A DNA stretch of 64,000 nt. Origin: Loxodes magnus. Lineage: Eukaryota; Ciliophora; Karyorelictea; Loxodida; Loxodidae. The stretch's first letter is position 1, and the number at the start of each line of letters is the position of its first letter. The stretch covers positions 248,001 to 312,000 of the forward strand of contig CAMPDV010000146.1 in the NCBI GenBank assembly GCA_946699065.1. The letters are read 5' to 3'. Shown piece after piece: positions 1 through 64,000 of the stretch. Under the pieces are notes generated by a model. It had not been told where the DNA came from. It was given only the letters and a program-made list of their open reading frames with translations, and did not search any database. A program made the position numbers and the translations under genes.

Positions 1-429
1 AGCATGGGTTTCCTCATCTTCTAAATGTTCTTGCTGTTCTTAAGCTAGTTCTTCAATCTGTTTTTCCAGATCTTTATTTTTTCCTATTAATGCTAAGATA
101 AGCTTAGCCATTTCCTCCTTCGTCATTCCTAAGATTTGTTCTTTATTGAGATCTCCGAGGTCCATGTAGGGGTTGAATGTCCTAATCTAGGCCTGAAAGT
201 TACTAATCTTTTGCTTCTTGGGAAGGTCCTCAGTCGATATTGTTGCATGTTAGTGTTTCTAGGGTTGTCTGGGGGGTGTTGTTTAGAGTTGCTCCTATAT
301 GGTTTAAGAAGAAGGTTTGGTTTTGGAAGATGACGTGTGGTGTTTAGAAATTTAGGTTTCCTGCTTCCTCTCTTCCTTTTTAGCTTAGAAAGAGGTGGTA
401 TAGAAGCCCTTTTTGAAACCTTCTACCAT
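1..429 (-). CDS. CWYC-family Gag-like protein, N-terminal part (runs off window)
   Basis: Open for 143 codons from an ATG at 429 to the left edge, with TAA/TAG as Gln. The protein starts M-V-E-G-F-K-K-G, the same K-K-G start seen in the elements at 41.69 and 63.1 kb (M-A-S-F-K-K-G, M-A-E-G-I-K-K-G). It has a Ser/Pro/Gln-rich stretch, then from about residue 100 a heptad-like Leu/Ile/Glu/Lys segment that should form a coiled coil. The zinc knuckle of the family would lie beyond the window. Inferred role: RNA-binding ORF1-type protein of a retroelement. It sits directly downstream of the gene at 547-1071 on the same strand and no disruption is visible. Base composition is less AT-rich than its surroundings. 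Confidence 0.6.
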
Positions 430-439
430 ATTTTTTTTT

Positions 440-1510
440 TTATCAACTAATGAAGTGTAATTATAGTTTTTCATTGTTCTTTACAATAGTTTTATTTCTT
501 CTTAAAAATAAAGTTTTTTTACTAAAATGCTAGAAATTCAATTAAATCAGTTAAAAAATAAGAAGTTCTTTTTGTAACGCAGAATTAAAATAATTCCACA
601 AATTATTTTTTGATGTAGATGCCTCAGTTTATAATTTGGTTTTTAAGGTATTGCTTCAATTTCCTTTATTTACTATTTTTAAAATCTTGGATATTTCTTT
701 CCTAATTAGTCTCTTATATATTTTGTCAAAATTATTAATTATAATTTTTAAATATTACGATGGAGTTTCCTAAGCTTTAGCTTGCTATAGCGGGTGGAAT
801 CTTCAGCATGAACTTAATCCAATAATTGGGAGGTGATGAAAAAGTTATCTTCATTCTTGATTGAGGAAGTTAAATACACATAATCGATTATGTCTTCCTC
901 AGCTTGGACTGATCCTTGGATCTGGAACAGAATGGACTTTGGCTTTAAAGATTATTTGTCTTGGAATCTGACTTGGGGTGATATTTGAGCTTTTACCTTG
1001 ATAGTCTTAAGAGATGCAATTTGCCATGAATCTATTTTCCAAGATATATCCTCTTTAACATTATTGAACATTTAAAATAGTGTTTAATCTAATAATGATG
1101 AAGCCATTTTAATTAATTATGTAATGTTGTAACCAATATTAATATCGATAAAATAAAAACTATTTATATTATTATTTTTATTTATAATTAAATATAGCAC
1201 TGAAGGGAAATTAAACATTAACCATAAATCCTAGTTATTTTTTGGCTACTTGAGTCCTTTAGATATTCTGTGAGGTCACGTACCTATTTATCTTTTCGGG
1301 AAGATGAAGTTCAATAAGGACAATTGAATTTAGCTTTTTCAATAGCTGTGCTAGGATTGTAGAGTCTACGGTGGGTTGGTATTGCCTTCAGTTAGTCGGA
1401 GAAGATAATTCCTTAAATATAATTTCTTGTGAGGATACTATGTATTGTACTTAATGAGTTTCTGTAAGTTAAAAATCTTGATCTCTTAAGCAACTTTAGA
1501 ATCTTAATTT
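440..1510. repeat. Inverted repeat IR3, left arm
   Basis: Reverse-complement match to about 46,370-47,400. Anchors are the block near 1,265-1,320 (pairing with about 46,550-46,600) and the block near 470-545 (pairing with about 47,310-47,390). There are many substitutions and several one-base indels, so this is an old duplication. Each arm carries a copy of the same gene; the left copy keeps the better reading frame. Confidence 0.75.
547..1071 (-). CDS. Unknown 174-aa protein, IR3 left copy
   Basis: ATG at 1071, open to a TGA at 547-549 (a second in-frame TGA lies nine bases further on, so the end could be later). I do not recognise the family. Visible are the runs S-W-Q-I-A-S-L-K, V-R-F-Q-D-K-Q-S-L, A-E-E-D-I-I-D-Y and L-T-S-S-I-K-N-E-D. 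The copy at 46.85 kb preserves parts of these in different frames, so it is a broken sister. Two tandem fragments near 35.75-36.03 kb share the E-E-D-I...Y-L region. Soluble, mixed-charge protein with no membrane segment. The multi-copy state suggests a mobile-element or duplicated family gene; function unknown. Confidence 0.5.
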
Positions 1511-1514
1511 TAAT

Positions 1515-2750
1515 GATATATAATCTATAATTGATACTTTTCTTAATTAATTAATATTTAAATTAGGCTAGTAATTATAATTAGAATAAATAGAAAAATA
1601 AAAGTATATTAATAAAACTTTAATCAATTCTTTATTTAAACTTATCACTTTAGTCAGAGTTTCAATTCCAAAGGATTATAATATTTTACAATTAATCAGT
1701 TAATTAATATAGCTAAACTGCTTATAAATAGAAAAATGTGAGGAAATTTAATTTTTATATTTTACTACTAGTAAAAAGTAAAGATATTAATATAGATACT
1801 CTAATGTTAAAATTATTAATTCCTATAAAAGTATTTAAAATTATACTAAAACAATATTTATTAATTAATTCAAATCTTTAATTCACTTTTACAGTTTGAG
1901 GGTTATCTAGCTCTCGATATGCTGTGTTTTCTGAACTTCTTTGACGAACATAACGGGGATATTCTGTTGTTATCAGTTTCTACAAACAAGATTGACTTTT
2001 GTATTGAATGCATATTCCATGATTATTTGTTTCAAGTCATACTGAAACCGAATAATTTCAAGATGGTTCCTTTAAAACCTTGATTTAATGAGGAACCTTC
2101 CTAATGATTGGAGTATAATTAAGAAGTTAAAAATCTAACTCTAAGCATACTTTTAATTATTAATAAGAAGTTAATAAATTAAAAAGTAACTTAAATTGCT
2201 TCATTTAAATACATTAAATGCTTTACTTCTAACTATACATTTTTTAATATAATTAGTTATATAAAATAAGTACAAATCAACTGTAATGTAAAATAGCTCT
2301 AGCACTGATTTAATTATAATATATATTTTAATTTTTAGATAATTTTACAGTTTAAATATTAAATACAATAAAATTACAAATCTTGGTCAATTTTATTTCT
2401 CAAATAAACAATATTAAGTAATCTTTAGCAGTTTCATAGAATGTAGATTGATAATAAAAAAACTACAAATTTATAACCTTATTCAGTAAATTAAAGAGAT
2501 TACCAATCAAATCTTTTCCTTATATTTTATAGGATAAAACTTCAAAAGAAAGTAATCATCATTCTGATCACTTTGTTTGCTCTTAAATATTGCCCTTTAA
2601 TTTAAACTTTCAATAAGGAGTAAAAGAGTCTTTAAAAGATTTTGATAATTAAATTAAATAAGATGCTTAGTAAGAAACAGATAATTTTTCAAGAGAAATT
2701 AAATTCTAATGAAAGCAAAACAGTTTTATTTCTACGTTAATAACCCTGGA
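1515..2750. other. AT-rich stretch with one less AT-rich patch
   Basis: No convincing gene. The patch at about 1,890-2,110 is less AT-rich and shares about 20 bases (a TAACGGGGATAT core followed by CTGTTGT) with the GC-rich island near 52.0 kb. In one forward frame both read N-G-D-I-L-L. The rest is A/T-rich without motifs. Confidence 0.4.
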
Positions 2751-2753
2751 AAA

Positions 2754-3580
2754 ATGGAGAGTAACAAAAAATAAATAATTTAGCTAAGAAAGGTTAAGAG
2801 ATAAACAAGAACTAGAAATAAAAATAAAAATCACAATTCACCAAAATCTTCATCGTCATATCCAGAGAAAACGATTATAAGCAAAATAAATTAAATAATC
2901 ATTAATTTAAAAAATATTAACCTTAAATTAAAAAAACAAATGTGAAAATCTTTTTTTACCAAACACGATGAGATAATCTACAATCTTTCAGAGAGAATAA
3001 GCACTCATAAAATTCATTGAGCAACTTAATTTATAAACGACATACTTATGAAAATAATTTCTTTTTATTAAGCTTTAATAGAAGAACAACTGTGGCTTTC
3101 ATCAAAATTTAAATCAATAAAGAAAATTTCAATTATCACATAAGTAATTAATAATGATATCATGAATAATTAAGTAAATTACTATCTAAAAATTTAAAGA
3201 ACTGAAATAGCTAAAAGATTGAAAAAACTAAAAAATAAAATTTTCAGTGTAAAAAGCAGAAATAGAGATTAAGAGATGCTGATATAGCGCTTCTTTCCAA
3301 CATCATATTAAAATTATGGTTCCAAAATATTTAAAAGACAAAAGATTAAAGAATCTTAGAAGTACTAAAAAAATATTTTTAAATTCAAACAGAGTATCAA
3401 AAAAAGATTATACACAGAAAAAATTAGCCAGATAAAGAAGGAGTGATAACATTCACATTAAAAAATGGAAGAGGAATTTAACCTTGATAAAAATGTACAG
3501 CTGAAATTGGTAGAAAACCATTCGAAAACAAATATGTTTAAGCTTTAGTTGATAATAATAATTAATCTTCTATTCAAATT
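2754..3580 (+). pseudogene. Decayed CWYC-family Gag-like element
   Basis: Begins M-E-S-N-K-K and reads as a Lys/Asn-rich coiled coil. Near 3,265-3,310 is a damaged zinc knuckle, K-R-C-W-Y-S followed by A-S-F-Q-H, in which Cys2 of C-x2-C-x4-H-x4-C has become Ser and the last Cys is lost. Trp is written TGA. Similar copies lie at 17.05 and 51.48 kb. Knuckle loss and frame changes mark it as a relic. Confidence 0.5.
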
Positions 3581-4689
3581 TTTGTGCAATTGAAATAAGC
3601 TATACAGAAGAAAGCTATTTAAAGCACGAAATTGGAATAGATAGAAATAGATGCAAACGAAAAACATAAAAAGTCATATTAGATGATAAGCCAGATGCAG
3701 TAAGATAATATGTGATGGTAAAAACTCCAGATTTTCAGATGCCTAAAGTAAGAATGGTGAAAAAGATTAGAGACATAAAGTTGGAAATGGTGAATTTATT
3801 AATATGAGAAAAGACTTAAATAAATATGATTTGTATATAAATTTTAGGTTGCATTTAGGTTTTAAGAAGAATATAATATTCAGGAATAATTAAATTTGAT
3901 TTGGTTATAATTAAGAAATAAATGATTTGGTATGTTTAAATATGAATAAAATAGAAATAGTTTAGGATTAAAAATAGATTTTGAATATAAATTTAAGATA
4001 ATAAAGAAAATAAGTTAAACTGATATGCTAATTAATTAATTATAGGTTTAAATACTTATAGTTTTAAATTATCTAAAGCATTATTAATCCATTAAAAAAT
4101 ATTGCTCTTAAGATAAAATTTAACTTTCTTAGTTGTAATAAAATTGAAGCATTCATACTTTTGTCATAATTTATATTTAATAAAAATTATCTTATAAAAA
4201 GGGATAAAGATTTAAAGTTTAAAGTAATTTTCTTAAAATAGTAAAATAAAATAGTTGATTAAAGATATGAAAGTAAGCTAGAATATTAATTAAGTAGTGT
4301 ATTTTATATATTAAGGCTAGAGTTATAAATAAATATAAAATAATTAGTATAAAGTGTATAAAAGGCTTACTGTTGTAGCTTTAAATTTAGAAACTATAAT
4401 AAGTTAAATAAGCAAATTATCTATTTAATTTTATATTTTAGCAAACTATGAAAATAACTATGTTATGCAATTAGTCTTTAAATTATTAAAATTATATAAA
4501 AGTAAATTAAAATTTATTAATCCAAAGCTTTAAATCAAACTAAATTCAATTTCTATTAGATATTTTAGCTAAATCAAACTCTTATAGTTTAAACATTCTT
4601 TATGTAACATTTTTACCTAAATTATTCTGCATCAATTCATTAAAATTTATCTCTACCTAAATAATATTCTTCTTGAGGGTGTAATCAAA

Positions 4690-5480
4690 ATGGCAGGAGG
4701 TCTCAAGAAGGGTTCCAGGCTCCATAGATAAAGGAGCAAAAGCCAGACACTTCTAATTCTTCATCCATCAAGTCTTCCTTAATAAAATAATAATCTTCGT
4801 ATTATTAATAGCCTCCAATAGTTGAAAATTTAAGACAATCTTAAATAAAATAAGAACTTAAATAAGTATAAACAGAATAAAGCTAATAATAAAATATCGA
4901 CTTTCTTCCTAAACCGAGACCAAGTAACTATAGGAAAAAAGAGAATCCAAAAAAGATGCAAAAACAGACAAATGAAGAATAATTATTAATTGAAAGTCTT
5001 TTGAAATCTGTACGTATTCTGTAAGAAGAAGTAAAAATACTAAGATAAGAAAACAAAAAATTATTAGAAAAAAGTTAAAATACTGAAGAAAGATTAGTCA
5101 AATAAGAAATCGAAGTATAGCAACTTGGACAAAAAAGAATAGAATCTCTAATCTAAGAAATAAAATTTGAAATAGAAGATGATAGGCAAATAGAACCAAC
5201 CAATATTAGAAGGACCCTCAAGCGATGTTACCTGTGCTTATCAAGATTTCATAGATTCAAGAGTTGCAAGATATACGGGGAAAAGATGAAGAGAAATAGC
5301 GAAGAAATCTGAAGAGAATTAAAAAGAATTTACGTGACGATGGAAAGAAGAATTTACAGAAGAAGAATTTTCATTTGAGTTCCAGAACTCCGAAAAAACT
5401 GGATGACCCGAACTTTTATTTTAAGCATCCAGAAGGGATTATTGGATGTCAGTGGAAATGAAGTTGAATTACCTCAAAGC
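4690..5480 (+). pseudogene. CWYC-family Gag-like element, IR1 left copy
   Basis: Family start (M-A-G-G-L-K-K-G) at 4690, then a reading-frame change within the first ten codons. After that one frame stays open to about 5,480: a Gln-rich leader, a coiled coil, and an intact CCHC knuckle near 5,225 (C-Y-L-C-L-S-R-F-H-R-F-K-S-C), followed by the R-R-I-Y-R-R-R block. The same early frame offset is in the right-arm copy, so it predates the duplication (an old indel or a very small intron). The right copy has also lost the last knuckle Cys. Inferred: retroelement ORF1-like nucleic-acid-binding protein. Confidence 0.6.
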
Positions 5481-6010
5481 TACAAACACTTTAATTAAGT
5501 TTATTATTATTATTATTATATTGTTCTTGAGTAATTTTCAAACTATTTATAGAGAAAACTCAATTTATTAGAAGGTTGATAGTATCTTGCTAGATCTTAG
5601 GAGAAAAAATAAAAAAGGTAAAATGATTAAGCTTTGTTAGCAATAACAATATGACTACCAAGTTTAAACAGTAAATTGATATAATTTAAATGACCTGATA
5701 GAAATAGCCAGAATAATAAAGATTATGAAGAGTTTAAACTAATTAAAAATAAATTATGATGTATTACTAAATTCTATAATAAATTATTACTTAAAAAGAA
5801 TAAATTCTTTTTATACTGATAAAATAAAGAATAAATAGAAGTATTTATATAAAAGATAAGAGTGTTAAGGAAGAAAAAAAAGATTTATGAATTCTGAAAA
5901 GAATTCTTCACAATAAAAAAAATTATAAAAGATAATTATTTTATAAATCCATATTTCCTAAATAAATAGACTATATTTTCTTTTCTAAATTATTATTTAT
6001 AATTAATAAA
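5481..6010. other. AT-rich spacer in IR1 left arm
   Basis: Starts with an ATT microsatellite at about 5,502-5,520, the probable 3' tail of the preceding element, then A/T-rich sequence leading to the next gene. Around 5,640-5,670 is the empty site matching the roughly 260-base insertion in the right arm near 61.9 kb. Confidence 0.5.
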
Positions 6011-7987
6011 ACGCAAGTCATTTTAATTTTCGACGAGCAAGTCTTTAGAGAAAAAACTAAAATCACCAAGGTTGCACCTCAAGGAGTTAAAGCTAGTGTT
6101 ATCATAAAGTGATTGATAAACTAATAGCTGATTAATGAAAAAATGATGCTAGATTAAATTAACTTTACTTACTTTTAGGATAAAAAGTAGATTAGTTTTT
6201 TATATGCTGCTAGTTAAGAGTAATACATTCCAAAATTAGTATGTGAACAAAGCAAAGAAGATTGCAGCTCTGATAAGAAAATGATAATAATAGAAATTAT
6301 TGCCAAAAACAAATAAGATTAGCAATAAATATTATAGTCAGCTTCATTAAATTAACTTTAGCATTAGAATAGAATGAAAAGCCACATTTTATAATTAAAA
6401 GGAAAAGCGAAAAATAAGGATTAAAGATCACGATCGAGAAGCTCATAAGCATTAAACCGTTAATAAAGCATAAATTAAAGTATAGAAGAAAACAGTTACT
6501 TGAATTCTAAGAGTTCTAAAATACATAGAAAGACTGAAAGAAAGATATGGGAAGTAGTAGAAATGATGAATACTTATAATAAAAGAGTTTAATGAGTTAT
6601 AGGATAAAATAATTAAGGCTTTAAGGAGAGAAATTTACTATCTCAAAAAGACAAAATATGTGAGGAATTAAAAGAATCTCGTTCAACAGTATATGGTTAT
6701 GAACGACATCTATATAAGATGGGTCAAAATTGGTTTTTTGATATTTAATAGCATTTCTAAGACAAAATTGGAACTCTCTACAAATACAATGATGAGATGA
6801 AGAAATCGGTAAAATACTCTATTTAAAACTTCAAAAGTAGTCATATATAAGAATTTTACTAGTATGTTATTAAGAATTTAAAGCAAAATTTAATCTATTT
6901 AGGCCATAAGGAATGCTGCATCAACAGAAATAATTTGACTTTTGATTAGAAAAATATGCTAGTAGAAATAATAAATGCCATAATTAAGAAAGTTGATAAA
7001 GGATCTTCTAATATATTGAATAAATAACTGGATCTTGTCAATACAATCAACTGACAAAAGTTGGGATGGAATCAACCTGAATCGGATTCTATTTAAGAAG
7101 AAGTTTTATAAATTAATACAAACCCCTAAAGCGAAAATCTTAACCTTCAATAAAAAGACAACTTCCAAGAGTAAAATTTAAATCTTCACCAGAATTTTGA
7201 TTAATAAGTCGATAATTTGTAGTTTAAAATTCCATCCGATGTAAAATTGTATTCCTAAGTATGAACTTAATCTCAGAACGATGAAATTTAGAGTGTCAAA
7301 TAGAAAGAAGATCTCCCTTCTTAGAAGTTTTGCTAAGATTAAATAGAGAATAAACTAACGATAATTATAAATAATTATTAGCAAATATTAAAAAGCCTAT
7401 TAGAAGTAGGTTACTCCTTAGAGTAAATTGTAAGCTGCTGGATATAAAATGAAGGTAATATTTAGCTTATTTTGAAAAGTTTAAATGAATCTTATCCTAA
7501 TTAATATAAAATTCATAATGAAGAAGTTTTCAAGTTTATTGAGTATCTATAATAAAGCTCTGTGAAGAAATAAAAATAGTTCATATAAAGGGCAGCCTTA
7601 TATATAATTGAATATATGACTTAGGAAGACTAAAGCTAGAATGCTAAATTAGAATAAATTTAATATAATCAATTTGAAAATTAGAATCCAAAAAATTTAG
7701 ATTGACTGAACTAAAGTGAATGGGAATAATCTAATAGTTTGTTTTAAAGCTTTTAGATTAATAAAGTAGAGAATTACCAGGATTAGTAAATTTTAGGAAA
7801 TTTTATTACAACATATAATAAAAGCGAAATAAACTAAAATGATGAAGAATGAAATAATATCACTTATACTCAAGAAAATCCCTAAAATAAAATATAAGAG
7901 GAGGAAGAATAGATACTAGATTTCATGCAAAGAGATTACGTATAAGAATATAAAAATCAAGATTGTAGATTTGAATTTGACATTTGA
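6011..7987 (+). pseudogene. UBA-domain gene, IR1 left copy, start codon lost
   Basis: Exactly the same length (1,977 bases) and frame as the right-arm copy at 59,551-61,527, ending at the equivalent TGA. Where the right arm has ATG the left has ACG at 6011-6013, and a Leu TTA codon (about codon 34) has become TGA here. The frame otherwise stays open as a Gln/Asn-rich protein, so decay is recent or a downstream Met (M-M-L-D) is used. Domain content is given under the right copy. Confidence 0.7.
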
Positions 7988-8650
7988 TCTAACGGAAATT
8001 TGCATAATTGACTATTATTTATAAAGTTATTAATATTAGTAAGGGAATTAACTTTTGCTAAATGTTCTTAAATTTCATAGAAATAAAAGGATTAAATAAA
8101 TTAATAGTTTTAAATACTTCTTAAGTTTTAAAAAGCTATAAAATTGATAAAGAAGATATTATCATTTTATTATATATTGAACGCATTTTTTGATTTTACT
8201 CATTTAAATGAATCTAAAGTTTAAAGTAATAAGCATTATAATTAAAAAGGTTAGAGTAGCTTAATTATAATAGATAAAACTCCTTATGATATTTTACTTT
8301 TTAGACTTATATCTAACAACTATTTTCTATAAGTATCTTTAAATAATAAACTTATTCAAACTAAGTTTTAACCTAAAAAGAATTTGATTAATAACATTTT
8401 TACTTATTTGTTTATGCTAATATCAATCTATAAGATATTATTTCTTAAAAAAGAACTCTATTTTATCTAATCATTTACTCTATCATTTTCACCTTCAATT
8501 CAAACTATTTAATTATATCGAGTCATATCTAGTAAATCCTTAAAACATTTAATAATAAGTGATTTAGAGAAAAAATTGTAAATTAGATATTAAGTGCATT
8601 ATATAAAAAATTAAGCTATCTATATATAATACCAAACATATTTTTATTAT
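7988..8650. other. AT-rich spacer in IR1 left arm
   Basis: No gene seen; strongly A/T-rich and mirrored in the right arm at about 58,900-59,540. Confidence 0.5.
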
Positions 8651-8657
8651 ATCAAAA

Positions 8658-9650
8658 ATGCTACTTTTCTTTCAAAAAATCTCTTCTGAACAGGATCCAT
8701 CCCAATCCAATTACGATTAGCAAAAATACTCTAAGAATTCAAAGCTATGTAATAGGAGAATTTTAAACTTTTAAGAAACGTACAAGAGTTTGAAGGAAAA
8801 ATCGCATACCTAATGTCTAACACATAAATACTAAAAAATTAAAATTTACAACCAGTCAATCTGAGAATTGAACAAATAGAATCTAAATTCAATCAATTAG
8901 CGGAACTGACTGAAATCTTATTTCTAAAAAATACATCAACAAATTACCTCATAGATGTAGAGCCAAATCCTCGAACAGCAAAAATTCCTTAGCAAAGAAT
9001 AGAGAGTAATGCTGGTATTGCAGGAAATATGATCACATTTTAAGATATTGAAAAAAACTCTAATAAAATAAAAACTTGAAAGCTTTAAGTTATGGAGATC
9101 CATAAGTAATCTATACTGCACTCCAGAAGGTTTATTATAAAAAAATAAATAGGGAGGAGCAGTCTAACTGCTAAGAACATAATCTGGTACCAGGAAGAAC
9201 CCCTTAGTTGAAGAACCAAAAAGAGGAGAGAAGATCGAAGAGGCATCAAGTAGTATTAATGATGAAAGATATCAGATACAAAGGTCTCTTGGGGTAGCAT
9301 TCCAATCGCCGCCCTATAGAAGACAAATTCACAAGGATGTGCTAGCACTACGGAAGATTTAGCAAGGAATTTTTTTAACTTAAAGTATCTTTATTAAAAA
9401 ACGCATCATTATGCGCTTTATAATCTCATTTATTTATACAGAAAAAAGATATACATGAGAGATGATGAAGGACATCGCATTTGCATAATAAAGAATAAAT
9501 TTGAATATGTTTGGAATCGAACTTGATTGAAGCAAGATGCCCGTAATTAAAAAGAATGAACGGAGTACTACAAGATATGTCAAAGAAGACTCAGAAGAAG
9601 ATTGAAAATGGAATAAAACTTAATACAATTTTAAACTTTAAACTTTTTTA
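8658..9650 (+). pseudogene. CWYC-family element interrupted by a nested short element (left arm)
   Basis: Starts M-L-L-F-F-Q-K-I-S-S-E-Q-D, close to the intact element at 9872 (M-E-N-F-L-Q-K-T-S-S-Q-K-D). The knuckle near 9,010 reads C-W-Y-C-R-K-Y-D-H with Trp as TGG, then L-W-R-S-I-S-N-L-Y-C-T-P-E-G. A short LLGG element follows at 9,130-9,435, after which the frame resumes with R-K-K-I-Y-M-R and ends E-E-D-[TGA]-K-W. Two or more frameshifts make it non-functional. Its 3' end has a hairpin (GTGGT...GCCAC, about 9,655-9,690). The same nested arrangement is in the right arm, so insertion predates the duplication. Confidence 0.65.
9130..9435 (+). mobile_element. Short LLGG/HH-type element nested in the CWYC element
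   Basis: About 305 bases, less AT-rich than its surroundings, splitting the E-G-L-L / R-K-K-I-Y block of the host element. It ends with a degenerate hairpin (ACGCATCATTATGCGC region, 9,400-9,425) and a TTTATTTATA tail, like the other hairpin-tailed elements here. Mirrored at 58,080-58,390. Confidence 0.6.
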
Positions 9651-9865
9651 TTAGTGGTAAACCAAATAAAAGTGACGCCACGTTAATATATTATGCTATG
9701 TTACGTTATATTTTTTTAGCATAACATATGCTTTTCTTCAATTATTTATACTCCTTGATTGATTTAATAAAATAAATGATGAACTCATAGCAAACTAAAA
9801 AAGGTATAAATATTTTTAATTTGGTAATAAGTTATTAAAATTAAAGTTATTAAATTCTATATATA

Positions 9866-10617
9866 GAAAAAATGGAAAATTTCTTGTAAAAAACCTCTTC
9901 TCAAAAGGATTCATCTTACGAGCAATAAAATATATTTTAAGCACTCCAATTGCTGTAATAAGAAAATTTCAACCTCCTAAGAACAGTTCAAGAACTAGAA
10001 AGAGAAATAGAGCACCTGATGTACAGTTAATAAGAATAAATGAAAAATGAAAATAAATAGACAGGAAACAACAAAATAGAAAAGCTAGAGAAAAAATTCG
10101 ACTAATTCGCAGAACTAGCTGAAAGCATATTTTTGCAAAATATACAGGGGAATGATCCTATGGATGTGGAGAAACAGCCTGCAATAAAAGATATTCCCTA
10201 TAGGAAAATACTGCGATGCTGATACTGCAAGAGACCAGGACACAAAGTTAGAAACTGCTTCTAATTCCAATAAAAACAGAAAGCAGAAAATTTAAAGCTA
10301 TGAAGAACCATAAGTAAACTATATTGCACTGCGGAAGGAAGAATTTATAGAAGAAAGATGTACGCAGGGCATGAAATTCTAGAAGACGTGATTATAGCAG
10401 GACAAAGAAGAAATGAACAAATGCTTGGAATGAAGATTGATTGAAGCAAGATTACGAAAATAAAAAAGGGAGAACTCAGCACAGATAGATATGTGCTTCA
10501 AGAAGAAGACCCAGAAGAATACTGGAAATGGAAATTTTAACAAAATTATTAAACTTTAAAAAGTGACGAACCTTATTGATAGGTGGGATCACTATAATTA
10601 ATTAATTATTATTATAT
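9866..10617 (+). mobile_element. Complete CWYC-family element, present only in the left arm
   Basis: About 750 bases inserted at a site that is uninterrupted in the right arm (empty site near 57,560). The flanking sequence TTCTATATA...ATTATTTTAAA is continuous there. Target duplication is short and A/T-only (about TATATA), so its exact length is ambiguous. The element holds one intact ORF, then a 3' hairpin (AGTGA...TCACT with an inner ACCT/AGGT stem, about 10,562-10,594) and an AATTAATTAATTATTATT tail. ORF1, hairpin, A/T tail and target duplication together resemble a non-LTR, target-primed insertion. Confidence 0.8.
9872..10579 (+). CDS. Intact CWYC-family Gag-like protein, 235 aa
   Basis: The best-preserved member. 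ATG 9872, TGA 10577-10579, one frame. Residues about 20-100 are Gln/Glu/Leu-rich and predicted coiled coil. Residues about 117-130 form a perfect C-x2-C-x4-H-x4-C knuckle (C-[TGA]-Y-C-K-R-P-G-H-K-V-R-N-C). Then L-[TGA]-R-T-I-S-K-L-Y-C, G-R-I-Y-R-R-K-M-Y, and a C-terminal I-D-[TGA]-S-K-I ... E-E-Y-W-K-W-K. At the first two TGA positions and at the E-E-x-W position sister copies carry TGG where this one has TGA or the reverse, which fixes TGA as Trp. Inferred role: RNA chaperone-like ORF1 binding the element's own transcript. No enzymatic domain. Confidence 0.8.
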
Positions 10618-10876
10618 AATTATTTTAAATTATTTATATCTATAATATTTATGACTGATTTGATGTCTCAAACTATTTATTTTGATTAAAAACAACAATT
10701 TGATATATTAATTTTAGATAATCTAATTAAATAATTTTATTTTCTTATTCTTTAAAATATTAATTTTTCTATTTCTTAATTCTAAATCTTTTTCTTTAAT
10801 ATAGCTCACATTTAATTTTTAATGAAACTATTAATTTGTAACAAAAAAGTAAGATGTAATAAAAAGGGAATTTAAG

Positions 10877-11350
10877 ATGAAAGTCTAAACAATAATTTTG
10901 GAGAGGAAATAGAGCCTTGAATATGTTACTTGATATTCAATTCTTAAATCTTGCTAAGATTTATTAATATATTTAGTATTTACTAATAGTTAAAAACTCT
11001 AAGTAAAAGTACCAATACTGATTTTCTCATGCCACCATTCTCGAACTTGGATTGCTTGGTATATTGCAAAAAGGTATGAAGAGGTTTCGAAGTTATGCTA
11101 GAAATCTTTGCAAATGCTGAAAAAAATGCTAACTTATAGGTATAGGATCTGTAAGTATCCTTAATTAAAAAATGTGTCTTTCTTTGTAAAATTTTATTGA
11201 AATTCAGAACCAAGGAGAAGCTAACAAGACTCAAATTGAGAACTTAACAAGATAGAACATTTTTTTAAAACGCTTATATATCTTATGGTGCAATGTGATC
11301 AATTAAAGAACTTATAAAACAAAAAATATTTTTCTCTAGGTTGACCTAAT
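10877..11350 (+). pseudogene. HH-family gene, IR1 left copy (broken)
   Basis: Left-arm sister of the 158-aa gene at 56,829-57,305. The ATG (10877) and first part match (M-K-V-Q-T-I-I-L), but the E-N-L-L-H-H-R block of the right copy has been mutated (a few bases lost near 11,115-11,145) and the frame shifts. Confidence 0.5.
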
Positions 11351-11639
11351 AATGGTAGAGCCATGTAAATTAACTTATTTATGGATTTATGAATTTAATT
11401 AGATTTTATCAAAATTAAAAAAATATTTTAAAATAAAATGTAGAAAATTATTTTTGATAAAGAATAAAAATATTAGTATATCTTAATTTTTATAATTTTT
11501 AGATTTAAATAATTTTTAATTATTATAAACAGTTTTTGCAATAAATTAAAGTTAAAATTAATTTTAAGGAAAATGATTTAAAAGTTATAAATTAGATTAA
11601 ATGAAGTTATAAGAAGGATAGAGTTATTTCATATATCAA

Positions 11640-12430
11640 ATGCTATTTTATATAGTTTATATCTTTATTTTTTGATTTTTCACTTTTCTTTGATATATCT
11701 TGTTGTATTAAGTTTTGAAAGTTACTAGCATTTTTTCTTATTTGTCTACATATATTACATTTCTCCAGCCTTGCTAATTTTTAAATATGAATCATTTAGG
11801 CTTTTTATTTGTGTATAGCACTATTTATGATAGCTCTATGTTTTAAAATTGCTTTCTTTTATATAGTTTCTTATGGAAGATTGATCAGCTTTTATTTTTT
11901 CTAGTCTTCTTTAAGTAAATGCAATTTTTAACTAAATATCTTATTTTCTTGTAATACCAGCATTTCTTAAGTCTCTTTTGCTATTTAGTTTAATTGGGAT
12001 TTATGTTTCAATTTTAATGTATCTCTTAGATAACTTTAGCAACCTATTAATTTACTTTCTTTTGGAGTTTAAGCATATAGATAATCAGGTTGAATATTTT
12101 ATTGTTGAGATCTTTAATTTGCAGTTCTTATCTCTAATTTTAGATAGATATTTTTTGATTCTCAGATTACATTCTATAAAATCGTTTAAAATAGTTAATC
12201 TAATTTATTCTGAGAATAGAGTATATCAGTGGTACTTAGTTTTCTATTTAATTGCTTAGAATATTTAATCTAATTATTACTCTTTTATTTTATTTTCAGT
12301 CGATTTAGATAATATCTTTAATATTATATTTTTTTAACCTATATAGGAAATTGCTTATAAACCTTTGCCATTTCTTTTAGTCTTCTTATTACTAAATTGG
12401 TAGATTCTTGCTTGAAATAAAATTTTATTA
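11640..12430 (-). pseudogene. Decayed CWYC-family element
   Basis: On the minus strand near 11,970 is K-C-W-Y-Y-K-K-I-R-Y-L-V-K-N-C, a knuckle with Cys2 and His changed to Tyr and Trp written TGG. Downstream: L-Y-K-R-K and K-P-K-W-F. The N-terminal part is Asn/Leu-rich without a clear start. The TGG here, against TGA in sister copies, is one of the code tests. Confidence 0.5.
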
Positions 12431-12861
12431 TGGATTTATTTTGCATATACGTAAAAAGATGGCGATCTCAGAAAGAGATTTTTACCGCTTTAAGGAAATA
12501 GGAATCTTATAACCAACAACAATATTAGAAAAACATAGGAATCTAAAAACCACTCTTATCTGCTCTTAGATATGAAAAGTTTTTAATATTTGTAAAATTT
12601 AAATGGATTATTTCTGTTTTCTTTTATTAATTGAGAAAATTTTGAAAAACTTACATTTCCAATTTTATAATTTTTATTGCTTCAAAATTGTTTTTACTTC
12701 CTTGTTTGATTATACTACAAATAATTTAATATTCCAATAAATTCCCACCTTTCTTACTTATTTCATTTACCTATTTTCAAAGATTTAAACCGTTCTTTAT
12801 ATATTTGGTTTTTCTATCTAAACTTTTAAAATAATAATAATTACAAAATTTTTAAAAAGAG
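12431..12861. other. AT-rich stretch
   Basis: No gene or motif recognised. Confidence 0.35.
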
Positions 12862-13920
12862 GACATAGCATCTTATTGGCGCACAACTCTATCAAAAGTT
12901 TTTTTTAAAAACATCTCTTAAGCTTATTTCTTTAAATACAGTTCAAGTTTGCAGTTTAAACTTATTCTGGTATTAAGAGTTCTTGAACTTGGCCAATCCT
13001 TAATCAGGAAATCTTCCAGATAAATTGGATTCTTTTACTAAAATGAATCCTTTATAATTGCTCTTTTTTTTTTGGCCTCAGTTAACTTCTAAGCAATTTC
13101 CAAGGAAAGAATTTACTATCTTATTTAAATTATTATATGAAATACTAATAATAAACTAATTATAGTGGCTCTACCAATATTAAATTAACCAATTTTAAGT
13201 TCACTTGCATTTGCTTTTATAAAATTTCTACTGCTTCCTTTGAAATTGCTCAAATAATTTTTTTTTCCTTTTTTTCTTCGCCTCAATCTTCATCTTGCTC
13301 TGAGTTTTTATTCTCTTCTTCCTCTTTGATTATCCCGCATTCTTTAGTTCCTTCAAACATTTTTCAATATTGTAATATCTGTTTCCTTTATAGATTAAAA
13401 GCATTTTTAGTTCTTAATAGAGTTTCCTTCTATAGATTTTACCTTCTGTTAAACAATATTTATAGCTTCAATTATGCCCATAGTCTTTTTCCTCTATTAT
13501 CTTCTTTATTTGAACTTCTAAAATAGTCTTAAGATATTTCCTTTCTTCTTGATATACTTATCCGATTATATATATAAATTATTTTTTTATTTTTTCAATG
13601 TCCATAAGATCTCCGTTATTTTATTTTTATTGGACTATCAATTAAATCTATAAAATATACTGATTGTGTCTCATTCTATTCATTTTAGTTGCAAATTTAC
13701 CTATTCCACTTCCAATTTGCTGCATATTTCCTTTTTTAATTTATTATTTCTTGCTAAATATTCACCACTGTGTAATACAAGGTATTAAGTATTTCGCTTA
13801 ATTTCAGAACTTAAGATTTTAAGATCTGATTCTCCAAAAGCAGTTGCTATATATGTAAAATAGTTCACAGTTATGGTTGCTTATTTTTTTGAAGAAGAAG
13901 TTTAATTCAGTTTATTATAT
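12862..13920 (-). pseudogene. CWYC-family element ending in the H1 hairpin
   Basis: Minus strand near 13,460 gives Y-K-Y-C-L-T-E-G-K-I-Y-R-R-K-L-Y, the block that follows the knuckle in this family. Upstream is coiled-coil-like (L-K-K-E-I-C-S-K-L). The knuckle itself is degraded. The 3' end at 12,862-12,896 is the H1 hairpin (AGAGTTGTGCGCC...GATGCTATGTCCTCT), the tail otherwise seen on LLGG elements. This is the clearest case of a CWYC element carrying that tail. Confidence 0.5.
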
Positions 13921-13924
13921 ATTA

Positions 13925-14290
13925 TAAATAAGGAGGAAAGTCCTTTCTTTCGTATACTGTTGGAGGCCTAGCAAGGCAACTAAAAAATGAGCACGGACGG
14001 AGGATAAATCGGAGAAAGAGAAACCAATAACAAGAGAATGAAGATTCGACAAGCTGGAGAACTCTGAATGTCATTTGAAAACCTTCTTCATCATAGGTCG
14101 GGGAAATATGTACCTGTAATCGCATATTACATCCTATGCTTTGGAAAGAAAAATTACAGGGACGTACTGTAGGTAGAGAAAACAAGGATAGAGAGACCCA
14201 TAAAATTTTATTTTTCGACATTAAATAAAATTAATTTAAAGAGCTGCGCACCAACGAAAGTGCTACGCGCTCTATAATCTAATTTATTTA
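13925..14290 (+). mobile_element. LLGG/HH-type short element with H1 hairpin tail
   Basis: About 360 bases. Head reads V-G-G-L-A-R-Q-L-K; the middle frame carries F-E-N-L-L-H-H-R-S-G-K-Y-V-P-V-I-A-Y-Y, then C-F-G-K-K-N-Y-R-D-V. The head and HH block fall in different frames, so this copy is broken. The H1 hairpin is at 14,240-14,279 (AGAGCTGCGCACC...GTGCTACGCGCTCT), followed by a T-T-T-A repeat tail. Close relatives: 35,220-35,516 (-), 45,346-45,695 (-), 55,330-55,610 (+) and 40,151-40,560 (+). Confidence 0.6.
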
Positions 14291-14349
14291 TTTATTTATA
14301 TATAATACTAGTTTTAAGTTTGGCATTTTAGTAGAAATTTAAATCTTTT

Positions 14350-15166
14350 TTACATCAATCTCAAAAAGATTCTAAAGATTAATAAAATGGTTTAATATCT
14401 TTCTCCTCTCTCATAATTCTCATTCTTTAATAGCTGAATTCAAATACTTTTCTCAGTTTTGATGCTTCTTTTCTTATGCAAATAACCCACTTGATTGAAA
14501 TAAATTCTTTCTTTTTTCTTCTCATGTTTATTCTGTATTATTCTTTTTTTTAGTCATAATTTCCTTTTCTAGATTTAGTATCTGTAGCTAAATTTCCGAA
14601 ATATTGTACATCATTTTAAAAATCCTTTTAAGAATTACAAAAGTTGCATCTTTTCTTTTAATCTTTCTAATTACTTCTTCTAAATTATTATTAGGCTACT
14701 TTTTTATCTCAGTGAAAATTTGTATTGTAGTTAAAATAAATTTAATTTTTTGTGTTAGTTTGATTTGCACATCTTTCTACTTCTTTTCATATCTTAAAGA
14801 ATGAATAAATACTCTAGATCTATTATATGTTCCAGAAAGTGTTTAGATATTTTCCTGAGACAAGAGTCTTAATTTATATTATTCAGATAGTTCTAGTTTT
14901 TCCTTAAGTTTTTTATTAACATTAAAGTTTCTTGACCATTTCCTAGAGGTTCAGCACCACTTTGACTAGCTGTTTATTGTTTCTCTACTCCATTATTGTG
15001 AATTTCTATATTTCTTACTATAACATAATATTTGCCTATTTTTTAGGTTTTTCTTCAGAGGAGGAATATCGATTTGAAAGTCAATCTACTTATCTACTTT
15101 CCCTTAAAAATATAAATTCTAGATGCTGTTTATTTCTACTTTTTGGGAGGAAGAAAACTTTTTCAT
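14350..15166 (-). pseudogene. Decayed CWYC-family element
   Basis: Starts M-K-K-F-S-S-S-Q-K-V at 15166, changes frame near 15,000, then one frame stays open to about 14,350. That frame is rich in Gln, Lys and Leu (coiled coil) and ends with a ruined knuckle (W-C-T-I-F-R-K-F-S-Y-R-Y) and E-R-I-Y-F. Assigned by position and block order; the metal ligands are mostly gone. Confidence 0.45.
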
Positions 15167-15479
15167 GTTCCTTATATATTTGTTGAATCTTTTAAGATTC
15201 ATAACCAAATTCATGATAAAATTTATATTTACTTAAGTATAAAAGTTGACATTTTTTTTAATTTCTCTATCATTTTTAAAATTTACTTACTCATTATTTC
15301 AAAAAAACTCTCTCTCAAATAATCTTACTTTTTTACTTTTCTTCTAAACTTAATTTACTTTTAACTACTATAGAAACCAATCTTGCTCTTTATAATGATA
15401 ATATTTTATAATAAAAATGAATTATAGTAAATCTATCTTTCAAATAGATTCATCACTGTAAAGTTTATTACTTTATTGA

Positions 15480-16140
15480 AATGATCTATTTCCAGTCTTC
15501 TTCAAGATCATCTTCTTTTAATACATAACTGGCCATACTGCATTAACTCTTTTTAAAAAAAGGTATCTTGCTTCAGTCGAATTCAATTCTAATCATATTA
15601 TAGTTTCTTCTTTATTGACCTTGAGCAATTTCTATCAGATTTCATTCCCTTTGTACATAATTCCCAATATAATAGCCCTTCTGGAGAGTAATATAGATAA
15701 GTGAATGATTATTGTAAATTTAAATTTTCATTTTATTCATTTCGTTTGAAGTTTTAGCAGTATCTAAACGTATGTCCAAATATCCTACAATATCAGCATT
15801 GTTTTTTCTCTTATATAAGTAAATATTTTCTGGTTGATCTTTAGGTTCTAAATCATCGGATCATTCATCAACATATTAAAAAAGATATATTTTCAGTCAG
15901 CTCTACAAATTAGTTGAACTTAGTTTCTAATTATTCGATTCTTATCTTGCTGTAGGATTTTAATTTTTTTATTCTTATGTGATAACCATCAGGTAGAAAT
16001 ATTTCCTTAAAGCTTTATACATTCTTAAATTTTGGAATTCTCCTATTGCATAACTTTGAGTTCATAAAGTATATTTTGGTAATAATAATTTGATTGGGAT
16101 TGATTGTGTTTAAAAGAGATTTTTGCAATAAATGTTCACT
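15480..16140 (-). pseudogene. CWYC-family element with perfect knuckle but shifted frames
   Basis: The minus-strand knuckle near 15,780 is complete: C-[TGA]-Y-C-R-I-F-G-H-T-F-R-Y-C. It is followed by L-Y-Y-S-P-E-G-L-L and a C-terminal F-D-[TGA]-S-K-I ... L-E-E-D-W-K matching the intact element at 9872. N-terminal and C-terminal parts lie in different frames, so at least two indels separate it from function. Confidence 0.6.
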
Positions 16141-16425
16141 TTTCTTTTGAATATAATATATAGTAAATATTAGAATTATTGAAAGTATTATAAGTCTAAA
16201 TACTCATCTAGAGTATTTTAGTACTATAACTATTTATAATATCTATATTTAAATTCTTTCTTTTGTTTACTGTAAAGTATACTTCATTAATATTTATATA
16301 TATCGTTTGAAATGCAAACTGATTAGGTAAAAAAGAAATAAAGCTAATTTATTTAATGAACAAATTAATAAAAGAATCAATAATCTTTATAGCATGGTAA
16401 ACATTTAAAAAGGCTTACAAATAAA

Positions 16426-16653
16426 ATGCTCCAAAAATAATTTATATTTAGTAAAGGCTAAGAAAGTTTGTAGACTAAGGGAAAATAAGTGAAAGACCAA
16501 GAAAAGGATGAAGAAAAAGAGGAAGAAAAAAGAAGAGCAAGTGGAAAATTAGAAGGAATAAACTGATACGAAGATGAAGATGAAAGCGCGAAAAGTTGAA
16601 AAATTTTTTACTGCATTATACTTCTTTAATTGAAGGAAACATTTCAACAATGA
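16426..16653 (+). CDS. Small acidic protein, 75 aa, unknown
   Basis: ATG 16426, TGA 16651. Middle part is a charged Glu/Lys run (D-E-E-K-E-E-E-K-R-R), then I-N-[TGA]-Y-E-D-E-D-E-S and a hydrophobic C-terminus (F-Y-C-I-I-L-L). No family recognised. It could be the tail of an element rather than a host gene. Confidence 0.35.
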
Positions 16654-17051
16654 AAAGATGTCACTAGACTCTTTTAAATAAATTTATTAAAGTTTAAATT
16701 ATTCAAGTAATTAACACTTTATAATTATTCGTTAAGGAATAAATTTTAATTTAGTAAAAATGTTTATTTAACTATTACTTTCTAAAACCTTTTTTAAAGG
16801 TATTTTTTATTTAAAAATTGTATTTTTATGTATTTTTGGTAGTTAAAATGTTATTAATTAATCATAAATGCATTATATTGTTTTGACTCTCTTAGAATAT
16901 TAAATATATGTATCAATAGATATCTGTTTATTCCTTAATTTTATTGATTCTTACTTTTTCTGAGTTTAATTTTCTGATTTATTTAATTTTCAAATTTTAT
17001 TTCTTATTAAAATAATTAATTTGAAATTTATAATCAAAATAAAGTTAAAAA

Positions 17052-17849
17052 ATGGAGAAAAAAACAAAAAGGAAAAAGTTAGGAGATAAGTCAGACTAGA
17101 AGAGAAAAAGTAAATAACAAAATCTTCATCATCATATAAAGGAAAATTAATATAGAGAAAAAGGAAATCTCTTCAATAATATAAAAGGAAAACGCATCTT
17201 TATCTGAATAATATGACTAAATTTAGAAAATTCTCAACAAACAAGATGAGATAATTTATATTCTTTAAGAGTGAAGAAGATAATTGACGACGCATAGTGA
17301 GTTGTTTACCTAAGAAGCGACATTGTTACGGAAATAACGCGTTCAAAATAAAGTCTTAAGAGAAGACAATTATACTGTTAAATCTAAGCCAACTAAATAG
17401 AAATTTTCCAATTATTGCAGCAGAAATTAAGATTGATATCGTGAATATTCAATTATTGATCAAACAAATTTGAAAGAACTGAGATAACAATTAAATTGGA
17501 TAAATTTGAGAAATTTATTATTCAGAAGTAAAAACATAAATAGAAGATTAAGAGGTACTGATATTGTAATTCTTCTGAAAATCTAATAAAGTAATTCTCT
17601 GGATTAAAAGAATTTAAAAGACAAAACAATTAAAAAACTTGAAAAGAACTAGCAGACTTTTATAAATAGCAATAGGATTAAAAAATTGGAAGCACAAGAG
17701 ACTTTAGTCAGACGAAGGAGAAGTCTTTGCCATCTACATAATAAAAATGGTTGAGGAATCCAGCCTCGAGAAAAAAAATGGATATTAGGAATTAGTTTAA
17801 AATTAAAAGAAACAAACATTTAAAATTTTTAGTTGATTATAATAATAAT
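17052..17849 (+). CDS. CWYC-family Gag-like ORF with degenerate knuckle
   Basis: One frame open for about 266 codons from M-E-K-K-T-K-R-K-K. A basic N-terminus is followed by a mixed coil with N-K-F-E-R-T-E-I, and near 17,540 K-R-Y-[TGA]-Y-C-N-S-S-E, a knuckle with Cys1 changed to Tyr and the later ligands lost. Downstream is D-F-S-Q-T-K-E-K-S. It aligns with the copies at 2.75 and 51.48 kb through W-D-N-L-Y-S-L. The terminating TGA is not clear, so the 3' limit is approximate. Likely a retroelement ORF1 that has lost zinc binding. Confidence 0.5.
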
Positions 17850-18037
17850 TAAAGATTAATAGAAATTTAACTTTTACAAAATGTATTAATTAGAAAATTA
17901 ACTAATCACTTAAGTTTGTTTCTTAAATAGTAAAATTATCTTAAGATCAGTCTAAATAAATGAATTTCTAAAATTAAAATTAAATCATTTAGATTCAAAA
18001 ATTTGAAATATAAAGATTATGATTAATTGCAAATAAA

Positions 18038-18740
18038 ATGGCTCCTAAAATGAAATTCACCTAAAATCAGTCTCCATACTATAATAAAGTACTTTGATTG
18101 AGATTTACTCGTTTTAGGCTGAGAACAAAAAACTATAAGATGCAGCACAGATATTAATTCAGCAAACAATCAGCATAAATATAAAAATTTAACTCTAAAA
18201 TGATAATAAAACCCTTAATACAGAATTGAGCTTAAAAGCTTCTACACATTTATTTAATTAAGAAATTAAAAGAGCAGAAGATAAAATATTAGATTCAAAA
18301 TTTTAATTAAATTAACCATTAACAATATATTAATAAAAAAGCATGATCCAGTGGAGATTGAAAAAAATTAAAATATTTATAAATATTGAAAAATTTGGTA
18401 ATTAATCGAGAAAAAAACCCAACTATGTGCTGATTACAGCGAAGGCTAGGGTACATAAAAAATCCTGTTGAGGATATAAAAAATTACTGAAAAATTAAAC
18501 TAAAAAAATCTGAAAAAAACTTAAACTAAAATTTATTTTACACTTAACTATAAAGGAAAAAATATTACAAACCAGACAAAAAGCTCCTTTCATTTAAAAA
18601 CAGTCAAATAATATAATAGAAAATGATAAGAATTTGATTTATAAGACAAAAATAAGGAAAATAATATAACAAGCATAAGATTTGTGAAAGAAAAAACTTA
18701 TAAGTTTGAAGTGAATTCATTTATTTAGCATTAAACTTTT
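18038..18740 (+). pseudogene. Decayed CWYC-family element, MAPKM subtype
   Basis: Starts M-A-P-K-M-K-F-T, then shifts frame. The long frame contains N-L-T-L-K-W and I-E-L-K and a relic knuckle near 18,430 (C-[TGA]-L-Q-R-R-L-G-Y). Sister copies of the same subtype run on the minus strand at 39.6-40.13 kb and 46.10-46.28 kb (E-P-K-M-Q-F-T). Confidence 0.45.
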
Positions 18741-19126
18741 ATTTCGTAATTAACCTAATAAAGGGAAAATCACGTTAATTAATTATTAATATTATTAATT
18801 TAATCCGACTACTTATTATGATCATCAACAAAGTTATTTTTATTTGATTAACTATTTTTAAGTTAATTTTACTTTATATAAATACTAATATGATTTTAAT
18901 TATATTTTAAATATTTAGTAAGAAGTTTAGATTCTTAGCTTATTTAGCAAATGTATAAATAGCGAAATAGATATTGAATCTTCAAAATAAGAATGCATAA
19001 TGACTACTTTATTCATTTAATGCTTTAGATATTATTCTTTGAAGTTACCTTATTTTATTTCCTAATAACTAATATGACTTATTTTTATAATCATTTTATT
19101 TAAATAATGTGATTACATTTTTTCTT
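18741..19126. other. AT-rich spacer
   Basis: A/T-rich with an AATTAATTATTAATATTATTAAT run at about 18,777-18,800, a probable element tail. No gene seen. Confidence 0.4.
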
Positions 19127-19700
19127 ATGGACCTACTTGGAGGCCTAACAAGACAAAAAAAAGAGGGCGCTGCTGAAAGATTTACTTTAGTAGAAGAATC
19201 CAATGCCTCAAGAGATTTTCTGATGAAAAATTCGCCAAGCTCAAGACTTCTAAATATTGAAGAAATTCTCTTCCATCATCGTACGAAAAAGTAATACTTT
19301 TACTATGATGGTGGATATGACTTTACCTAAATTAAAAAATCCCTCTCTCAAAAAAATCAATGGTGGTAATTAGAGACTAAGAAAGCGCTTCACGAATTAC
19401 AGAAAATGAAAGAAAAAAACTAAAAAATATGCCGAAGCAAACAATTCTTCTGCGATATTTCTTGGAGAATTTAAGGGAAGCGTTGGACTAGAATGAGAAG
19501 AAGATAGAAAATAATTCTTTAGCGCATAAACTAAATGGACAGTTTATCAGAAATGTAGTTTAAGCAACATACATGAATATCAAAACTAATAGAAACATAT
19601 GAAAAATTGCTTCAAAAAAGATGCCCAACGTGGAAAGGAAGTAAAAAGAGATTCCAATTAAGCAAAACTACCTATCTTTTATAAGTGCTAAAATATAAGC
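19127..19700 (+). pseudogene. Long LLGG/HH-family gene with one homopolymer frame change
   Basis: ATG 19127, M-D-L-L-G-G-L-T-R-Q-K-K, then E-E-I-L-F-H-H-R-T-K-K and Y-D-G-G-Y-D-F, matching the head and HH block of the short hairpin-tailed elements. After L-Q-K-M-K-E-K an A-rich run near 19,410-19,430 shifts the better frame by one; it continues A-I-F-L-G-E-F-K-G-S-V-G-L-E-W to about 19,685. The original frame also stays open, to a TGA at 19,871. Either a sequencing or assembly indel in the A-run or a real frameshift. Function unknown; possibly the fuller parent of the short elements. Confidence 0.5.
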
Positions 19701-19874
19701 CAAAAATAATTATAAATTATATTATTAATTATAATTGTAAAATTCTTAATTTAATACATCTATTTAAAATACTATTTACTACAAAAAATCTAAGTTACTA
19801 TCTTTTTATTCAATTAAAATCTTTTATAAAATGTTATCATAATAGTAAGTGGTTGAATAAAGATTATCAGTGAG

Positions 19875-22440
19875 TAAGCTTAATTTAGTGGTTTCAATTT
19901 CAATTTTTTTCCGTTTTGTTACTTAACAAAATGTAAGTATATTCTCAAAAAAAATAGATGCAAGTGTAATTTCTCTGAGAGATAAAAAAATTAATTTTTA
20001 AACTTGGTAACTATTTATCTTTAATAACTAATAAAATAAAATAATTTTTATATTTGGATAACAAAAAATATTCGTATTTAGAAAAAATATCTAAGAAGTT
20101 TAGTTTATCTAATATATATGAAAGTTAAATATTATGCTAATATATTCTTAATTACTTAAGAGCTATTATCTTAATTATATTACTTTATTTTATTATCTCT
20201 TTTTATAATAGAGATTTTTTATAATTATTATGCCAATAATTTGCATTTTTTATTTTATTAAAATCATTTTTTAGACAATTAATTTATCTTAATTAATTTA
20301 GATTTAATTTTAAAAAGAATAGTTCATTTATTGGTCATAATTTTTAAGTTATTATCTAAAATATGAAATATTTTTTAATATTATAGTTATATATATATCA
20401 ATAGTTAGTAATTTATAAATATTTTATTATTTAACTAACTATTTTAGTTTAATATTATCATTTTTTAAGTTTAATTTAAAATTATAATATGAAAAGTTTA
20501 ACTATCAAGCATTTCAACTCTTTCTTCTAACTCTATTGCTTATTGAAGACTTATTTGAAAGGTTTTAATGTCTTTAATCAGTAATTTAGTAACAATAAAT
20601 TTCTATTAACTATTATTATTCTTATGCCAATTTAAATGTCCTTTTTACTATTTAAATTTCTCCATTGCCATTTTAGTATATTCTTTCCTTAAATTTTTAT
20701 TTCCTATTTATTTTTTATTTCTTCTTTATTTTTTATTTCTGTTTTCTAAAATTTACTTTTAAATTTTAATTTTAATATATTTTTTGTAGAGAATCTTCTT
20801 TGATATATATTGATGACATTATATCTTTTATTACAAAATTTTTACTTTTTAACTCTATATTATGATATAAGATTGCAAATTTAATATCTTGGTATTATTG
20901 CATTTATTACTTATTTTAAATTTTAAACTTTAAACTTTAAATTTTAAACTTTAAATTCCTTATTCTAGAAAAATTTATTTTACTAGCTTAATATGCTTCA
21001 GAAGCTTTTTAAATCCTTCTCATATGACTTTAATCTTTAGTTTGCTTTAACTAGAAGAGTTTTAATATAACTTTTCCCATTCTTTATAATAGTTTGACTT
21101 CTTCCTATAAAATAAACATAATTTTAATAAATTTTTAACTATTAGATTATTCATACGCTGAATAAAAAATACGAAACTTCTTATTTTATACTATTTACTT
21201 GATTTCTATTTAGTAATAGAAACCTCAGTTTTACATGTGATTCTTAGGTTATTTATTGAATTTTAATTAATTAATTTTATATTAAATATTGTAAATTCTT
21301 TTTCTTATTTACTTTGAAATATTTTTTAAAAATCTATTATAAATTTCATTTATATTTTAATTTAAAAACAAACAAACATTTTTTATCAATTTATTTCCTA
21401 AAATTTTATTTTAGCTTTTTTATTTAACTTGTTTTTACAAAAATTTTAGAAGATACAAGTAAACTTTTTACCTATTTATATTTAAAAAAAATAAATATTA
21501 CTATTTTAATTTAATGGATTTAGTGTTATTTTATGAGTCCAAAATAATTTTTTTAATTACTTTTTCTCCTTTAATTATATCATTTAAACGTCCCCCTTTA
21601 ATTAGTATTCTCAAAACTGCAAAAGATATTTAATGAAACAAAATTGACATAAGTAATAATTATTAAGTATTTTAATTATCTTTCATATAAGAAACTCTTC
21701 TATAAAAAGTTTTAAAATATCTTCTTCTAAATTTAAATCAAAGTTATTAATATAGTTTTAAATACCTTTCTTGATTATAACTTTTAAATAATTTTTTTAA
21801 TAAAAGCTTTATTTTTATGTACTATATATAATTATTAAACCATTATATTTGTTTTTAATTTATATAAACTATGGAATAAATTTTGGATATTGAGAAATTA
21901 AAATAAACTTTTACATTTATATTTTTAAATTAATTCAACTTATTAATGATACACTATATTTAAGATTTAAAAATTATATTTTTTATATATAAAATATTTA
22001 TTAAAAGCATGAAATTAGAAATGTAAACTAAAATTATTATGTATAAAGCTAATTTTAATAAATACATATTTCCAATCTTTTATTATTTCTATCTTTTGCT
22101 ATTTAATTCTAGTAATCCAGAAATTTTTAAGATTTAGCAATTATTTAAAATTAATAAAATTCTATTTAACTAAAAGTTTTAAGAAGGAAATTAAAATTAT
22201 TTCAGATGTATCTCGCTTTTACATTTATTTACTTTTGTATTTTTGCATTACATGATATAGAATCTATTTCTTCATTATTGATTTAAACATATTAATAATC
22301 TTACCATTTTTATGAACTTTATTATAAACTTAAACCTGAAATATCTTTATAAGAAATTTAATTAGAAATTTTAAATTAAGAATTGTTTATTTGAGGCTTT
22401 TAATTTAAAAATACTATAAAAGTTATAAGTTTTTTTCCAC
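19875..22440. other. Very AT-rich region without clear genes
   Basis: Long A/T-only runs, including a degenerate tandem array of TTTAAATTTTAAACTTTAAA units at about 20,915-20,955. Apart from the fragment at 20,490-20,700 nothing coding is visible. Confidence 0.5.
20490..20700 (-). CDS. Possible coding fragment, coiled coil
   Basis: The minus strand reads M-A-M-E-K-F-K-Q-Q-K-G-H, then I-K-D-I-K-T-F-Q-I and A-I-E-L-E-E-R-V-E-M-L. Coding-like, with heptad spacing, but isolated in AT-rich DNA. Could be a remnant coiled coil of a CWYC element. Low confidence. Confidence 0.25.
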
Positions 22441-22455
22441 TTCCTATTTTTTCTA

Positions 22456-24168
22456 TCATTTCTTGACAAATAAAAATTCGATATATTCCATGTTCTCTTG
22501 CATTCATTGATTATATAACTTTTATAAAGAAAAGAAGCAACAAAATATTCTTGAACTTGATTCGTATTCTACAAATGGGCCTCCTAAGGGAGTTCAAACT
22601 TAAGATCGACGATTTGAACTCAAAAACTTATTGTGATGCTTATATTAATGTCATCATATATTATATAAACTAATACTTAAAGGATAAAATTCTGCAAAGA
22701 TGGTGACATAATAAGGTTTTTCATTTTTTATTCAATTTAAAAAATCTATTCATAATTGAAAATTTTTATCTTTATTTGTTCTATCAAGATTTTTAGGAAA
22801 CATTATGGTTATATTTGAGTATTTACTTCAAAAACTATACCATTTCTCAAATTTTTCTTTCGCGTAGAATTATCTATTGTCTTAATAGAATAGATTTGGC
22901 TGTAAAGGTTCTTCAAAATGTACTTGCTTTTTTATTACATCAATCTCTTATTTCATCTATTCTAATTTTTAGCTTGATTATTTAGCTTCTAATCATTTAT
23001 TTTTCTACTTCTCATAAACTATAAGTCACTCCGGCATTTCCTAATAATTTCTATATTAATTTGGATTTCAATAAATGAATATTTCTAGCTCAAAAGAGTA
23101 ATTAAATGTTTGTATGAATGAGCTATTTCAATATAATTCAAAAAACACAATTGAAGTATTCTAGTTATCTTTTAAAATTTCTAAATCAACTAATAATTGT
23201 GAAATTCTATCTCTATCATCTGGAATTTTAAATTAAGAAACTTCAAATAAAGTTGATTGTATGAGTAAGACAAATTACAGAATCATAAAAGCGAATAAAT
23301 AAGCGTATAGTATGTTTATTTATTTATCTGCTTTGAATAGTGTTTTTTGCTTATAAATAGATTTTATATTTCATTATCTATAATATTTCAATTATATTTA
23401 TTTAAGATTTTCAACAATTAGCCTTGCTGATGGTCTGTTTGCTGGCTCTATACTTAAACATGAATATAAATCCCTATTTATTTCTTACTAGTAAGAAGGA
23501 GGATTTTCTTATTTTTCAGATAATAAAAGATTAGCTATTTTACCAAAGCTGTAAATGTCTACTTTATCAGTTGGTTTATAATTTTATTAATTTAGCTCAG
23601 GTACTTCTCATCCTTCAGTTCATGTTATTTATCGATTTGTACCTTAAAAATCGGTAGAATTCTCAAAATCACAAATCCTAGCATTATAATTATCATCAAG
23701 TAGGATAGACTAAGGCGTAAGATTTTAATGAATAATTTACCTTTTATGTATATATTTAAGTCCTTAAGCTATATCAATTAATATCTATAATTTTAGTTTA
23801 TTTTTCATTTCATCGTCAGTAATTTTATTAATCTCCTCTATGCATTTATATAAAGATCCTTTTCTTTTAAATGGGAAAATAAGATATAGTTCACCTTAGT
23901 CATAGCAGAATCCTTAAAATAGTAGAATATTATCATGATTAAGTTTTGAGTGGTTTACTAATTAAGGTATTGAGTTTTCTATTTTATCTTCTTAAATTAT
24001 TTTAATGGCAAAATCTTATCCATATATTTTACCTTTATAGACTTCACCACTTTCTCCTTCTCCTATTTTTTCTTGAATATTAAGTTATTAAAAGGAGAAT
24101 TCTTTGAGCAATCCAAGTTAATTTAATTGTCTAGGTATATTAATCTCTTAAAGTTAATTGGTAGTCAT
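22456..24168 (-). CDS. Membrane-anchored pseudokinase-like protein, paralogue A, 570 aa
   Basis: ATG 24168, TGA 22456-22458 after Lys-Lys; exact multiple of three, no break. Residues about 35-300 are a protein-kinase fold: Gly loop G-E-G-E-S-G-E-V, D-F-A-I-K-I-I with the ATP-binding Lys, I-L-I-D-I-A-Q-G-L-K-Y-I-H-K, then H-Q-N-L-T-P-Q-S-I-L instead of H-R-D-L-K-P-x-N-I-L, and C-D-F-E instead of D-F-G. The catalytic Asp is Asn and the Mg-binding motif is incomplete, so it is probably catalytically dead. V-P-E-L and V-D-I-Y-S-F-G are kept. After the kinase come a hydrophobic stretch (Y-A-Y-L-F-A-F-M-I-L) and a Trp-rich C-terminal domain (E-L-Y-W-N; F-E-L-E-x-F-I-Y-W-N; P-E-W-L; W-T-P-L-G-G-P). 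Many of the Trp codons are TGA. Confidence 0.85.
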
Positions 24169-24179
24169 ATATAAAAATA

Positions 24180-24660
24180 AAGTAGAGTAATAAATAAAGA
24201 AAGGTTATAGGATAAATAAGTAAAATATAATATTTTTACATTTAAAAATATAATTTTAATAATATTTAAATATAAAATATAAATATTGCTATAGCATTAA
24301 ATTATATCTAAAATATATACTTATTCTATTTATTTACTGTTACTACCTAACTTTACTTCAGTTCTTTCCTATCAAATTCTTATCTATAAATGCAACTGTC
24401 TAATCTTACAATTAATTATCATAATTCTGTAAAAACCTTTTATTATAGGCAGCTAATTTAGAGGGAAAAAGAAGAAACTATGCTTTAAAATGCTATCTTT
24501 AATTTTATTTTTTAAGTCTTAGATAAAATTTAATTAATTATCCTAAAAATAAAAATGTCTAAAATTACTAAAAATCACACCCAAATTATTTTACTTTAAT
24601 ATAATTAACAATAAATGTAGCTAAATGTAAATTAATTAATTAATTTTAACTATAAGGGTT
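24180..24660. other. AT-rich intergenic stretch
   Basis: 5' flank of pseudokinase A (-) and 3' flank of the element at 24,729-25,580 (-). An A/T tail (TTAATTAATTAATT, about 24,632-24,646) belongs to the latter. No gene seen. Confidence 0.5.
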
Positions 24661-24668
24661 AGGGTCAT

Positions 24669-24702
24669 CTTTAATTAGAGGAAATGTTTCCTCAAATTAA
24701 AG
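24669..24702 (-). other. 3' hairpin of a CWYC element
   Basis: Near-perfect stem: CTTTAATTxGAGGAAA, loop CA, TTTCCTCTAATTAAAG as read on the minus strand, directly before the A/T tail. Its stem sequence differs from H1, so hairpins are subfamily-specific while their position is conserved. Confidence 0.7.
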
Positions 24703-24728
24703 ACAATCAAAGTTTTTATATTCAATAC

Positions 24729-25580
24729 TCAACTGTACATGTCTTCATCTGAATCAATTTCAAACTGAGATAATTCTTCTTTCTCTTCAATAAGTTCATA
24801 GAATTGTTCTTCCATCTTCTTGTAATTTTTTTCCAGCTTCTCTAAACAAATTCTAAGGTCATTATTGTCCTTTTAAAGCTATTTATTCTGTTACTATTAA
24901 TTACCAAGATCCTGTTTAATTAGTGTCACACTTGAATCATCTAATATCTTCTTCTTTCTGTAAATACCTCCAAAGTAGTTACAATATAGCCTCCTCGATG
25001 TTCCAAATTAATTACGGTGCTGCTCAAGCACTCTTCTTCACTTCGGATATTACCTCCAAAAATGTCCAGACTTTTGACAAACAATAGCAACGTTTTATTA
25101 AGGACTTGAATTAGAATTTTTATTCTGTTTACATTTTTTCAATTTCCATCTTTTCTGATTGAAGTTAGTTTTTTTTAATTGGTAATCGAATTTCTTCTTT
25201 AATTTTCTATTGACTTGCTTCTAGGTTTTTTTCTAATAGTTCAAATTAGGAAGTTAAGGCTTCAATTTAAGACTAAATTTTACTTACCAAGTCTTGGTCT
25301 TCCTTTTTTCTATCTTACAAAAGAAGCCGAAGATTCAAGTTTTCCGCCTTCAGGATCTATATTTCGGTATTCATTTTCTCAATTAATGAATAAAGCTAAA
25401 TAATGTCTTGCATAATGGGGTTTCTCAAGCTTTTTCAGTTTGCTAGGAAATTCCGTATTTCCCAATCCTTAACAGGAGTAGATTTATCTTTTTTGAATTC
25501 TTGGTTCTTGTTAATTAACTGAGACTTAAGATTGATCTTTAAGGTTAGAATTCAAGGTTTAGATTCCCGGGTTTTTTCAT
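24729..25580 (-). pseudogene. CWYC-family Gag-like gene with a single frame break in the knuckle
   Basis: From about 25,500 one frame is open as a Leu/Glu/Gln-rich coiled coil (K-M-N-T-E-I-Q-I-L-K-A-E-N) up to K-R-C-Y-C near 25,090. One base must be skipped there to continue as C-Q-K-S-G-H-F-W-R-Q-Y, then L-Y-C-N-Y-F-G-G-I-Y-R-K-K-K and a second coiled coil ending D-E-D-M-Y-S before TGA 24,729. The last knuckle Cys is Tyr. The extra C-terminal coiled coil is longer than in the element at 9872. ATG at 25580 is in another frame, so the start is uncertain. Confidence 0.6.
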
Positions 25581-25890
25581 TTTTTTCCTAAATGTAAATG
25601 ATTAGAATTTATAAAATAATAAATTAATTAAAATAAAAAGGCTAATCCTTTAAGCATAAATGAAAAATAAATCTATCAATAATAAGTAACATTTTATGAA
25701 TATTAGATAGATAAAAAACTAAATTATTATATTTTTTATGTGGTAGTAGCTTAATATATAATAGCAATTACAAGTATTACTAATAAACTTTCATTGGATT
25801 AGAATGTTCAGCTTAAAACTCTATAGAGAAATAGAATTTAACCCTAAACAAAATAAAAACTATTTTATATTAAATTAATAATAATTAAAT

Positions 25891-26451
25891 ATGGAGATGA
25901 TAGGAATGACATGTTCTTCAAATCAAGAGTCACTGGCTAATCATCTGGACTCTTTCCCTTAGAGCGAAGTAATTATTTTTACTGGTAGAAGTAGATTTCG
26001 ATAAGGATAATAGAGTTTAATCTACTCTTAGCCTTTATTCAATTACAGAGCATCAATGGAATTTAAGTTCATGAGATTGGGCGAAGATAAAATCTGTAGC
26101 AGAGTTGACTGTGATTACAATATGTATTATAAATTATGGTGTGGTAGGCCCTTACTGTTCTACTTTTAAGAAAGCTAGATCTGTTTAATTTAATATTCAA
26201 TTAACTGTCTTTCAAACTTAAATGTACGATAAACTGAATAACTAAATAACAACTTAATATCGGAGCTTTATTATCAGGTTCCGAAGTGTCAGCCTCAGAA
26301 TTTCTTGCCTTCGCATGAACGGATTGGAAAAATAAGACTGAAACTAATTTAATTTTTAAATTTAATTTAGAAAAATTTAGAACTTATAAGAAATTTATTT
26401 CATAAGAATGACGATTCCTCTAAGGTCTTCACTATCCAACCTTCGGAATGA
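25891..26451 (+). CDS. Unknown 186-aa protein
   Basis: ATG 25891, TGA 26449-26451, one frame with no internal TGA. The protein starts M-E-M-I-G-M-T-C-S-S and has a Cys-containing centre (K-I-C-S-R-V-D-C-D-Y, K-L-W-C-G-R-P). The second half is Leu/Asn/Gln-rich and ends F-T-I-Q-P-S-E. Codon use includes C- and G-ending codons and the region is less AT-rich than its flanks. No similar copy was noticed in the window, so it is a candidate single-copy host gene. Family not recognised; no signal peptide or membrane segment. Confidence 0.6.
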
Positions 26452-26459
26452 AAATCAAA

Positions 26460-26900
26460 AAGAGGGAGTTTTTTTTCAATTTTAAAAAGACTGAGAGAAA
26501 CAGAAGAACAGTAAACTTTTAATTCTTGAAAAGTCAAACAAAGGCGACATCACATCAATAGCTTATTATTATTATTATTTCATAGTTGATATATTTCTTA
26601 AAAAAGATCTGCAAATTTCATCAATTTAAAAAATTAAAGAAATTAAAGCTAAAAGATAAAATATAAACAAATAAAATAAAATTAAACTATTATTAAGCTA
26701 AAATAATTAATAAGAGAAATATAAAATTAAGATTTTAAATGTCTAATAATTAATTAAATTAAAATAGTAAAGTAGATTTAATCTAAAGTATATTTATTTA
26801 AGATTTTATAAAAGCATACTTTTCTGGTATTATGATATAACATTCAGAAATTTAGAGATATTCTTTTAAATAAACAGCTACTCTAAATATAATTAAAAAA
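26460..26900. other. AT-rich stretch with an element-like tail
   Basis: About 26,535-26,580 has a GGCGACATCAC run followed by TTATTATTATTATT, resembling the 3' ends of CWYC elements. Otherwise A/T-rich, nothing else seen. Confidence 0.4.
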
Positions 26901-27560
26901 ATTAAAATGGATGTTCTTTTAGCATTTTATACAATTCTTCTCCCCAATAATTGTCTGAAATTTAAATAAAAAGTTTAATTGTCTTTTTTCAAAATTAAGA
27001 TCTTGCATGATCTCTTAATAAAGGCTTTCTGTTATCCTTGTTAGATTTCTTTTTCATCTACTATTCCTAGATTATAAGCAATAAAATTTGTATTAAATCT
27101 TCCTGATACTTTTACTATATTATCTTACTAAGCAGATCTATTTTTATACTTTTTTTTTAAAAATAATTTATGAAAGACAAAAGTTTTAACATTTTTTGAA
27201 AGATATTTTTGATGTGACTGAATTGAATTCCCTATTCTAGTTTTATTACAAGCTTAAAAAATGAATTTTCCTTCTACAAAGACTTAGATTTTGATTGCAT
27301 TTTTTTATTTTTTATATTTTTCCTCAAATTTTCATTATTATTCTTTGAATGCTTAATCTTTTCTCCTAAATTTATTTCTACTTTTAATTATTAACTCAAA
27401 AATCCGATGATCAGCGATAACCAATTAAAATACTCCTTATTTTAAATTATTTTACTTATTTTTAGGTTTTTTAAGAAAAAGAATTGTTTTTTCATAACTG
27501 CCCTTCTGTTTGTTATTTGTCTGATCTTTTGCATCTATTTCTTTGGTTCTTAAAAAATAG
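26900..27560 (-). CDS. Probable coding fragment(s), frame uncertain
   Basis: Minus strand has coding-like stretches in more than one frame. One, from about 27,290, reads M-Q-S-K-S-K-S-L-Q-K-E-N and stays open to M-L-K-E-H-P-F near 26,910. Another reads K-I-Q-V-F-V-E-G-K-F-I-F and, after a nine-A run near 27,150, continues V-S-G-R-F-N-T-N-F-I-A-Y-N-L-G. A one-base change in the A-run would join the parts of the second. Not recognised; may be a relic. Confidence 0.3.
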
Positions 27561-27610
27561 TATTAATTAGCTTCTTAAATTTTTATAGACTGATAAAATT
27601 AAGATTTAAT

Positions 27611-29668
27611 ATGATTAAAAAATATGAATAATAAATGTATAGCTAAATCTATGATGAAGTTATAATATAATCTATATTTAAGAATAAATAAAACGTATCT
27701 AAAAGTAAAATTTCTTACTAAATATGAGTAAATAAATTAAATATTTATAGAATTCCTTTATTTTAGTTTATATGCTATATTAATAGTTTAGACACTTAAA
27801 ATTAATATCTAAATGCTTTATTTAAAGTAAAGTTCTAATTTAAAGTTTTCGCTTCATTTCTTTTCTCTTTATTTGCTGAATAAAAAATCAATAAAGTCTT
27901 TATTTTTTTCCCACCATTAACTCAACAAATTATATTTAGCAAAACAACAAAAATCCGAAGAACTTGATTCTCATTTTACTATCGGTCCTCCAATTGGCGT
28001 TCAAACTTAATAAACTCGATTGGAATATAAAAATTTACTATGGTGTTATCATTAATGTCACATATCTTCATAGAAGGGAATTTATTAACCTTCTAATTCC
28101 CAAAAACTTGTTCGATAATAAAATTTTTTATTTTGAAGTTAATTATAAAAGTCATGCTTCCATTAAAATGATTTATCTCAATTTCTTCCATTTAATAACT
28201 GAGGGAACTCTAATGTTATGTTTGAATACTTATTTCATAATTAGTAGTATTTCTCAAATTTTATTTTAACTATATTTTCGTCGGGATTTGGATCAAACGG
28301 ATTTGGTTTTACTTCTTCATAGAAACCAATTTACTTCTTAATGTTTTATAACTCTTTTTCTTCTTTATTTAGTTATGCATCAGTTTAAGAGTAACTTAAC
28401 CATTTGTTTTTCTGCTCATTATAGACTTATAGTCATTTAGGAATATCTCCTTAGTTTTTATAAAAATCAGCATTTCAATAAATGGACATTTCTAGTTCAA
28501 AAGAAGTTGAAATAGTTTATAAGTTCTAGTTATTTCAGTTAAACTCAAACAAAACTAGAGAAACATTTTATTAGTCTAAAATCCCTAAATTTTGGATTAG
28601 TTAATAAGTACTATTTTTATCATTTCCATTCTTAAATTTAGTTTTATTATTTACAATTGAAAGAGTAAGAAGAATCTAAAACAAAACCATGCAAGAAAAT
28701 AGCTGAGCATATCAGAATCTAATCGCTTTATTTTATTTAGGTTTCTTTCTTTTATTCTTATGAGATTTAATATTTCATTAACCATATTTCTATTTGTATA
28801 TTTCTTTTAAGTTTACTACTATTTTTCTTGCTGTGAGTCTAATGTCTGCATTTTCACTCAAGCAAAGCCTTAAAATGTCATTTATTTATTATAGGAAGAA
28901 AGAGGAGTTTTCTTATGATTCAGAGAATAAAAGCTAACCTATTTATCCAAAATTATAAACATCTACTTTTTCAGTTGGTTAGTAATTTTGATTATTTATC
29001 TCAGGTGATAATAATTCTTCAGCTATTTAAGCTTTTCTATCTTTTAAATTTATAGAATCTGAAAAATTACATAACCTAGCATTAAAGTTATTATCAAATA
29101 AGATATTTTATGGATGAAGGTTTTGATGAATAATGAAATGCTTGTGCAAGTACTTGAGTCCTTTAGCTATATCTACTAAAATTCCAAGCTTAATTTTATT
29201 TTTTCTTTCATTATCCTAAATACTATTGATTTCATTAATGCATTTATCTAAAGATCCTTTACTTTAAAAAGGAAAAATTAGATATAGTTTATTTTCAGAA
29301 AAGCAGAATCCGTTAAATAAAAGAATATTAGAGTGATTAAGAATAGCTTGCTTTTCTAGACTTCTCAAATATTCTTAAACTTATAAATCTTTTATTACTT
29401 TTATAGCAAAGTCTTGTCCTTTTATCCTACTTTAGTATACTTTGCTATTTTGTCCTTCTCCAATTACATTTTCTTCCTTAATATAAAAATCATCAGTAGA
29501 AAATTCTTAAAGAACGCCAAGATTAACCAGTTTTCTTAAATTACTGATATCTACTTACTAGCTGCTTTACATTATAATAATTTGCTTAATTCTGCTAGTT
29601 AAAGTTAATTACTAAGAAAATATAAAATAAAATTATTTTTTATTTTAAAAGTAATATCAATATTATTT
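27611..29668. repeat. Inverted repeat IR2, left arm
   Basis: Reverse complement of 47,950-50,007, almost identical over about 2.06 kb with constant coordinate sum 77,618 through the gene. The inner edge breaks sharply at 27,611/50,007; the outer edge fades over tens of bases near 29,670/47,950. The repeat covers one whole pseudokinase gene and little else. Confidence 0.9.
27854..29572 (-). CDS. Pseudokinase-like protein, paralogue C, IR2 left copy, 572 aa
   Basis: Mirror copy of 48,046-49,764 with the same length, start (M-Q-S-S-Q-Q-V-D) and TGA stop (27,854-27,856). Domain details are given under the right copy. Both copies are complete, so this family is currently duplicated rather than decaying. 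Confidence 0.85.
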
Positions 29669-29679
29669 TATCTACATAC

Positions 29680-32600
29680 TGCTATTTTTATTTAAGCTGC
29701 TTTATTATTATTTGTATAATCTAAAAAGTGTTTTTTAATATGAAAGATTTCATAAACATTTTTAATTTTATTTTATTTATGAAGTTTGACAATATATTCA
29801 TTTTAGAAACCTTTCAAAAAAAATTTAAAATTTGAAATTGTTAAATGTATTGAAGAATTTTAAAGTTAAGTCAGAGCAATTAACTTAAAAACTGCAAGAG
29901 AAAATGCTGTTATAATAAGTTATAGCATAACAAGGGACTATAAATGCTGCTAAAAATTTTAAAGTATAAGAAAAAATAAAAAACTGTTTGAATGCTTATA
30001 TAGAAACATTTTAGATAATTAAAGTAAAAATAAAATTTAAATTAAAAAAATGTAATTAATATATAGTAAAATTGTTTTTATTTAAAAAAGATAATCAAAA
30101 TTATAAAATTTTGTTTAGAATCAATCAAGATGAGAAAAGAAACTCTGAATTTTGTATATAAAATTTAGAAAAAATGCCATATTAAATGTCTGAAATTGTT
30201 TAATTCATTTAATTATTCTAAATTTTCAAAATTTATGATTATTTATTTATCAGATATAATTAAAAATTTTTGGTATTTGTAATACTAAAATAGCAAAATT
30301 AAAATACTTAAATTTTTTGTTAATTTATAGTAATTAAAATTAAAAATTATTAATTCAATAAAAAAAGATCACATAGAATATGATCTATTAAAATTTGTTA
30401 TTTAAAATTTTATTTTCATTTAATATATTTAAAAAAATTTCTAAAAAAAGAAATCTCAATTTAATTAAGCAAGGAAATTTTAATTAATATGTTTTTTCAA
30501 TTTTAAGATTTATTATTCAAATGAACAAAATCTAAAGCAAACTATTATTTTTTAATAGCACTTTTTCATTTAGCAACTCTAATAAATTTTATATTTCAAA
30601 AAATCTAAAATATAAAAAAAAATGCAAAGCGTTGACAGAGTGGGTTTTTATCAAAAAAATAGTAAAATTTAAATTCATTTATGTTTATTTATTATTTTTT
30701 TATTACATTTTAGGATTTGAATTTATGAGATATCTTATTTAGTAGTTAAGTCATTTTCATTTTTTTAGAATATTATAACTTTGCATTTTTATCTAATTAA
30801 ATATTAAATATAAATTTTTCCGTAAAAATTTTAATTTTTTAACTTCACTTTTTAAAAATTGACTCCATCTATTTAATTAATAGTAAAATAATATTTTGAG
30901 ATTAGTTTTAGCTAATTAAACTATATAGAAAGCTTATTTCTTTTTAATTTTTTTAAAATGAATATTTAAAAAATAATTATATTTAACTTATACTTAAAAA
31001 TATTAATTAACTTAATTTTACTTATAGTATATGTAAAGAATAATTTAATAATTAATTTATGCATTAAAATAGTTATATTGTAAAAAAAATATCAAATAGA
31101 AATGGAAATGCTATTTAATTTTTCAATGTTTAAAAATTAAATTCAAAAGTTAATTAATTGTTTTGCTTTTTATCTTCATTAAACGAAATTAAAAATTTAA
31201 ATAAAAAATAATTTATAGATTGTTTAATTTATATTTTAAAAACAAAATTAAAAATTTTAAATTAAATTAAAATAAAATAAAATATATCAAGGAAAAGAAA
31301 AATATGTCTTCAATAAATTTCCAGCCCCTGAGTAACCTATAGATCCCCGAGTTCCCTAATTTATGGTCTTTTCAATTCTAGGGCTATGCTACTTTCAATT
31401 ACTGAACTTATTCAATATCTTACTATCACTTGATGGATAAAAAAGTTTTTAACTATTTTAAAATTTACTTTTAACTTCCAAATTTAATTGCAACTTTCCA
31501 GAAATGTTATGTACTTTAAAGAAATAATTCTTTCAGATTTTTTTTTGTTTAAATTATCCTTATTTACATTGTGATTGATTTATTTTCTCTTATTATTGCT
31601 ATTTATCTTTTATTTTAAAAATATGAAATTTGAAAGATTTAAACTTTTTAATCTTACTTTTTAGTTAAAATATTTTTAATATAATTGCTACATTAGTTTT
31701 GATATTATATTATAAAATTATCCTTTTTTATATTTGTCTTTGAGTAAATAAAACGAGAAAGATAAAAATTAATTTAATTAAAAAATAAAAATCTTATTCT
31801 ATTAAAATTATAGATATTAAAAAATTAAGGCAACATTAATTATATTATAAATTAATTTGGCTAAAATTTAATTTATATATATGTTAAACTTTTAATTAGA
31901 TTCTAAATGTTTTAATTAAAAATAATTTTTTTAATTCATTTTTTAACTTTATTTATGTGAAAAATAAAATTAAAATTCTCAAATTATTTTCTTCATTCAT
32001 ATTACCAATCATTATTAGCAGAAAAATTAAAACTCAAACTGATTAATATAATTTCAAATAAGTTTCTAAACTGATAATCTGGCTTAAAAGTGTTGCTATT
32101 ACTAAAAAAATTATCTACGGTTATTCTTTTGAATATAATTCTTTAAAATATCAAATTAATTTAAATTTCTTTTTGTTTTGAATTTTTATTTAAAATATTT
32201 TTATATTTTGCTTTAATTTTTAAATCTTTTATAAATTCTTATTTTAACTTTTTTTACTTAATTATATAAAAACAAGATCTTATGAAAATATTTGCAAAAT
32301 TATTTCAAATCTTATATAAAATCTTTTATTCAGCATCATTTTTTTAATTTTGTTTGCAGAAAAATTTTTTTATTAAAGATTTTTTAAAGCTAGCTTATTT
32401 TTTATTTTATTAATTAACTCAACTTTTAAAATTTGTTTTTAACTATTAAAATTTTATTTTCTACTATTTTAAAATTTAATTCTCTTTGGCATATAAAACA
32501 ATATGAATAAATCATACTTTCAAAATATTTTACATTATATCAAAAAACTCTAAAATTTATGAGACTTTTAACAAAAATCCAAAATAAGCAGAAAATGTAA

Positions 32601-32700
32601 GAAATATAAAAATTGTTAATGAGTATTTCATAGTTGAAAATTTTTTTAAATATTAAATAGGATAAAATTAAGTTCTTAATCTTACAAAAATACTTGACAG
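29680..32700. other. Long very AT-rich region
   Basis: Three kilobases of A/T-dominated sequence. A less AT-rich patch at about 31,317-31,400 contains a CCAGCCCCTGAGTAACC run with no identifiable feature. No gene, RNA gene or repeat recognised. Confidence 0.5.
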
Positions 32701-32740
32701 CTAACTTCAATTTGTTAGTGCTTTCTACTAACTAAAAATG

Positions 32741-33157
32741 TCAAAGGTTTCGAAAGTCCACCATTCTTGACTCCCTCAAAATCCATTTGTCCTCATCTCC
32801 TTCTACAATTGTTATTCTTCTTTTAGATTCATAAGTTTGTAATTTTTGTAAATATATTTATCCTATCCTTGTTGGTCAGATTTTTAAAAGTTCTTCTAAT
32901 ATTTACTTCTTATTTTTTTAATTCATGTTTTTTCTCAATTTTTTTTCAGTAATAATTCTTTCTAACATATGTTGTAAAGGAATTTTTTAAGAGAGTAATT
33001 TATCTTTCTTTTATCTTGTTATTGAAATTCAGATTTTATTTCCATAATAATACTTGATGATTAATACAATGCTTTTTAAATTTCTACTTCTCATAATTTT
33101 TTTTTCTTAAAGATTTTTTATTCGATAAGAAAATTAAGAAAATTTGAGGATCTTCAT
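32741..33157 (-). CDS. Unknown basic protein, about 138 aa
   Basis: From ATG 33157 one frame runs to TGA 32,741. Basic and Leu/Ile-rich (M-R-S-R-N-L-K-S-I-V-L-I-I), then T-E-K-K-L-R-K-N and a C-terminus V-E-G-D-E-D-K-W-I-L-R-E-S. The frame is also open upstream of this ATG, so the start may be earlier. The acidic block plus Trp near the end recalls the C-terminal tail of the CWYC family, but no knuckle is visible. Unclassified. Confidence 0.4.
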
Positions 33158-33429
33158 TGAAATGCTTGCAGTTTTTTTACACTTTAATTACTATTTATGT
33201 TTAGATCTAATTAAAAGTATCTTCCATTGATGGAATCTATAGGACTGAATTAAAAATAAGATTAACTAGTATTTTTAAATCTTTATATAAACGTTTATTT
33301 ATAAAATTAATATAATAAAAAGGATTATAGTTGTTGGACTAATTTCGTATATGCTACGTCTTACATCTTTTTAAGCTTTATGAGACTCTTTTTGAGTTTA
33401 TGACTTTACTATTCTTGTTTAATAACAAT

Positions 33430-33782
33430 AGAAATATAAAAAAAATAAAAATCTTTAATAATACAAAAACGAAAAAAAAACAAAAACACGAAAAATCTTT
33501 TAAATCTTCAAATATTAATGTTGGAGTCAAATAAGCAATCTACAATTCGAAAGACAATGAAACAAAAAAAATCTAAAAAAAAGTGCGTTAAAAATAAAAG
33601 AAAGAAAATCGAAAAGCTGGTATACTTAAAAAAAAATTATCAATTAAAAAAAACGCTCAAAAAAAAAGATTAAAAAACATTTCAAAAAAAAATCTGATAG
33701 GGGTTAGAATAAAAATTTTTAAAACAAAAAAATAATCTTAAAGAAAAGAAAAAAAAAAAAAAAAAAAGAAAAAAAAAGAATC
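33430..33782. repeat. A-rich low-complexity tract
   Basis: Dominated by A with scattered G and C, including a nearly pure A tract at about 33,746-33,779. On the minus strand it is a T-rich tract directly downstream of the LRR coding region, so it may be its 3' flank. Homopolymers here are liable to assembly error. Confidence 0.6.
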
Positions 33783-33784
33783 TT

Positions 33785-34200
33785 TGACTATCTCACAATT
33801 CTCTAAAAAATTTCCCTTCACATCTGTATTTATCAACTCTATCCATTCCAATTCTTTCTATCCACTTATCTAACTTATATCTTTCACATCTCTCATCTAT
33901 ATCTTCTTTAGTTCTTTTCCTAGTATTGGTAATTCTATTTCCTTAGGTCAACCTACTATTTATATTTCTTATCATTTCTTATTACATTTGTTCATCCTTT
34001 TCTTTATCTTCTTACATACTTTTTTTGAAAATTACTATGCATCTATACTTAATTTATTCACCTTTGTTAGTTATTTCAACGTCCATTTCAACCTGCTTTC
34101 TACATACTACTCATCCTAATTATATACTTCTATCTTCAAATTCTTCAATCTATAATCAAAATTTCTCAGATACCTATTCACTTATTATAAACCACAAATA
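33785..34200 (-). pseudogene. Continuation of LRR coding sequence in other frames
   Basis: Minus strand reads L-K-W-T-L-K-Q-L-T-K-V-N-K-L-S-I-D, then P-K-E-I-E-L-P-I-L-G-K-E-L-K-K-I and E-L-E-W-I-E-L-I-N-T-D-V: leucine-rich-repeat-like strands in a different frame from the gene at 34,223-35,146. An alternative overlapping frame is also open. Either the 3' part of one LRR gene after frameshift(s), or a second decayed LRR gene. The same purine-rich strand bias continues through both. Confidence 0.45.
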
Positions 34201-34222
34201 TCACTTTTCTTTAAAAACTAAA

Positions 34223-35146
34223 TCACCTATTAAAGAATGTACACATTTTATCAAAAGTTTATCTTACAACTCTTCTTCTTTCCCTTCTTTTCTTCTTCTT
34301 CTCCTCTCTTCCTCTTTATACCAACCTCCATTTTTTATTTTACTTTCTTCCATCACTTATAATTTCTTTCATAATTAATTTTTATTTCATAATTAATAAA
34401 TTAAAAATAATATTTTTGTTTTATTCAAAATGCTTTAAATTCATCTTCTTCTTCTTTTCACTTCTTATTTTCACTCTTCGATACCACTATTCCAATTCCT
34501 TCACCTTTCTTATCTTCGTATAAGATATATCCAAACTTCTTAATGTTCTTGGATACTCACTTACAAATCCTTCTTATGTTATCTTCTGATTCTAACTCAC
34601 ATCCAATTTTACTAACTTCTTACACTTTCTCATTATTTCTACTATATCATCATTTTCCAAATTACATGCAATCAATCTCAACTCTCTTATTTCTTTCATA
34701 TTCACTATCTCTTCTATCATGTCTTTAATTGAACTCCAACTATATGTAAAACTCTATACCTCACTACTCATTACTTATAACGTCTATCTACTCACTTCTC
34801 TCATTGAATTCAATTCTATCTTTCTCAACTTCCTACAATTCATAAATATATTATTCAAACTTTCATTTCTTATTTAATTCATGTACCCTAATGTCAACTA
34901 TACATAATTTCCTCCATATCTTCCTATTTACTCTACTGCTTCACTTTTCACTTTTAATTATATTAAACCCAATTTTCTCAACTATAAACTATTTTATAAT
35001 AACGATAATAAATTTTACTCACCAAATCCTTCACTTCCATTTATCTCTACATGCTCTAATCTATCAAAATATCTATTCCAAAAATTACTCCATCCTTTAC
35101 TATCTTAATCTCTCATTCTCAAATACTTCAAACTATATCTCTTCAT
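34223..35146 (-). CDS. Leucine-rich-repeat protein, 307 aa to first TGA
   Basis: ATG 35146; open to TGA 34,223-34,225. Repeats of about 24-28 residues carry Leu/Ile consensus: L-E-H-V-E-I-N; L-R-K-L-G-L-I-Q; L-R-K-I-E-L-N-S; I-R-E-L-R-L-I-A-C-N-L; L-V-K-L-D-V-S-Q-N-Q-K-I-T; L-R-S-L-D-I-S-Y-T-K-I. The C-x-K-L-x-K-L-D-V-S pattern is like cysteine-containing (F-box/AMN1-type) LRRs; no F-box is seen. The C-terminus is strongly Lys/Arg/Glu-rich. The coding strand is exceptionally purine-rich and prefers TTG, AAG, GAG and GTG where neighbours use TTA, AAA and GAA, so it differs in composition from all other genes here. Likely a protein-binding scaffold. Coding signal continues past the first TGA, so the 3' end is open to question. 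Confidence 0.75.
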
Positions 35147-35219
35147 CTTTTCTTTTTTTAATGTTTTTTTATTTTTTTTACCTTTGATTTAACTATTTCT
35201 TTACTTGTTTTTATTTTTT

Positions 35220-35516
35220 TTATTTTTTTTAATATTATTTTTAATGTCTTTCTTTCCTTTTTTCTCTTTTTCTGTACTTCCTTTTAATTTTTCCTTTCAA
35301 AGTTTAGGATGTAATATGCGATTACTTCTTCTTTTATCCGATTTATGATGATGATAGTTTCATCCTGGCATTCAGATTTTTCCAGCTTGTCACATCTTCC
35401 TTCATTTTTCATTGGTTTCTCTTCCTCCGATTATCTTCCTTCCGCGTTCATTTTTTGTTGCCTTGCTGGGTTTCCAAGCTGCATCCGAAGGAATAAGCTT
35501 TCCACCTTGATTAAAT
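35220..35516 (-). mobile_element. LLGG/HH-type short element, tail missing
   Basis: Head (GGTGGAAAGC) at about 35,515 and body to about 35,220 match the element at 45,346-45,695: D-K-L-E-K-S-E-C-Q, E-V-I-A-Y-Y-I-L and the S-E-E-E-K-P-M block. The H1 hairpin expected at its 3' end is absent next to the LRR gene, so it is 3' truncated or was cut there. It ends about 75 bases from the LRR start codon. Confidence 0.55.
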
Positions 35517-35536
35517 TATATTATAAATAAATTTGA

Positions 35537-35574
35537 TTATAGAGCGCGTAGCGCTCTCTTTGGTGCGCAGCTCT
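35537..35574 (-). repeat. H1 hairpin tail of another element
   Basis: ATTATAGAGCGCGTAGCGCTCTC...GGTGCGCAGCTCT, reverse complement of the H1 tail. It belongs to a minus-strand element lying above 35,575, not to the body at 35,220-35,516, so two elements are stacked head to tail. Confidence 0.6.
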
Positions 35575-35589
35575 TTAAAAAAAAATATT

Positions 35590-35705
35590 TCATACTGACA
35601 AGAATGTTTCTTACTGATAAAATTATCAGATACTGATAAACCTTGTTCAATACTGATATAATTATTCAGTACTGATAAAAATGTTTAATACTGTTATAAT
35701 TTTAG
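35590..35705. repeat. Short tandem repeats around a TACTGATAAA core
   Basis: Six imperfect units containing TACTGA(T/C)AA or a close variant, spaced about 17-26 bases. No other array of this type was noticed in the window. Confidence 0.6.
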
Positions 35706-35739
35706 AATACTCGTAATCTTTAATACTTGCTGGAGGTCC

Positions 35740-36030
35740 AAGGAAATGGCAGGATTGTGTCTCATTGCATCACCAAAGCAGAGGACGACATGTGTCAATT
35801 ATGGGTACTTAAATTCCCCACCTCTGATGAAGCTCGTAATATTATTTCTTTTTCGTTCCAGAATTAAAAATAAACAAAGCCAAGCCAAGCCAGTGTCGAA
35901 GGTCTAAGAATCTTATGTCTCGAGGCCAAACCAAAGCAGAAGAAGACATAAAGTCGATTATGGGTACTTAACTTCCCCAACCTCTGATGAAGACGACCTT
36001 GTTGTTCACCTTCGAACAACTATGGCGGTT
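35740..36030 (+). pseudogene. Tandem fragments related to the IR3 gene
   Basis: Two copies, about 35,760-35,855 and 35,895-36,030, each with an A-A-A-G-C-A-G-A-(G/A)-G-A-(C/A)-G-A-C-A-T run followed by ATTATGGGTACTTAA and CCTCTGATGAAG. In the second, A-E-E-D-I ... L-F-T-F-E-Q-L can be read, aligning with A-E-E-D-I-I-D-Y ... of the gene at 547-1071. Only fragments remain. Confidence 0.4.
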
Positions 36031-36034
36031 TTAA

Positions 36035-36900
36035 AAAAAATATATAATAATTTTTTAATTTGTTTCTTTATTTTTTTCTTTTCGATTTTGATTTTGATTT
36101 TTTTGATTTTTTATTAATTTTTTTGATTGAACATATTATTTTTGATGTACTATTTTATTCGTTTAATCGGATATTTCAAACAGATCATTTGATTTTTTCT
36201 CAACGTGATCTTTTATCTTCATTTTTCTTCTCTTTTTTAAATTTTCTTAATTTATCATGTATTTTTTTATAAAGTTTGACTATCAATTGAAGGGCTCTAC
36301 TTTTTAAATTTAAAAGTAATCTTTTAAAGATACAAATTTATTCTGTATTTTTTTGATAAATTTTTCATATATTTTCGTTTTTTAATATCACTAAAACTAT
36401 TAAATTAAAAACAAATAAAGATACGACATTGATTGTAGTTTTAATATTAACTATCATAAATGTAACAATATATAATAAATATTTTGTAAGAAAATAAATT
36501 TTTCAAATTTTTTTTAATTTTTAGATTAAATTTCATTATTTTATGATATTCTCTATTAAATTAATTTTTTAATATTTTTAACTTTCTATGCCTTTTGTTC
36601 TTTGTTAAATTTATTTGTTTTATTTCTTTTTTTATCTAAAATTTTTTTTATTTATCAATAATTTTTTATGAATAATTTAAATTAAATTTCAAATTAAATT
36701 TTTTAAATATAAAAATTAAGGACTTAATAAAAGGATATTTAAGGTGATAGATTAAGATATAGATAAACTAAATTATTTTAAAAATTACATTTTTTTTAAG
36801 CATTTTTTTGGGAATAAAATAACAAAATTTAATATTTTTATGCTAAATTTTATAAACGCAATTTTGAGATATTTTTAATTTTAATTTTAATTTTAAAAAT
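36035..36900. other. Very AT-rich stretch
   Basis: T-rich then A/T-rich, no gene recognised; forms the 3' flank of the minus-strand element that follows. Confidence 0.5.
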
Positions 36901-36956
36901 TTTCAAAAAAAAATTAAATTAAATTTTTTTTAAATTTTATTCAAAAGTACTTAGAA

Positions 36957-37832
36957 TTATTTATAAAATATTAATTTTTTTAGAATATAAATTGTATACA
37001 ATATATTATTAATACTTTGAATAATTTTAACTTTGATTTTTAATATTAAATTTTTAAGAAGAATTTTGAATAATAATAATATTTTTCTTATAGGTTTAAG
37101 AAAGAATTTTTCTTTTCCCACAATTTTCAACCTGTTTGAAGCGGTCAAAATTTTAAACTATCGTTGGTTTCCACGGTCTTTATGGAAAGGAAAATTATAC
37201 GGAATTTTTTTTATATGAGATTCATTAAAATTTTTTTATACAATCCAGATTTTTTATGATAGATTCTTACCAATCCTTTTGTATTTTTTACTTCCTCTTT
37301 TTTTTTCTATTTGTTAAAAGTTATAAATTGTATGACAATATCAGCATTTCTTCCTGGTAACTTTTCTTTGTGCTTTTTTCCTAATTTTTCAATATCTTCT
37401 ATTCTTTAAGTAAGGGCGCCTAAATCTTTACTAATTTCTTATTAAACTTGATATTAGGAACGGTTACATGTATATTTAATTTTCTATTTACATTTTTAAA
37501 TATTAAAAGTATGGAAGTTAAGTTTTAGAGCAGATTTGATCTTCATAATATAATTTCCTCTCCAGTAAATCTTATAGCTAATCAATATCGATTTTATTTG
37601 ATCATAATTGGTTAAAATTTCTCTCATCTAATTGGAAATATTAAAGATAACTTATTCTTGTTTAACTATGACTTTCATAGGGTTTTCAATTTTATGCTTT
37701 TTTAGATTAGCAGATTCGGGATTTGGCATACGCTTGCTTTATGAAGGAGATGAAGAGCTTGATTAATTGATAACCTTCAATTTTTATTTTTAGATCTTAA
37801 TAACTTTTCTTCTAGCCTTCTTGATTTCTCAT
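36957..37832 (-). CDS. CWYC-family Gag-like protein, about 290 aa
   Basis: ATG 37832; one frame for at least 292 codons, first clear TGA near 36,900. Basic N-terminus, coiled-coil centre (Q-D-L-L-E-R-K-L-Y), then K-K-C-[TGA]-Y-C-H-T-I-Y at about residues 170-180. This is a knuckle start whose His and last Cys are replaced (N-F-Q-Q-I-E). It continues P-F-H-K-D-R-G-N and a long Ile/Leu/Lys-rich tail. A different subfamily from 9872: the region after the knuckle lacks the clear I-Y-R-R block. An uninterrupted frame argues for a recent copy or some retained function. Confidence 0.55.
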
Positions 37833-37839
37833 TTGGTAA

Positions 37840-38230
37840 AATGTTGTCCAATATTAAATTCCAATCTTTAAAGTAAATTTAGAAATAAAATAAGTTCAAA
37901 ATATTAGATTATTTTAGTTTTATAATTTTAAAGGTAAAATTAAAGGGTTGATACTTAGATATTTTAGTAAATATTTATAAATATATATTAATTAACTTTT
38001 ATAGATTTTAATTGCTTTATATTATAAATATATAAAATTAATTGTCATCATATTATTCTTTAAAAACTCTAGAATAAATAATAAGAAGACTGATAAATAT
38101 TATTACAGATATATTCACTTAAAGAACAAATTAGATGTCTGGTATCTATTACTATACTAAATTAATAAATAGATAATAATTTCGAGTCTTAAATTATCAG
38201 CTATCTTTAGTTATAAAATCTCAATTTGCG
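37840..38230. other. AT-rich intergenic stretch
   Basis: Shared 5' flank of the divergent genes at 37,832 (-) and 38,234 (+). No motif singled out. Confidence 0.45.
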
Positions 38231-38233
38231 AAT

Positions 38234-38809
38234 ATGGCCGACAGAAGAAAGTTAAAGAGGTTCGCTTATACTACTAAAGGCCTTATTTTGGATAAGTTTT
38301 CTCTTAACGATCGTTTCGAGTAGAACAAGCAGTATATCCAGCGAAAGGAAGTGGAAAAAAAAGATTAACTAAATGATGATTCTATAAAAAGAATGAACAT
38401 TCATAAGTAATTGCTGGAAATTTGAAAAAAACAAAAAAATGGGGATAATAACATAGAGACCATAAATTAAACTAAGTAAATTATGTATTACCCCAGAGAA
38501 TAATAATTATGGACTTAAGATATACAAAGTAAAGATTAACAGAATAAAGGTAAAGAAATTCAAGATGTAAACTTAAATTAAAATTTAGCAATTAATTGAA
38601 TTTACGCCAAATGGATATAATAAAACCAAGAGAAGAGTAATAGTTGAATTTTTATCATGAAACACAGAACAGAGAAAGAAAATGAAGATTCTACTGTGAT
38701 ACATTATTTAGAAATTAGCTAAGATTAAAATAGTGATAAAATATTAAAGATAGAATCATTCAATTCATATTATCTAGTTTATAAAAATATTCTAAAAAAA
38801 TAGATCTGA
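38234..38809 (+). CDS. Unknown 191-aa hydrophilic protein
   Basis: ATG 38234, stop at tandem TGA-TGA (38,807-38,812), one frame. Starts M-A-D-R-R-K-L-K-R-F-A-Y-T-T-K-G, then F-S-L-N-D-R-F-E-Q, a Lys/Asp/Gln-rich centre with several TGA-Trp codons (L-E-I-[TGA]-K-K; I-N-[TGA]-I-Y-A-K-W), and the C-terminus V-I-H-Y-L-E-I-S-Q-D-Q. No repeat copy noticed. No membrane segment or known domain. The doubled TGA is a plausible strong terminator in a code where single TGA can be read through. Confidence 0.6.
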
Positions 38810-38819
38810 TGAAATTAAA

Positions 38820-39580
38820 TGAAAGCTATATATATTTAAAAACTCGTATAATTAAAATATTAATAATTTCTAATTTTTTATGATTTTATAATTTCACTTA
38901 AGTTATAATCTATTTTAATTTACAGTAAAATTAATTTTATATAATAATTTCATTTTAAAATAAAACTTAATAGTGTTTTTATATTTTAAAATTTTAATAT
39001 TGATAAAATATTAATACTTAACATTTTTAAATAGTTATCTATCTATTAAAAATATAGCATTTTAAATTTTAAATTATATATAAAATTGGATATTATTTTT
39101 TATAAATAAAAAGATCAATTATCTTTTAAAAAAAAAAAAAAAATATTTTTCAGATATAGAACATCTTTTATTTTTTCTCCAATTTTAGTCTTTATTATAA
39201 TGTAAATTTAATTTTATACTACATCTCATGATCAAAAATTTATTATTTTATAAAATTTATATATATTTCTGATACAGGGTTAATTATATTTAATTTATCC
39301 TCTTAAAATTTAAATTATGCAGCTAAAAAATTAAAAAATTTCTCATTAAAATATTTTCAAAGAAAAATACATTTTTCACTTCAAATTTATCATAAATTAA
39401 ATTTAAACAATTTATTTTATCCTAAGCTGATAATTTTACATTTTTAAAACTATAAAAATGTTTGTTATTAAATATTATTTAAATTAAATAAAAGCTTAAG
39501 ATTTCATATTATTTTTATAGCTATGTTAATAAATTGATGCTTTATATAAAATTTTTAAATTTTTATTAGCATAGCAATAT
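38820..39580. other. Very AT-rich stretch
   Basis: Contains a run of 15 A at about 39,128-39,142; no gene recognised. Confidence 0.5.
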
Positions 39581-39584
39581 TTAT

Positions 39585-40135
39585 TAATGTGACATCGCCT
39601 TATTAGGTTCTTCGCATATTATTTTATAAAAATATTACGAATCATCGTAAAATCATTGAAATAGTCCATTTCTTTTCAGGTTTTTTATTTTTGAATAACA
39701 TAGTTATGATAGCTAATATATTCTTTTTTTACTTTTGGCTTTTTTCAATCTAGTTCTTTCCAAACGAATGCTTGACTCTTTTTTTAAGTATCTTCTTTCT
39801 GTTAGAGTAATTAGTTTCCACCAATCGTTTATTCCTATGAAGATCACCTTCAGATATAAAATAAATCTTGGTTAGGCTTTTCTATATTTTTCTTCTGCTT
39901 TTTTAATTTTTTAATTAGAGGCTTAGAAATTTTTAAGCTCAATTATATTCTAAAGATTTTATCATCATATTAGAGTTAGTTAATTGTTAATCATAGTGTT
40001 TTTTTTTTGTTGAATTAATTGCTGTACTGCATTCTTTAATTTTTTCTTCTCAGTCTATTACGGATAAATCTCAAGCAAGGTAACTCAATGTTAATTGAGA
40101 GTTGATTTATGCAAATTGTCTCCTAGGCTTCTTTT
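39585..40135 (-). pseudogene. CWYC-related element, MAPKM subtype
   Basis: Minus strand: L-T-L-I-W-W-Q-N-L ... I-E-L-K-N-F-Q-A, aligning with L-T-L-K-W...I-E-L-K in the copy at 18,038. The start region near 40,130 aligns with 46,250. No intact knuckle found. Confidence 0.4.
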
Positions 40136-40150
40136 TATTATATATTATAA

Positions 40151-40513
40151 ATGAATGTCGGCCGCATCAGAGATCTAGTAGGTAATATGGTGAAGTTTAT
40201 ACTGCATTGCGAATAATCTCGCACTAGATACCACCACGGGGAAGGGTGGATAAGCTCCGTTGAGACATACCTAACTTATCCCGAGGATTCTCTAGCAGTA
40301 TGTAAGTTTGATGACGGGCCATCTATTTACCGACTTAATAACTAATTATTTTTTGGACTTTATTCAAGAAGACTGAAGCATTTGACTCAAAATTTAAGAA
40401 TAAATTTTAATAAGCTGATTCCCCATTTGGAGAAGTTGACATGACTCATCGGATCTCTAGAATTTAACAAGAAACATGAAAATATTTTTCATAATATTAA
40501 ATATTAATATTGA
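40151..40513 (+). CDS. HH-family small protein, 120 aa, with adjacent H1 tail
   Basis: ATG 40151, TGA 40,511-40,513, directly before the H1 hairpin (40,515-40,553), so gene and tail form one compact element. Sequence blocks: R-I-R-D-L-V-G-N-M-V-K-F, H-C-E-Q-S-R-T-R-Y-H-H-G-E-G-W, V-E-T-Y-L-T-Y-P-E-D, D-D-G-P-S-I-Y-R-L. The H-H-x-x-G region and V-x-x-Y-x-L spacing align with the H-H-R-S-G-K ... V-I-A-Y-Y-I-L block of the element at 13,925-14,290. One TGA-Trp (L-T-[TGA]-L-I-G). Region is GC-richer than its flanks. His/Cys content suggests metal or RNA binding, but no known fold is recognised. The only short element here that is intact from start codon to tail. Confidence 0.65.
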
Positions 40514-40514
40514 A

Positions 40515-40553
40515 AGAGCTGCGCGCCAATGAGGGGCTACGCACTCTATAATC
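40515..40553 (+). repeat. H1 3' hairpin
   Basis: AGAGCTGCGCGCC ... GGGCTACGCACTCT: outer stem pairs AGAG(C/T) with (A/G)CTCT, inner stem GCG with CGC. Followed by a TTTATTTATTTATA tail. Same structure at 14,240, 45,349 (-), 46,031 and 55,571. Confidence 0.7.
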
Positions 40554-40640
40554 ATTTTTATTTATTTATATAAAATCCTATCTAAGAAATATATTTTCTA
40601 AAATGAATTAGAAATAAAATTATTTTTTTTAATTAAATTA

Positions 40641-41690
40641 TCCATTAATCATTAAAATAAATGTTCGCCTCCCGGCTTAATTAAATTTTTAAATGTATAA
40701 TATCTCCGTTCCTGCATGTTCGTTCCATGAATTGTTCTTTTTCCTTGACTTCTCTCTTTTGAATAATCTGAGTTTAAAATTTTTTCCTCAGATTTTCACA
40801 TTTCCCGATGGGAAGAATTTCGTAGCTCGCTACTTCAATTGTTATTAGTTAATATTTCTCCAGATATTAATTCTTATTTTTTTCTATTGGGGACATTTCC
40901 TCCATAAATATCAAGTGCTGTTGCAAATATAGTATCTTTTTCTTGCTCTCGGAAAAGTCTTTTCTTGTTTCTCTATTTCCATTGAAGTTCCTTATGAAGG
41001 CTTCTACAGGTTTTCTTCTATTAATTTGAGTCTCGAATCTAATTTTACTCAGTTTTTTTCGTCTTGCTCTTGCATTATTCAAATACCATTCTCTAAACTT
41101 GTCATTTGCTCATAAACTCCGACTTTAGCTCTTCGGTCTACCATATGGGCTTCATCATCATCTTCATGATTTATCAAATCCTGACTTAATACAAACATCT
41201 CTTCCTTCTGAGAGTTTAATTCCTCTTCATGTTTTTTTTATATTTCTAATAAGTTAATGAATCAGTTGCTTCATCTACATAAGAGTCCTTTTGTTCTATT
41301 TCGGTATTGTCTAAATAAAAGGTAATAGGATCTATATTGAATTATTGTACTTTTCTTCCTTCATTTATTTTTTATATTTTCGTTATTATTTTTATTGATT
41401 TCAGTTTAATGCTCTCTTTTTTCAATTTTCAATTGAGGTGTTGAGAGCTGTGTTAACTTTTCTGTTCTGAATTTTAATCTCAGTTCTTATTTGTTCTTTT
41501 GATGAAAGGGATCTGCTTTTAAATTTGAAGGAGTTAGTATTTTTATAAGTTCTTCTAATCTATTAGATAGTTCTGGTTACTTTTATTAAGAAGAGCGTTA
41601 AGTTGAAGAAGACGTGGTGAGAATATTTGCTTCTGGTTTTCTCTCCTGCTCTGAGGAGATGGTAAAAAAACCCTTCTTGAAGCTAGCCAT
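40641..41690 (-). CDS. CWYC-family Gag-like protein, about 350 codons, ligand-depleted knuckle
   Basis: ATG 41690 (M-A-S-F-K-K-G-F-F); frame verified at several points to about 40,641, no clear terminal TGA before the neighbouring element. Ser/Thr/Gln-rich head, then coiled coil (N-R-L-E-E-L-I-K-I-L), an acidic H-E-D-D-D-E-A-H, and near residue 256 Y-Y-I-C-N-S-T-[TGA]-Y-L-[TGG]-R-K-C. This is the knuckle with Cys1 and His both replaced by Tyr while the two other Cys remain. Both replacements fit single G-to-A or C-to-T changes. The long uninterrupted frame is at odds with a random pseudogene; the protein may have changed binding mode. Confidence 0.55.
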
Positions 41691-41758
41691 TTTATTTTTT
41701 TTAATTACATAAAAAATAAATTATTAATGAAATCTTAAAAATCTTCGTTGTTTGTCGT

Positions 41759-42445
41759 ATGAACAAATATAGAACCTTACTAGTAGATTTAAGACTTGCT
41801 GGATGAATTTATAGCTAAATTAAGATGAAAAAAGAAAATTCGAACTCCTTTTATGCAAGAAGACCTGTCATTTGCTACTGTATCTTATGTATGAATGAAG
41901 CTTCCGTTTCTTAAACACAAAATCAATATCTTTCACTAAGATGCGGGCTTTATTTTATGTAAAGGCTACAATAACCGAGCTGAAGAAACAAAAGTGAAAG
42001 GTTTTTAGATTAACTATAAAGTCAGTGAAGGATTAATTCCCATATAATCATGATTGAATTTTAGAAAAAGGAAAAATCAATTGGGAAAACCTTTAGTTTA
42101 ACTCAGATCGACAACAAATTCTTGCTCTGTAATTTAATTTTAATTTTGAAAAATGGAAAATCCACATAAAATGGAGAGTTTATTAGCTCGTACATTCCAT
42201 AAAACTAGAATTTAATGTGGGCGGCAGAGGAGTAAATATAGAGATGTATTAATGCTTATCAGGTTTTTCAAACGCAAACCACACAGATCATCTAAGCCAA
42301 CTGTGATAAGATTCGTTTGATGATTTGCTTAGCATCATTCTGTTTCTAATCACCTCTCCATAGAGTCATCTTATTCCTAAAGTAGATAGATAACGTAATT
42401 TTTTTAAAAGATAAAGATTGCGATTATTTTTTGAGATAAGTGTGA
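41759..42445 (+). CDS. Unknown 228-aa protein with a Cys cluster
   Basis: ATG 41759, TGA 42,443-42,445, one frame with three TGA-Trp. Residues about 37-75 read V-I-C-Y-C-I-L-C-M-N-E-A ... L-S-L-R-C-G-L-Y-F. This recalls the start of a RING finger (C-x2-C ... C-x-H) but lacks the His and the second Cys pair, so RING identity is weak. The C-terminal half is better structured: W-A-A-E-E-Q-I-Q-R-C-I-N-A-Y, C-D-K-I-R-L-M-I-C-L-A-S-F-C-F, then H-R-V-I-L-F-L-K. No duplicate seen in the window. It is transcribed away from the CWYC element at 41,690 with about 70 bases between start codons. Candidate host gene. Confidence 0.55.
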
Positions 42446-42449
42446 TCCA

Positions 42450-43090
42450 AGTAATATATTTCACTTGAATCAAACAAGAGAGAAAAGGTCAATTTAAATT
42501 TATTTAGTCTCTTCAGTAGTGTGAATCCTGGCCTTTTTATTAATATTTTAAGAAACAACATGGAAATTTGAAAATTAAAAGATTGTTGAGTCCGAAAATA
42601 AAAGCCTTCTAAGAGCTGAAATTGACATAAAAAGACTTTCAAATATAGAATTTAATCTAAATTTAATTTCAATTTAATTAATTTATTCTAATTTTTTTAA
42701 ATTTTTAATTATAATGCAATTAAAATATAGATCTGAATTAAAAAAAAATTTATTTAATAAATTTTTTTAATTTTTATTTTTTTTTGTTGGCAACAATAGA
42801 TTAAAATTTATAATTTTTCTTAATTATATCTTAAAAAGGTATAAAAATATTTGCATTAAATTTATAAATTCAACTATTTATATATTTTTAGAATTGAAAA
42901 TTAAAATTAAAAAAATTAATTATTAATTAGAGTAAATATTGATAATATATTTAGAAAAATTTGTAAAATTATTGTTTATGCTTTATTTATCTTAATTAAC
43001 TTAAATATTCTTAGAATTTTTCAAACTTTATTTTAATTATTTAATTAAATAATTATGTTAATATAATAATTATGTTAATATAATAGTCAA
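42450..43090. other. AT-rich spacer between convergent genes
   Basis: 3' flank of the gene at 41,759 (+) and of pseudokinase B (-). A direct duplication TTATGTTAATATAATAA occurs at about 43,051-43,080. No gene seen. Confidence 0.5.
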
Positions 43091-43094
43091 AAAA

Positions 43095-44816
43095 TCACTT
43101 TATATTTTCTTTGCTTTGAAAAAAGAAATCTAAGTACTCAAAATTACTTTTAATCCATTATTCTCACATAATAGATTTAGCAAAACAGCAAAAATCTCTA
43201 TTACTTGATGAAAATTAAAAAATTGGTCCACCTACTGGTATTCAAACTTGATGATACCGATTACTATTTAATAGTTAGTTATGATATTTTCATTAGTGTC
43301 ATTCTTCATAAAAATAAGGAATTTAAAAACTCTAAATTTCTTAGAAATTTGTATCGTAGTACTATCTTTAGTTTGTCCACATTTTTTTAAAATCTTTAAA
43401 ATATTCAATTCCTCTGCTTCATTTTGTATTATCATAAAGAGTAGGAAAATTGATGCTTTTCTTTGTATATTTTGATCATACTTAATATCATTTTTAAAAT
43501 TTTTACTCTGTAACTCAATAATTTTCATTATTATAAAAAAGATTTGGTAATATTCTTCCTCAAAACTTAGTCTAATTTTTTATTTCATCTATTTCTTTTT
43601 TTAATTATGCTAACTATAAACTTGATTATTTGGCTTATTATCATTTATTTTTCTCTTACTAAAATACTTTAAGTCATTCCGGCATTTCCTGTTAATTTTT
43701 ATATTAATCCGGATTTCAATAAATAAACGTTTCTAACTCGAAAGAGAAATCGAATGTTTATAAGTATTTTTTATTTCAATAAAATTCAAAAATAACCAAT
43801 GAAACATTTTCATTATCTTTTAAAATGTTCAAATCAATTAATATATTATTAACTTTCTCTACATTGTTTCCATTTTTAAAATTATCTGGATCATATAAAG
43901 TTGAGTGGAATAAAAAGAAAATTTATAAAATCATAAAAGATAGCAGCTGTGCATAACAGAATTAAATTGCTCTATTATCTAATTATATTTTTTTGTTCCT
44001 TCAGATTAATTTTATATTTCATTACTTATAATATTTTTTATATATCTATTAAAGATTTATAACAATTAATCTTGCTGAAGGTCTATTTTCTGGTTCTATA
44101 CTTAAACATGAATGTAAATCCCTATTTATTTCTTACTAGTAAGAAGGAGAATTTTCTTATTTTTCAGATAATAAATGATTAGCTATTTTACCAAAGCTGT
44201 AAATGTCTACTTTATCAGTTGGTTGATAATTTTATTAATTTATCTCAGGTGCTGATCATCCATCAGTTCATGTTATTTATCGATTTGTACCTTAAAAATC
44301 GGTAGAACTATCAAAATCACAAATCCTAGCATTATAATTATCATCAAGTAGGATAGACTAAGGCGTAAGATTTTAATGAATAATTTACCTTTTATGTATA
44401 TATTTAAGTCCTTTAGCTATATCAATTAATATCTATAATTTTAGTTTATTTTTCATTTCATCGTCAGTAATTTTATTAATCTCCTCTATGCATTTATATA
44501 AAAATCCTTTTCTTTGAAATGGGAAAATAAGATATAGTTTACCTTAGTCATAGCAGAATCCTTAAAATAGTAGAATATTATCATGATTAAGTTTTGAGTA
44601 TTTTATTAGTTAAGGTATGGATTCTTTAATTTTATCTCCTTAAATTATTTTAATGGCAAAATCTTATCCATATATTCTACCTTTATAGACTTTACCACTT
44701 TCTCCTTCTCCTATTTTTTCTTGAATATTAAGTTATTAAAAGGAAAATTCTTTGAGCAATCCAAGTTTCTTTAATTGTCTGAGTTTATTAATCTCTTAAA
44801 GTTAATTACTAGTCAT
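43095..44816 (-). CDS. Pseudokinase-like protein, paralogue B, 573 aa
   Basis: ATG 44816, TGA 43,095-43,097, exact multiple of three. Very close to paralogue A over the kinase region (G-E-G-E-S-G-K-V; D-F-A-I-K-I-I; H-Q-N-L-T-P-Q-S-I-L; C-D-F-D-S; T-D-G-[TGA]-S-A-P-E), more diverged after it. H-R-D is again H-Q-N, so the catalytic base is missing. The hydrophobic segment is L-I-L-L-C-T-A-A-I-F. The Trp-rich domain keeps F-E-L-E-T-F-I-Y-[TGA]-N, P-E-[TGA]-L, I-P-V-G-G-P and F-C-C-F-A-K. A and B lie 20 kb apart in the same orientation and share long nucleotide identity in the kinase half, consistent with duplication or gene conversion. Confidence 0.85.
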
Positions 44817-45049
44817 ATATAAAAATAAAGTAATTTAATAAATAAAGAAAGTTTATAGGATAAATAAGTATAGCTTTTACATTTTTAAATATGTAAATAT
44901 AGTTTAAATAATCTAATGAAATATATATAATATCTTACAAAACTAAATTTATAGATTTTGCTAAATATAAATATTCCCATTTTTCTAATATATCAGGAAG
45001 TTATTTTTTAGTAAATCCTTTAAATTAATACTTTATACTTTGCTTTATT

Positions 45050-45345
45050 TCAATGCTTTCTATCTTTTTACTCAAATTATATTGCTTAAAAGAAAGACAC
45101 CTTGTTGTGACAAGTCAATCCTCTTTCTTTAATGATGTAAGAGGGAAAGAAAGACATATCGTAGAAAAATGTTTAGAATACAAAGAAAGAAGATAAATAT
45201 GTATTTGAAATTTAAAAGCTATAGGAATAGAGAAATCATTTATGGAACTATTGATATAATATGAGTTACGGCCAAATTATAGAAATTTATTAGAATCTAA
45301 GAAGAGTAAAAAAGAACTAAAGCTGACTTTATAAATAAATTGGGT
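45050..45345 (+). pseudogene. CWYC-family fragment interrupted by a short element
   Basis: K-T-P-C-C-D-K-S-I-L-F-L-Q-[TGA]-C, a knuckle with His replaced by Leu, then K-T-Y-R-R-K-M-F, the usual following block, and I-I-[TGA]-V-T-A-K. The frame is cut at about 45,346 by a minus-strand LLGG element. Confidence 0.5.
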
Positions 45346-45695
45346 ACTAGAGCGCATAGCACTCTCGTTGGCGCGCAGCTCTTTAAATTAATTTTATTTA
45401 ATGTCATAAAAATTTTTTATAGCTCTTTCTTTCCTTGTTTCCTCTTCCTGCGGTACGTCCCTGTAATTTTTCCTTCCAAAGCATAGGATGTAATATGCGA
45501 TTACTGCTACATTTCTCCGACTTATGATGAAGAAAGTTCCCTCCTGGCATTCAGAGTTCTCCAGCTTGTCACATCTTCCTTCTCTTGTCATTGGTTTCTC
45601 TTCCTCCGATTTATCCTCCTTCCGCACTCATTTTTTGTTGCCTTGCTGTACCTCCAAGCAGCATCCGAAGGAAAAAGTTTTCCACCTTATTTAAA
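45346..45695 (-). mobile_element. LLGG/HH-type short element with H1 tail
   Basis: H1 hairpin at 45,349-45,383 (3' end), body and head up to about 45,695 (GGTGGAAAACTTTTTCC). Inserted in a CWYC element, parallel to the nesting at 9.1-9.4 kb. Head frame: M-L-L-G-G-T-A-R-Q-Q-K ... N-F-L-H-H-K-S-E-K. Confidence 0.65.
45394..45627 (-). CDS. LLGG-element internal ORF, 77 aa
   Basis: Uninterrupted frame without any TAA/TAG/TGA inside: M-R-K-E-D-K-S-E-E-E-K-P, C-D-K-L-E-N-S-E-C-Q, V-I-A-Y-Y-I-L-C-F-G-R-K-N-Y-R-D-V. The V-I-A-Y-Y block is conserved at 14.1 and 35.3 kb. It is in a different frame from the M-L-L-G-G head and HH block, so either this copy is frameshifted or the element uses two frames. 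Confidence 0.45.
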   Translation of the reverse strand: MRKEDKSEEEKPMTREGRCDKLENSECQEGTFFIISRRNVAVIAYYILCFGRKNYRDVPQEEETRKERAIKNFYDIK

Positions 45696-45959
45696 TTATA
45701 TTATAATAAAAGATTATATCAAAGATATACTAGAAAAAAGGATACATAGAAAAGAAAATTTAATGAAAAAATGAAATAAGAAAATGATAATTTTTGTGAG
45801 TTTATAATAGCTTGAATAAGAAGAAAATAATTTGAAACGAAAATTAGAAAGATATGTAAGAAAAAATAAAGGAAACTTGCAATAAAGATCTAATAAAACG
45901 TAGATAGATAGAAGTCAGAAGAACAAGAGATAATGAAAAGAAAAATGATGAAGATATAT

Positions 45960-46070
45960 AACTAATAAGGGAAGAATTTCTATTAGTTGGAGGCTTACTT
46001 GAAGAAACAGACATATATTGAGATATGGAAAGAGCTGCGCACCAACGAGGTGCTACATGCTCTATAATAA
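45960..46070 (+). mobile_element. Truncated element with H1 hairpin
   Basis: Only the last part remains: the hairpin AGAGCTGCGCACCAACGAGG ... TGCTACATGCTCT at 46,031-46,062 and an A/T tail. 5' truncation is typical of target-primed retroelements. Confidence 0.55.
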
Positions 46071-46099
46071 AATTAATTAATTTATTATTACATAGAGTT

Positions 46100-46280
46100 A
46101 GTTTATTTTAATTTCAAAGTTGTTTTTTTGCTGAATTTTTTTCTATACTGCATCCTATAGTTTTTTCTCAGTCTATAAAGAATAAACATCAATCAATGTA
46201 TCTATTATTAATCAAAAAATTTATTTTAGGTGAATTGCATCTTAGGTTCCTTTTTTATTTGCCAATAATATCAATCATTA
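46100..46280 (-). pseudogene. 5' fragment of a MAPKM-subtype CWYC element
   Basis: Aligns on the minus strand with the start of the copy at 18,038 (E-P-K-M-Q-F-T) and with 39.96-40.13 kb. Nothing downstream of the first 50 codons remains. Confidence 0.4.
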
Positions 46281-46369
46281 TTAGGTGCATAAAAAATTCT
46301 GAATACAAAAAGAAAATTGCAACATGAAATAATTTTAATTTAAATAAACTTAAAAAATTCAACAATAAA

Positions 46370-47400
46370 TGAAAAAATTTATTAAGAGATCAAGATTTTG
46401 AACTTACAGAAGTCATTAAGTACAATACATAGTATCCTCGCAAGAAGTTAATTTTAAGGATTTATCTTCTTCGCTTTATCTGTAGGCAATACCAAGCCAC
46501 AATTGACTGAAATCCCAGCACAGATATTGAGAAAGTTTAAACTTAATCGTCCTTATCGAACTCATCTTCCCGAAAAGATAAAAAGGTACGATCATGAAAC
46601 TATCTAAAGAGCTCAAGTAGTCTAAAAATAAAAAGGATTTAGGCTTCATGTGCCATTTCCCTTTAGTGATATATTTAACTATAAATTAAAAGTTTTAAAA
46701 ATAAAAAGATAGATAGTTTTTATTTTGCGATATGAATATTTATTATAACATTACATAATAAATTAAACTGGTTTCATCATTATTAGATTAACCACTATTT
46801 TAACTGTTCAATAATGTTAAAGAGGATGCATTTTGTGAAAATAGAGTCATGGCAAGTTACATCTCTCAAGGCTATCAAGGCCTCTAGTCACATATCACTC
46901 CAAGTCAGATTCCAAGACAAATAATCATTAAACCAAAGGCCATTCCATTCTAGATTCATAGATCAGCCAAAGAAGAGGGAGAAATAATCGATTATAGATA
47001 CTTAACTTCCTGAATCAAGAATGAAGATATCGTTTACTTCACCTTCCAATTAATGGCTTAAGTTCCTGCGGAGTTTCCTCCCACTATAGCAAGCTAAATC
47101 TTAGGGATCTCCATAATAATTTTGACAAAAAATATTAGAGACAAATTAGAAAAGGAATATCCAAGATTCAAAAATAGTAAATAAAGGAAATTGAAGCAAT
47201 ACCTTAAAAACCACATTATAAACTGAAGCATTTAATCAAAAGATAATTTGCGGAATTATTTTAATTCTGTGTTACAAAAAGAACTTCTGATTTTTTTAAA
47301 CTGATTTAATTGAATTTCTAGCATTTTAGTAAAAAAAATGTATTTTAAGAAGAAATAAAACTATTGTAAAGTATTAATGAAAAACTATAATAACACTTCA
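46370..47400. repeat. Inverted repeat IR3, right arm
   Basis: Reverse-complement partner of 440-1,510; see there. Confidence 0.75.
46849..47330 (+). pseudogene. Unknown gene, IR3 right copy, frameshifted
   Basis: From ATG 46849 a frame reads M-A-S-Y-I-S-Q-G-Y-Q, then I-D-Y-R-Y-L-T-S-[TGA]-I-K-N-E-D and F-T-F-Q-L-M-A. Compared with 547-1071 the original start is CTG, and single-base deletions near 46,940 and 46,975 throw the first and second halves into different frames. The frame stays open, so a shortened product cannot be excluded. Confidence 0.45.
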
Positions 47401-47409
47401 TTGATTGAA

Positions 47410-47945
47410 ATTCTATTAATACTTGAACTACAAGAGAAAGATTAAAAAGATTCAGAAGCCTGTAATTAGCTAAATTAAATTTATCTTTTCAATGAATCAG
47501 AGATAAAAAATCTGAACTGCTAAATAGCATTGAGTAAAATAATTTAAAATAGATATAGTATTAAATTTTATAGCATAAAAAGAGTAGTAAAAATAACTTT
47601 ACAAAAAAGTAATTTAAATTTATATAATTAATAAAACATAATAAAATAAAGAAAAACTAAAAATATTAAATAAACTATCGTAAACTATTTTAGCATGATA
47701 TAAATATTTATTATAATTTATTTAAAAGTAAACATATTTAATTTATATATTCTATTATTTTTATCATTATAAAAACAGAAATGCATAAAACTAGAAATTA
47801 AAAAATAAGTGCATAAAGAATAAAATATTTTCTAAATATTAATATCAATTAAGCTTCATGTATAAAGGTATTAAAACTATTAAAAAATAGATTAAAATTA
47901 ATAAAATTAAAAAAGATATAAATGATAATATAATAGCATAGTTAA
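47410..47945. other. AT-rich stretch before IR2 right arm
   Basis: A/T-rich, no gene seen. Confidence 0.45.
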
Positions 47946-47949
47946 TAAT

Positions 47950-50007
47950 AGATAGTATTGATATTACTTTTAAAATAAAAAATCCTTTTATTTTATATTT
48001 TCTTAGTAATTAACTTTAACTAGCAGAGTTAAGCAAATTATTATAATGTAAAGCAGCTAGTAAGTAGATATCAGTAATTTAAGAAAACTGGTTAATCTTG
48101 GTGTTCTTTAAGAATTTTCTACTGATGATTTTTATATTAAGGAAGAAAATGTAATTGGAGAAGGACAAAATAGCAAAGTATACTAAAGTAGGATAAAAGG
48201 ACAAGACTTTGCTATAAAAGTAATAAAAGATTTATAAGTTTAAGAATATTTGAGAAGTCTAGAAAAGCAAGCTATTCTTAATCACTCTAATATTCTTTTA
48301 TTTAACGGATTCTGCTTTTCTGAAAATAAACTATATCTAATTTTTCCTTTTTAAAGTAAAGGATCTTTAGATAAATGCATTAATGAAATCAATAGTATTT
48401 AGGATAATGAAAGAAAAAATAAAATTAAGCTTGGAATTTTAGTAGATATAGCTAAAGGACTCAAGTACTTGCACAAGCATTTCATTATTCATCAAAACCT
48501 TCATCCATAAAATATCTTATTTGATAATAACTTTAATGCTAGGTTATGTAATTTTTCAGATTCTATAAATTTAAAAGATAGAAAAGCTTAAATAGCTGAA
48601 GAATTATTATCACCTGAGATAAATAATCAAAATTACTAACCAACTGAAAAAGTAGATGTTTATAATTTTGGATAAATAGGTTAGCTTTTATTCTCTGAAT
48701 CATAAGAAAACTCCTCTTTCTTCCTATAATAAATAAATGACATTTTAAGGCTTTGCTTGAGTGAAAATGCAGACATTAGACCCACAGCAAGAAAAATAGT
48801 AGTAAACTTAAAAGAAATATACAAATAGAAATATGGTTAATGAAATATTAAATCTCATAAGAATAAAAGAAATAAACCTAAATAAAATAAAGCGATTAGA
48901 TTCTGATATGCTCAGCTATTTTCTTACATGGTTTTGTTTTAGATTCTTCTTACTCTTTCAATTGTATATAATAAAACTAAATTTAAGAATGGAAATGATC
49001 AAAATAGAACTTACTAACTAATCCAAAATTTAGGGGTTTTAGACTAATAAAATGTTTCTCTAGTTTTGTTTGAGTTTAACTGAAATAACTAGAACTTATA
49101 AACTATTTCAACTTCTTTTGAACTAGAAATGTCCATTTATTGAAATGCTGATTTTTATAAAAACTAAGGAGATATTCCTAAATGACTATAAGTCTATAAT
49201 GAGCAGAAAAACAAATGGTTAAGTTACTCTTAAACTGATGCATAACTAAATAAAGAAGAAAAAGAGTTATAAAACATTAAGAAGTAAATTGGTTTCTATG
49301 AAGAAGTAAAACCAAATCCGTTTGATCCAAATCCTGACGAAAATATAGTTAAAATAAAATTTAAGAAATACTACTAATTATGAAATAAGTATTCAAACAT
49401 AACATTAGAGTTCCCTCAGTTATTAAATGGAAGAAATTGAGATAAATCATTTTAATGGAAGCATGACTTTTATAATTAACTTCAAAATAAAAAATTTTAT
49501 TATCGAACAAGTTTTTGGGAATTAGAAGGTTAATAAATTCCCTTCTATGAAGATATGTGACATTAATGATAACACCATAGTAAATTTTTATATTCCAATC
49601 GAGTTTATTAAGTTTGAACGCCAATTGGAGGACCGATAGTAAAATGAGAATCAAGTTCTTCGGATTTTTGTTGTTTTGCTAAATATAATTTGTTGAGTTA
49701 ATGGTGGGAAAAAAATAAAGACTTTATTGATGTTTTATTCAGCAAATAAAGAGAAAAGAAATGAAGCGAAAACTTTAAATTAGAACTTTACTTTAAATAA
49801 AGCATTTAGATATTAATTTTAAGTGTCTAAACTATTAATATAGCATATAAACTAAAATAAAGGAATTCTATAAATATTTAATTTATTTACTCATATTTAG
49901 TAAGAAATTTTACTTTTAGATACGTTTTATTTATTCTTAAATATAGATTATATTATAACTTCATCATAGATTTAGCTATACATTTATTATTCATATTTTT
50001 TAATCAT
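47950..50007. repeat. Inverted repeat IR2, right arm
   Basis: Reverse complement of 27,611-29,668. The junction at 50,007 is sharp (AAT-CAT shared, then divergent). Confidence 0.9.
48046..49764 (+). CDS. Membrane-anchored pseudokinase-like protein, paralogue C, IR2 right copy, 572 aa
   Basis: ATG 48046, TGA 49,762-49,764 after Lys-Lys, one frame of 573 codons. Residues about 36-260 form the kinase region: I-G-E-G-Q-N-S-K-V, D-F-A-I-K-V-I (ATP Lys at about 58), D-I-A-K-G-L-K-Y-L-H-K, then I-I-H-Q-N-L-H-P-Q-N-I-L (H-R-D Asp changed to Asn) and L-C-N-F-S-D (D-F-G lost, including its Asp), V-D-V-Y-N-F-G, R-P-T-A-R. More degenerate than A or B. Hydrophobic segment at about residues 285-305 (Q-L-F-S-Y-M-V-L-F-Q-I-L-L). 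C-terminal Trp-rich domain: F-E-F-N-[TGA]-N; F-E-L-E-M-S-I-Y-[TGA]-N; P-K-[TGA]-L; N-K-[TGG]-L where paralogues have N-K-[TGA]; P-I-G-G-P; F-C-C-F-A-K. Inferred: signalling or scaffold protein tethered to a membrane. Confidence 0.88.
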
Positions 50008-50043
50008 CATAATTAATTTTTATTTTCATCGGTTCTTAAAAAA

Positions 50044-50650
50044 ATGGCAGAATAAACTTGAAAATTCTTTAAACTCGAAAGAGTCAGAAATAATGAGATG
50101 AATGTATAACAGAGAGAAAAATTTCTATGAATAAGAAATTTTTATTTTTAAAGTAACCCCAAATAGGTAAAAATTAATTTTGGTTAAAAAGTATTTAAAT
50201 TCAAATTTTTTAACAATAGGATTTTGAATATTTAGTTAAAGTAGCATAGAATTTGCATGAAGAGATCAATCATTTAAAGAAGAATAATGAAAAATTTATG
50301 AGGCACTTTATAAAAAAATAAACAGATAACTGATATTTATGCTTTAGGAAAAAGTCTCAATTTCTTCTAAATAAAAACAGTAAAAGCAAAAAATGATAAA
50401 ATAAATTAAATTAAAAAATCGATATTTATAAATATTGGCATATAGCTTTAGTACTTATATCTATTATTTAGCGTATAAAATAAATAAAAAAGCATTTAAA
50501 TAGAACACAGGTAAATTCAATAAAACAAGATTCATTGAATACTGAATTCGAAAATAAAAAATGTATCTTTCAATTATTCTTTGTATATTAGTAATTTAGT
50601 TAATTTTCACTTTATTTCAGGGTAAAAAACTTATGAAATAATATCTAACT
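50044..50650 (+). CDS. Possible ORF just outside IR2, unknown
   Basis: ATG 50044, about 37 bases beyond the repeat edge. M-A-E-Q-T-[TGA]-K-F-F-K-L-E-R, then I-T-D-I-Y-A-L-G-K-S-L, which resembles the D-V-Y-S-L-G motif of kinase C-lobes. With no other kinase motifs this may be chance. Open frame with several TGA; boundaries unclear. Confidence 0.25.
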
Positions 50651-50659
50651 CTTTTTCCT

Positions 50660-51470
50660 CTTAAAGTAAAATAAAAGTTACACTTAAAATTTTAAAGATT
50701 ATTGAATATAATTCTTCAGGATAAAATATAAAAAATTAGTTTCTTTTATTATTTTTTTAATATTATTACGAGGCATCTCTATGCAACTTGCAATTTTTTG
50801 ACTTTCTAATATTTTAAATAAGATATTTAGTCTTTTTTAATTTATTGAAATGACTAATGAGACTTAAATTTAAAGCTGTTTAATTTTCTTTTTATTAATT
50901 AATTAAAAAATGTAATATTCATTTAACTATTTTATCTGTTAATTATGAATATGCGAAATCTTTATATGTGGATTTTAATATTTTATGTGAATCCTTTAGT
51001 TTTCGGACTTTTTAAATTAAGCAATTATCTAAGATCAAAGCTACAAAACTTCAGAAATTTGAATCCCAGTTGCTTATGATTTTCTTAAAAATATCTCACT
51101 ACTTTATCATAATATAAAATCGCATTTATATAGATCTGTGATTAGTTCCTTGTAAGAATCAATTTTTTATAAATCAAATATTATTATTAATCAAGAGAAT
51201 TAAGGAATAAAATATTAAATTATCTCATTATATCTCTAACTTTAGATAATTCCCTGGTTGGATACATCTTCTTAAAATGAGTGCTTCTGAAAGATTATCC
51301 GGCCTTAATAGGAGTTTCAAGCTATGATTATAGAATATACATTAATTACTCATGATTCTTCCTGTTTACAGAAACAAATTAAAAGTGAATCAAGGAAATA
51401 AACTTAAAAAAAGTCTAAAATCTGTGTAATTATATCAAGATAAATTACTGCAAGGAAATTAAGAAGGGAT
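50660..51470. other. AT-rich stretch
   Basis: No gene recognised. Confidence 0.4.
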
Positions 51471-51479
51471 TTAAATTTT

Positions 51480-51770
51480 TGAATAAGAAAAACAGTCCAT
51501 GTATGTATGGGTATTGCGACAAAATGAAGAAATTTCTCAGTATATTAGATGAGCTTATCTACAATCTTTCAAACATAATAAGAGAACTCATAACACATAT
51601 TGAAATCAAAGTCTAAAAATGACATACTTATTAAAGCAACTTGCTAAAATAAATAATAACAGAAGAAATGATGTATCGTTAACATAATAAAAAATAGAGG
51701 AAGTTTAAATTAATATTGAAACAATTGAGATTGATATCGGGATAGTTTCAATTGAATGATTATATATAAA
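51480..51770 (+). pseudogene. CWYC-element fragment (coiled-coil part)
   Basis: Reads M-K-K-F-L-S-I-L-D-E-L-I-Y-N-L-S-N and L-R-L-I-S, aligning with D-E-I-I-Y-N-L-S-E at about 2.97 kb and W-D-N-L-Y-S-L at 17.25 kb. No knuckle follows. Confidence 0.4.
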
Positions 51771-51939
51771 CAATACTTAATAGCCAAAAAATTATAAGGA
51801 CCCATATAATATTTATTTTAACGAAAACAGAATAAGAAGATAAAAAATTATATTGCTATTTAGCTAGATATCTTATAAAATATTGCTTTAACTTTAAAAT
51901 ACTTAAAAAATAAGAGGATTAATTAATTTAAACTATAAA

Positions 51940-52240
51940 AGTTTTTGGACCGGAAACTCCTTTCCGATTGCACGACCCGACGCTCTCTTTTTATGGAATA
52001 ACGGGGATATCCTGTTGTGCTCCAGGCACAGCTGCTAGAGAGTTCCATCGCTATGAGCAGCCAGGCTTCAAGCCCTTACCAAGAGCAGATAATCTCAAAG
52101 ACAGTGTTCCTTCAGAAAATGACTCTAACCATGGACTTTCTCAGCGTCAGGAAAGGAACTTGTTCCTAGCCATAAAACCAGAAAGTGTTGTCACGAAGGT
52201 CACTCTCAGCTCCCTCCATCTTTTCAATTATAAAAATAAA
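51940..52240 (+). other. GC-rich island, all forward frames open
   Basis: About 300 bases near 50% GC in a genome near 25%. All three forward frames are open under the ciliate code. The frame starting M-H-D-P-T-L-S-F-Y-G (51,968) also has no stop under the standard code until 52,310. Another frame shares N-G-D-I-L-L with the patch at 1.9 kb. No protein family or RNA gene recognised. Could be a recent insertion, a foreign fragment or a structured RNA. Confidence 0.5.
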
Positions 52241-52439
52241 AGGATTAAAGAATTTGAAAAGAGCTCACAAAATTTTATTTATAAGCAGCAAACAAAAAAG
52301 AGAAAGAACTGATTTTAGTATATTTTATATTTAAAAAAGTAAAATTTATACTTATTTATCCTATAAACTTTATTTATTTAATTAAATCAATAAATTTATT
52401 TTTATCTATGCCTAATAAATCTTAAATATAAAAGTTAAG

Positions 52440-52845
52440 TAATCTCAGATATTTGTGGAACTTGGTGTGATAAAATAATTTTCTTTTAATTATTTAATTT
52501 TAGAGAAGAAAATAAAATTGGAGCAGGAGAAAGTATTTAAGTCTATAAAGTAGCATATTTTGTTTTGATTTTGCCATTAAAGTAATTTAGATAAAATTGA
52601 AGAATCAATACCTTAATTAGAATAATGCGCAAAAATTAATAATGAAAATATTCTTTTATTTTTATCATTCTTCTAAACTTAAGAACTATATTTTATTTTG
52701 CCATTTAAGGAAAAGTATCTTTGGACAAGTGTATTCATGAATAATATTACTAATAATGAAATAAAAATAAAAAATTATAGATATTAATTGATATAGCTAA
52801 AGGTCTTAAATAAATACATTAAAAATTAATAAATAGCATTTCTTC
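52440..52845 (+). pseudogene. Truncated pseudokinase relic
   Basis: E-E-N-K-I-G-A-G-E-S-I-Q-V-Y-K, a kinase Gly loop, then several frame changes, K-V-S-L-D-K-C-I-H-E and I-L-I-D-I-A-K-G-L-K. Homology stops before the H-Q-N loop, at about 52,845, where the gene on the other strand begins. A fifth, dead member of the family. Confidence 0.65.
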
Positions 52846-53421
52846 GTTTCTCGTTTAGATTTTAATATTGAGCTTCTGTCAACTTCGATTATTATTGAAT
52901 CTTTTTCTTTTTTTCTTAGTTCCGCTTATCGCAGCATTATTTTGAATTTTTTTTCTTTTTGCATTCTACTGCCCAATTTCGTCTGCTTCTAAAGCTAGTT
53001 TTTGATTAGTTACTCTGGCTTTTTTAAATACTTCAGAAGGACTTAGGTAATTTTTTTAAACTTTAAGTCTTGATTTTATATTTTCTGTTACATCTAGACT
53101 CTCCATTAGTTTCTTGTTGTTTTTTTAAACTTCTTGATCTCCTCCAGTATGTCCAGTATCATTTAAATCATCTAATCATAATTAATTTACTGCCCAATAA
53201 ATAATTCAAACTTTTGAGGACATTATTTTTTTCTATTTCCTAAATTTTTTTTCAGAAATTTGAGCCTTAGTTTAGTGGATGATCTTTATGATACCCTTTC
53301 TAGATCCAAGCTTCTTTAAACTGTTATTTGTTTTATGCTTTTTGGAGCTGTATAAGGTCCAAATCCAAATCCTTACATATATTTTTGCAAATAGCTTTTA
53401 AATTTCAAAAAAATGTGTCAT
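52735..53421 (-). CDS. Lys-rich protein, 228 aa, unknown
   Basis: ATG 53421, TGA 52,735-52,737, single frame. The strongest coding part is residues about 95-195: L-D-D-L-N-D-T-G-H-T-G-G, S-R-L-K-V-Q-K-N-Y-L-S-P-S-E-V-F-K-K-A-R, A-L-E-A-D-E-I-G-Q, then the basic run T-K-K-K-R-K-R, a likely nuclear-localisation signal. The N-terminal third looks coding in more than one frame, so the start is uncertain. The last 30 codons are antisense to the kinase relic, so the gene probably ended earlier originally. Family not recognised; a nuclear role is only a guess from the basic tail. Confidence 0.45.
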
Positions 53422-53429
53422 TAAACATA

Positions 53430-54420
53430 TATTTTATGAAAAATAACAAAAATGAAATTTAATTGTTTCCTTTTCTAATCTTTAATTATTTCAATTATAA
53501 AAACAATAATAAAAACTAAATTTTAAAATAAACAAAAAAGAATAAAATAAAATAAAATTGCTTAAAAAATATTTTGCTTTTTCTATAAAAACTTAAAAGT
53601 AAAAATAAAAAAAATGAAATATTACAGATTAAAAAGAATAAAATTAAAATAGAAAATAAATTTAATTTTGTTAAAAAAGAAGGTTCTGAGCTTATTAATA
53701 GCTCTAAAAAAATTAAGAAAAATTAATTTAAAATTATAAGATTTATGAAAGAATATTATTAGAATATTATTATTTTTTAATTGATTAAATTATAAAATTT
53801 GTTTAAATTTTAATATTTATAAAGAGTTAAGAAGGAATTAAAAGATTCTTCCAAAAGTTAATGAAATAGAAGCAAAAAAAATAAAAAAAACACCCATAAA
53901 GTCATTTACTAAATTGAGACTCTCACTTCTGAAGAATAGTGTCGGAAGAAAAAGTTTAAATTTGCATTAAGCTAAAATGTCTCTCAATTTTCCGCGATTG
54001 AATATTATTAAATTATTAAAAACGTTGAATTTATAAGTTAAATAAAAAATTAAAGCAACCATTAAACAATTAAAAATACTCATTACAATGTCGAAAGAGA
54101 GAAATTTAAAAGTATTTGAAAACATTTAGAAAGCATAAAATATTAACATTTATTTTAGGAACATTAAATTAAGGAATAATAAAACTGAAAATAATATAAT
54201 AGTTAGCAAGAATTAAAATTTTAAGCAATATACCAAAGAAAGGAGATGAAATAATCCAAATTTATTATGTAAAAAAAGAACCTACTTCCACAAAAGAAAG
54301 ATGTAATTTATGTTTTTCTCGAAAAAATCTCTAAATAAAATCTTGAAGATTTCAGAATTAAAAAGTAAATTTCAAAAAAAAGATGATTAAAAATAGAAAA
54401 ATAAAAATATAATAAAAGAA
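53430..54420. other. AT-rich stretch
   Basis: A-rich on the plus strand, no gene recognised. Confidence 0.45.
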
Positions 54421-54429
54421 TATTTTAAG

Positions 54430-55140
54430 AAGGTATATATAAAAGTTATATCAACGCTCTCAAAAAGTAAGAACAAATGGAATTCTAAAATTTCTAGGGT
54501 TATTGAAAAGTTCTTAAGAAGGTCACTCATCAGATTGCAACTTTAATATCTATAATCTTTGAAATAAGCTATTATAGCTTGCATTAGAAAATAGCAACAT
54601 TTTTTTGAGGAAGAGATAAGCTTCGCATAATTAGTTAAAATTGTGCTAAATTTCAAGAAAAAGGTTAAAGGATTAAAAAGTTAATTGTAAACTTTAGGAT
54701 AGCTTTTAAAAGCAAGAGAAAATAGATTCAAGACTAATGTAGTAAGAACGGGATCTCAATGTCCTATGAAACGTGTAAAAATTAAATGCAGCTAATTCCA
54801 TAACTATGACAAAAAATAAAAATTTAATTAAATTAAGAAAAATTTAATAGAGCCATAAGTTGAAAAGCAACTACATCTATTAAATTTGACTGAATTTAAG
54901 TTAATAAAAGAGGATATGATACAGAATAAATAACTTAAGAAAAAGAGAAAAACCAAGAAAATTATAGATGCTAATTTTGAAATAAGCAAGGTCGTCTCTA
55001 TAATCACTTTCATAAACTCCGGAAATTTAATGAATATTACTGGAAAATAGGGAGATACAACAAAAAAAGAAAAGATAATATCTAATAAAAATAAGAAAAT
55101 AACAAGAAAAGTTAGATTTCAATGAAACAGTAAAATATAA
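54430..55140 (+). CDS. CWYC-related ORF with collapsed knuckle
   Basis: One frame of about 230 codons using TAA/TAG as Gln. I-R-K-Q-Q-H-F-F-E-E-E and L-N-F-K-K-K-V-K-G-L-K-S-Q-L-Q give a coiled coil. C-P-M-K-R-V-K-I-K-C-S-Q-F stands where the C-x2-C-K-R-P-G-H-K-V-R-N-C-F-Q-F knuckle would be. Then I-N-S-G-N-L-M-N. An alternative frame begins M-E-F-Q-N-F-Q at 54478. Likely a diverged relative; start unclear. Confidence 0.4.
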
Positions 55141-55329
55141 ACGATAAAAGTCAAAAACTAATATTAGATAAAAAGCATCCAAATGAATCAAAAGAAAAAG
55201 GATAAAATCAAAATTTTTTTGAATTTTTATTAATCTTCGGATATTTTTGTATTTTTTGGGAAAAAGATTGTAATGTCTCAAATATCACCAACTTTATCAT
55301 ATTATTTTTATTATATAATTTAATTTAAA

Positions 55330-55610
55330 TAAGGTGGATCTTACTTTTTAAGGTCGCAAGAAGAATTCCCCAGAGATTAACTGACTGTAAAAAACTTTTA
55401 CTAATGTTGGACCTGAATAATCTCTTCATCATGGGTTGGAAATCTATCTGTAATCGCCTGTTGGCGTCCTGTTCTTTGGAGATTTTGATCTGCAACTTTG
55501 CGCGCAAATAGAAGAGAGAATGCTTTGGGAATATTGGAGATTGAAGAGACTTATAAATTGACTTTTTTAAAGAGATGCACCCTATTGAAGGGCTACGCCC
55601 TCTATAATAA
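55330..55610 (+). mobile_element. LLGG/HH-type short element with H1-like tail
   Basis: Head GGTGGATC at 55,333; body matches other copies in the CTTCATCAT...TGTAATCGC region (V-I-A in one frame). The hairpin AGAGATGCACCCTATTGAAG ... GGCTACGCCCTCT is at 55,571-55,603, then an A/T tail. Frames are broken. Confidence 0.55.
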
Positions 55611-55829
55611 CATTTTTTTAATTAAAATTAAATGCTCAAAAAATTTAAGAAATAATAAAGTAAATTTATTTAGCAATGATTTCTTAGAAATTTATAGAAT
55701 AATAGTCATTAATATTGCAAAATACAAATATTTTTTAAGAGAAATATGCAAGATATTAAATCACTGAGCAAAACTATTAAGGGACTTTAATTTTATTATA
55801 ATATATTCATTTTTTAAATGGATTTTTAT

Positions 55830-56345
55830 TTCTAGTCGACCGAGTAGGCAATCCGGTGCAGTCATGCTTGTACTGCAAGTACTCTTGCAATAGATGTCAC
55901 CATAAACAAGTAAGGACAGTCTCATTGCGTGAAAAGCTTTACTTGTTTGAGGGTTCTCTCTATCGGAACGAGAAGTCGACTAGAGGGAACCGAAATTCAG
56001 ATATAAGAGTTATCCTGATTTTAAATGTCGCTATTCTGATCAGGAATTTAGAAAACAACAAAGACATGACTGAGATCACAAATAACTATTATTTAGAAGA
56101 ATTTAACTTAATTGGGTCATTTACACAAATATTAGAATGCTCTCTAACTACAGCCTTTAGAAGAATTACAAGAATCTAAAGAGTGAAGACAATCAATTTT
56201 GATTATAAAAACGGAGAGAAGAAGATAAGAATCAAAGAGACCAGATGAATCTAGAAGCATTTCAAGCCTATTATTAATAATTAAATTTGGTTTTTTTATT
56301 TTTTCGTGGTGAGCCAAACAATGGTGGCGCCACACTAATTTAATT
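55830..56345 (+). pseudogene. CWYC-family 3' half with GTGG-type hairpin
   Basis: S-C-L-Y-C-K-Y-S-C-N-R-C-H-H-K, a rearranged knuckle, then R-E-K-L-Y-L-F-E-G-S-L-Y-R-N-E-K, the family's L-Y-x3-E-G-x-x-Y-R block, in one frame to about 56,248. The 3' end at about 56,307-56,340 is the GTGGTGAGCC ... GGTGGCGCCAC hairpin, as at 9.66 kb, followed by a T-T-T-A repeat tail. 5' truncated. Confidence 0.55.
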
Positions 56346-56828
56346 AATTATTTATTTATTTATAGAACTTTTGAGTTAAATTGAAGTTAAATGAGTAGTA
56401 GTTAAAGTAAACATATGAACTATAAGCTTTTAAACATAATTATCAATGATACTATAAATAATATACTATATTTAAATAAAGTAAAATATTATAAATTTTT
56501 ATAACTAGTTTTTAATTTTTAAATATACTAAAGTGTGATTTATTTACATTTCATTTATATAAACAAAAATAAACAATTCTTTAAATCTATTTATGGAATT
56601 TTTTTATTATTAATTTGATAATTTTTATTTATTCAAAAACTGTTTATAATAATTATAAATTATTTAAATCTAAAAATTATAAAAATTAAGATATATTAAT
56701 ATTTTTATTTTTTATCAAAAATAGTTTTCTACATTTTATTTTAAAATATTTTTTTTAATTTTGATAAAATCTAATTAAATTCATAAATCCATAAATAAGT
56801 TAATTAGCATGGCTCTACCATTATTAGG

Positions 56829-57305
56829 TCAACTTAGAGAAAAGATGTTTTTGGTTTTATAATTTTTTTTGATTGAGCACATTGCACCATAAGATATCTA
56901 AGCGTTTTAAAAAAATGTTCTATCTTGTTAAGTTCTCAATTTATGTCTTGCTAGCTTCTTCTTGGTTCTGAATTCCAATAAAATTTTACAAAGAAAGGAC
57001 ACATTTTTTAATTAAGGATACTTGCAGATCCTCTATCTATGATGAAGCAGATTTTCTTTTTTCAGCATTTACAAAGATTTCTAGCGTAACTTCGAAACCT
57101 CTTCATACTTTTTTGCAATATACCAAGCAATCCAAGTCCGAGAACTGCGGCATGCGAAAATCAGTATTGGTACTTTTACTTAGAGTTTTTAAATATTAGT
57201 AAATACTAAATATATTAATAAATCTTAGGAAGATTAAAGAAATGAATATCAAGCAACATATTAGAGGTTCTATTTCCTTGCCAAAATTATTGTTTAGACT
57301 TTCAT
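56829..57305 (-). CDS. HH-family protein, IR1 right copy, 158 aa
   Basis: ATG 57305, TGA 56,829-56,831, one frame. M-K-V-Q-T-I-I-L-A-R-K-Q, then L-I-Y-L-V-F-T-N, W-I-A-W-Y-I-A-K-K-Y-E-E, K-K-E-N-L-L-H-H-R-Q-R-I-C-K-Y-P, F-L-C-K-I-L-L-E-F-R. The E-N-L-L-H-H-R block is the hallmark of the short hairpin-tailed elements (13.9, 19.1 kb). The left-arm copy has lost this block. Basic protein; function unknown. Confidence 0.5.
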
Positions 57306-57859
57306 CTTAAATTCCCTTTTTATTACATCTTACTTTTTTGTTACAAATTAATAGTTTCATTAAAAATTAACTGCGAGCTATATTAAAGAAAAATATTTAG
57401 ATATCAGAAATAAAAAAATAAATATTTTAAAGAATAAGAAAATAAAATAATTTAATTAGATTATCTAAAATTAATATATCAAATTGTTGTTTTTAATCAA
57501 AATAAATAGTTTGAGACATCAAGTCAGTCAAAAATGTTATAGATATAAATAATTTAAAATAATTATATAGAATTTAATAACTTTAAGTTTAATAACTTAT
57601 TACCAAATTCAAAATTATTAATACCTTTTTTAGTTTCTAATTCGTTTAAAAATGTCTCATAAAGTTTTTAAGTACTTTTATTAAATATTATTTAAATCGA
57701 TGATAAATAAAGAGTATGAGTTCATCATTTATTTTATTAAAATCAATCAAGGAGTATAAATGATTAAAGGGTCAAGCATAAGTTATGTTAAAAAAATATA
57801 GCATAACATTATATATGAACGTGGCATCACTTTTGTTTGGTTGCCACTAATCAAAAAGT

Positions 57860-58886
57860 TTAAAATTTAAAATTGTCTTAAGTATTATTCCATTTCCAAT
57901 CTTCTCTGAGTCTGTTTCTTGGAATATATATCTTGTAGTACTCCGTTCACCCTTTTTAATTGCAAGTATCTTGCTTCAATCAAGTTCGATTCCAAACATA
58001 TTCAAATTTCTTCTTTATTGAGCAAATGCGATGTCCTTCAAGAATTAATTTCCTATATAATTATTTTTTCTGTATAAATAAATTATAAATAAATGAGATT
58101 ATAGAGTGCATAATGGTGCACAGCTATTTAATAAAGATGTTTTAAGTTAAAAAATTCCTTACTGAAATTTTTCTCAGTGCTGTCACTCCCTTGTGAATTT
58201 TATCTTCTATAGGGCGGCAATCGGAATGCTACCCCAAGAGACCTTAGCATCTGACATCTTTCATCATTAATACTACTTGATGCCTCTTCGATTTTTTCTT
58301 CTCTTTTCTTTGTGGTTCTTCAACTATGGGGTATTTCCTGGTACCAGATTTAGTCATCTCCAGTTGGAGGACTGTTCCTCCCTATTTATTTTATTTTATT
58401 ATAATAAACCTTCTGGAGTACAGCATAGAGATTACTTATGAATCTCCATAACTTAAAGCTTTCAAGTTTTTATTTTTATTAGAATTTTTTCAATATCTTA
58501 AAATGAGATCATATTTTCAGCAATACCAGCATTACTTTCTATTCTTTGCTATCGGAATTTATGCTGTTTGAGGATTCGGCTCCACATCTATGAGATCATT
58601 TTTTGATGTATTTTTTAGAAATAAGCTTTCAGTCAGTTCCGCTAATTGATTGAATTTAGTCTCTATTTGTTCAATTCTCAGATTGACTGGTTGTAAATTT
58701 TAATTTTTTAGTATTTATATGTTAGACATTAGGTATGCGATTTTTGCTTCAAACTCTTGTACGTTTCTATAAATTTTAAAATTCTCCTATTACATAGCTT
58801 TGAATTCTTAGAGTATTTTTACTAATCGTAATTTGATTGGGATGGATCCTGTTCAGAAGAGATTTTTGTTGAAAGAAAAGTAGCAT
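57860..58886 (-). pseudogene. CWYC-family element with nested short element, right-arm copy
   Basis: Mirror of 8,658-9,650, start M-L-L-F-F at 58886. Nearly the same lesions, so most decay predates the duplication. The GTGG-type hairpin is at about 57,820-57,850. Confidence 0.6.
58080..58390 (-). mobile_element. Nested LLGG/HH-type element, right-arm copy
   Basis: Mirror of 9,130-9,435. The hairpin (AGAGTGCATAATGGTGCACAGCT on the plus strand, about 58,104-58,126) is better preserved than in the left arm. Confidence 0.6.
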
Positions 58887-58899
58887 TTTTGATATAATA

Positions 58900-59545
58900 A
58901 AAATATGTTTGGTATTATATATAGATAGCTTAATTTTTTATATAATGCACTTAATATCTAATTTACAATTTTTTCTCTAAATAACTTATTATTAAATGTT
59001 TTAAGGATTTGCTAGATATGACTCGATATAATTAAATAATTTGAATTGAAGGTGAAAATGATAGAGTAAATGATTAGATAAAATAGAGTTCTTTTTTAAG
59101 AAATAATATCTTATAGATTGATATTAGCATAAACAAATAAGTAAAAATGTTATTAATCAAATTCTTTTTAGGTTAAAACTTAGTTTGAATAAGTTTATTA
59201 TTTAAAGATACTTATAGAAAATAGTTGTTAGATATAAGTCTAAAAAGTAAAATATCATAAGGAGTTTTATCTATTATAATTAAGCTACTCTAACCTTTTT
59301 AATTATAATGCTTATTACTTTAAACTTTAGATTCATTTAAATGAGTAAAATCAAAAAATGCGTTCATTATATAATAAAATGATAATATCTTCTTTTTATA
59401 GCTTTTTAAAACTTAAGAAGTATTTAAAACTATTAATTTATTTTAATCCTTTTATTTCTATGAAATTTAAGAACATTTAGCAAAAGTTAATTCCCTTACT
59501 AATATTAATAACTTTATAAATAATAGTCAATTATGCAAATTTCCG
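58900..59545. other. AT-rich spacer in IR1 right arm
   Basis: Mirror of 7,988-8,650; no gene seen. Confidence 0.5.
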
Positions 59546-59550
59546 TTAGA

Positions 59551-61527
59551 TCAAATGTCAAATTCAAATCTACAATCTTGATCTTTATATTCTTATACGT
59601 AATCTCTTTGCATGAAATCTAGTATCTATTCTTCCTCCTCTTATATTTTATTTTAAGGATTTTCTTGAGTATAAGTGATATTATTTCATTCTTCATCATT
59701 TTAGTTTATTTCGCTTTTATTATATGTTGTAATAAAATTTCCTAAAACTTACTAATCCTGGTAATTCTCTACTTTATTAATCTAAAAGCTTTAAAATAAA
59801 CTATTAGATTATTTCTATTCCCTTTAGTTCAGTCAATCTAAATTTTTTGGATTCTAATTTTCAAATTGATTATATTAAATTTATTCTAATTTAGCATTCT
59901 AGCTTTAGTCTTCCTAAGTCATATATTCAATTATATATAAGGCTGCCCTTTATATGAACTATTTTTATTTCTTCACAGAGCTTTATTATAGATACTCAAT
60001 AAACTTGAAAACTTCTTCATTAGGAATTTCATATTAATTAGGATAAGATTCATTTAAACTTTTCAAAATAAGCTAAATATTACCTTAATTTTATATCCAG
60101 CAGCTTACAATTTACTCTAAGGAGTAACCTACTTCTAATAGGCTTTTTAATGTTTGCTAATAATTATTTATAATTATCGTTAGTTTATTCTCTATTTATT
60201 CTTAGCAAAACTTCTAAGAAGGGAGATCTTCTTTCTATTTGACACTCTAAATTTCATCATTCTGAGATTAAGTTCATACTTAGGAATACAATTTTGCATT
60301 GGATGGAGTTTTAAACTACAAATTATCGATTTATTAATCAAAATTCTGGTGAAGATTTAAATTTTACTCTTGAAAGTTGTCTTTTTATTGAAGGTTAAGA
60401 TTTTCTCTTTAGGGGTTTGTATTCATTTATAAAACTTCTTCTGAAATTTAAGCCGATTCAGGTTGATTCCATCCCAACTTTTGTCAGTTGATTGTATTGA
60501 CAAGATCCAGTTATTTATTCAATATATTAGAAGATCCTTTATCAACTTTCTTAATTATGGCATTTATTATTTCTACTAACATACTTTTCTAATCAAAAGT
60601 CAAATCATTTCTGTTGATGCAGCATTCCTTATGACCTGAATAGATTAAATTTTGCTTTAAATTCTTAATAACATACTAGTAAAATTCTTATATATGACTA
60701 CTTTTGAAGTTTTAAATAGAGTATTTTACCGATTTCTTCATCTCATCATTGTATTTATAGAGAATTCCAATTTTGTCTTAGAAATGGTATTAAATATCAA
60801 AAAGTCAATTTTGACCCATCTTATATAGATGTCGTTCATAGCCATATACTGTTGAACGAGATTCTTTTAACTCCTCACATATTTTTTCTTTTTGAGATAA
60901 TAAATTTCTCTCCTTAAAGCCTTAATTATTTTATCCTATAACTCATTAAACTCTTTTATTATAAGTATTCATCATTTCTACTACTTCCCATATCTTTCTT
61001 TCAGTCTTTCTATGTATTTTAGAACTCTTAGAATTCAAGTAACTGTTTTCTTCTATACTTTAATTTATGCTTTATTAACGGTTTAGTGCTTATGAGCTTC
61101 TCGATCGTGATCTTTAATTCTTATTTTTCGCTTTTCCTTTTAATTATAAAATGTGGCTTTTCATTCTATTCTAATGCTAAAGTTAATTTAATGAAGCTGA
61201 CTATAATATTTATTGCTAATCTTATTTGCTTTTGGCAATAATTTCTATTTTTATCATTTTCTTATCAGAGCTGCAATCTTCTTTGCTTTGTTCACATACT
61301 TATTTTGGAATGTATTACTCTTAACTAGCAGCATATAAAAAACTAATCTACTTTTTATCCTAAAAGTAAGTAAAGATAATTTAATCTAGCATCATTCTTT
61401 CATTAATCAGCTATTAGTTTATCAATAACTTTATGAGAGCACTAGCTTTAACTCCTTGAGGCTCAATCTTGGCGATTTTAATTTTTTCTCTAAAGACTTG
61501 CTCATCGAAAATTAAAATGACTTGCAT
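59551..61527 (-). CDS. Gln/Asn-rich protein with UBA-like domain, IR1 right copy, 658 aa
   Basis: ATG 61527, TGA 59,551-59,553, exactly 659 codons in one frame. N-terminus M-Q-V-I-L-I-F-D-E-Q-V-F-R-E-K resembles a small beta-rich (possibly ubiquitin-like) start, but this is weak. Residues about 150-290 are Ser/Arg then coiled coil. At about residues 455-500, I-L-K-S-L-L-E-V-G-Y-S-L-E-Q-I-V, then a gap and G-N-I-Q-L-I-L-K-S-L, fits a UBA helix bundle (L-x3-G-[YF]...GN-x-x-x-A/I-x3-L). The C-terminal third is Gln/Asn/Glu-rich and acidic. Suggested role: ubiquitin-binding adaptor, inferred from the domain alone. The left copy has ACG for ATG. Confidence 0.7.
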
Positions 61528-61898
61528 TTTATTAATTATAAAGAATTATTTAGAAAACAAAATATAGTCTATTTATTTAGGAAATATGGCTTAATAAAAT
61601 AATTATCTTTTATAATTTTTTTATTGTGAAGAATTCTTTTCAGAATTCATAAATCTTTTTTTTCTTCCTTAACACTCTTATCTTTTATATAAATACTTCT
61701 ATTTATTCTTTATTTTATCAGTATAAAAGGAATTTATTCTTTTTAAGTAATAATTTATTATAGAATTTAGTAATACATCATAATTTATTTTTAATTAGTT
61801 TAAACTCTTCATAATCTTTATTATTCTTGCTATTTCTATCAGGCCATTTAAATTATATCAATTTACTGTTTAAACTTGGTAGACATATTGTTAATGCT

Positions 61899-62160
61899 AA
61901 CAACAGGAGAATCGAATCCGCTTAAATTTACTTTATTTAATTTTAATACGTCATTCAACCCATTACGTGATTGAATCTATAAGTTATTAGTTTTAGGCAT
62001 AATTTAAAAGGATTTTAATTCCTCTTTTGCTGTCCTTTTTTGTATTTTGTAATAGTTTTTATATTTAGATTGTTGTTTGCTGTATAAATATAGGATGTAT
62101 TTATTACTAGTTAATATCAAATAAGATAATTAGCATACTTTTTAAAATAGAGTTTTGCTA
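61899..62160. mobile_element. About 260-base insertion specific to the right arm
   Basis: The left arm is continuous across this site (near 5,640-5,670). Flanks are TGCTAACAA and TGCTAGAAA, giving a probable 5-6 base duplication (TGCTA). No ORF. Read on the minus strand, its 3' end contains GGATTCGATTCTC, which resembles a Pol III B-box, but no convincing tRNA fold or A-box was found. A SINE-like insertion or an internal eliminated sequence are both possible. Confidence 0.55.
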
Positions 62161-62289
62161 GAAAGTTTAATTATTTTACCTGTTTTATTTTTTACTCCTA
62201 AGATTTAGCAAATTACTATCAAACTTTCTAATAAATTGAGTTTTCTCTATAAATAGTTTGAAAATTACTCAAGAAAAATATTATAATAA

Positions 62290-63107
62290 TAATAATAAAC
62301 TTAATTAAAGTGTTTGTGGCTTTGAGGTATTTCAATCTCATTTCCACTGACATCCAGTGATCACTCCTGGATGCTTAAAATAAAAGTTCGGGTCATCCAG
62401 TTTTTTCGGAGTTCTGGAACTCGAATGGAAAATTCTTCTTCTGTAAATTCTTCTTTCCATCGTCATGTAAATTCTTTTTAATTCTCTTCAGACTTCTTCG
62501 CTGTTTCTCTTCATCTTTTCCTTGTATATCTTGTAACTTTGAATCTGTGGAATCTTGATAAGCACAGGTAACATCGCTTGAGAATCCTTCTAATATTAGT
62601 TGGTTCTATTTGCCTATCGTCTTCTATTTCCATTTTTATTTCTTAGATTAGAGGTTCTATTCTTTTTGTCCAAGTTGCTATACTTCGATTTCTTATTTGA
62701 TTAATCTTTCTTCAGTATTTTAACTTTTTTCTAATAATTTTTTGTTTTATTATATTAGTATTTTTACTTATTCTTACAGAATACGTACAGATTTCAAAAT
62801 ACTTTCAATTAATAATTATTCTTCATTTGTCTGTTTTTGCATCGTTTTTGATTCTCTTATTTCCTATAGTTACTTGGTCTCGGTTTAGGAAGAAAGTCAA
62901 AATTTTATTATTATTTTTATTCTGTTTATGCTTATTTAAGTTCTTATTTTATTTAAGATTGTCTTAAATTTTCAACTATTGGAGGCTATTAATAATACGA
63001 AGATTATTATTTTATTAAAGAAGACTTGATGGATGAAGAATTAGAAGTGTCTGGCTTTTGCTCCTTTATCTATGGAGCCTGGAACCCTTCTTGATACCTT
63101 CTGCCAT
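62290..63107 (-). pseudogene. CWYC-family element, IR1 right copy
   Basis: Start M-A-E-G-I-K-K-G at 63107, same early frame offset as the left copy. Knuckle C-Y-L-C-L-S-R-F-H-R-F-K followed by loss of the final Cys through a one-base deletion relative to the left arm. Confidence 0.55.
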
Positions 63108-63109
63108 TT

Positions 63110-64000
63110 TGATTACACCCTCAAGAAGAATATTATTTAGGTAGAGATAAATTTTAATGAATTGATGCAGAATAATTTAGGTAAAAATGTTACATAAAGA
63201 ATGTTTAAACTATAAGAGTTTGATTTAGCTAAAATATCTAATAGAAATTGAATTTAGTTTGATTTAAAGCTTTGGATTAATAAATTTTAATTTACTTTTA
63301 TATAATTTTAATAATTTAAAGACTAATTGCATAACATAGTTATTTTCATAGTTTGCTAAAATATAAAATTAAATAGATAATTTGCTTATTTAACTTATTA
63401 TAGTTTCTAAATTTAAAGCTACAACAGTAAGCCTTTTATACACTTTATACTAATTATTTTATATTTATTTATAACTCTAGCCTTAATATATAAAATACAC
63501 TACTTAATTAATATTCTAGCTTACTTTCATATCTTTAATCAACTATTTTATTTTACTATTTTAAGAAAATTACTTTAAACTTTAAATCTTTATCCCTTTT
63601 TATAAGATAATTTTTATTAAATATAAATTATGACAAAAGTATGAATGCTTCAATTTTATTACAACTAAGAAAGTTAAATTTTATCTTAAGAGCAATATTT
63701 TTTAATGGATTAATAATGCTTTAGATAATTTAAAACTATAAGTATTTAAACCTATAATTAATTAATTAGCATATCAGTTTAACTTATTTTCTTTATTATC
63801 TTAAATTTATATTCAAAATCTATTTTTAATCCTAAACTATTTCTATTTTATTCATATTTAAACATACCAAATCATTTATTTCTTAATTATAACCAAATCA
63901 AATTTAATTATTCCTGAATATTATATTCTTCTTAAAACCTAAATGCAACCTAAAATTTATATACAAATCATATTTATTTAAGTCTTTTCTCATATTAATA
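63110..64000. other. AT-rich end of IR1 right arm
   Basis: Mirror of 3,805-4,685; no gene seen on either copy. Confidence 0.5.

Follow-up and report, generated by a model that had tools for sequence, protein, structure and literature searches.

Karyorelict genetic code in a Loxodes magnus contig: UGA as tryptophan and as stop in pseudokinase paralogues

Zinc-knuckle copies and pseudokinase paralogues of the window

The window, a 64,000-nt stretch of a Loxodes magnus contig, harbors several zinc-knuckle copies and a set of pseudokinase paralogues. With TAA and TAG taken as sense codons, it contained 308 frames with a length of 120 codons or more, and openness by itself was therefore no evidence. 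The pseudokinases were not picked up by a gene scan based on codon scores, we think because the kinase training set differs from them in composition; the seven segments returned by the scan were weak, and one of them lay on the knuckle copy at 10.2 kb. The features are as follows.

8659..9621, + strand: zinc-knuckle copy, spread over three reading frames, with TGA at a knuckle Cys position; a decayed repeat
9874..10581, + strand: zinc-knuckle copy, its parts sharing one frame; CWYC with TGA at 10217, EEYWKW at 10514
15400..16100, - strand: zinc-knuckle copy, spread over two frames
57600..59000 (approximate limits), - strand: zinc-knuckle copy, duplicating that at 8.7-9.6 kb in inverted orientation, with TGA at a knuckle Cys position
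22456..24168, - strand: pseudokinase A, with a kinase-like domain, a hydrophobic stretch and a C-terminal domain (Pfam Pkinase, 1.7e-32); 14 internal TGA, 1 TGG; terminal TGA at 22456-22458
43095..44816, - strand: pseudokinase B (Pfam Pkinase, 7.2e-34); 17 internal TGA, 2 TGG; terminal TGA at 43095-43097
48046..49764, + strand: pseudokinase C (Pfam Pkinase, 3.9e-25); 11 internal TGA, 5 TGG; terminal TGA at 49762-49764
27854..29572, - strand: C', an inverted copy of C, 98% identical to it and hence no independent witness

The initial annotation had read a context-dependent UGA from the alternation of TGA and TGG among such copies. For the zinc knuckles, its C-W-Y-C motif was found with TGG at 9010(+) and with TGA at 10217(+), 15798(-) and 37346(-), but the motif at 11.96 kb (11962, -; TGG) reads C-W-Y-Y rather than C-W-Y-C, and the match at 37.3 kb is without the His and the third Cys. 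L-W-R has TGA near 10,300 and TGG at 9090-9098, the latter out of frame with the 9010 knuckle. The E-E-x-W-K motif did alternate, with TGG at 10514(+) and 15503(-) and TGA at 9594(+). A knuckle position that is Cys at 10.2 and 15.8 kb was observed to be TGA at 9.0 and 58.5 kb, and the 57600..59000 copy carries a further TGA at a position that is Arg in the 9.0 kb copy. The 9874..10581 copy matched no Pfam family at E<=0.01. Owing to the mixed frames, the incomplete knuckles and the TGA at Cys and Arg positions, the zinc-knuckle copies carry no weight for the code and were rejected as evidence for it; decay of individual copies is possible.

The pseudokinases A, B and C are collinear and, with the stop counted, 571, 574 and 573 codons long, respectively; a homologous TGA terminates all three. 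The dN/dS values of 0.34 (A-C), 0.39 (B-C) and 0.57 (A-B) indicated that they are constrained. Both alternations proposed for these genes were recovered: at N-K-W, A and B carry TGA where C has TGG, and at Q-W, A alone carries TGA, the other two having TGG. In the alignment, 57 of the 84 cells facing a TGA were Trp codons (52 TGA and 5 TGG), a tally in which each TGA-TGA pair enters twice, so that the distinct pairs amount to 31/58; the non-Trp cells comprised Tyr (7), Leu (4), Lys (4), Phe (3) and others. The closest TGA upstream of the stop lies at -16 (A), -23 (B) and -39 codons (C) in these three genes. That all the genes end at TGA at equivalent sites is true of A, B and C, while similarity among the knuckle copies is visible only to near the EExWK motif. 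The view that TAA and TAG fall at Gln-tolerant positions needs some loosening: in A, B and C, most of the codons facing TAA are for Gln, Lys, Glu or Asn, but some are for other residues, Phe, Leu and Tyr among them. The pseudokinase paralogues are sound evidence in the window for UGA as both Trp and stop.

Codon tests in kinase domains and actins

A codon test was carried out on the best 48 of 136 kinase domains by score, and gave TGA as Trp and TAA/TAG as Gln. The top-scoring residue for the 37 TGA codons in these 48 domains was Trp, and in conserved columns 28 of 30 TGA codons fell on Trp columns. For TAA (221 codons) and TAG (117 codons, 115 scored), the top residue was Gln, with Lys second for both. 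In columns at least 50% conserved, the positions were not mainly Gln either for TAA (Glu 16, Gly 8 and Lys 5 of 39) or for TAG (Glu 11 and Lys 5 of 25), and the picture in such columns was the same for the CAA/CAG control (Lys 11 and Glu 11 of 28). The Gln reading of TAA/TAG is thus less sharp than the Trp reading of TGA. Thirty near-identical actins were also fetched, all of which end in KCF-TGA (30/30). Across them, Trp was encoded by 120 TGG and 0 TGA codons, and 297 TAA/TAG codons were present in frame.

tRNA-Trp, eRF1 and the decoding of UGA

A pattern search of the genome for tRNA-Trp returned 124 matches, and the control pattern 0. The anticodon was CCA in all 100 listed of the 124 matches, with a pattern that admitted UCA. 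These 100 matches have a 4-bp anticodon stem and lie in tandem arrays; the 27-43 pair is broken, being A.C in the C67 array and U.C in the C148 array, and all 100 carry the array 27-43 bases without mismatch. One candidate copy, on C110, has a full 5-bp stem. ARAGORN detected no tRNA in the 64,000-nt window. Loxodes tRNA-Trp with a 4-bp stem is described in PMC13092985 and PMC12005148.

Three matches to PF03463 were found in the genome. The top-scoring one (L039), which we take to resemble pelota, was set aside; the other two (L040 and L041) represent eRF1. The eRF1 protein is 436 aa long and its alignment to human 1dt9 spans residues 9-430, with TGA directly after the coding sequence. The position of human Ser70 is Ala in this alignment. 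Of the two changes that had been anticipated, a UCA-anticodon tRNA-Trp or an altered eRF1, the latter is therefore represented by Ser70Ala, but the former is not among the 100 listed tRNA-Trp matches.

That a dedicated tRNA-Trp(UCA) reads UGA, instead of the short-stem tRNA-Trp(CCA), appears very unlikely. According to PMC13092985, reassigned stops are most often read by cognate tRNAs, but the matches listed were uniformly CCA under a pattern open to UCA. A UCA-type search gave six candidates among 100 listed of 138 pattern matches, and ARAGORN found no tRNA in the five of them that were submitted to it. In Condylostoma magnum, likewise, no UCA tRNA-Trp was found, as reported in PMC4967479.

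Two components of this genome are candidates for the decoding of UGA: the tandemly arrayed tRNA-Trp(CCA), whose 27-43 pair is broken, and the eRF1 Ser70Ala. Judging from the literature, the 4-bp-stem tRNA-Trp(CCA) may read UGA as a near-cognate and so outcompete a weakened eRF1 within the message body, and eRF1 would prevail at the true stop through proximity to the mRNA 3' end. The Blastocrithidia code described in PMC12153298 shares the 4-bp-stem tRNA-Trp(CCA) and an eRF1 change at residue 70 (human numbering). It differs in having UAR as Glu, UAA as stop and eRF1 Ser70Gly, whereas here UAR is Gln, UGA is the stop and the eRF1 change is Ser70Ala.

Genetic code and UGA usage across gene classes

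The use of UGA differed among the genes analyzed. It was depleted in the kinases (37/124 Trp codons, 30%), whereas it made up 42 of the 50 Trp codons (84%) in pseudokinases A, B and C. The pseudokinase share is neutral, as it does not depart from the share of A among other purine-ending codons (470/573; p=0.85). None of the actin or eRF1 genes examined has an internal TGA. No visible difference was seen in the kinases between coding TGA and coding TGG in the base 3' of the codon, and the kinase UGA share did not rise with the A-ending share when compared by thirds (0.26, 0.38 and 0.26).

A neutral share is also what would be expected if the TGA/TGG alternation were the product of pseudogene decay, with TGG turning into TGA under AT pressure and UGA being an ordinary stop. 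Some of the knuckle copies, with their mixed frames and TGA at Cys/Arg positions, are plainly decayed, and the pseudokinase TGA share matches the mutation-only expectation. However, the pseudokinases remain open and collinear over ∼570 codons and their dN/dS stays below 1, TGA falls on conserved Trp columns in the 48 kinase domains that scored best, and the code has been published with transcript evidence (PMC11441545). This explanation is very improbable.

The initial annotation had left the choice between the karyorelict code (table 27) and that of Condylostoma (table 28). In the latter, UGA is likewise Trp or stop by position and UAR is Gln, and UAA and UAG serve as stops too (Condylostoma magnum, PMC4967479). 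Table 28, with UAA, UAG and UGA each both sense and stop, fits the presence of all three codons in frame but is very improbable, since UGA was the only stop, with neither UAA nor UAG, at the termini examined (30/30 actins, eRF1 and pseudokinases A, B and C; a small sample of three gene families) and the genome authors give UGA as the sole stop (PMC11441545). Judging from the homology of the gene ends, terminal UGA probably acts as the stop.

Table 27 is supported by the published code, the 48 kinase domains, the 30 actins and eRF1. With high confidence, the genes of the window use the karyorelict code, in which UAA and UAG are Gln and UGA is Trp inside genes and the sole stop at their ends; they most likely derive from the somatic genome of L. 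magnus. The same code is described for karyorelicts in PMC11441545 (L. magnus) and PMC4967479 (Parduczia), and no difference from it was found in the genome of the window. The nuclear code of L. magnus is given as NCBI table 27, with UGA as the sole stop and transcript support, and its somatic (MAC) assembly was published at 706 Mbp (PMC11441545). Since UGA as both Trp and stop is already published, the reading of the window, made blind from raw sequence, correctly rediscovers a known code rather than a new one. For a pipeline that applies the standard code, the statement that standard annotation would miss nearly all the genes is fair, but the L. magnus genome authors have already built Pogigwasc, a dedicated gene predictor (PMC11441545).

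The depletion of UGA in conserved kinases and its absence from the examined actin and eRF1 genes suggest that an internal UGA costs something; it appears to be used freely in the pseudokinases of the window. In Blastocrithidia, highly expressed genes avoid the reassigned codons (PMC12153298). The tRNA-Trp arrays suggest a testable dosage component of the mechanism. Tentatively, and with considerable doubt, dosage may in part govern the ambiguous UGA: arrays of short-stem tRNA-Trp (at least 100 genes) would beat the Ser70Ala eRF1 inside messages, and the residual cost would be borne through the loss of UGA from genes under strong constraint or with high expression, so that the UGA share of Trp codons could gauge the cost per gene. 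The series from unused (actin, eRF1) through strongly depleted (kinases) to neutral (pseudokinases) suggests that the cost of an ambiguous stop could be measured gene by gene in this way.

Genetic code of Loxodes magnus and the pseudokinase genes

The window covers positions 248001-312000 of contig C146 in an assembly that comprises 705,730,643 bases in 7843 contigs, and it is taken to belong to the published somatic (MAC) assembly of Loxodes magnus, which is described as 706 Mbp in size and as using NCBI table 27 (PMC11441545). According to the same source, UGA is the sole stop in this code and is also read as Trp when far enough from the poly-A tail, the choice between stop and sense being set by nearness to the mRNA 3' end. 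The code proposed in the initial annotation (UGA as Trp and stop, TAA/TAG as Gln) was the same and is correct; since the MAC assembly was published with table 27, it was already in print. Established here are the codon meanings, the presence of UGA at the homologous gene ends examined, the short-stem tRNA-Trp, the eRF1 changes and the uneven use of UGA between genes.

Pseudokinase genes of the window (codon counts include the stop)
A: 24168-22456, (-) strand, 571 codons; Pfam Pkinase 1.7e-32
B: 44816-43095, (-) strand, 574 codons; Pfam Pkinase 7.2e-34
C: 48046-49764, (+) strand, 573 codons; Pfam Pkinase 3.9e-25
C': 29572-27854, (-) strand, inverted copy of C, 98%; Pfam Pkinase 3.2e-24

The name pseudokinase is fair because the catalytic Asp of the HRD motif was found to be Asn and the DFG motif was altered in an alignment read by eye. 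A, B and C were collinear when decoded with TAA/TAG as Gln and TGA as Trp, and all three ended at a homologous TGA, as had been claimed. The internal TGA:TGG ratio was 14:1 in A, 17:2 in B and 11:5 in C, and the alternation of TGA and TGG reported at N-K-W and Q-W was present. In the three-gene alignment, 57 of the 84 cells opposite a TGA held a Trp codon (52 TGA and 5 TGG, each TGA-TGA pair being counted twice), the remainder being Tyr (7), Leu (4), Lys (4) and then others. Pairwise dN/dS was 0.34 (A-C), 0.39 (B-C) and 0.57 (A-B), and the proteins are therefore under purifying selection. Between A and B (22456-24168 and 43095-44816), dS was 0.09 in the kinase part and 1.03 in the C-terminal part, a pattern of substitutions that looks like gene conversion, so that A and B would not be fully independent. 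C' is no independent witness beside C, being a 98% inverted copy of it. The inverted duplication carrying C and C' spans 27606-29740 / 47878-50012 and is 98% alike.

Codon meanings and gene ends in conserved genes

In-frame TGA, TAA and TAG occurred in many of the 136 kinase domains that a search of the genome scored. The best-scoring 48 of these were aligned after masking the three codons, and the residues that the remaining domains had in the column of a masked codon provided its score. The 37 TGA codons scored for Trp; of the 30 located in conserved columns, 28 lay on Trp. Gln was the top score for TAA (221) and TAG (115 of 117 scored), followed by Lys. Where a column was at least 50% conserved, the residue at TAA/TAG was mostly Glu, Gly or Lys and not Gln; for the control codons CAA/CAG it was mostly Lys or Glu. 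Gln is rarely a conserved residue there, so its assignment is less sharp than that of Trp.

Gene ends were evaluated in actin and eRF1. From 96 actin-family matches, a set of 30 loci, near-identical copies of one another, was taken, all of which ended in KCF-TGA; together they contained 120 TGG, no TGA, and 89 TAA and 208 TAG in frame. Internal TGA was present in several other actin-family matches, e.g., four in one match on contig C15. The near-identical actin genes (L009-L038) number dozens and lie on several contigs. The 436-aa eRF1 (L041) could be aligned over residues 9-430 to its human counterpart, and its coding sequence is followed by TGA. In this small sample, conserved genes did not behave as expected if the proposed code were wrong: TGA occurred inside kinases as well as at gene ends, and no TAA/TAG was found at the ends examined (30 near-identical actins, eRF1, A, B and C).

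tRNA-Trp arrays and eRF1 substitutions

With up to two mismatches allowed, a tRNA-Trp pattern matched the genome 124 times, whereas its reversed control gave 0 matches. Among the 100 matches listed, 47 formed a tandem array on contig C67 (G000:C67:482301-491183, parts in L048-L071; period near 187 bp) and 53 one on contig C148 (G000:C148:155442-169685, part in L113; period near 241 bp). All 100 carried the anticodon CCA, and the pattern permitted UCA. Pair 27-43 was broken in both arrays, as A.C on C67 and as U.C on C148, which shortens the anticodon stem to 4 bp, and the two array types differed at base 27; a separate tRNA-Trp gene on contig C110 (L112) had the full 5-bp stem. Within the C67 array, ARAGORN was run on three stretches and detected tRNA-Trp and no other tRNA. 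PMC13092985 and PMC12005148 already report a tRNA-Trp with a short stem in Loxodes, both citing other work. Judged by title, none of the papers that a full-text search listed dealt with tandem tRNA in Loxodes; such searches are a weak basis for calling the arrays or the gene-dependent UGA use new. The dosage of tRNA-Trp may be a candidate part of the UGA-decoding mechanism.

Alignment of eRF1 with the human structure 1dt9 showed that the NIKS motif was kept, with changes (human numbering) of Glu55 to Ala, Thr58 to Arg, Ser60 to Gln, Tyr125 to Phe and Ser70 to Ala. The last differs from Blastocrithidia eRF1, where Ser70Gly is described as associated with UGA readthrough (PMC12153298).

Uneven use of UGA and the zinc-knuckle copies

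In the best-scoring 48 of the 136 kinase domains, UGA made up 37 of 124 Trp codons (0.30; bootstrap interval 0.21-0.38), as against an A-ending share of 2582/3555 (0.73) across six further codon pairs that end in a purine (odds ratio 6.2, p = 3e-22). The corresponding shares for A, B and C were 42/50 (0.84) and 470/573 (0.82; p = 0.85). We read this as selection against UGA in conserved kinases and as neutral interchange of UGA with UGG in the window pseudokinases. The GC content was 0.33 in kinases versus 0.24 in pseudokinases, and within kinases the UGA share did not track the A-ending share. TGA was absent from the four Trp codons of one actin and the four of one eRF1. Avoidance of reassigned codons in highly expressed genes is described for Blastocrithidia (PMC12153298); that actin is highly expressed is assumed here. 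The TGA/TGG alternation was unusually visible in the initial annotation because the genes used had near-neutral UGA use.

The codons quoted there for the zinc-knuckle copies were present, L-W-R at 9.09 kb being read directly from the window; as evidence on the code, however, these copies carry poor weight. Of three copies compared for frame, the 10.2 kb copy alone carries the N-terminal part, the knuckle and EExWK without a change of frame; these parts occupy three frames in the 8.7-9.6 kb copy and two in the 15.8 kb copy. The 37.3 kb match lacked the His and last Cys of the knuckle, and the 11.96 kb copy read CWYY. At a position that is Cys at 10.2 and 15.8 kb, both members of the duplicate pair at 9.0 and 58.5 kb have TGA; a second TGA of the 58.5 kb copy lay opposite Arg of the 9.0 kb copy. 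Because the repeats have decayed, their TGG-to-TGA changes say little on the code.

A large inverted duplication (3797-11337 / 56838-64000) extends over several kb in blocks 86-99% alike and touches the window edge; it may be either a real palindromic duplication or a fold-back of the assembly. At 34223-35296 on the (-) strand there were weak matches to leucine-rich repeats that did not reach the Pfam cut-offs, and the surrounding 34-36 kb stretch was strongly C-skewed (GC skew -0.47).
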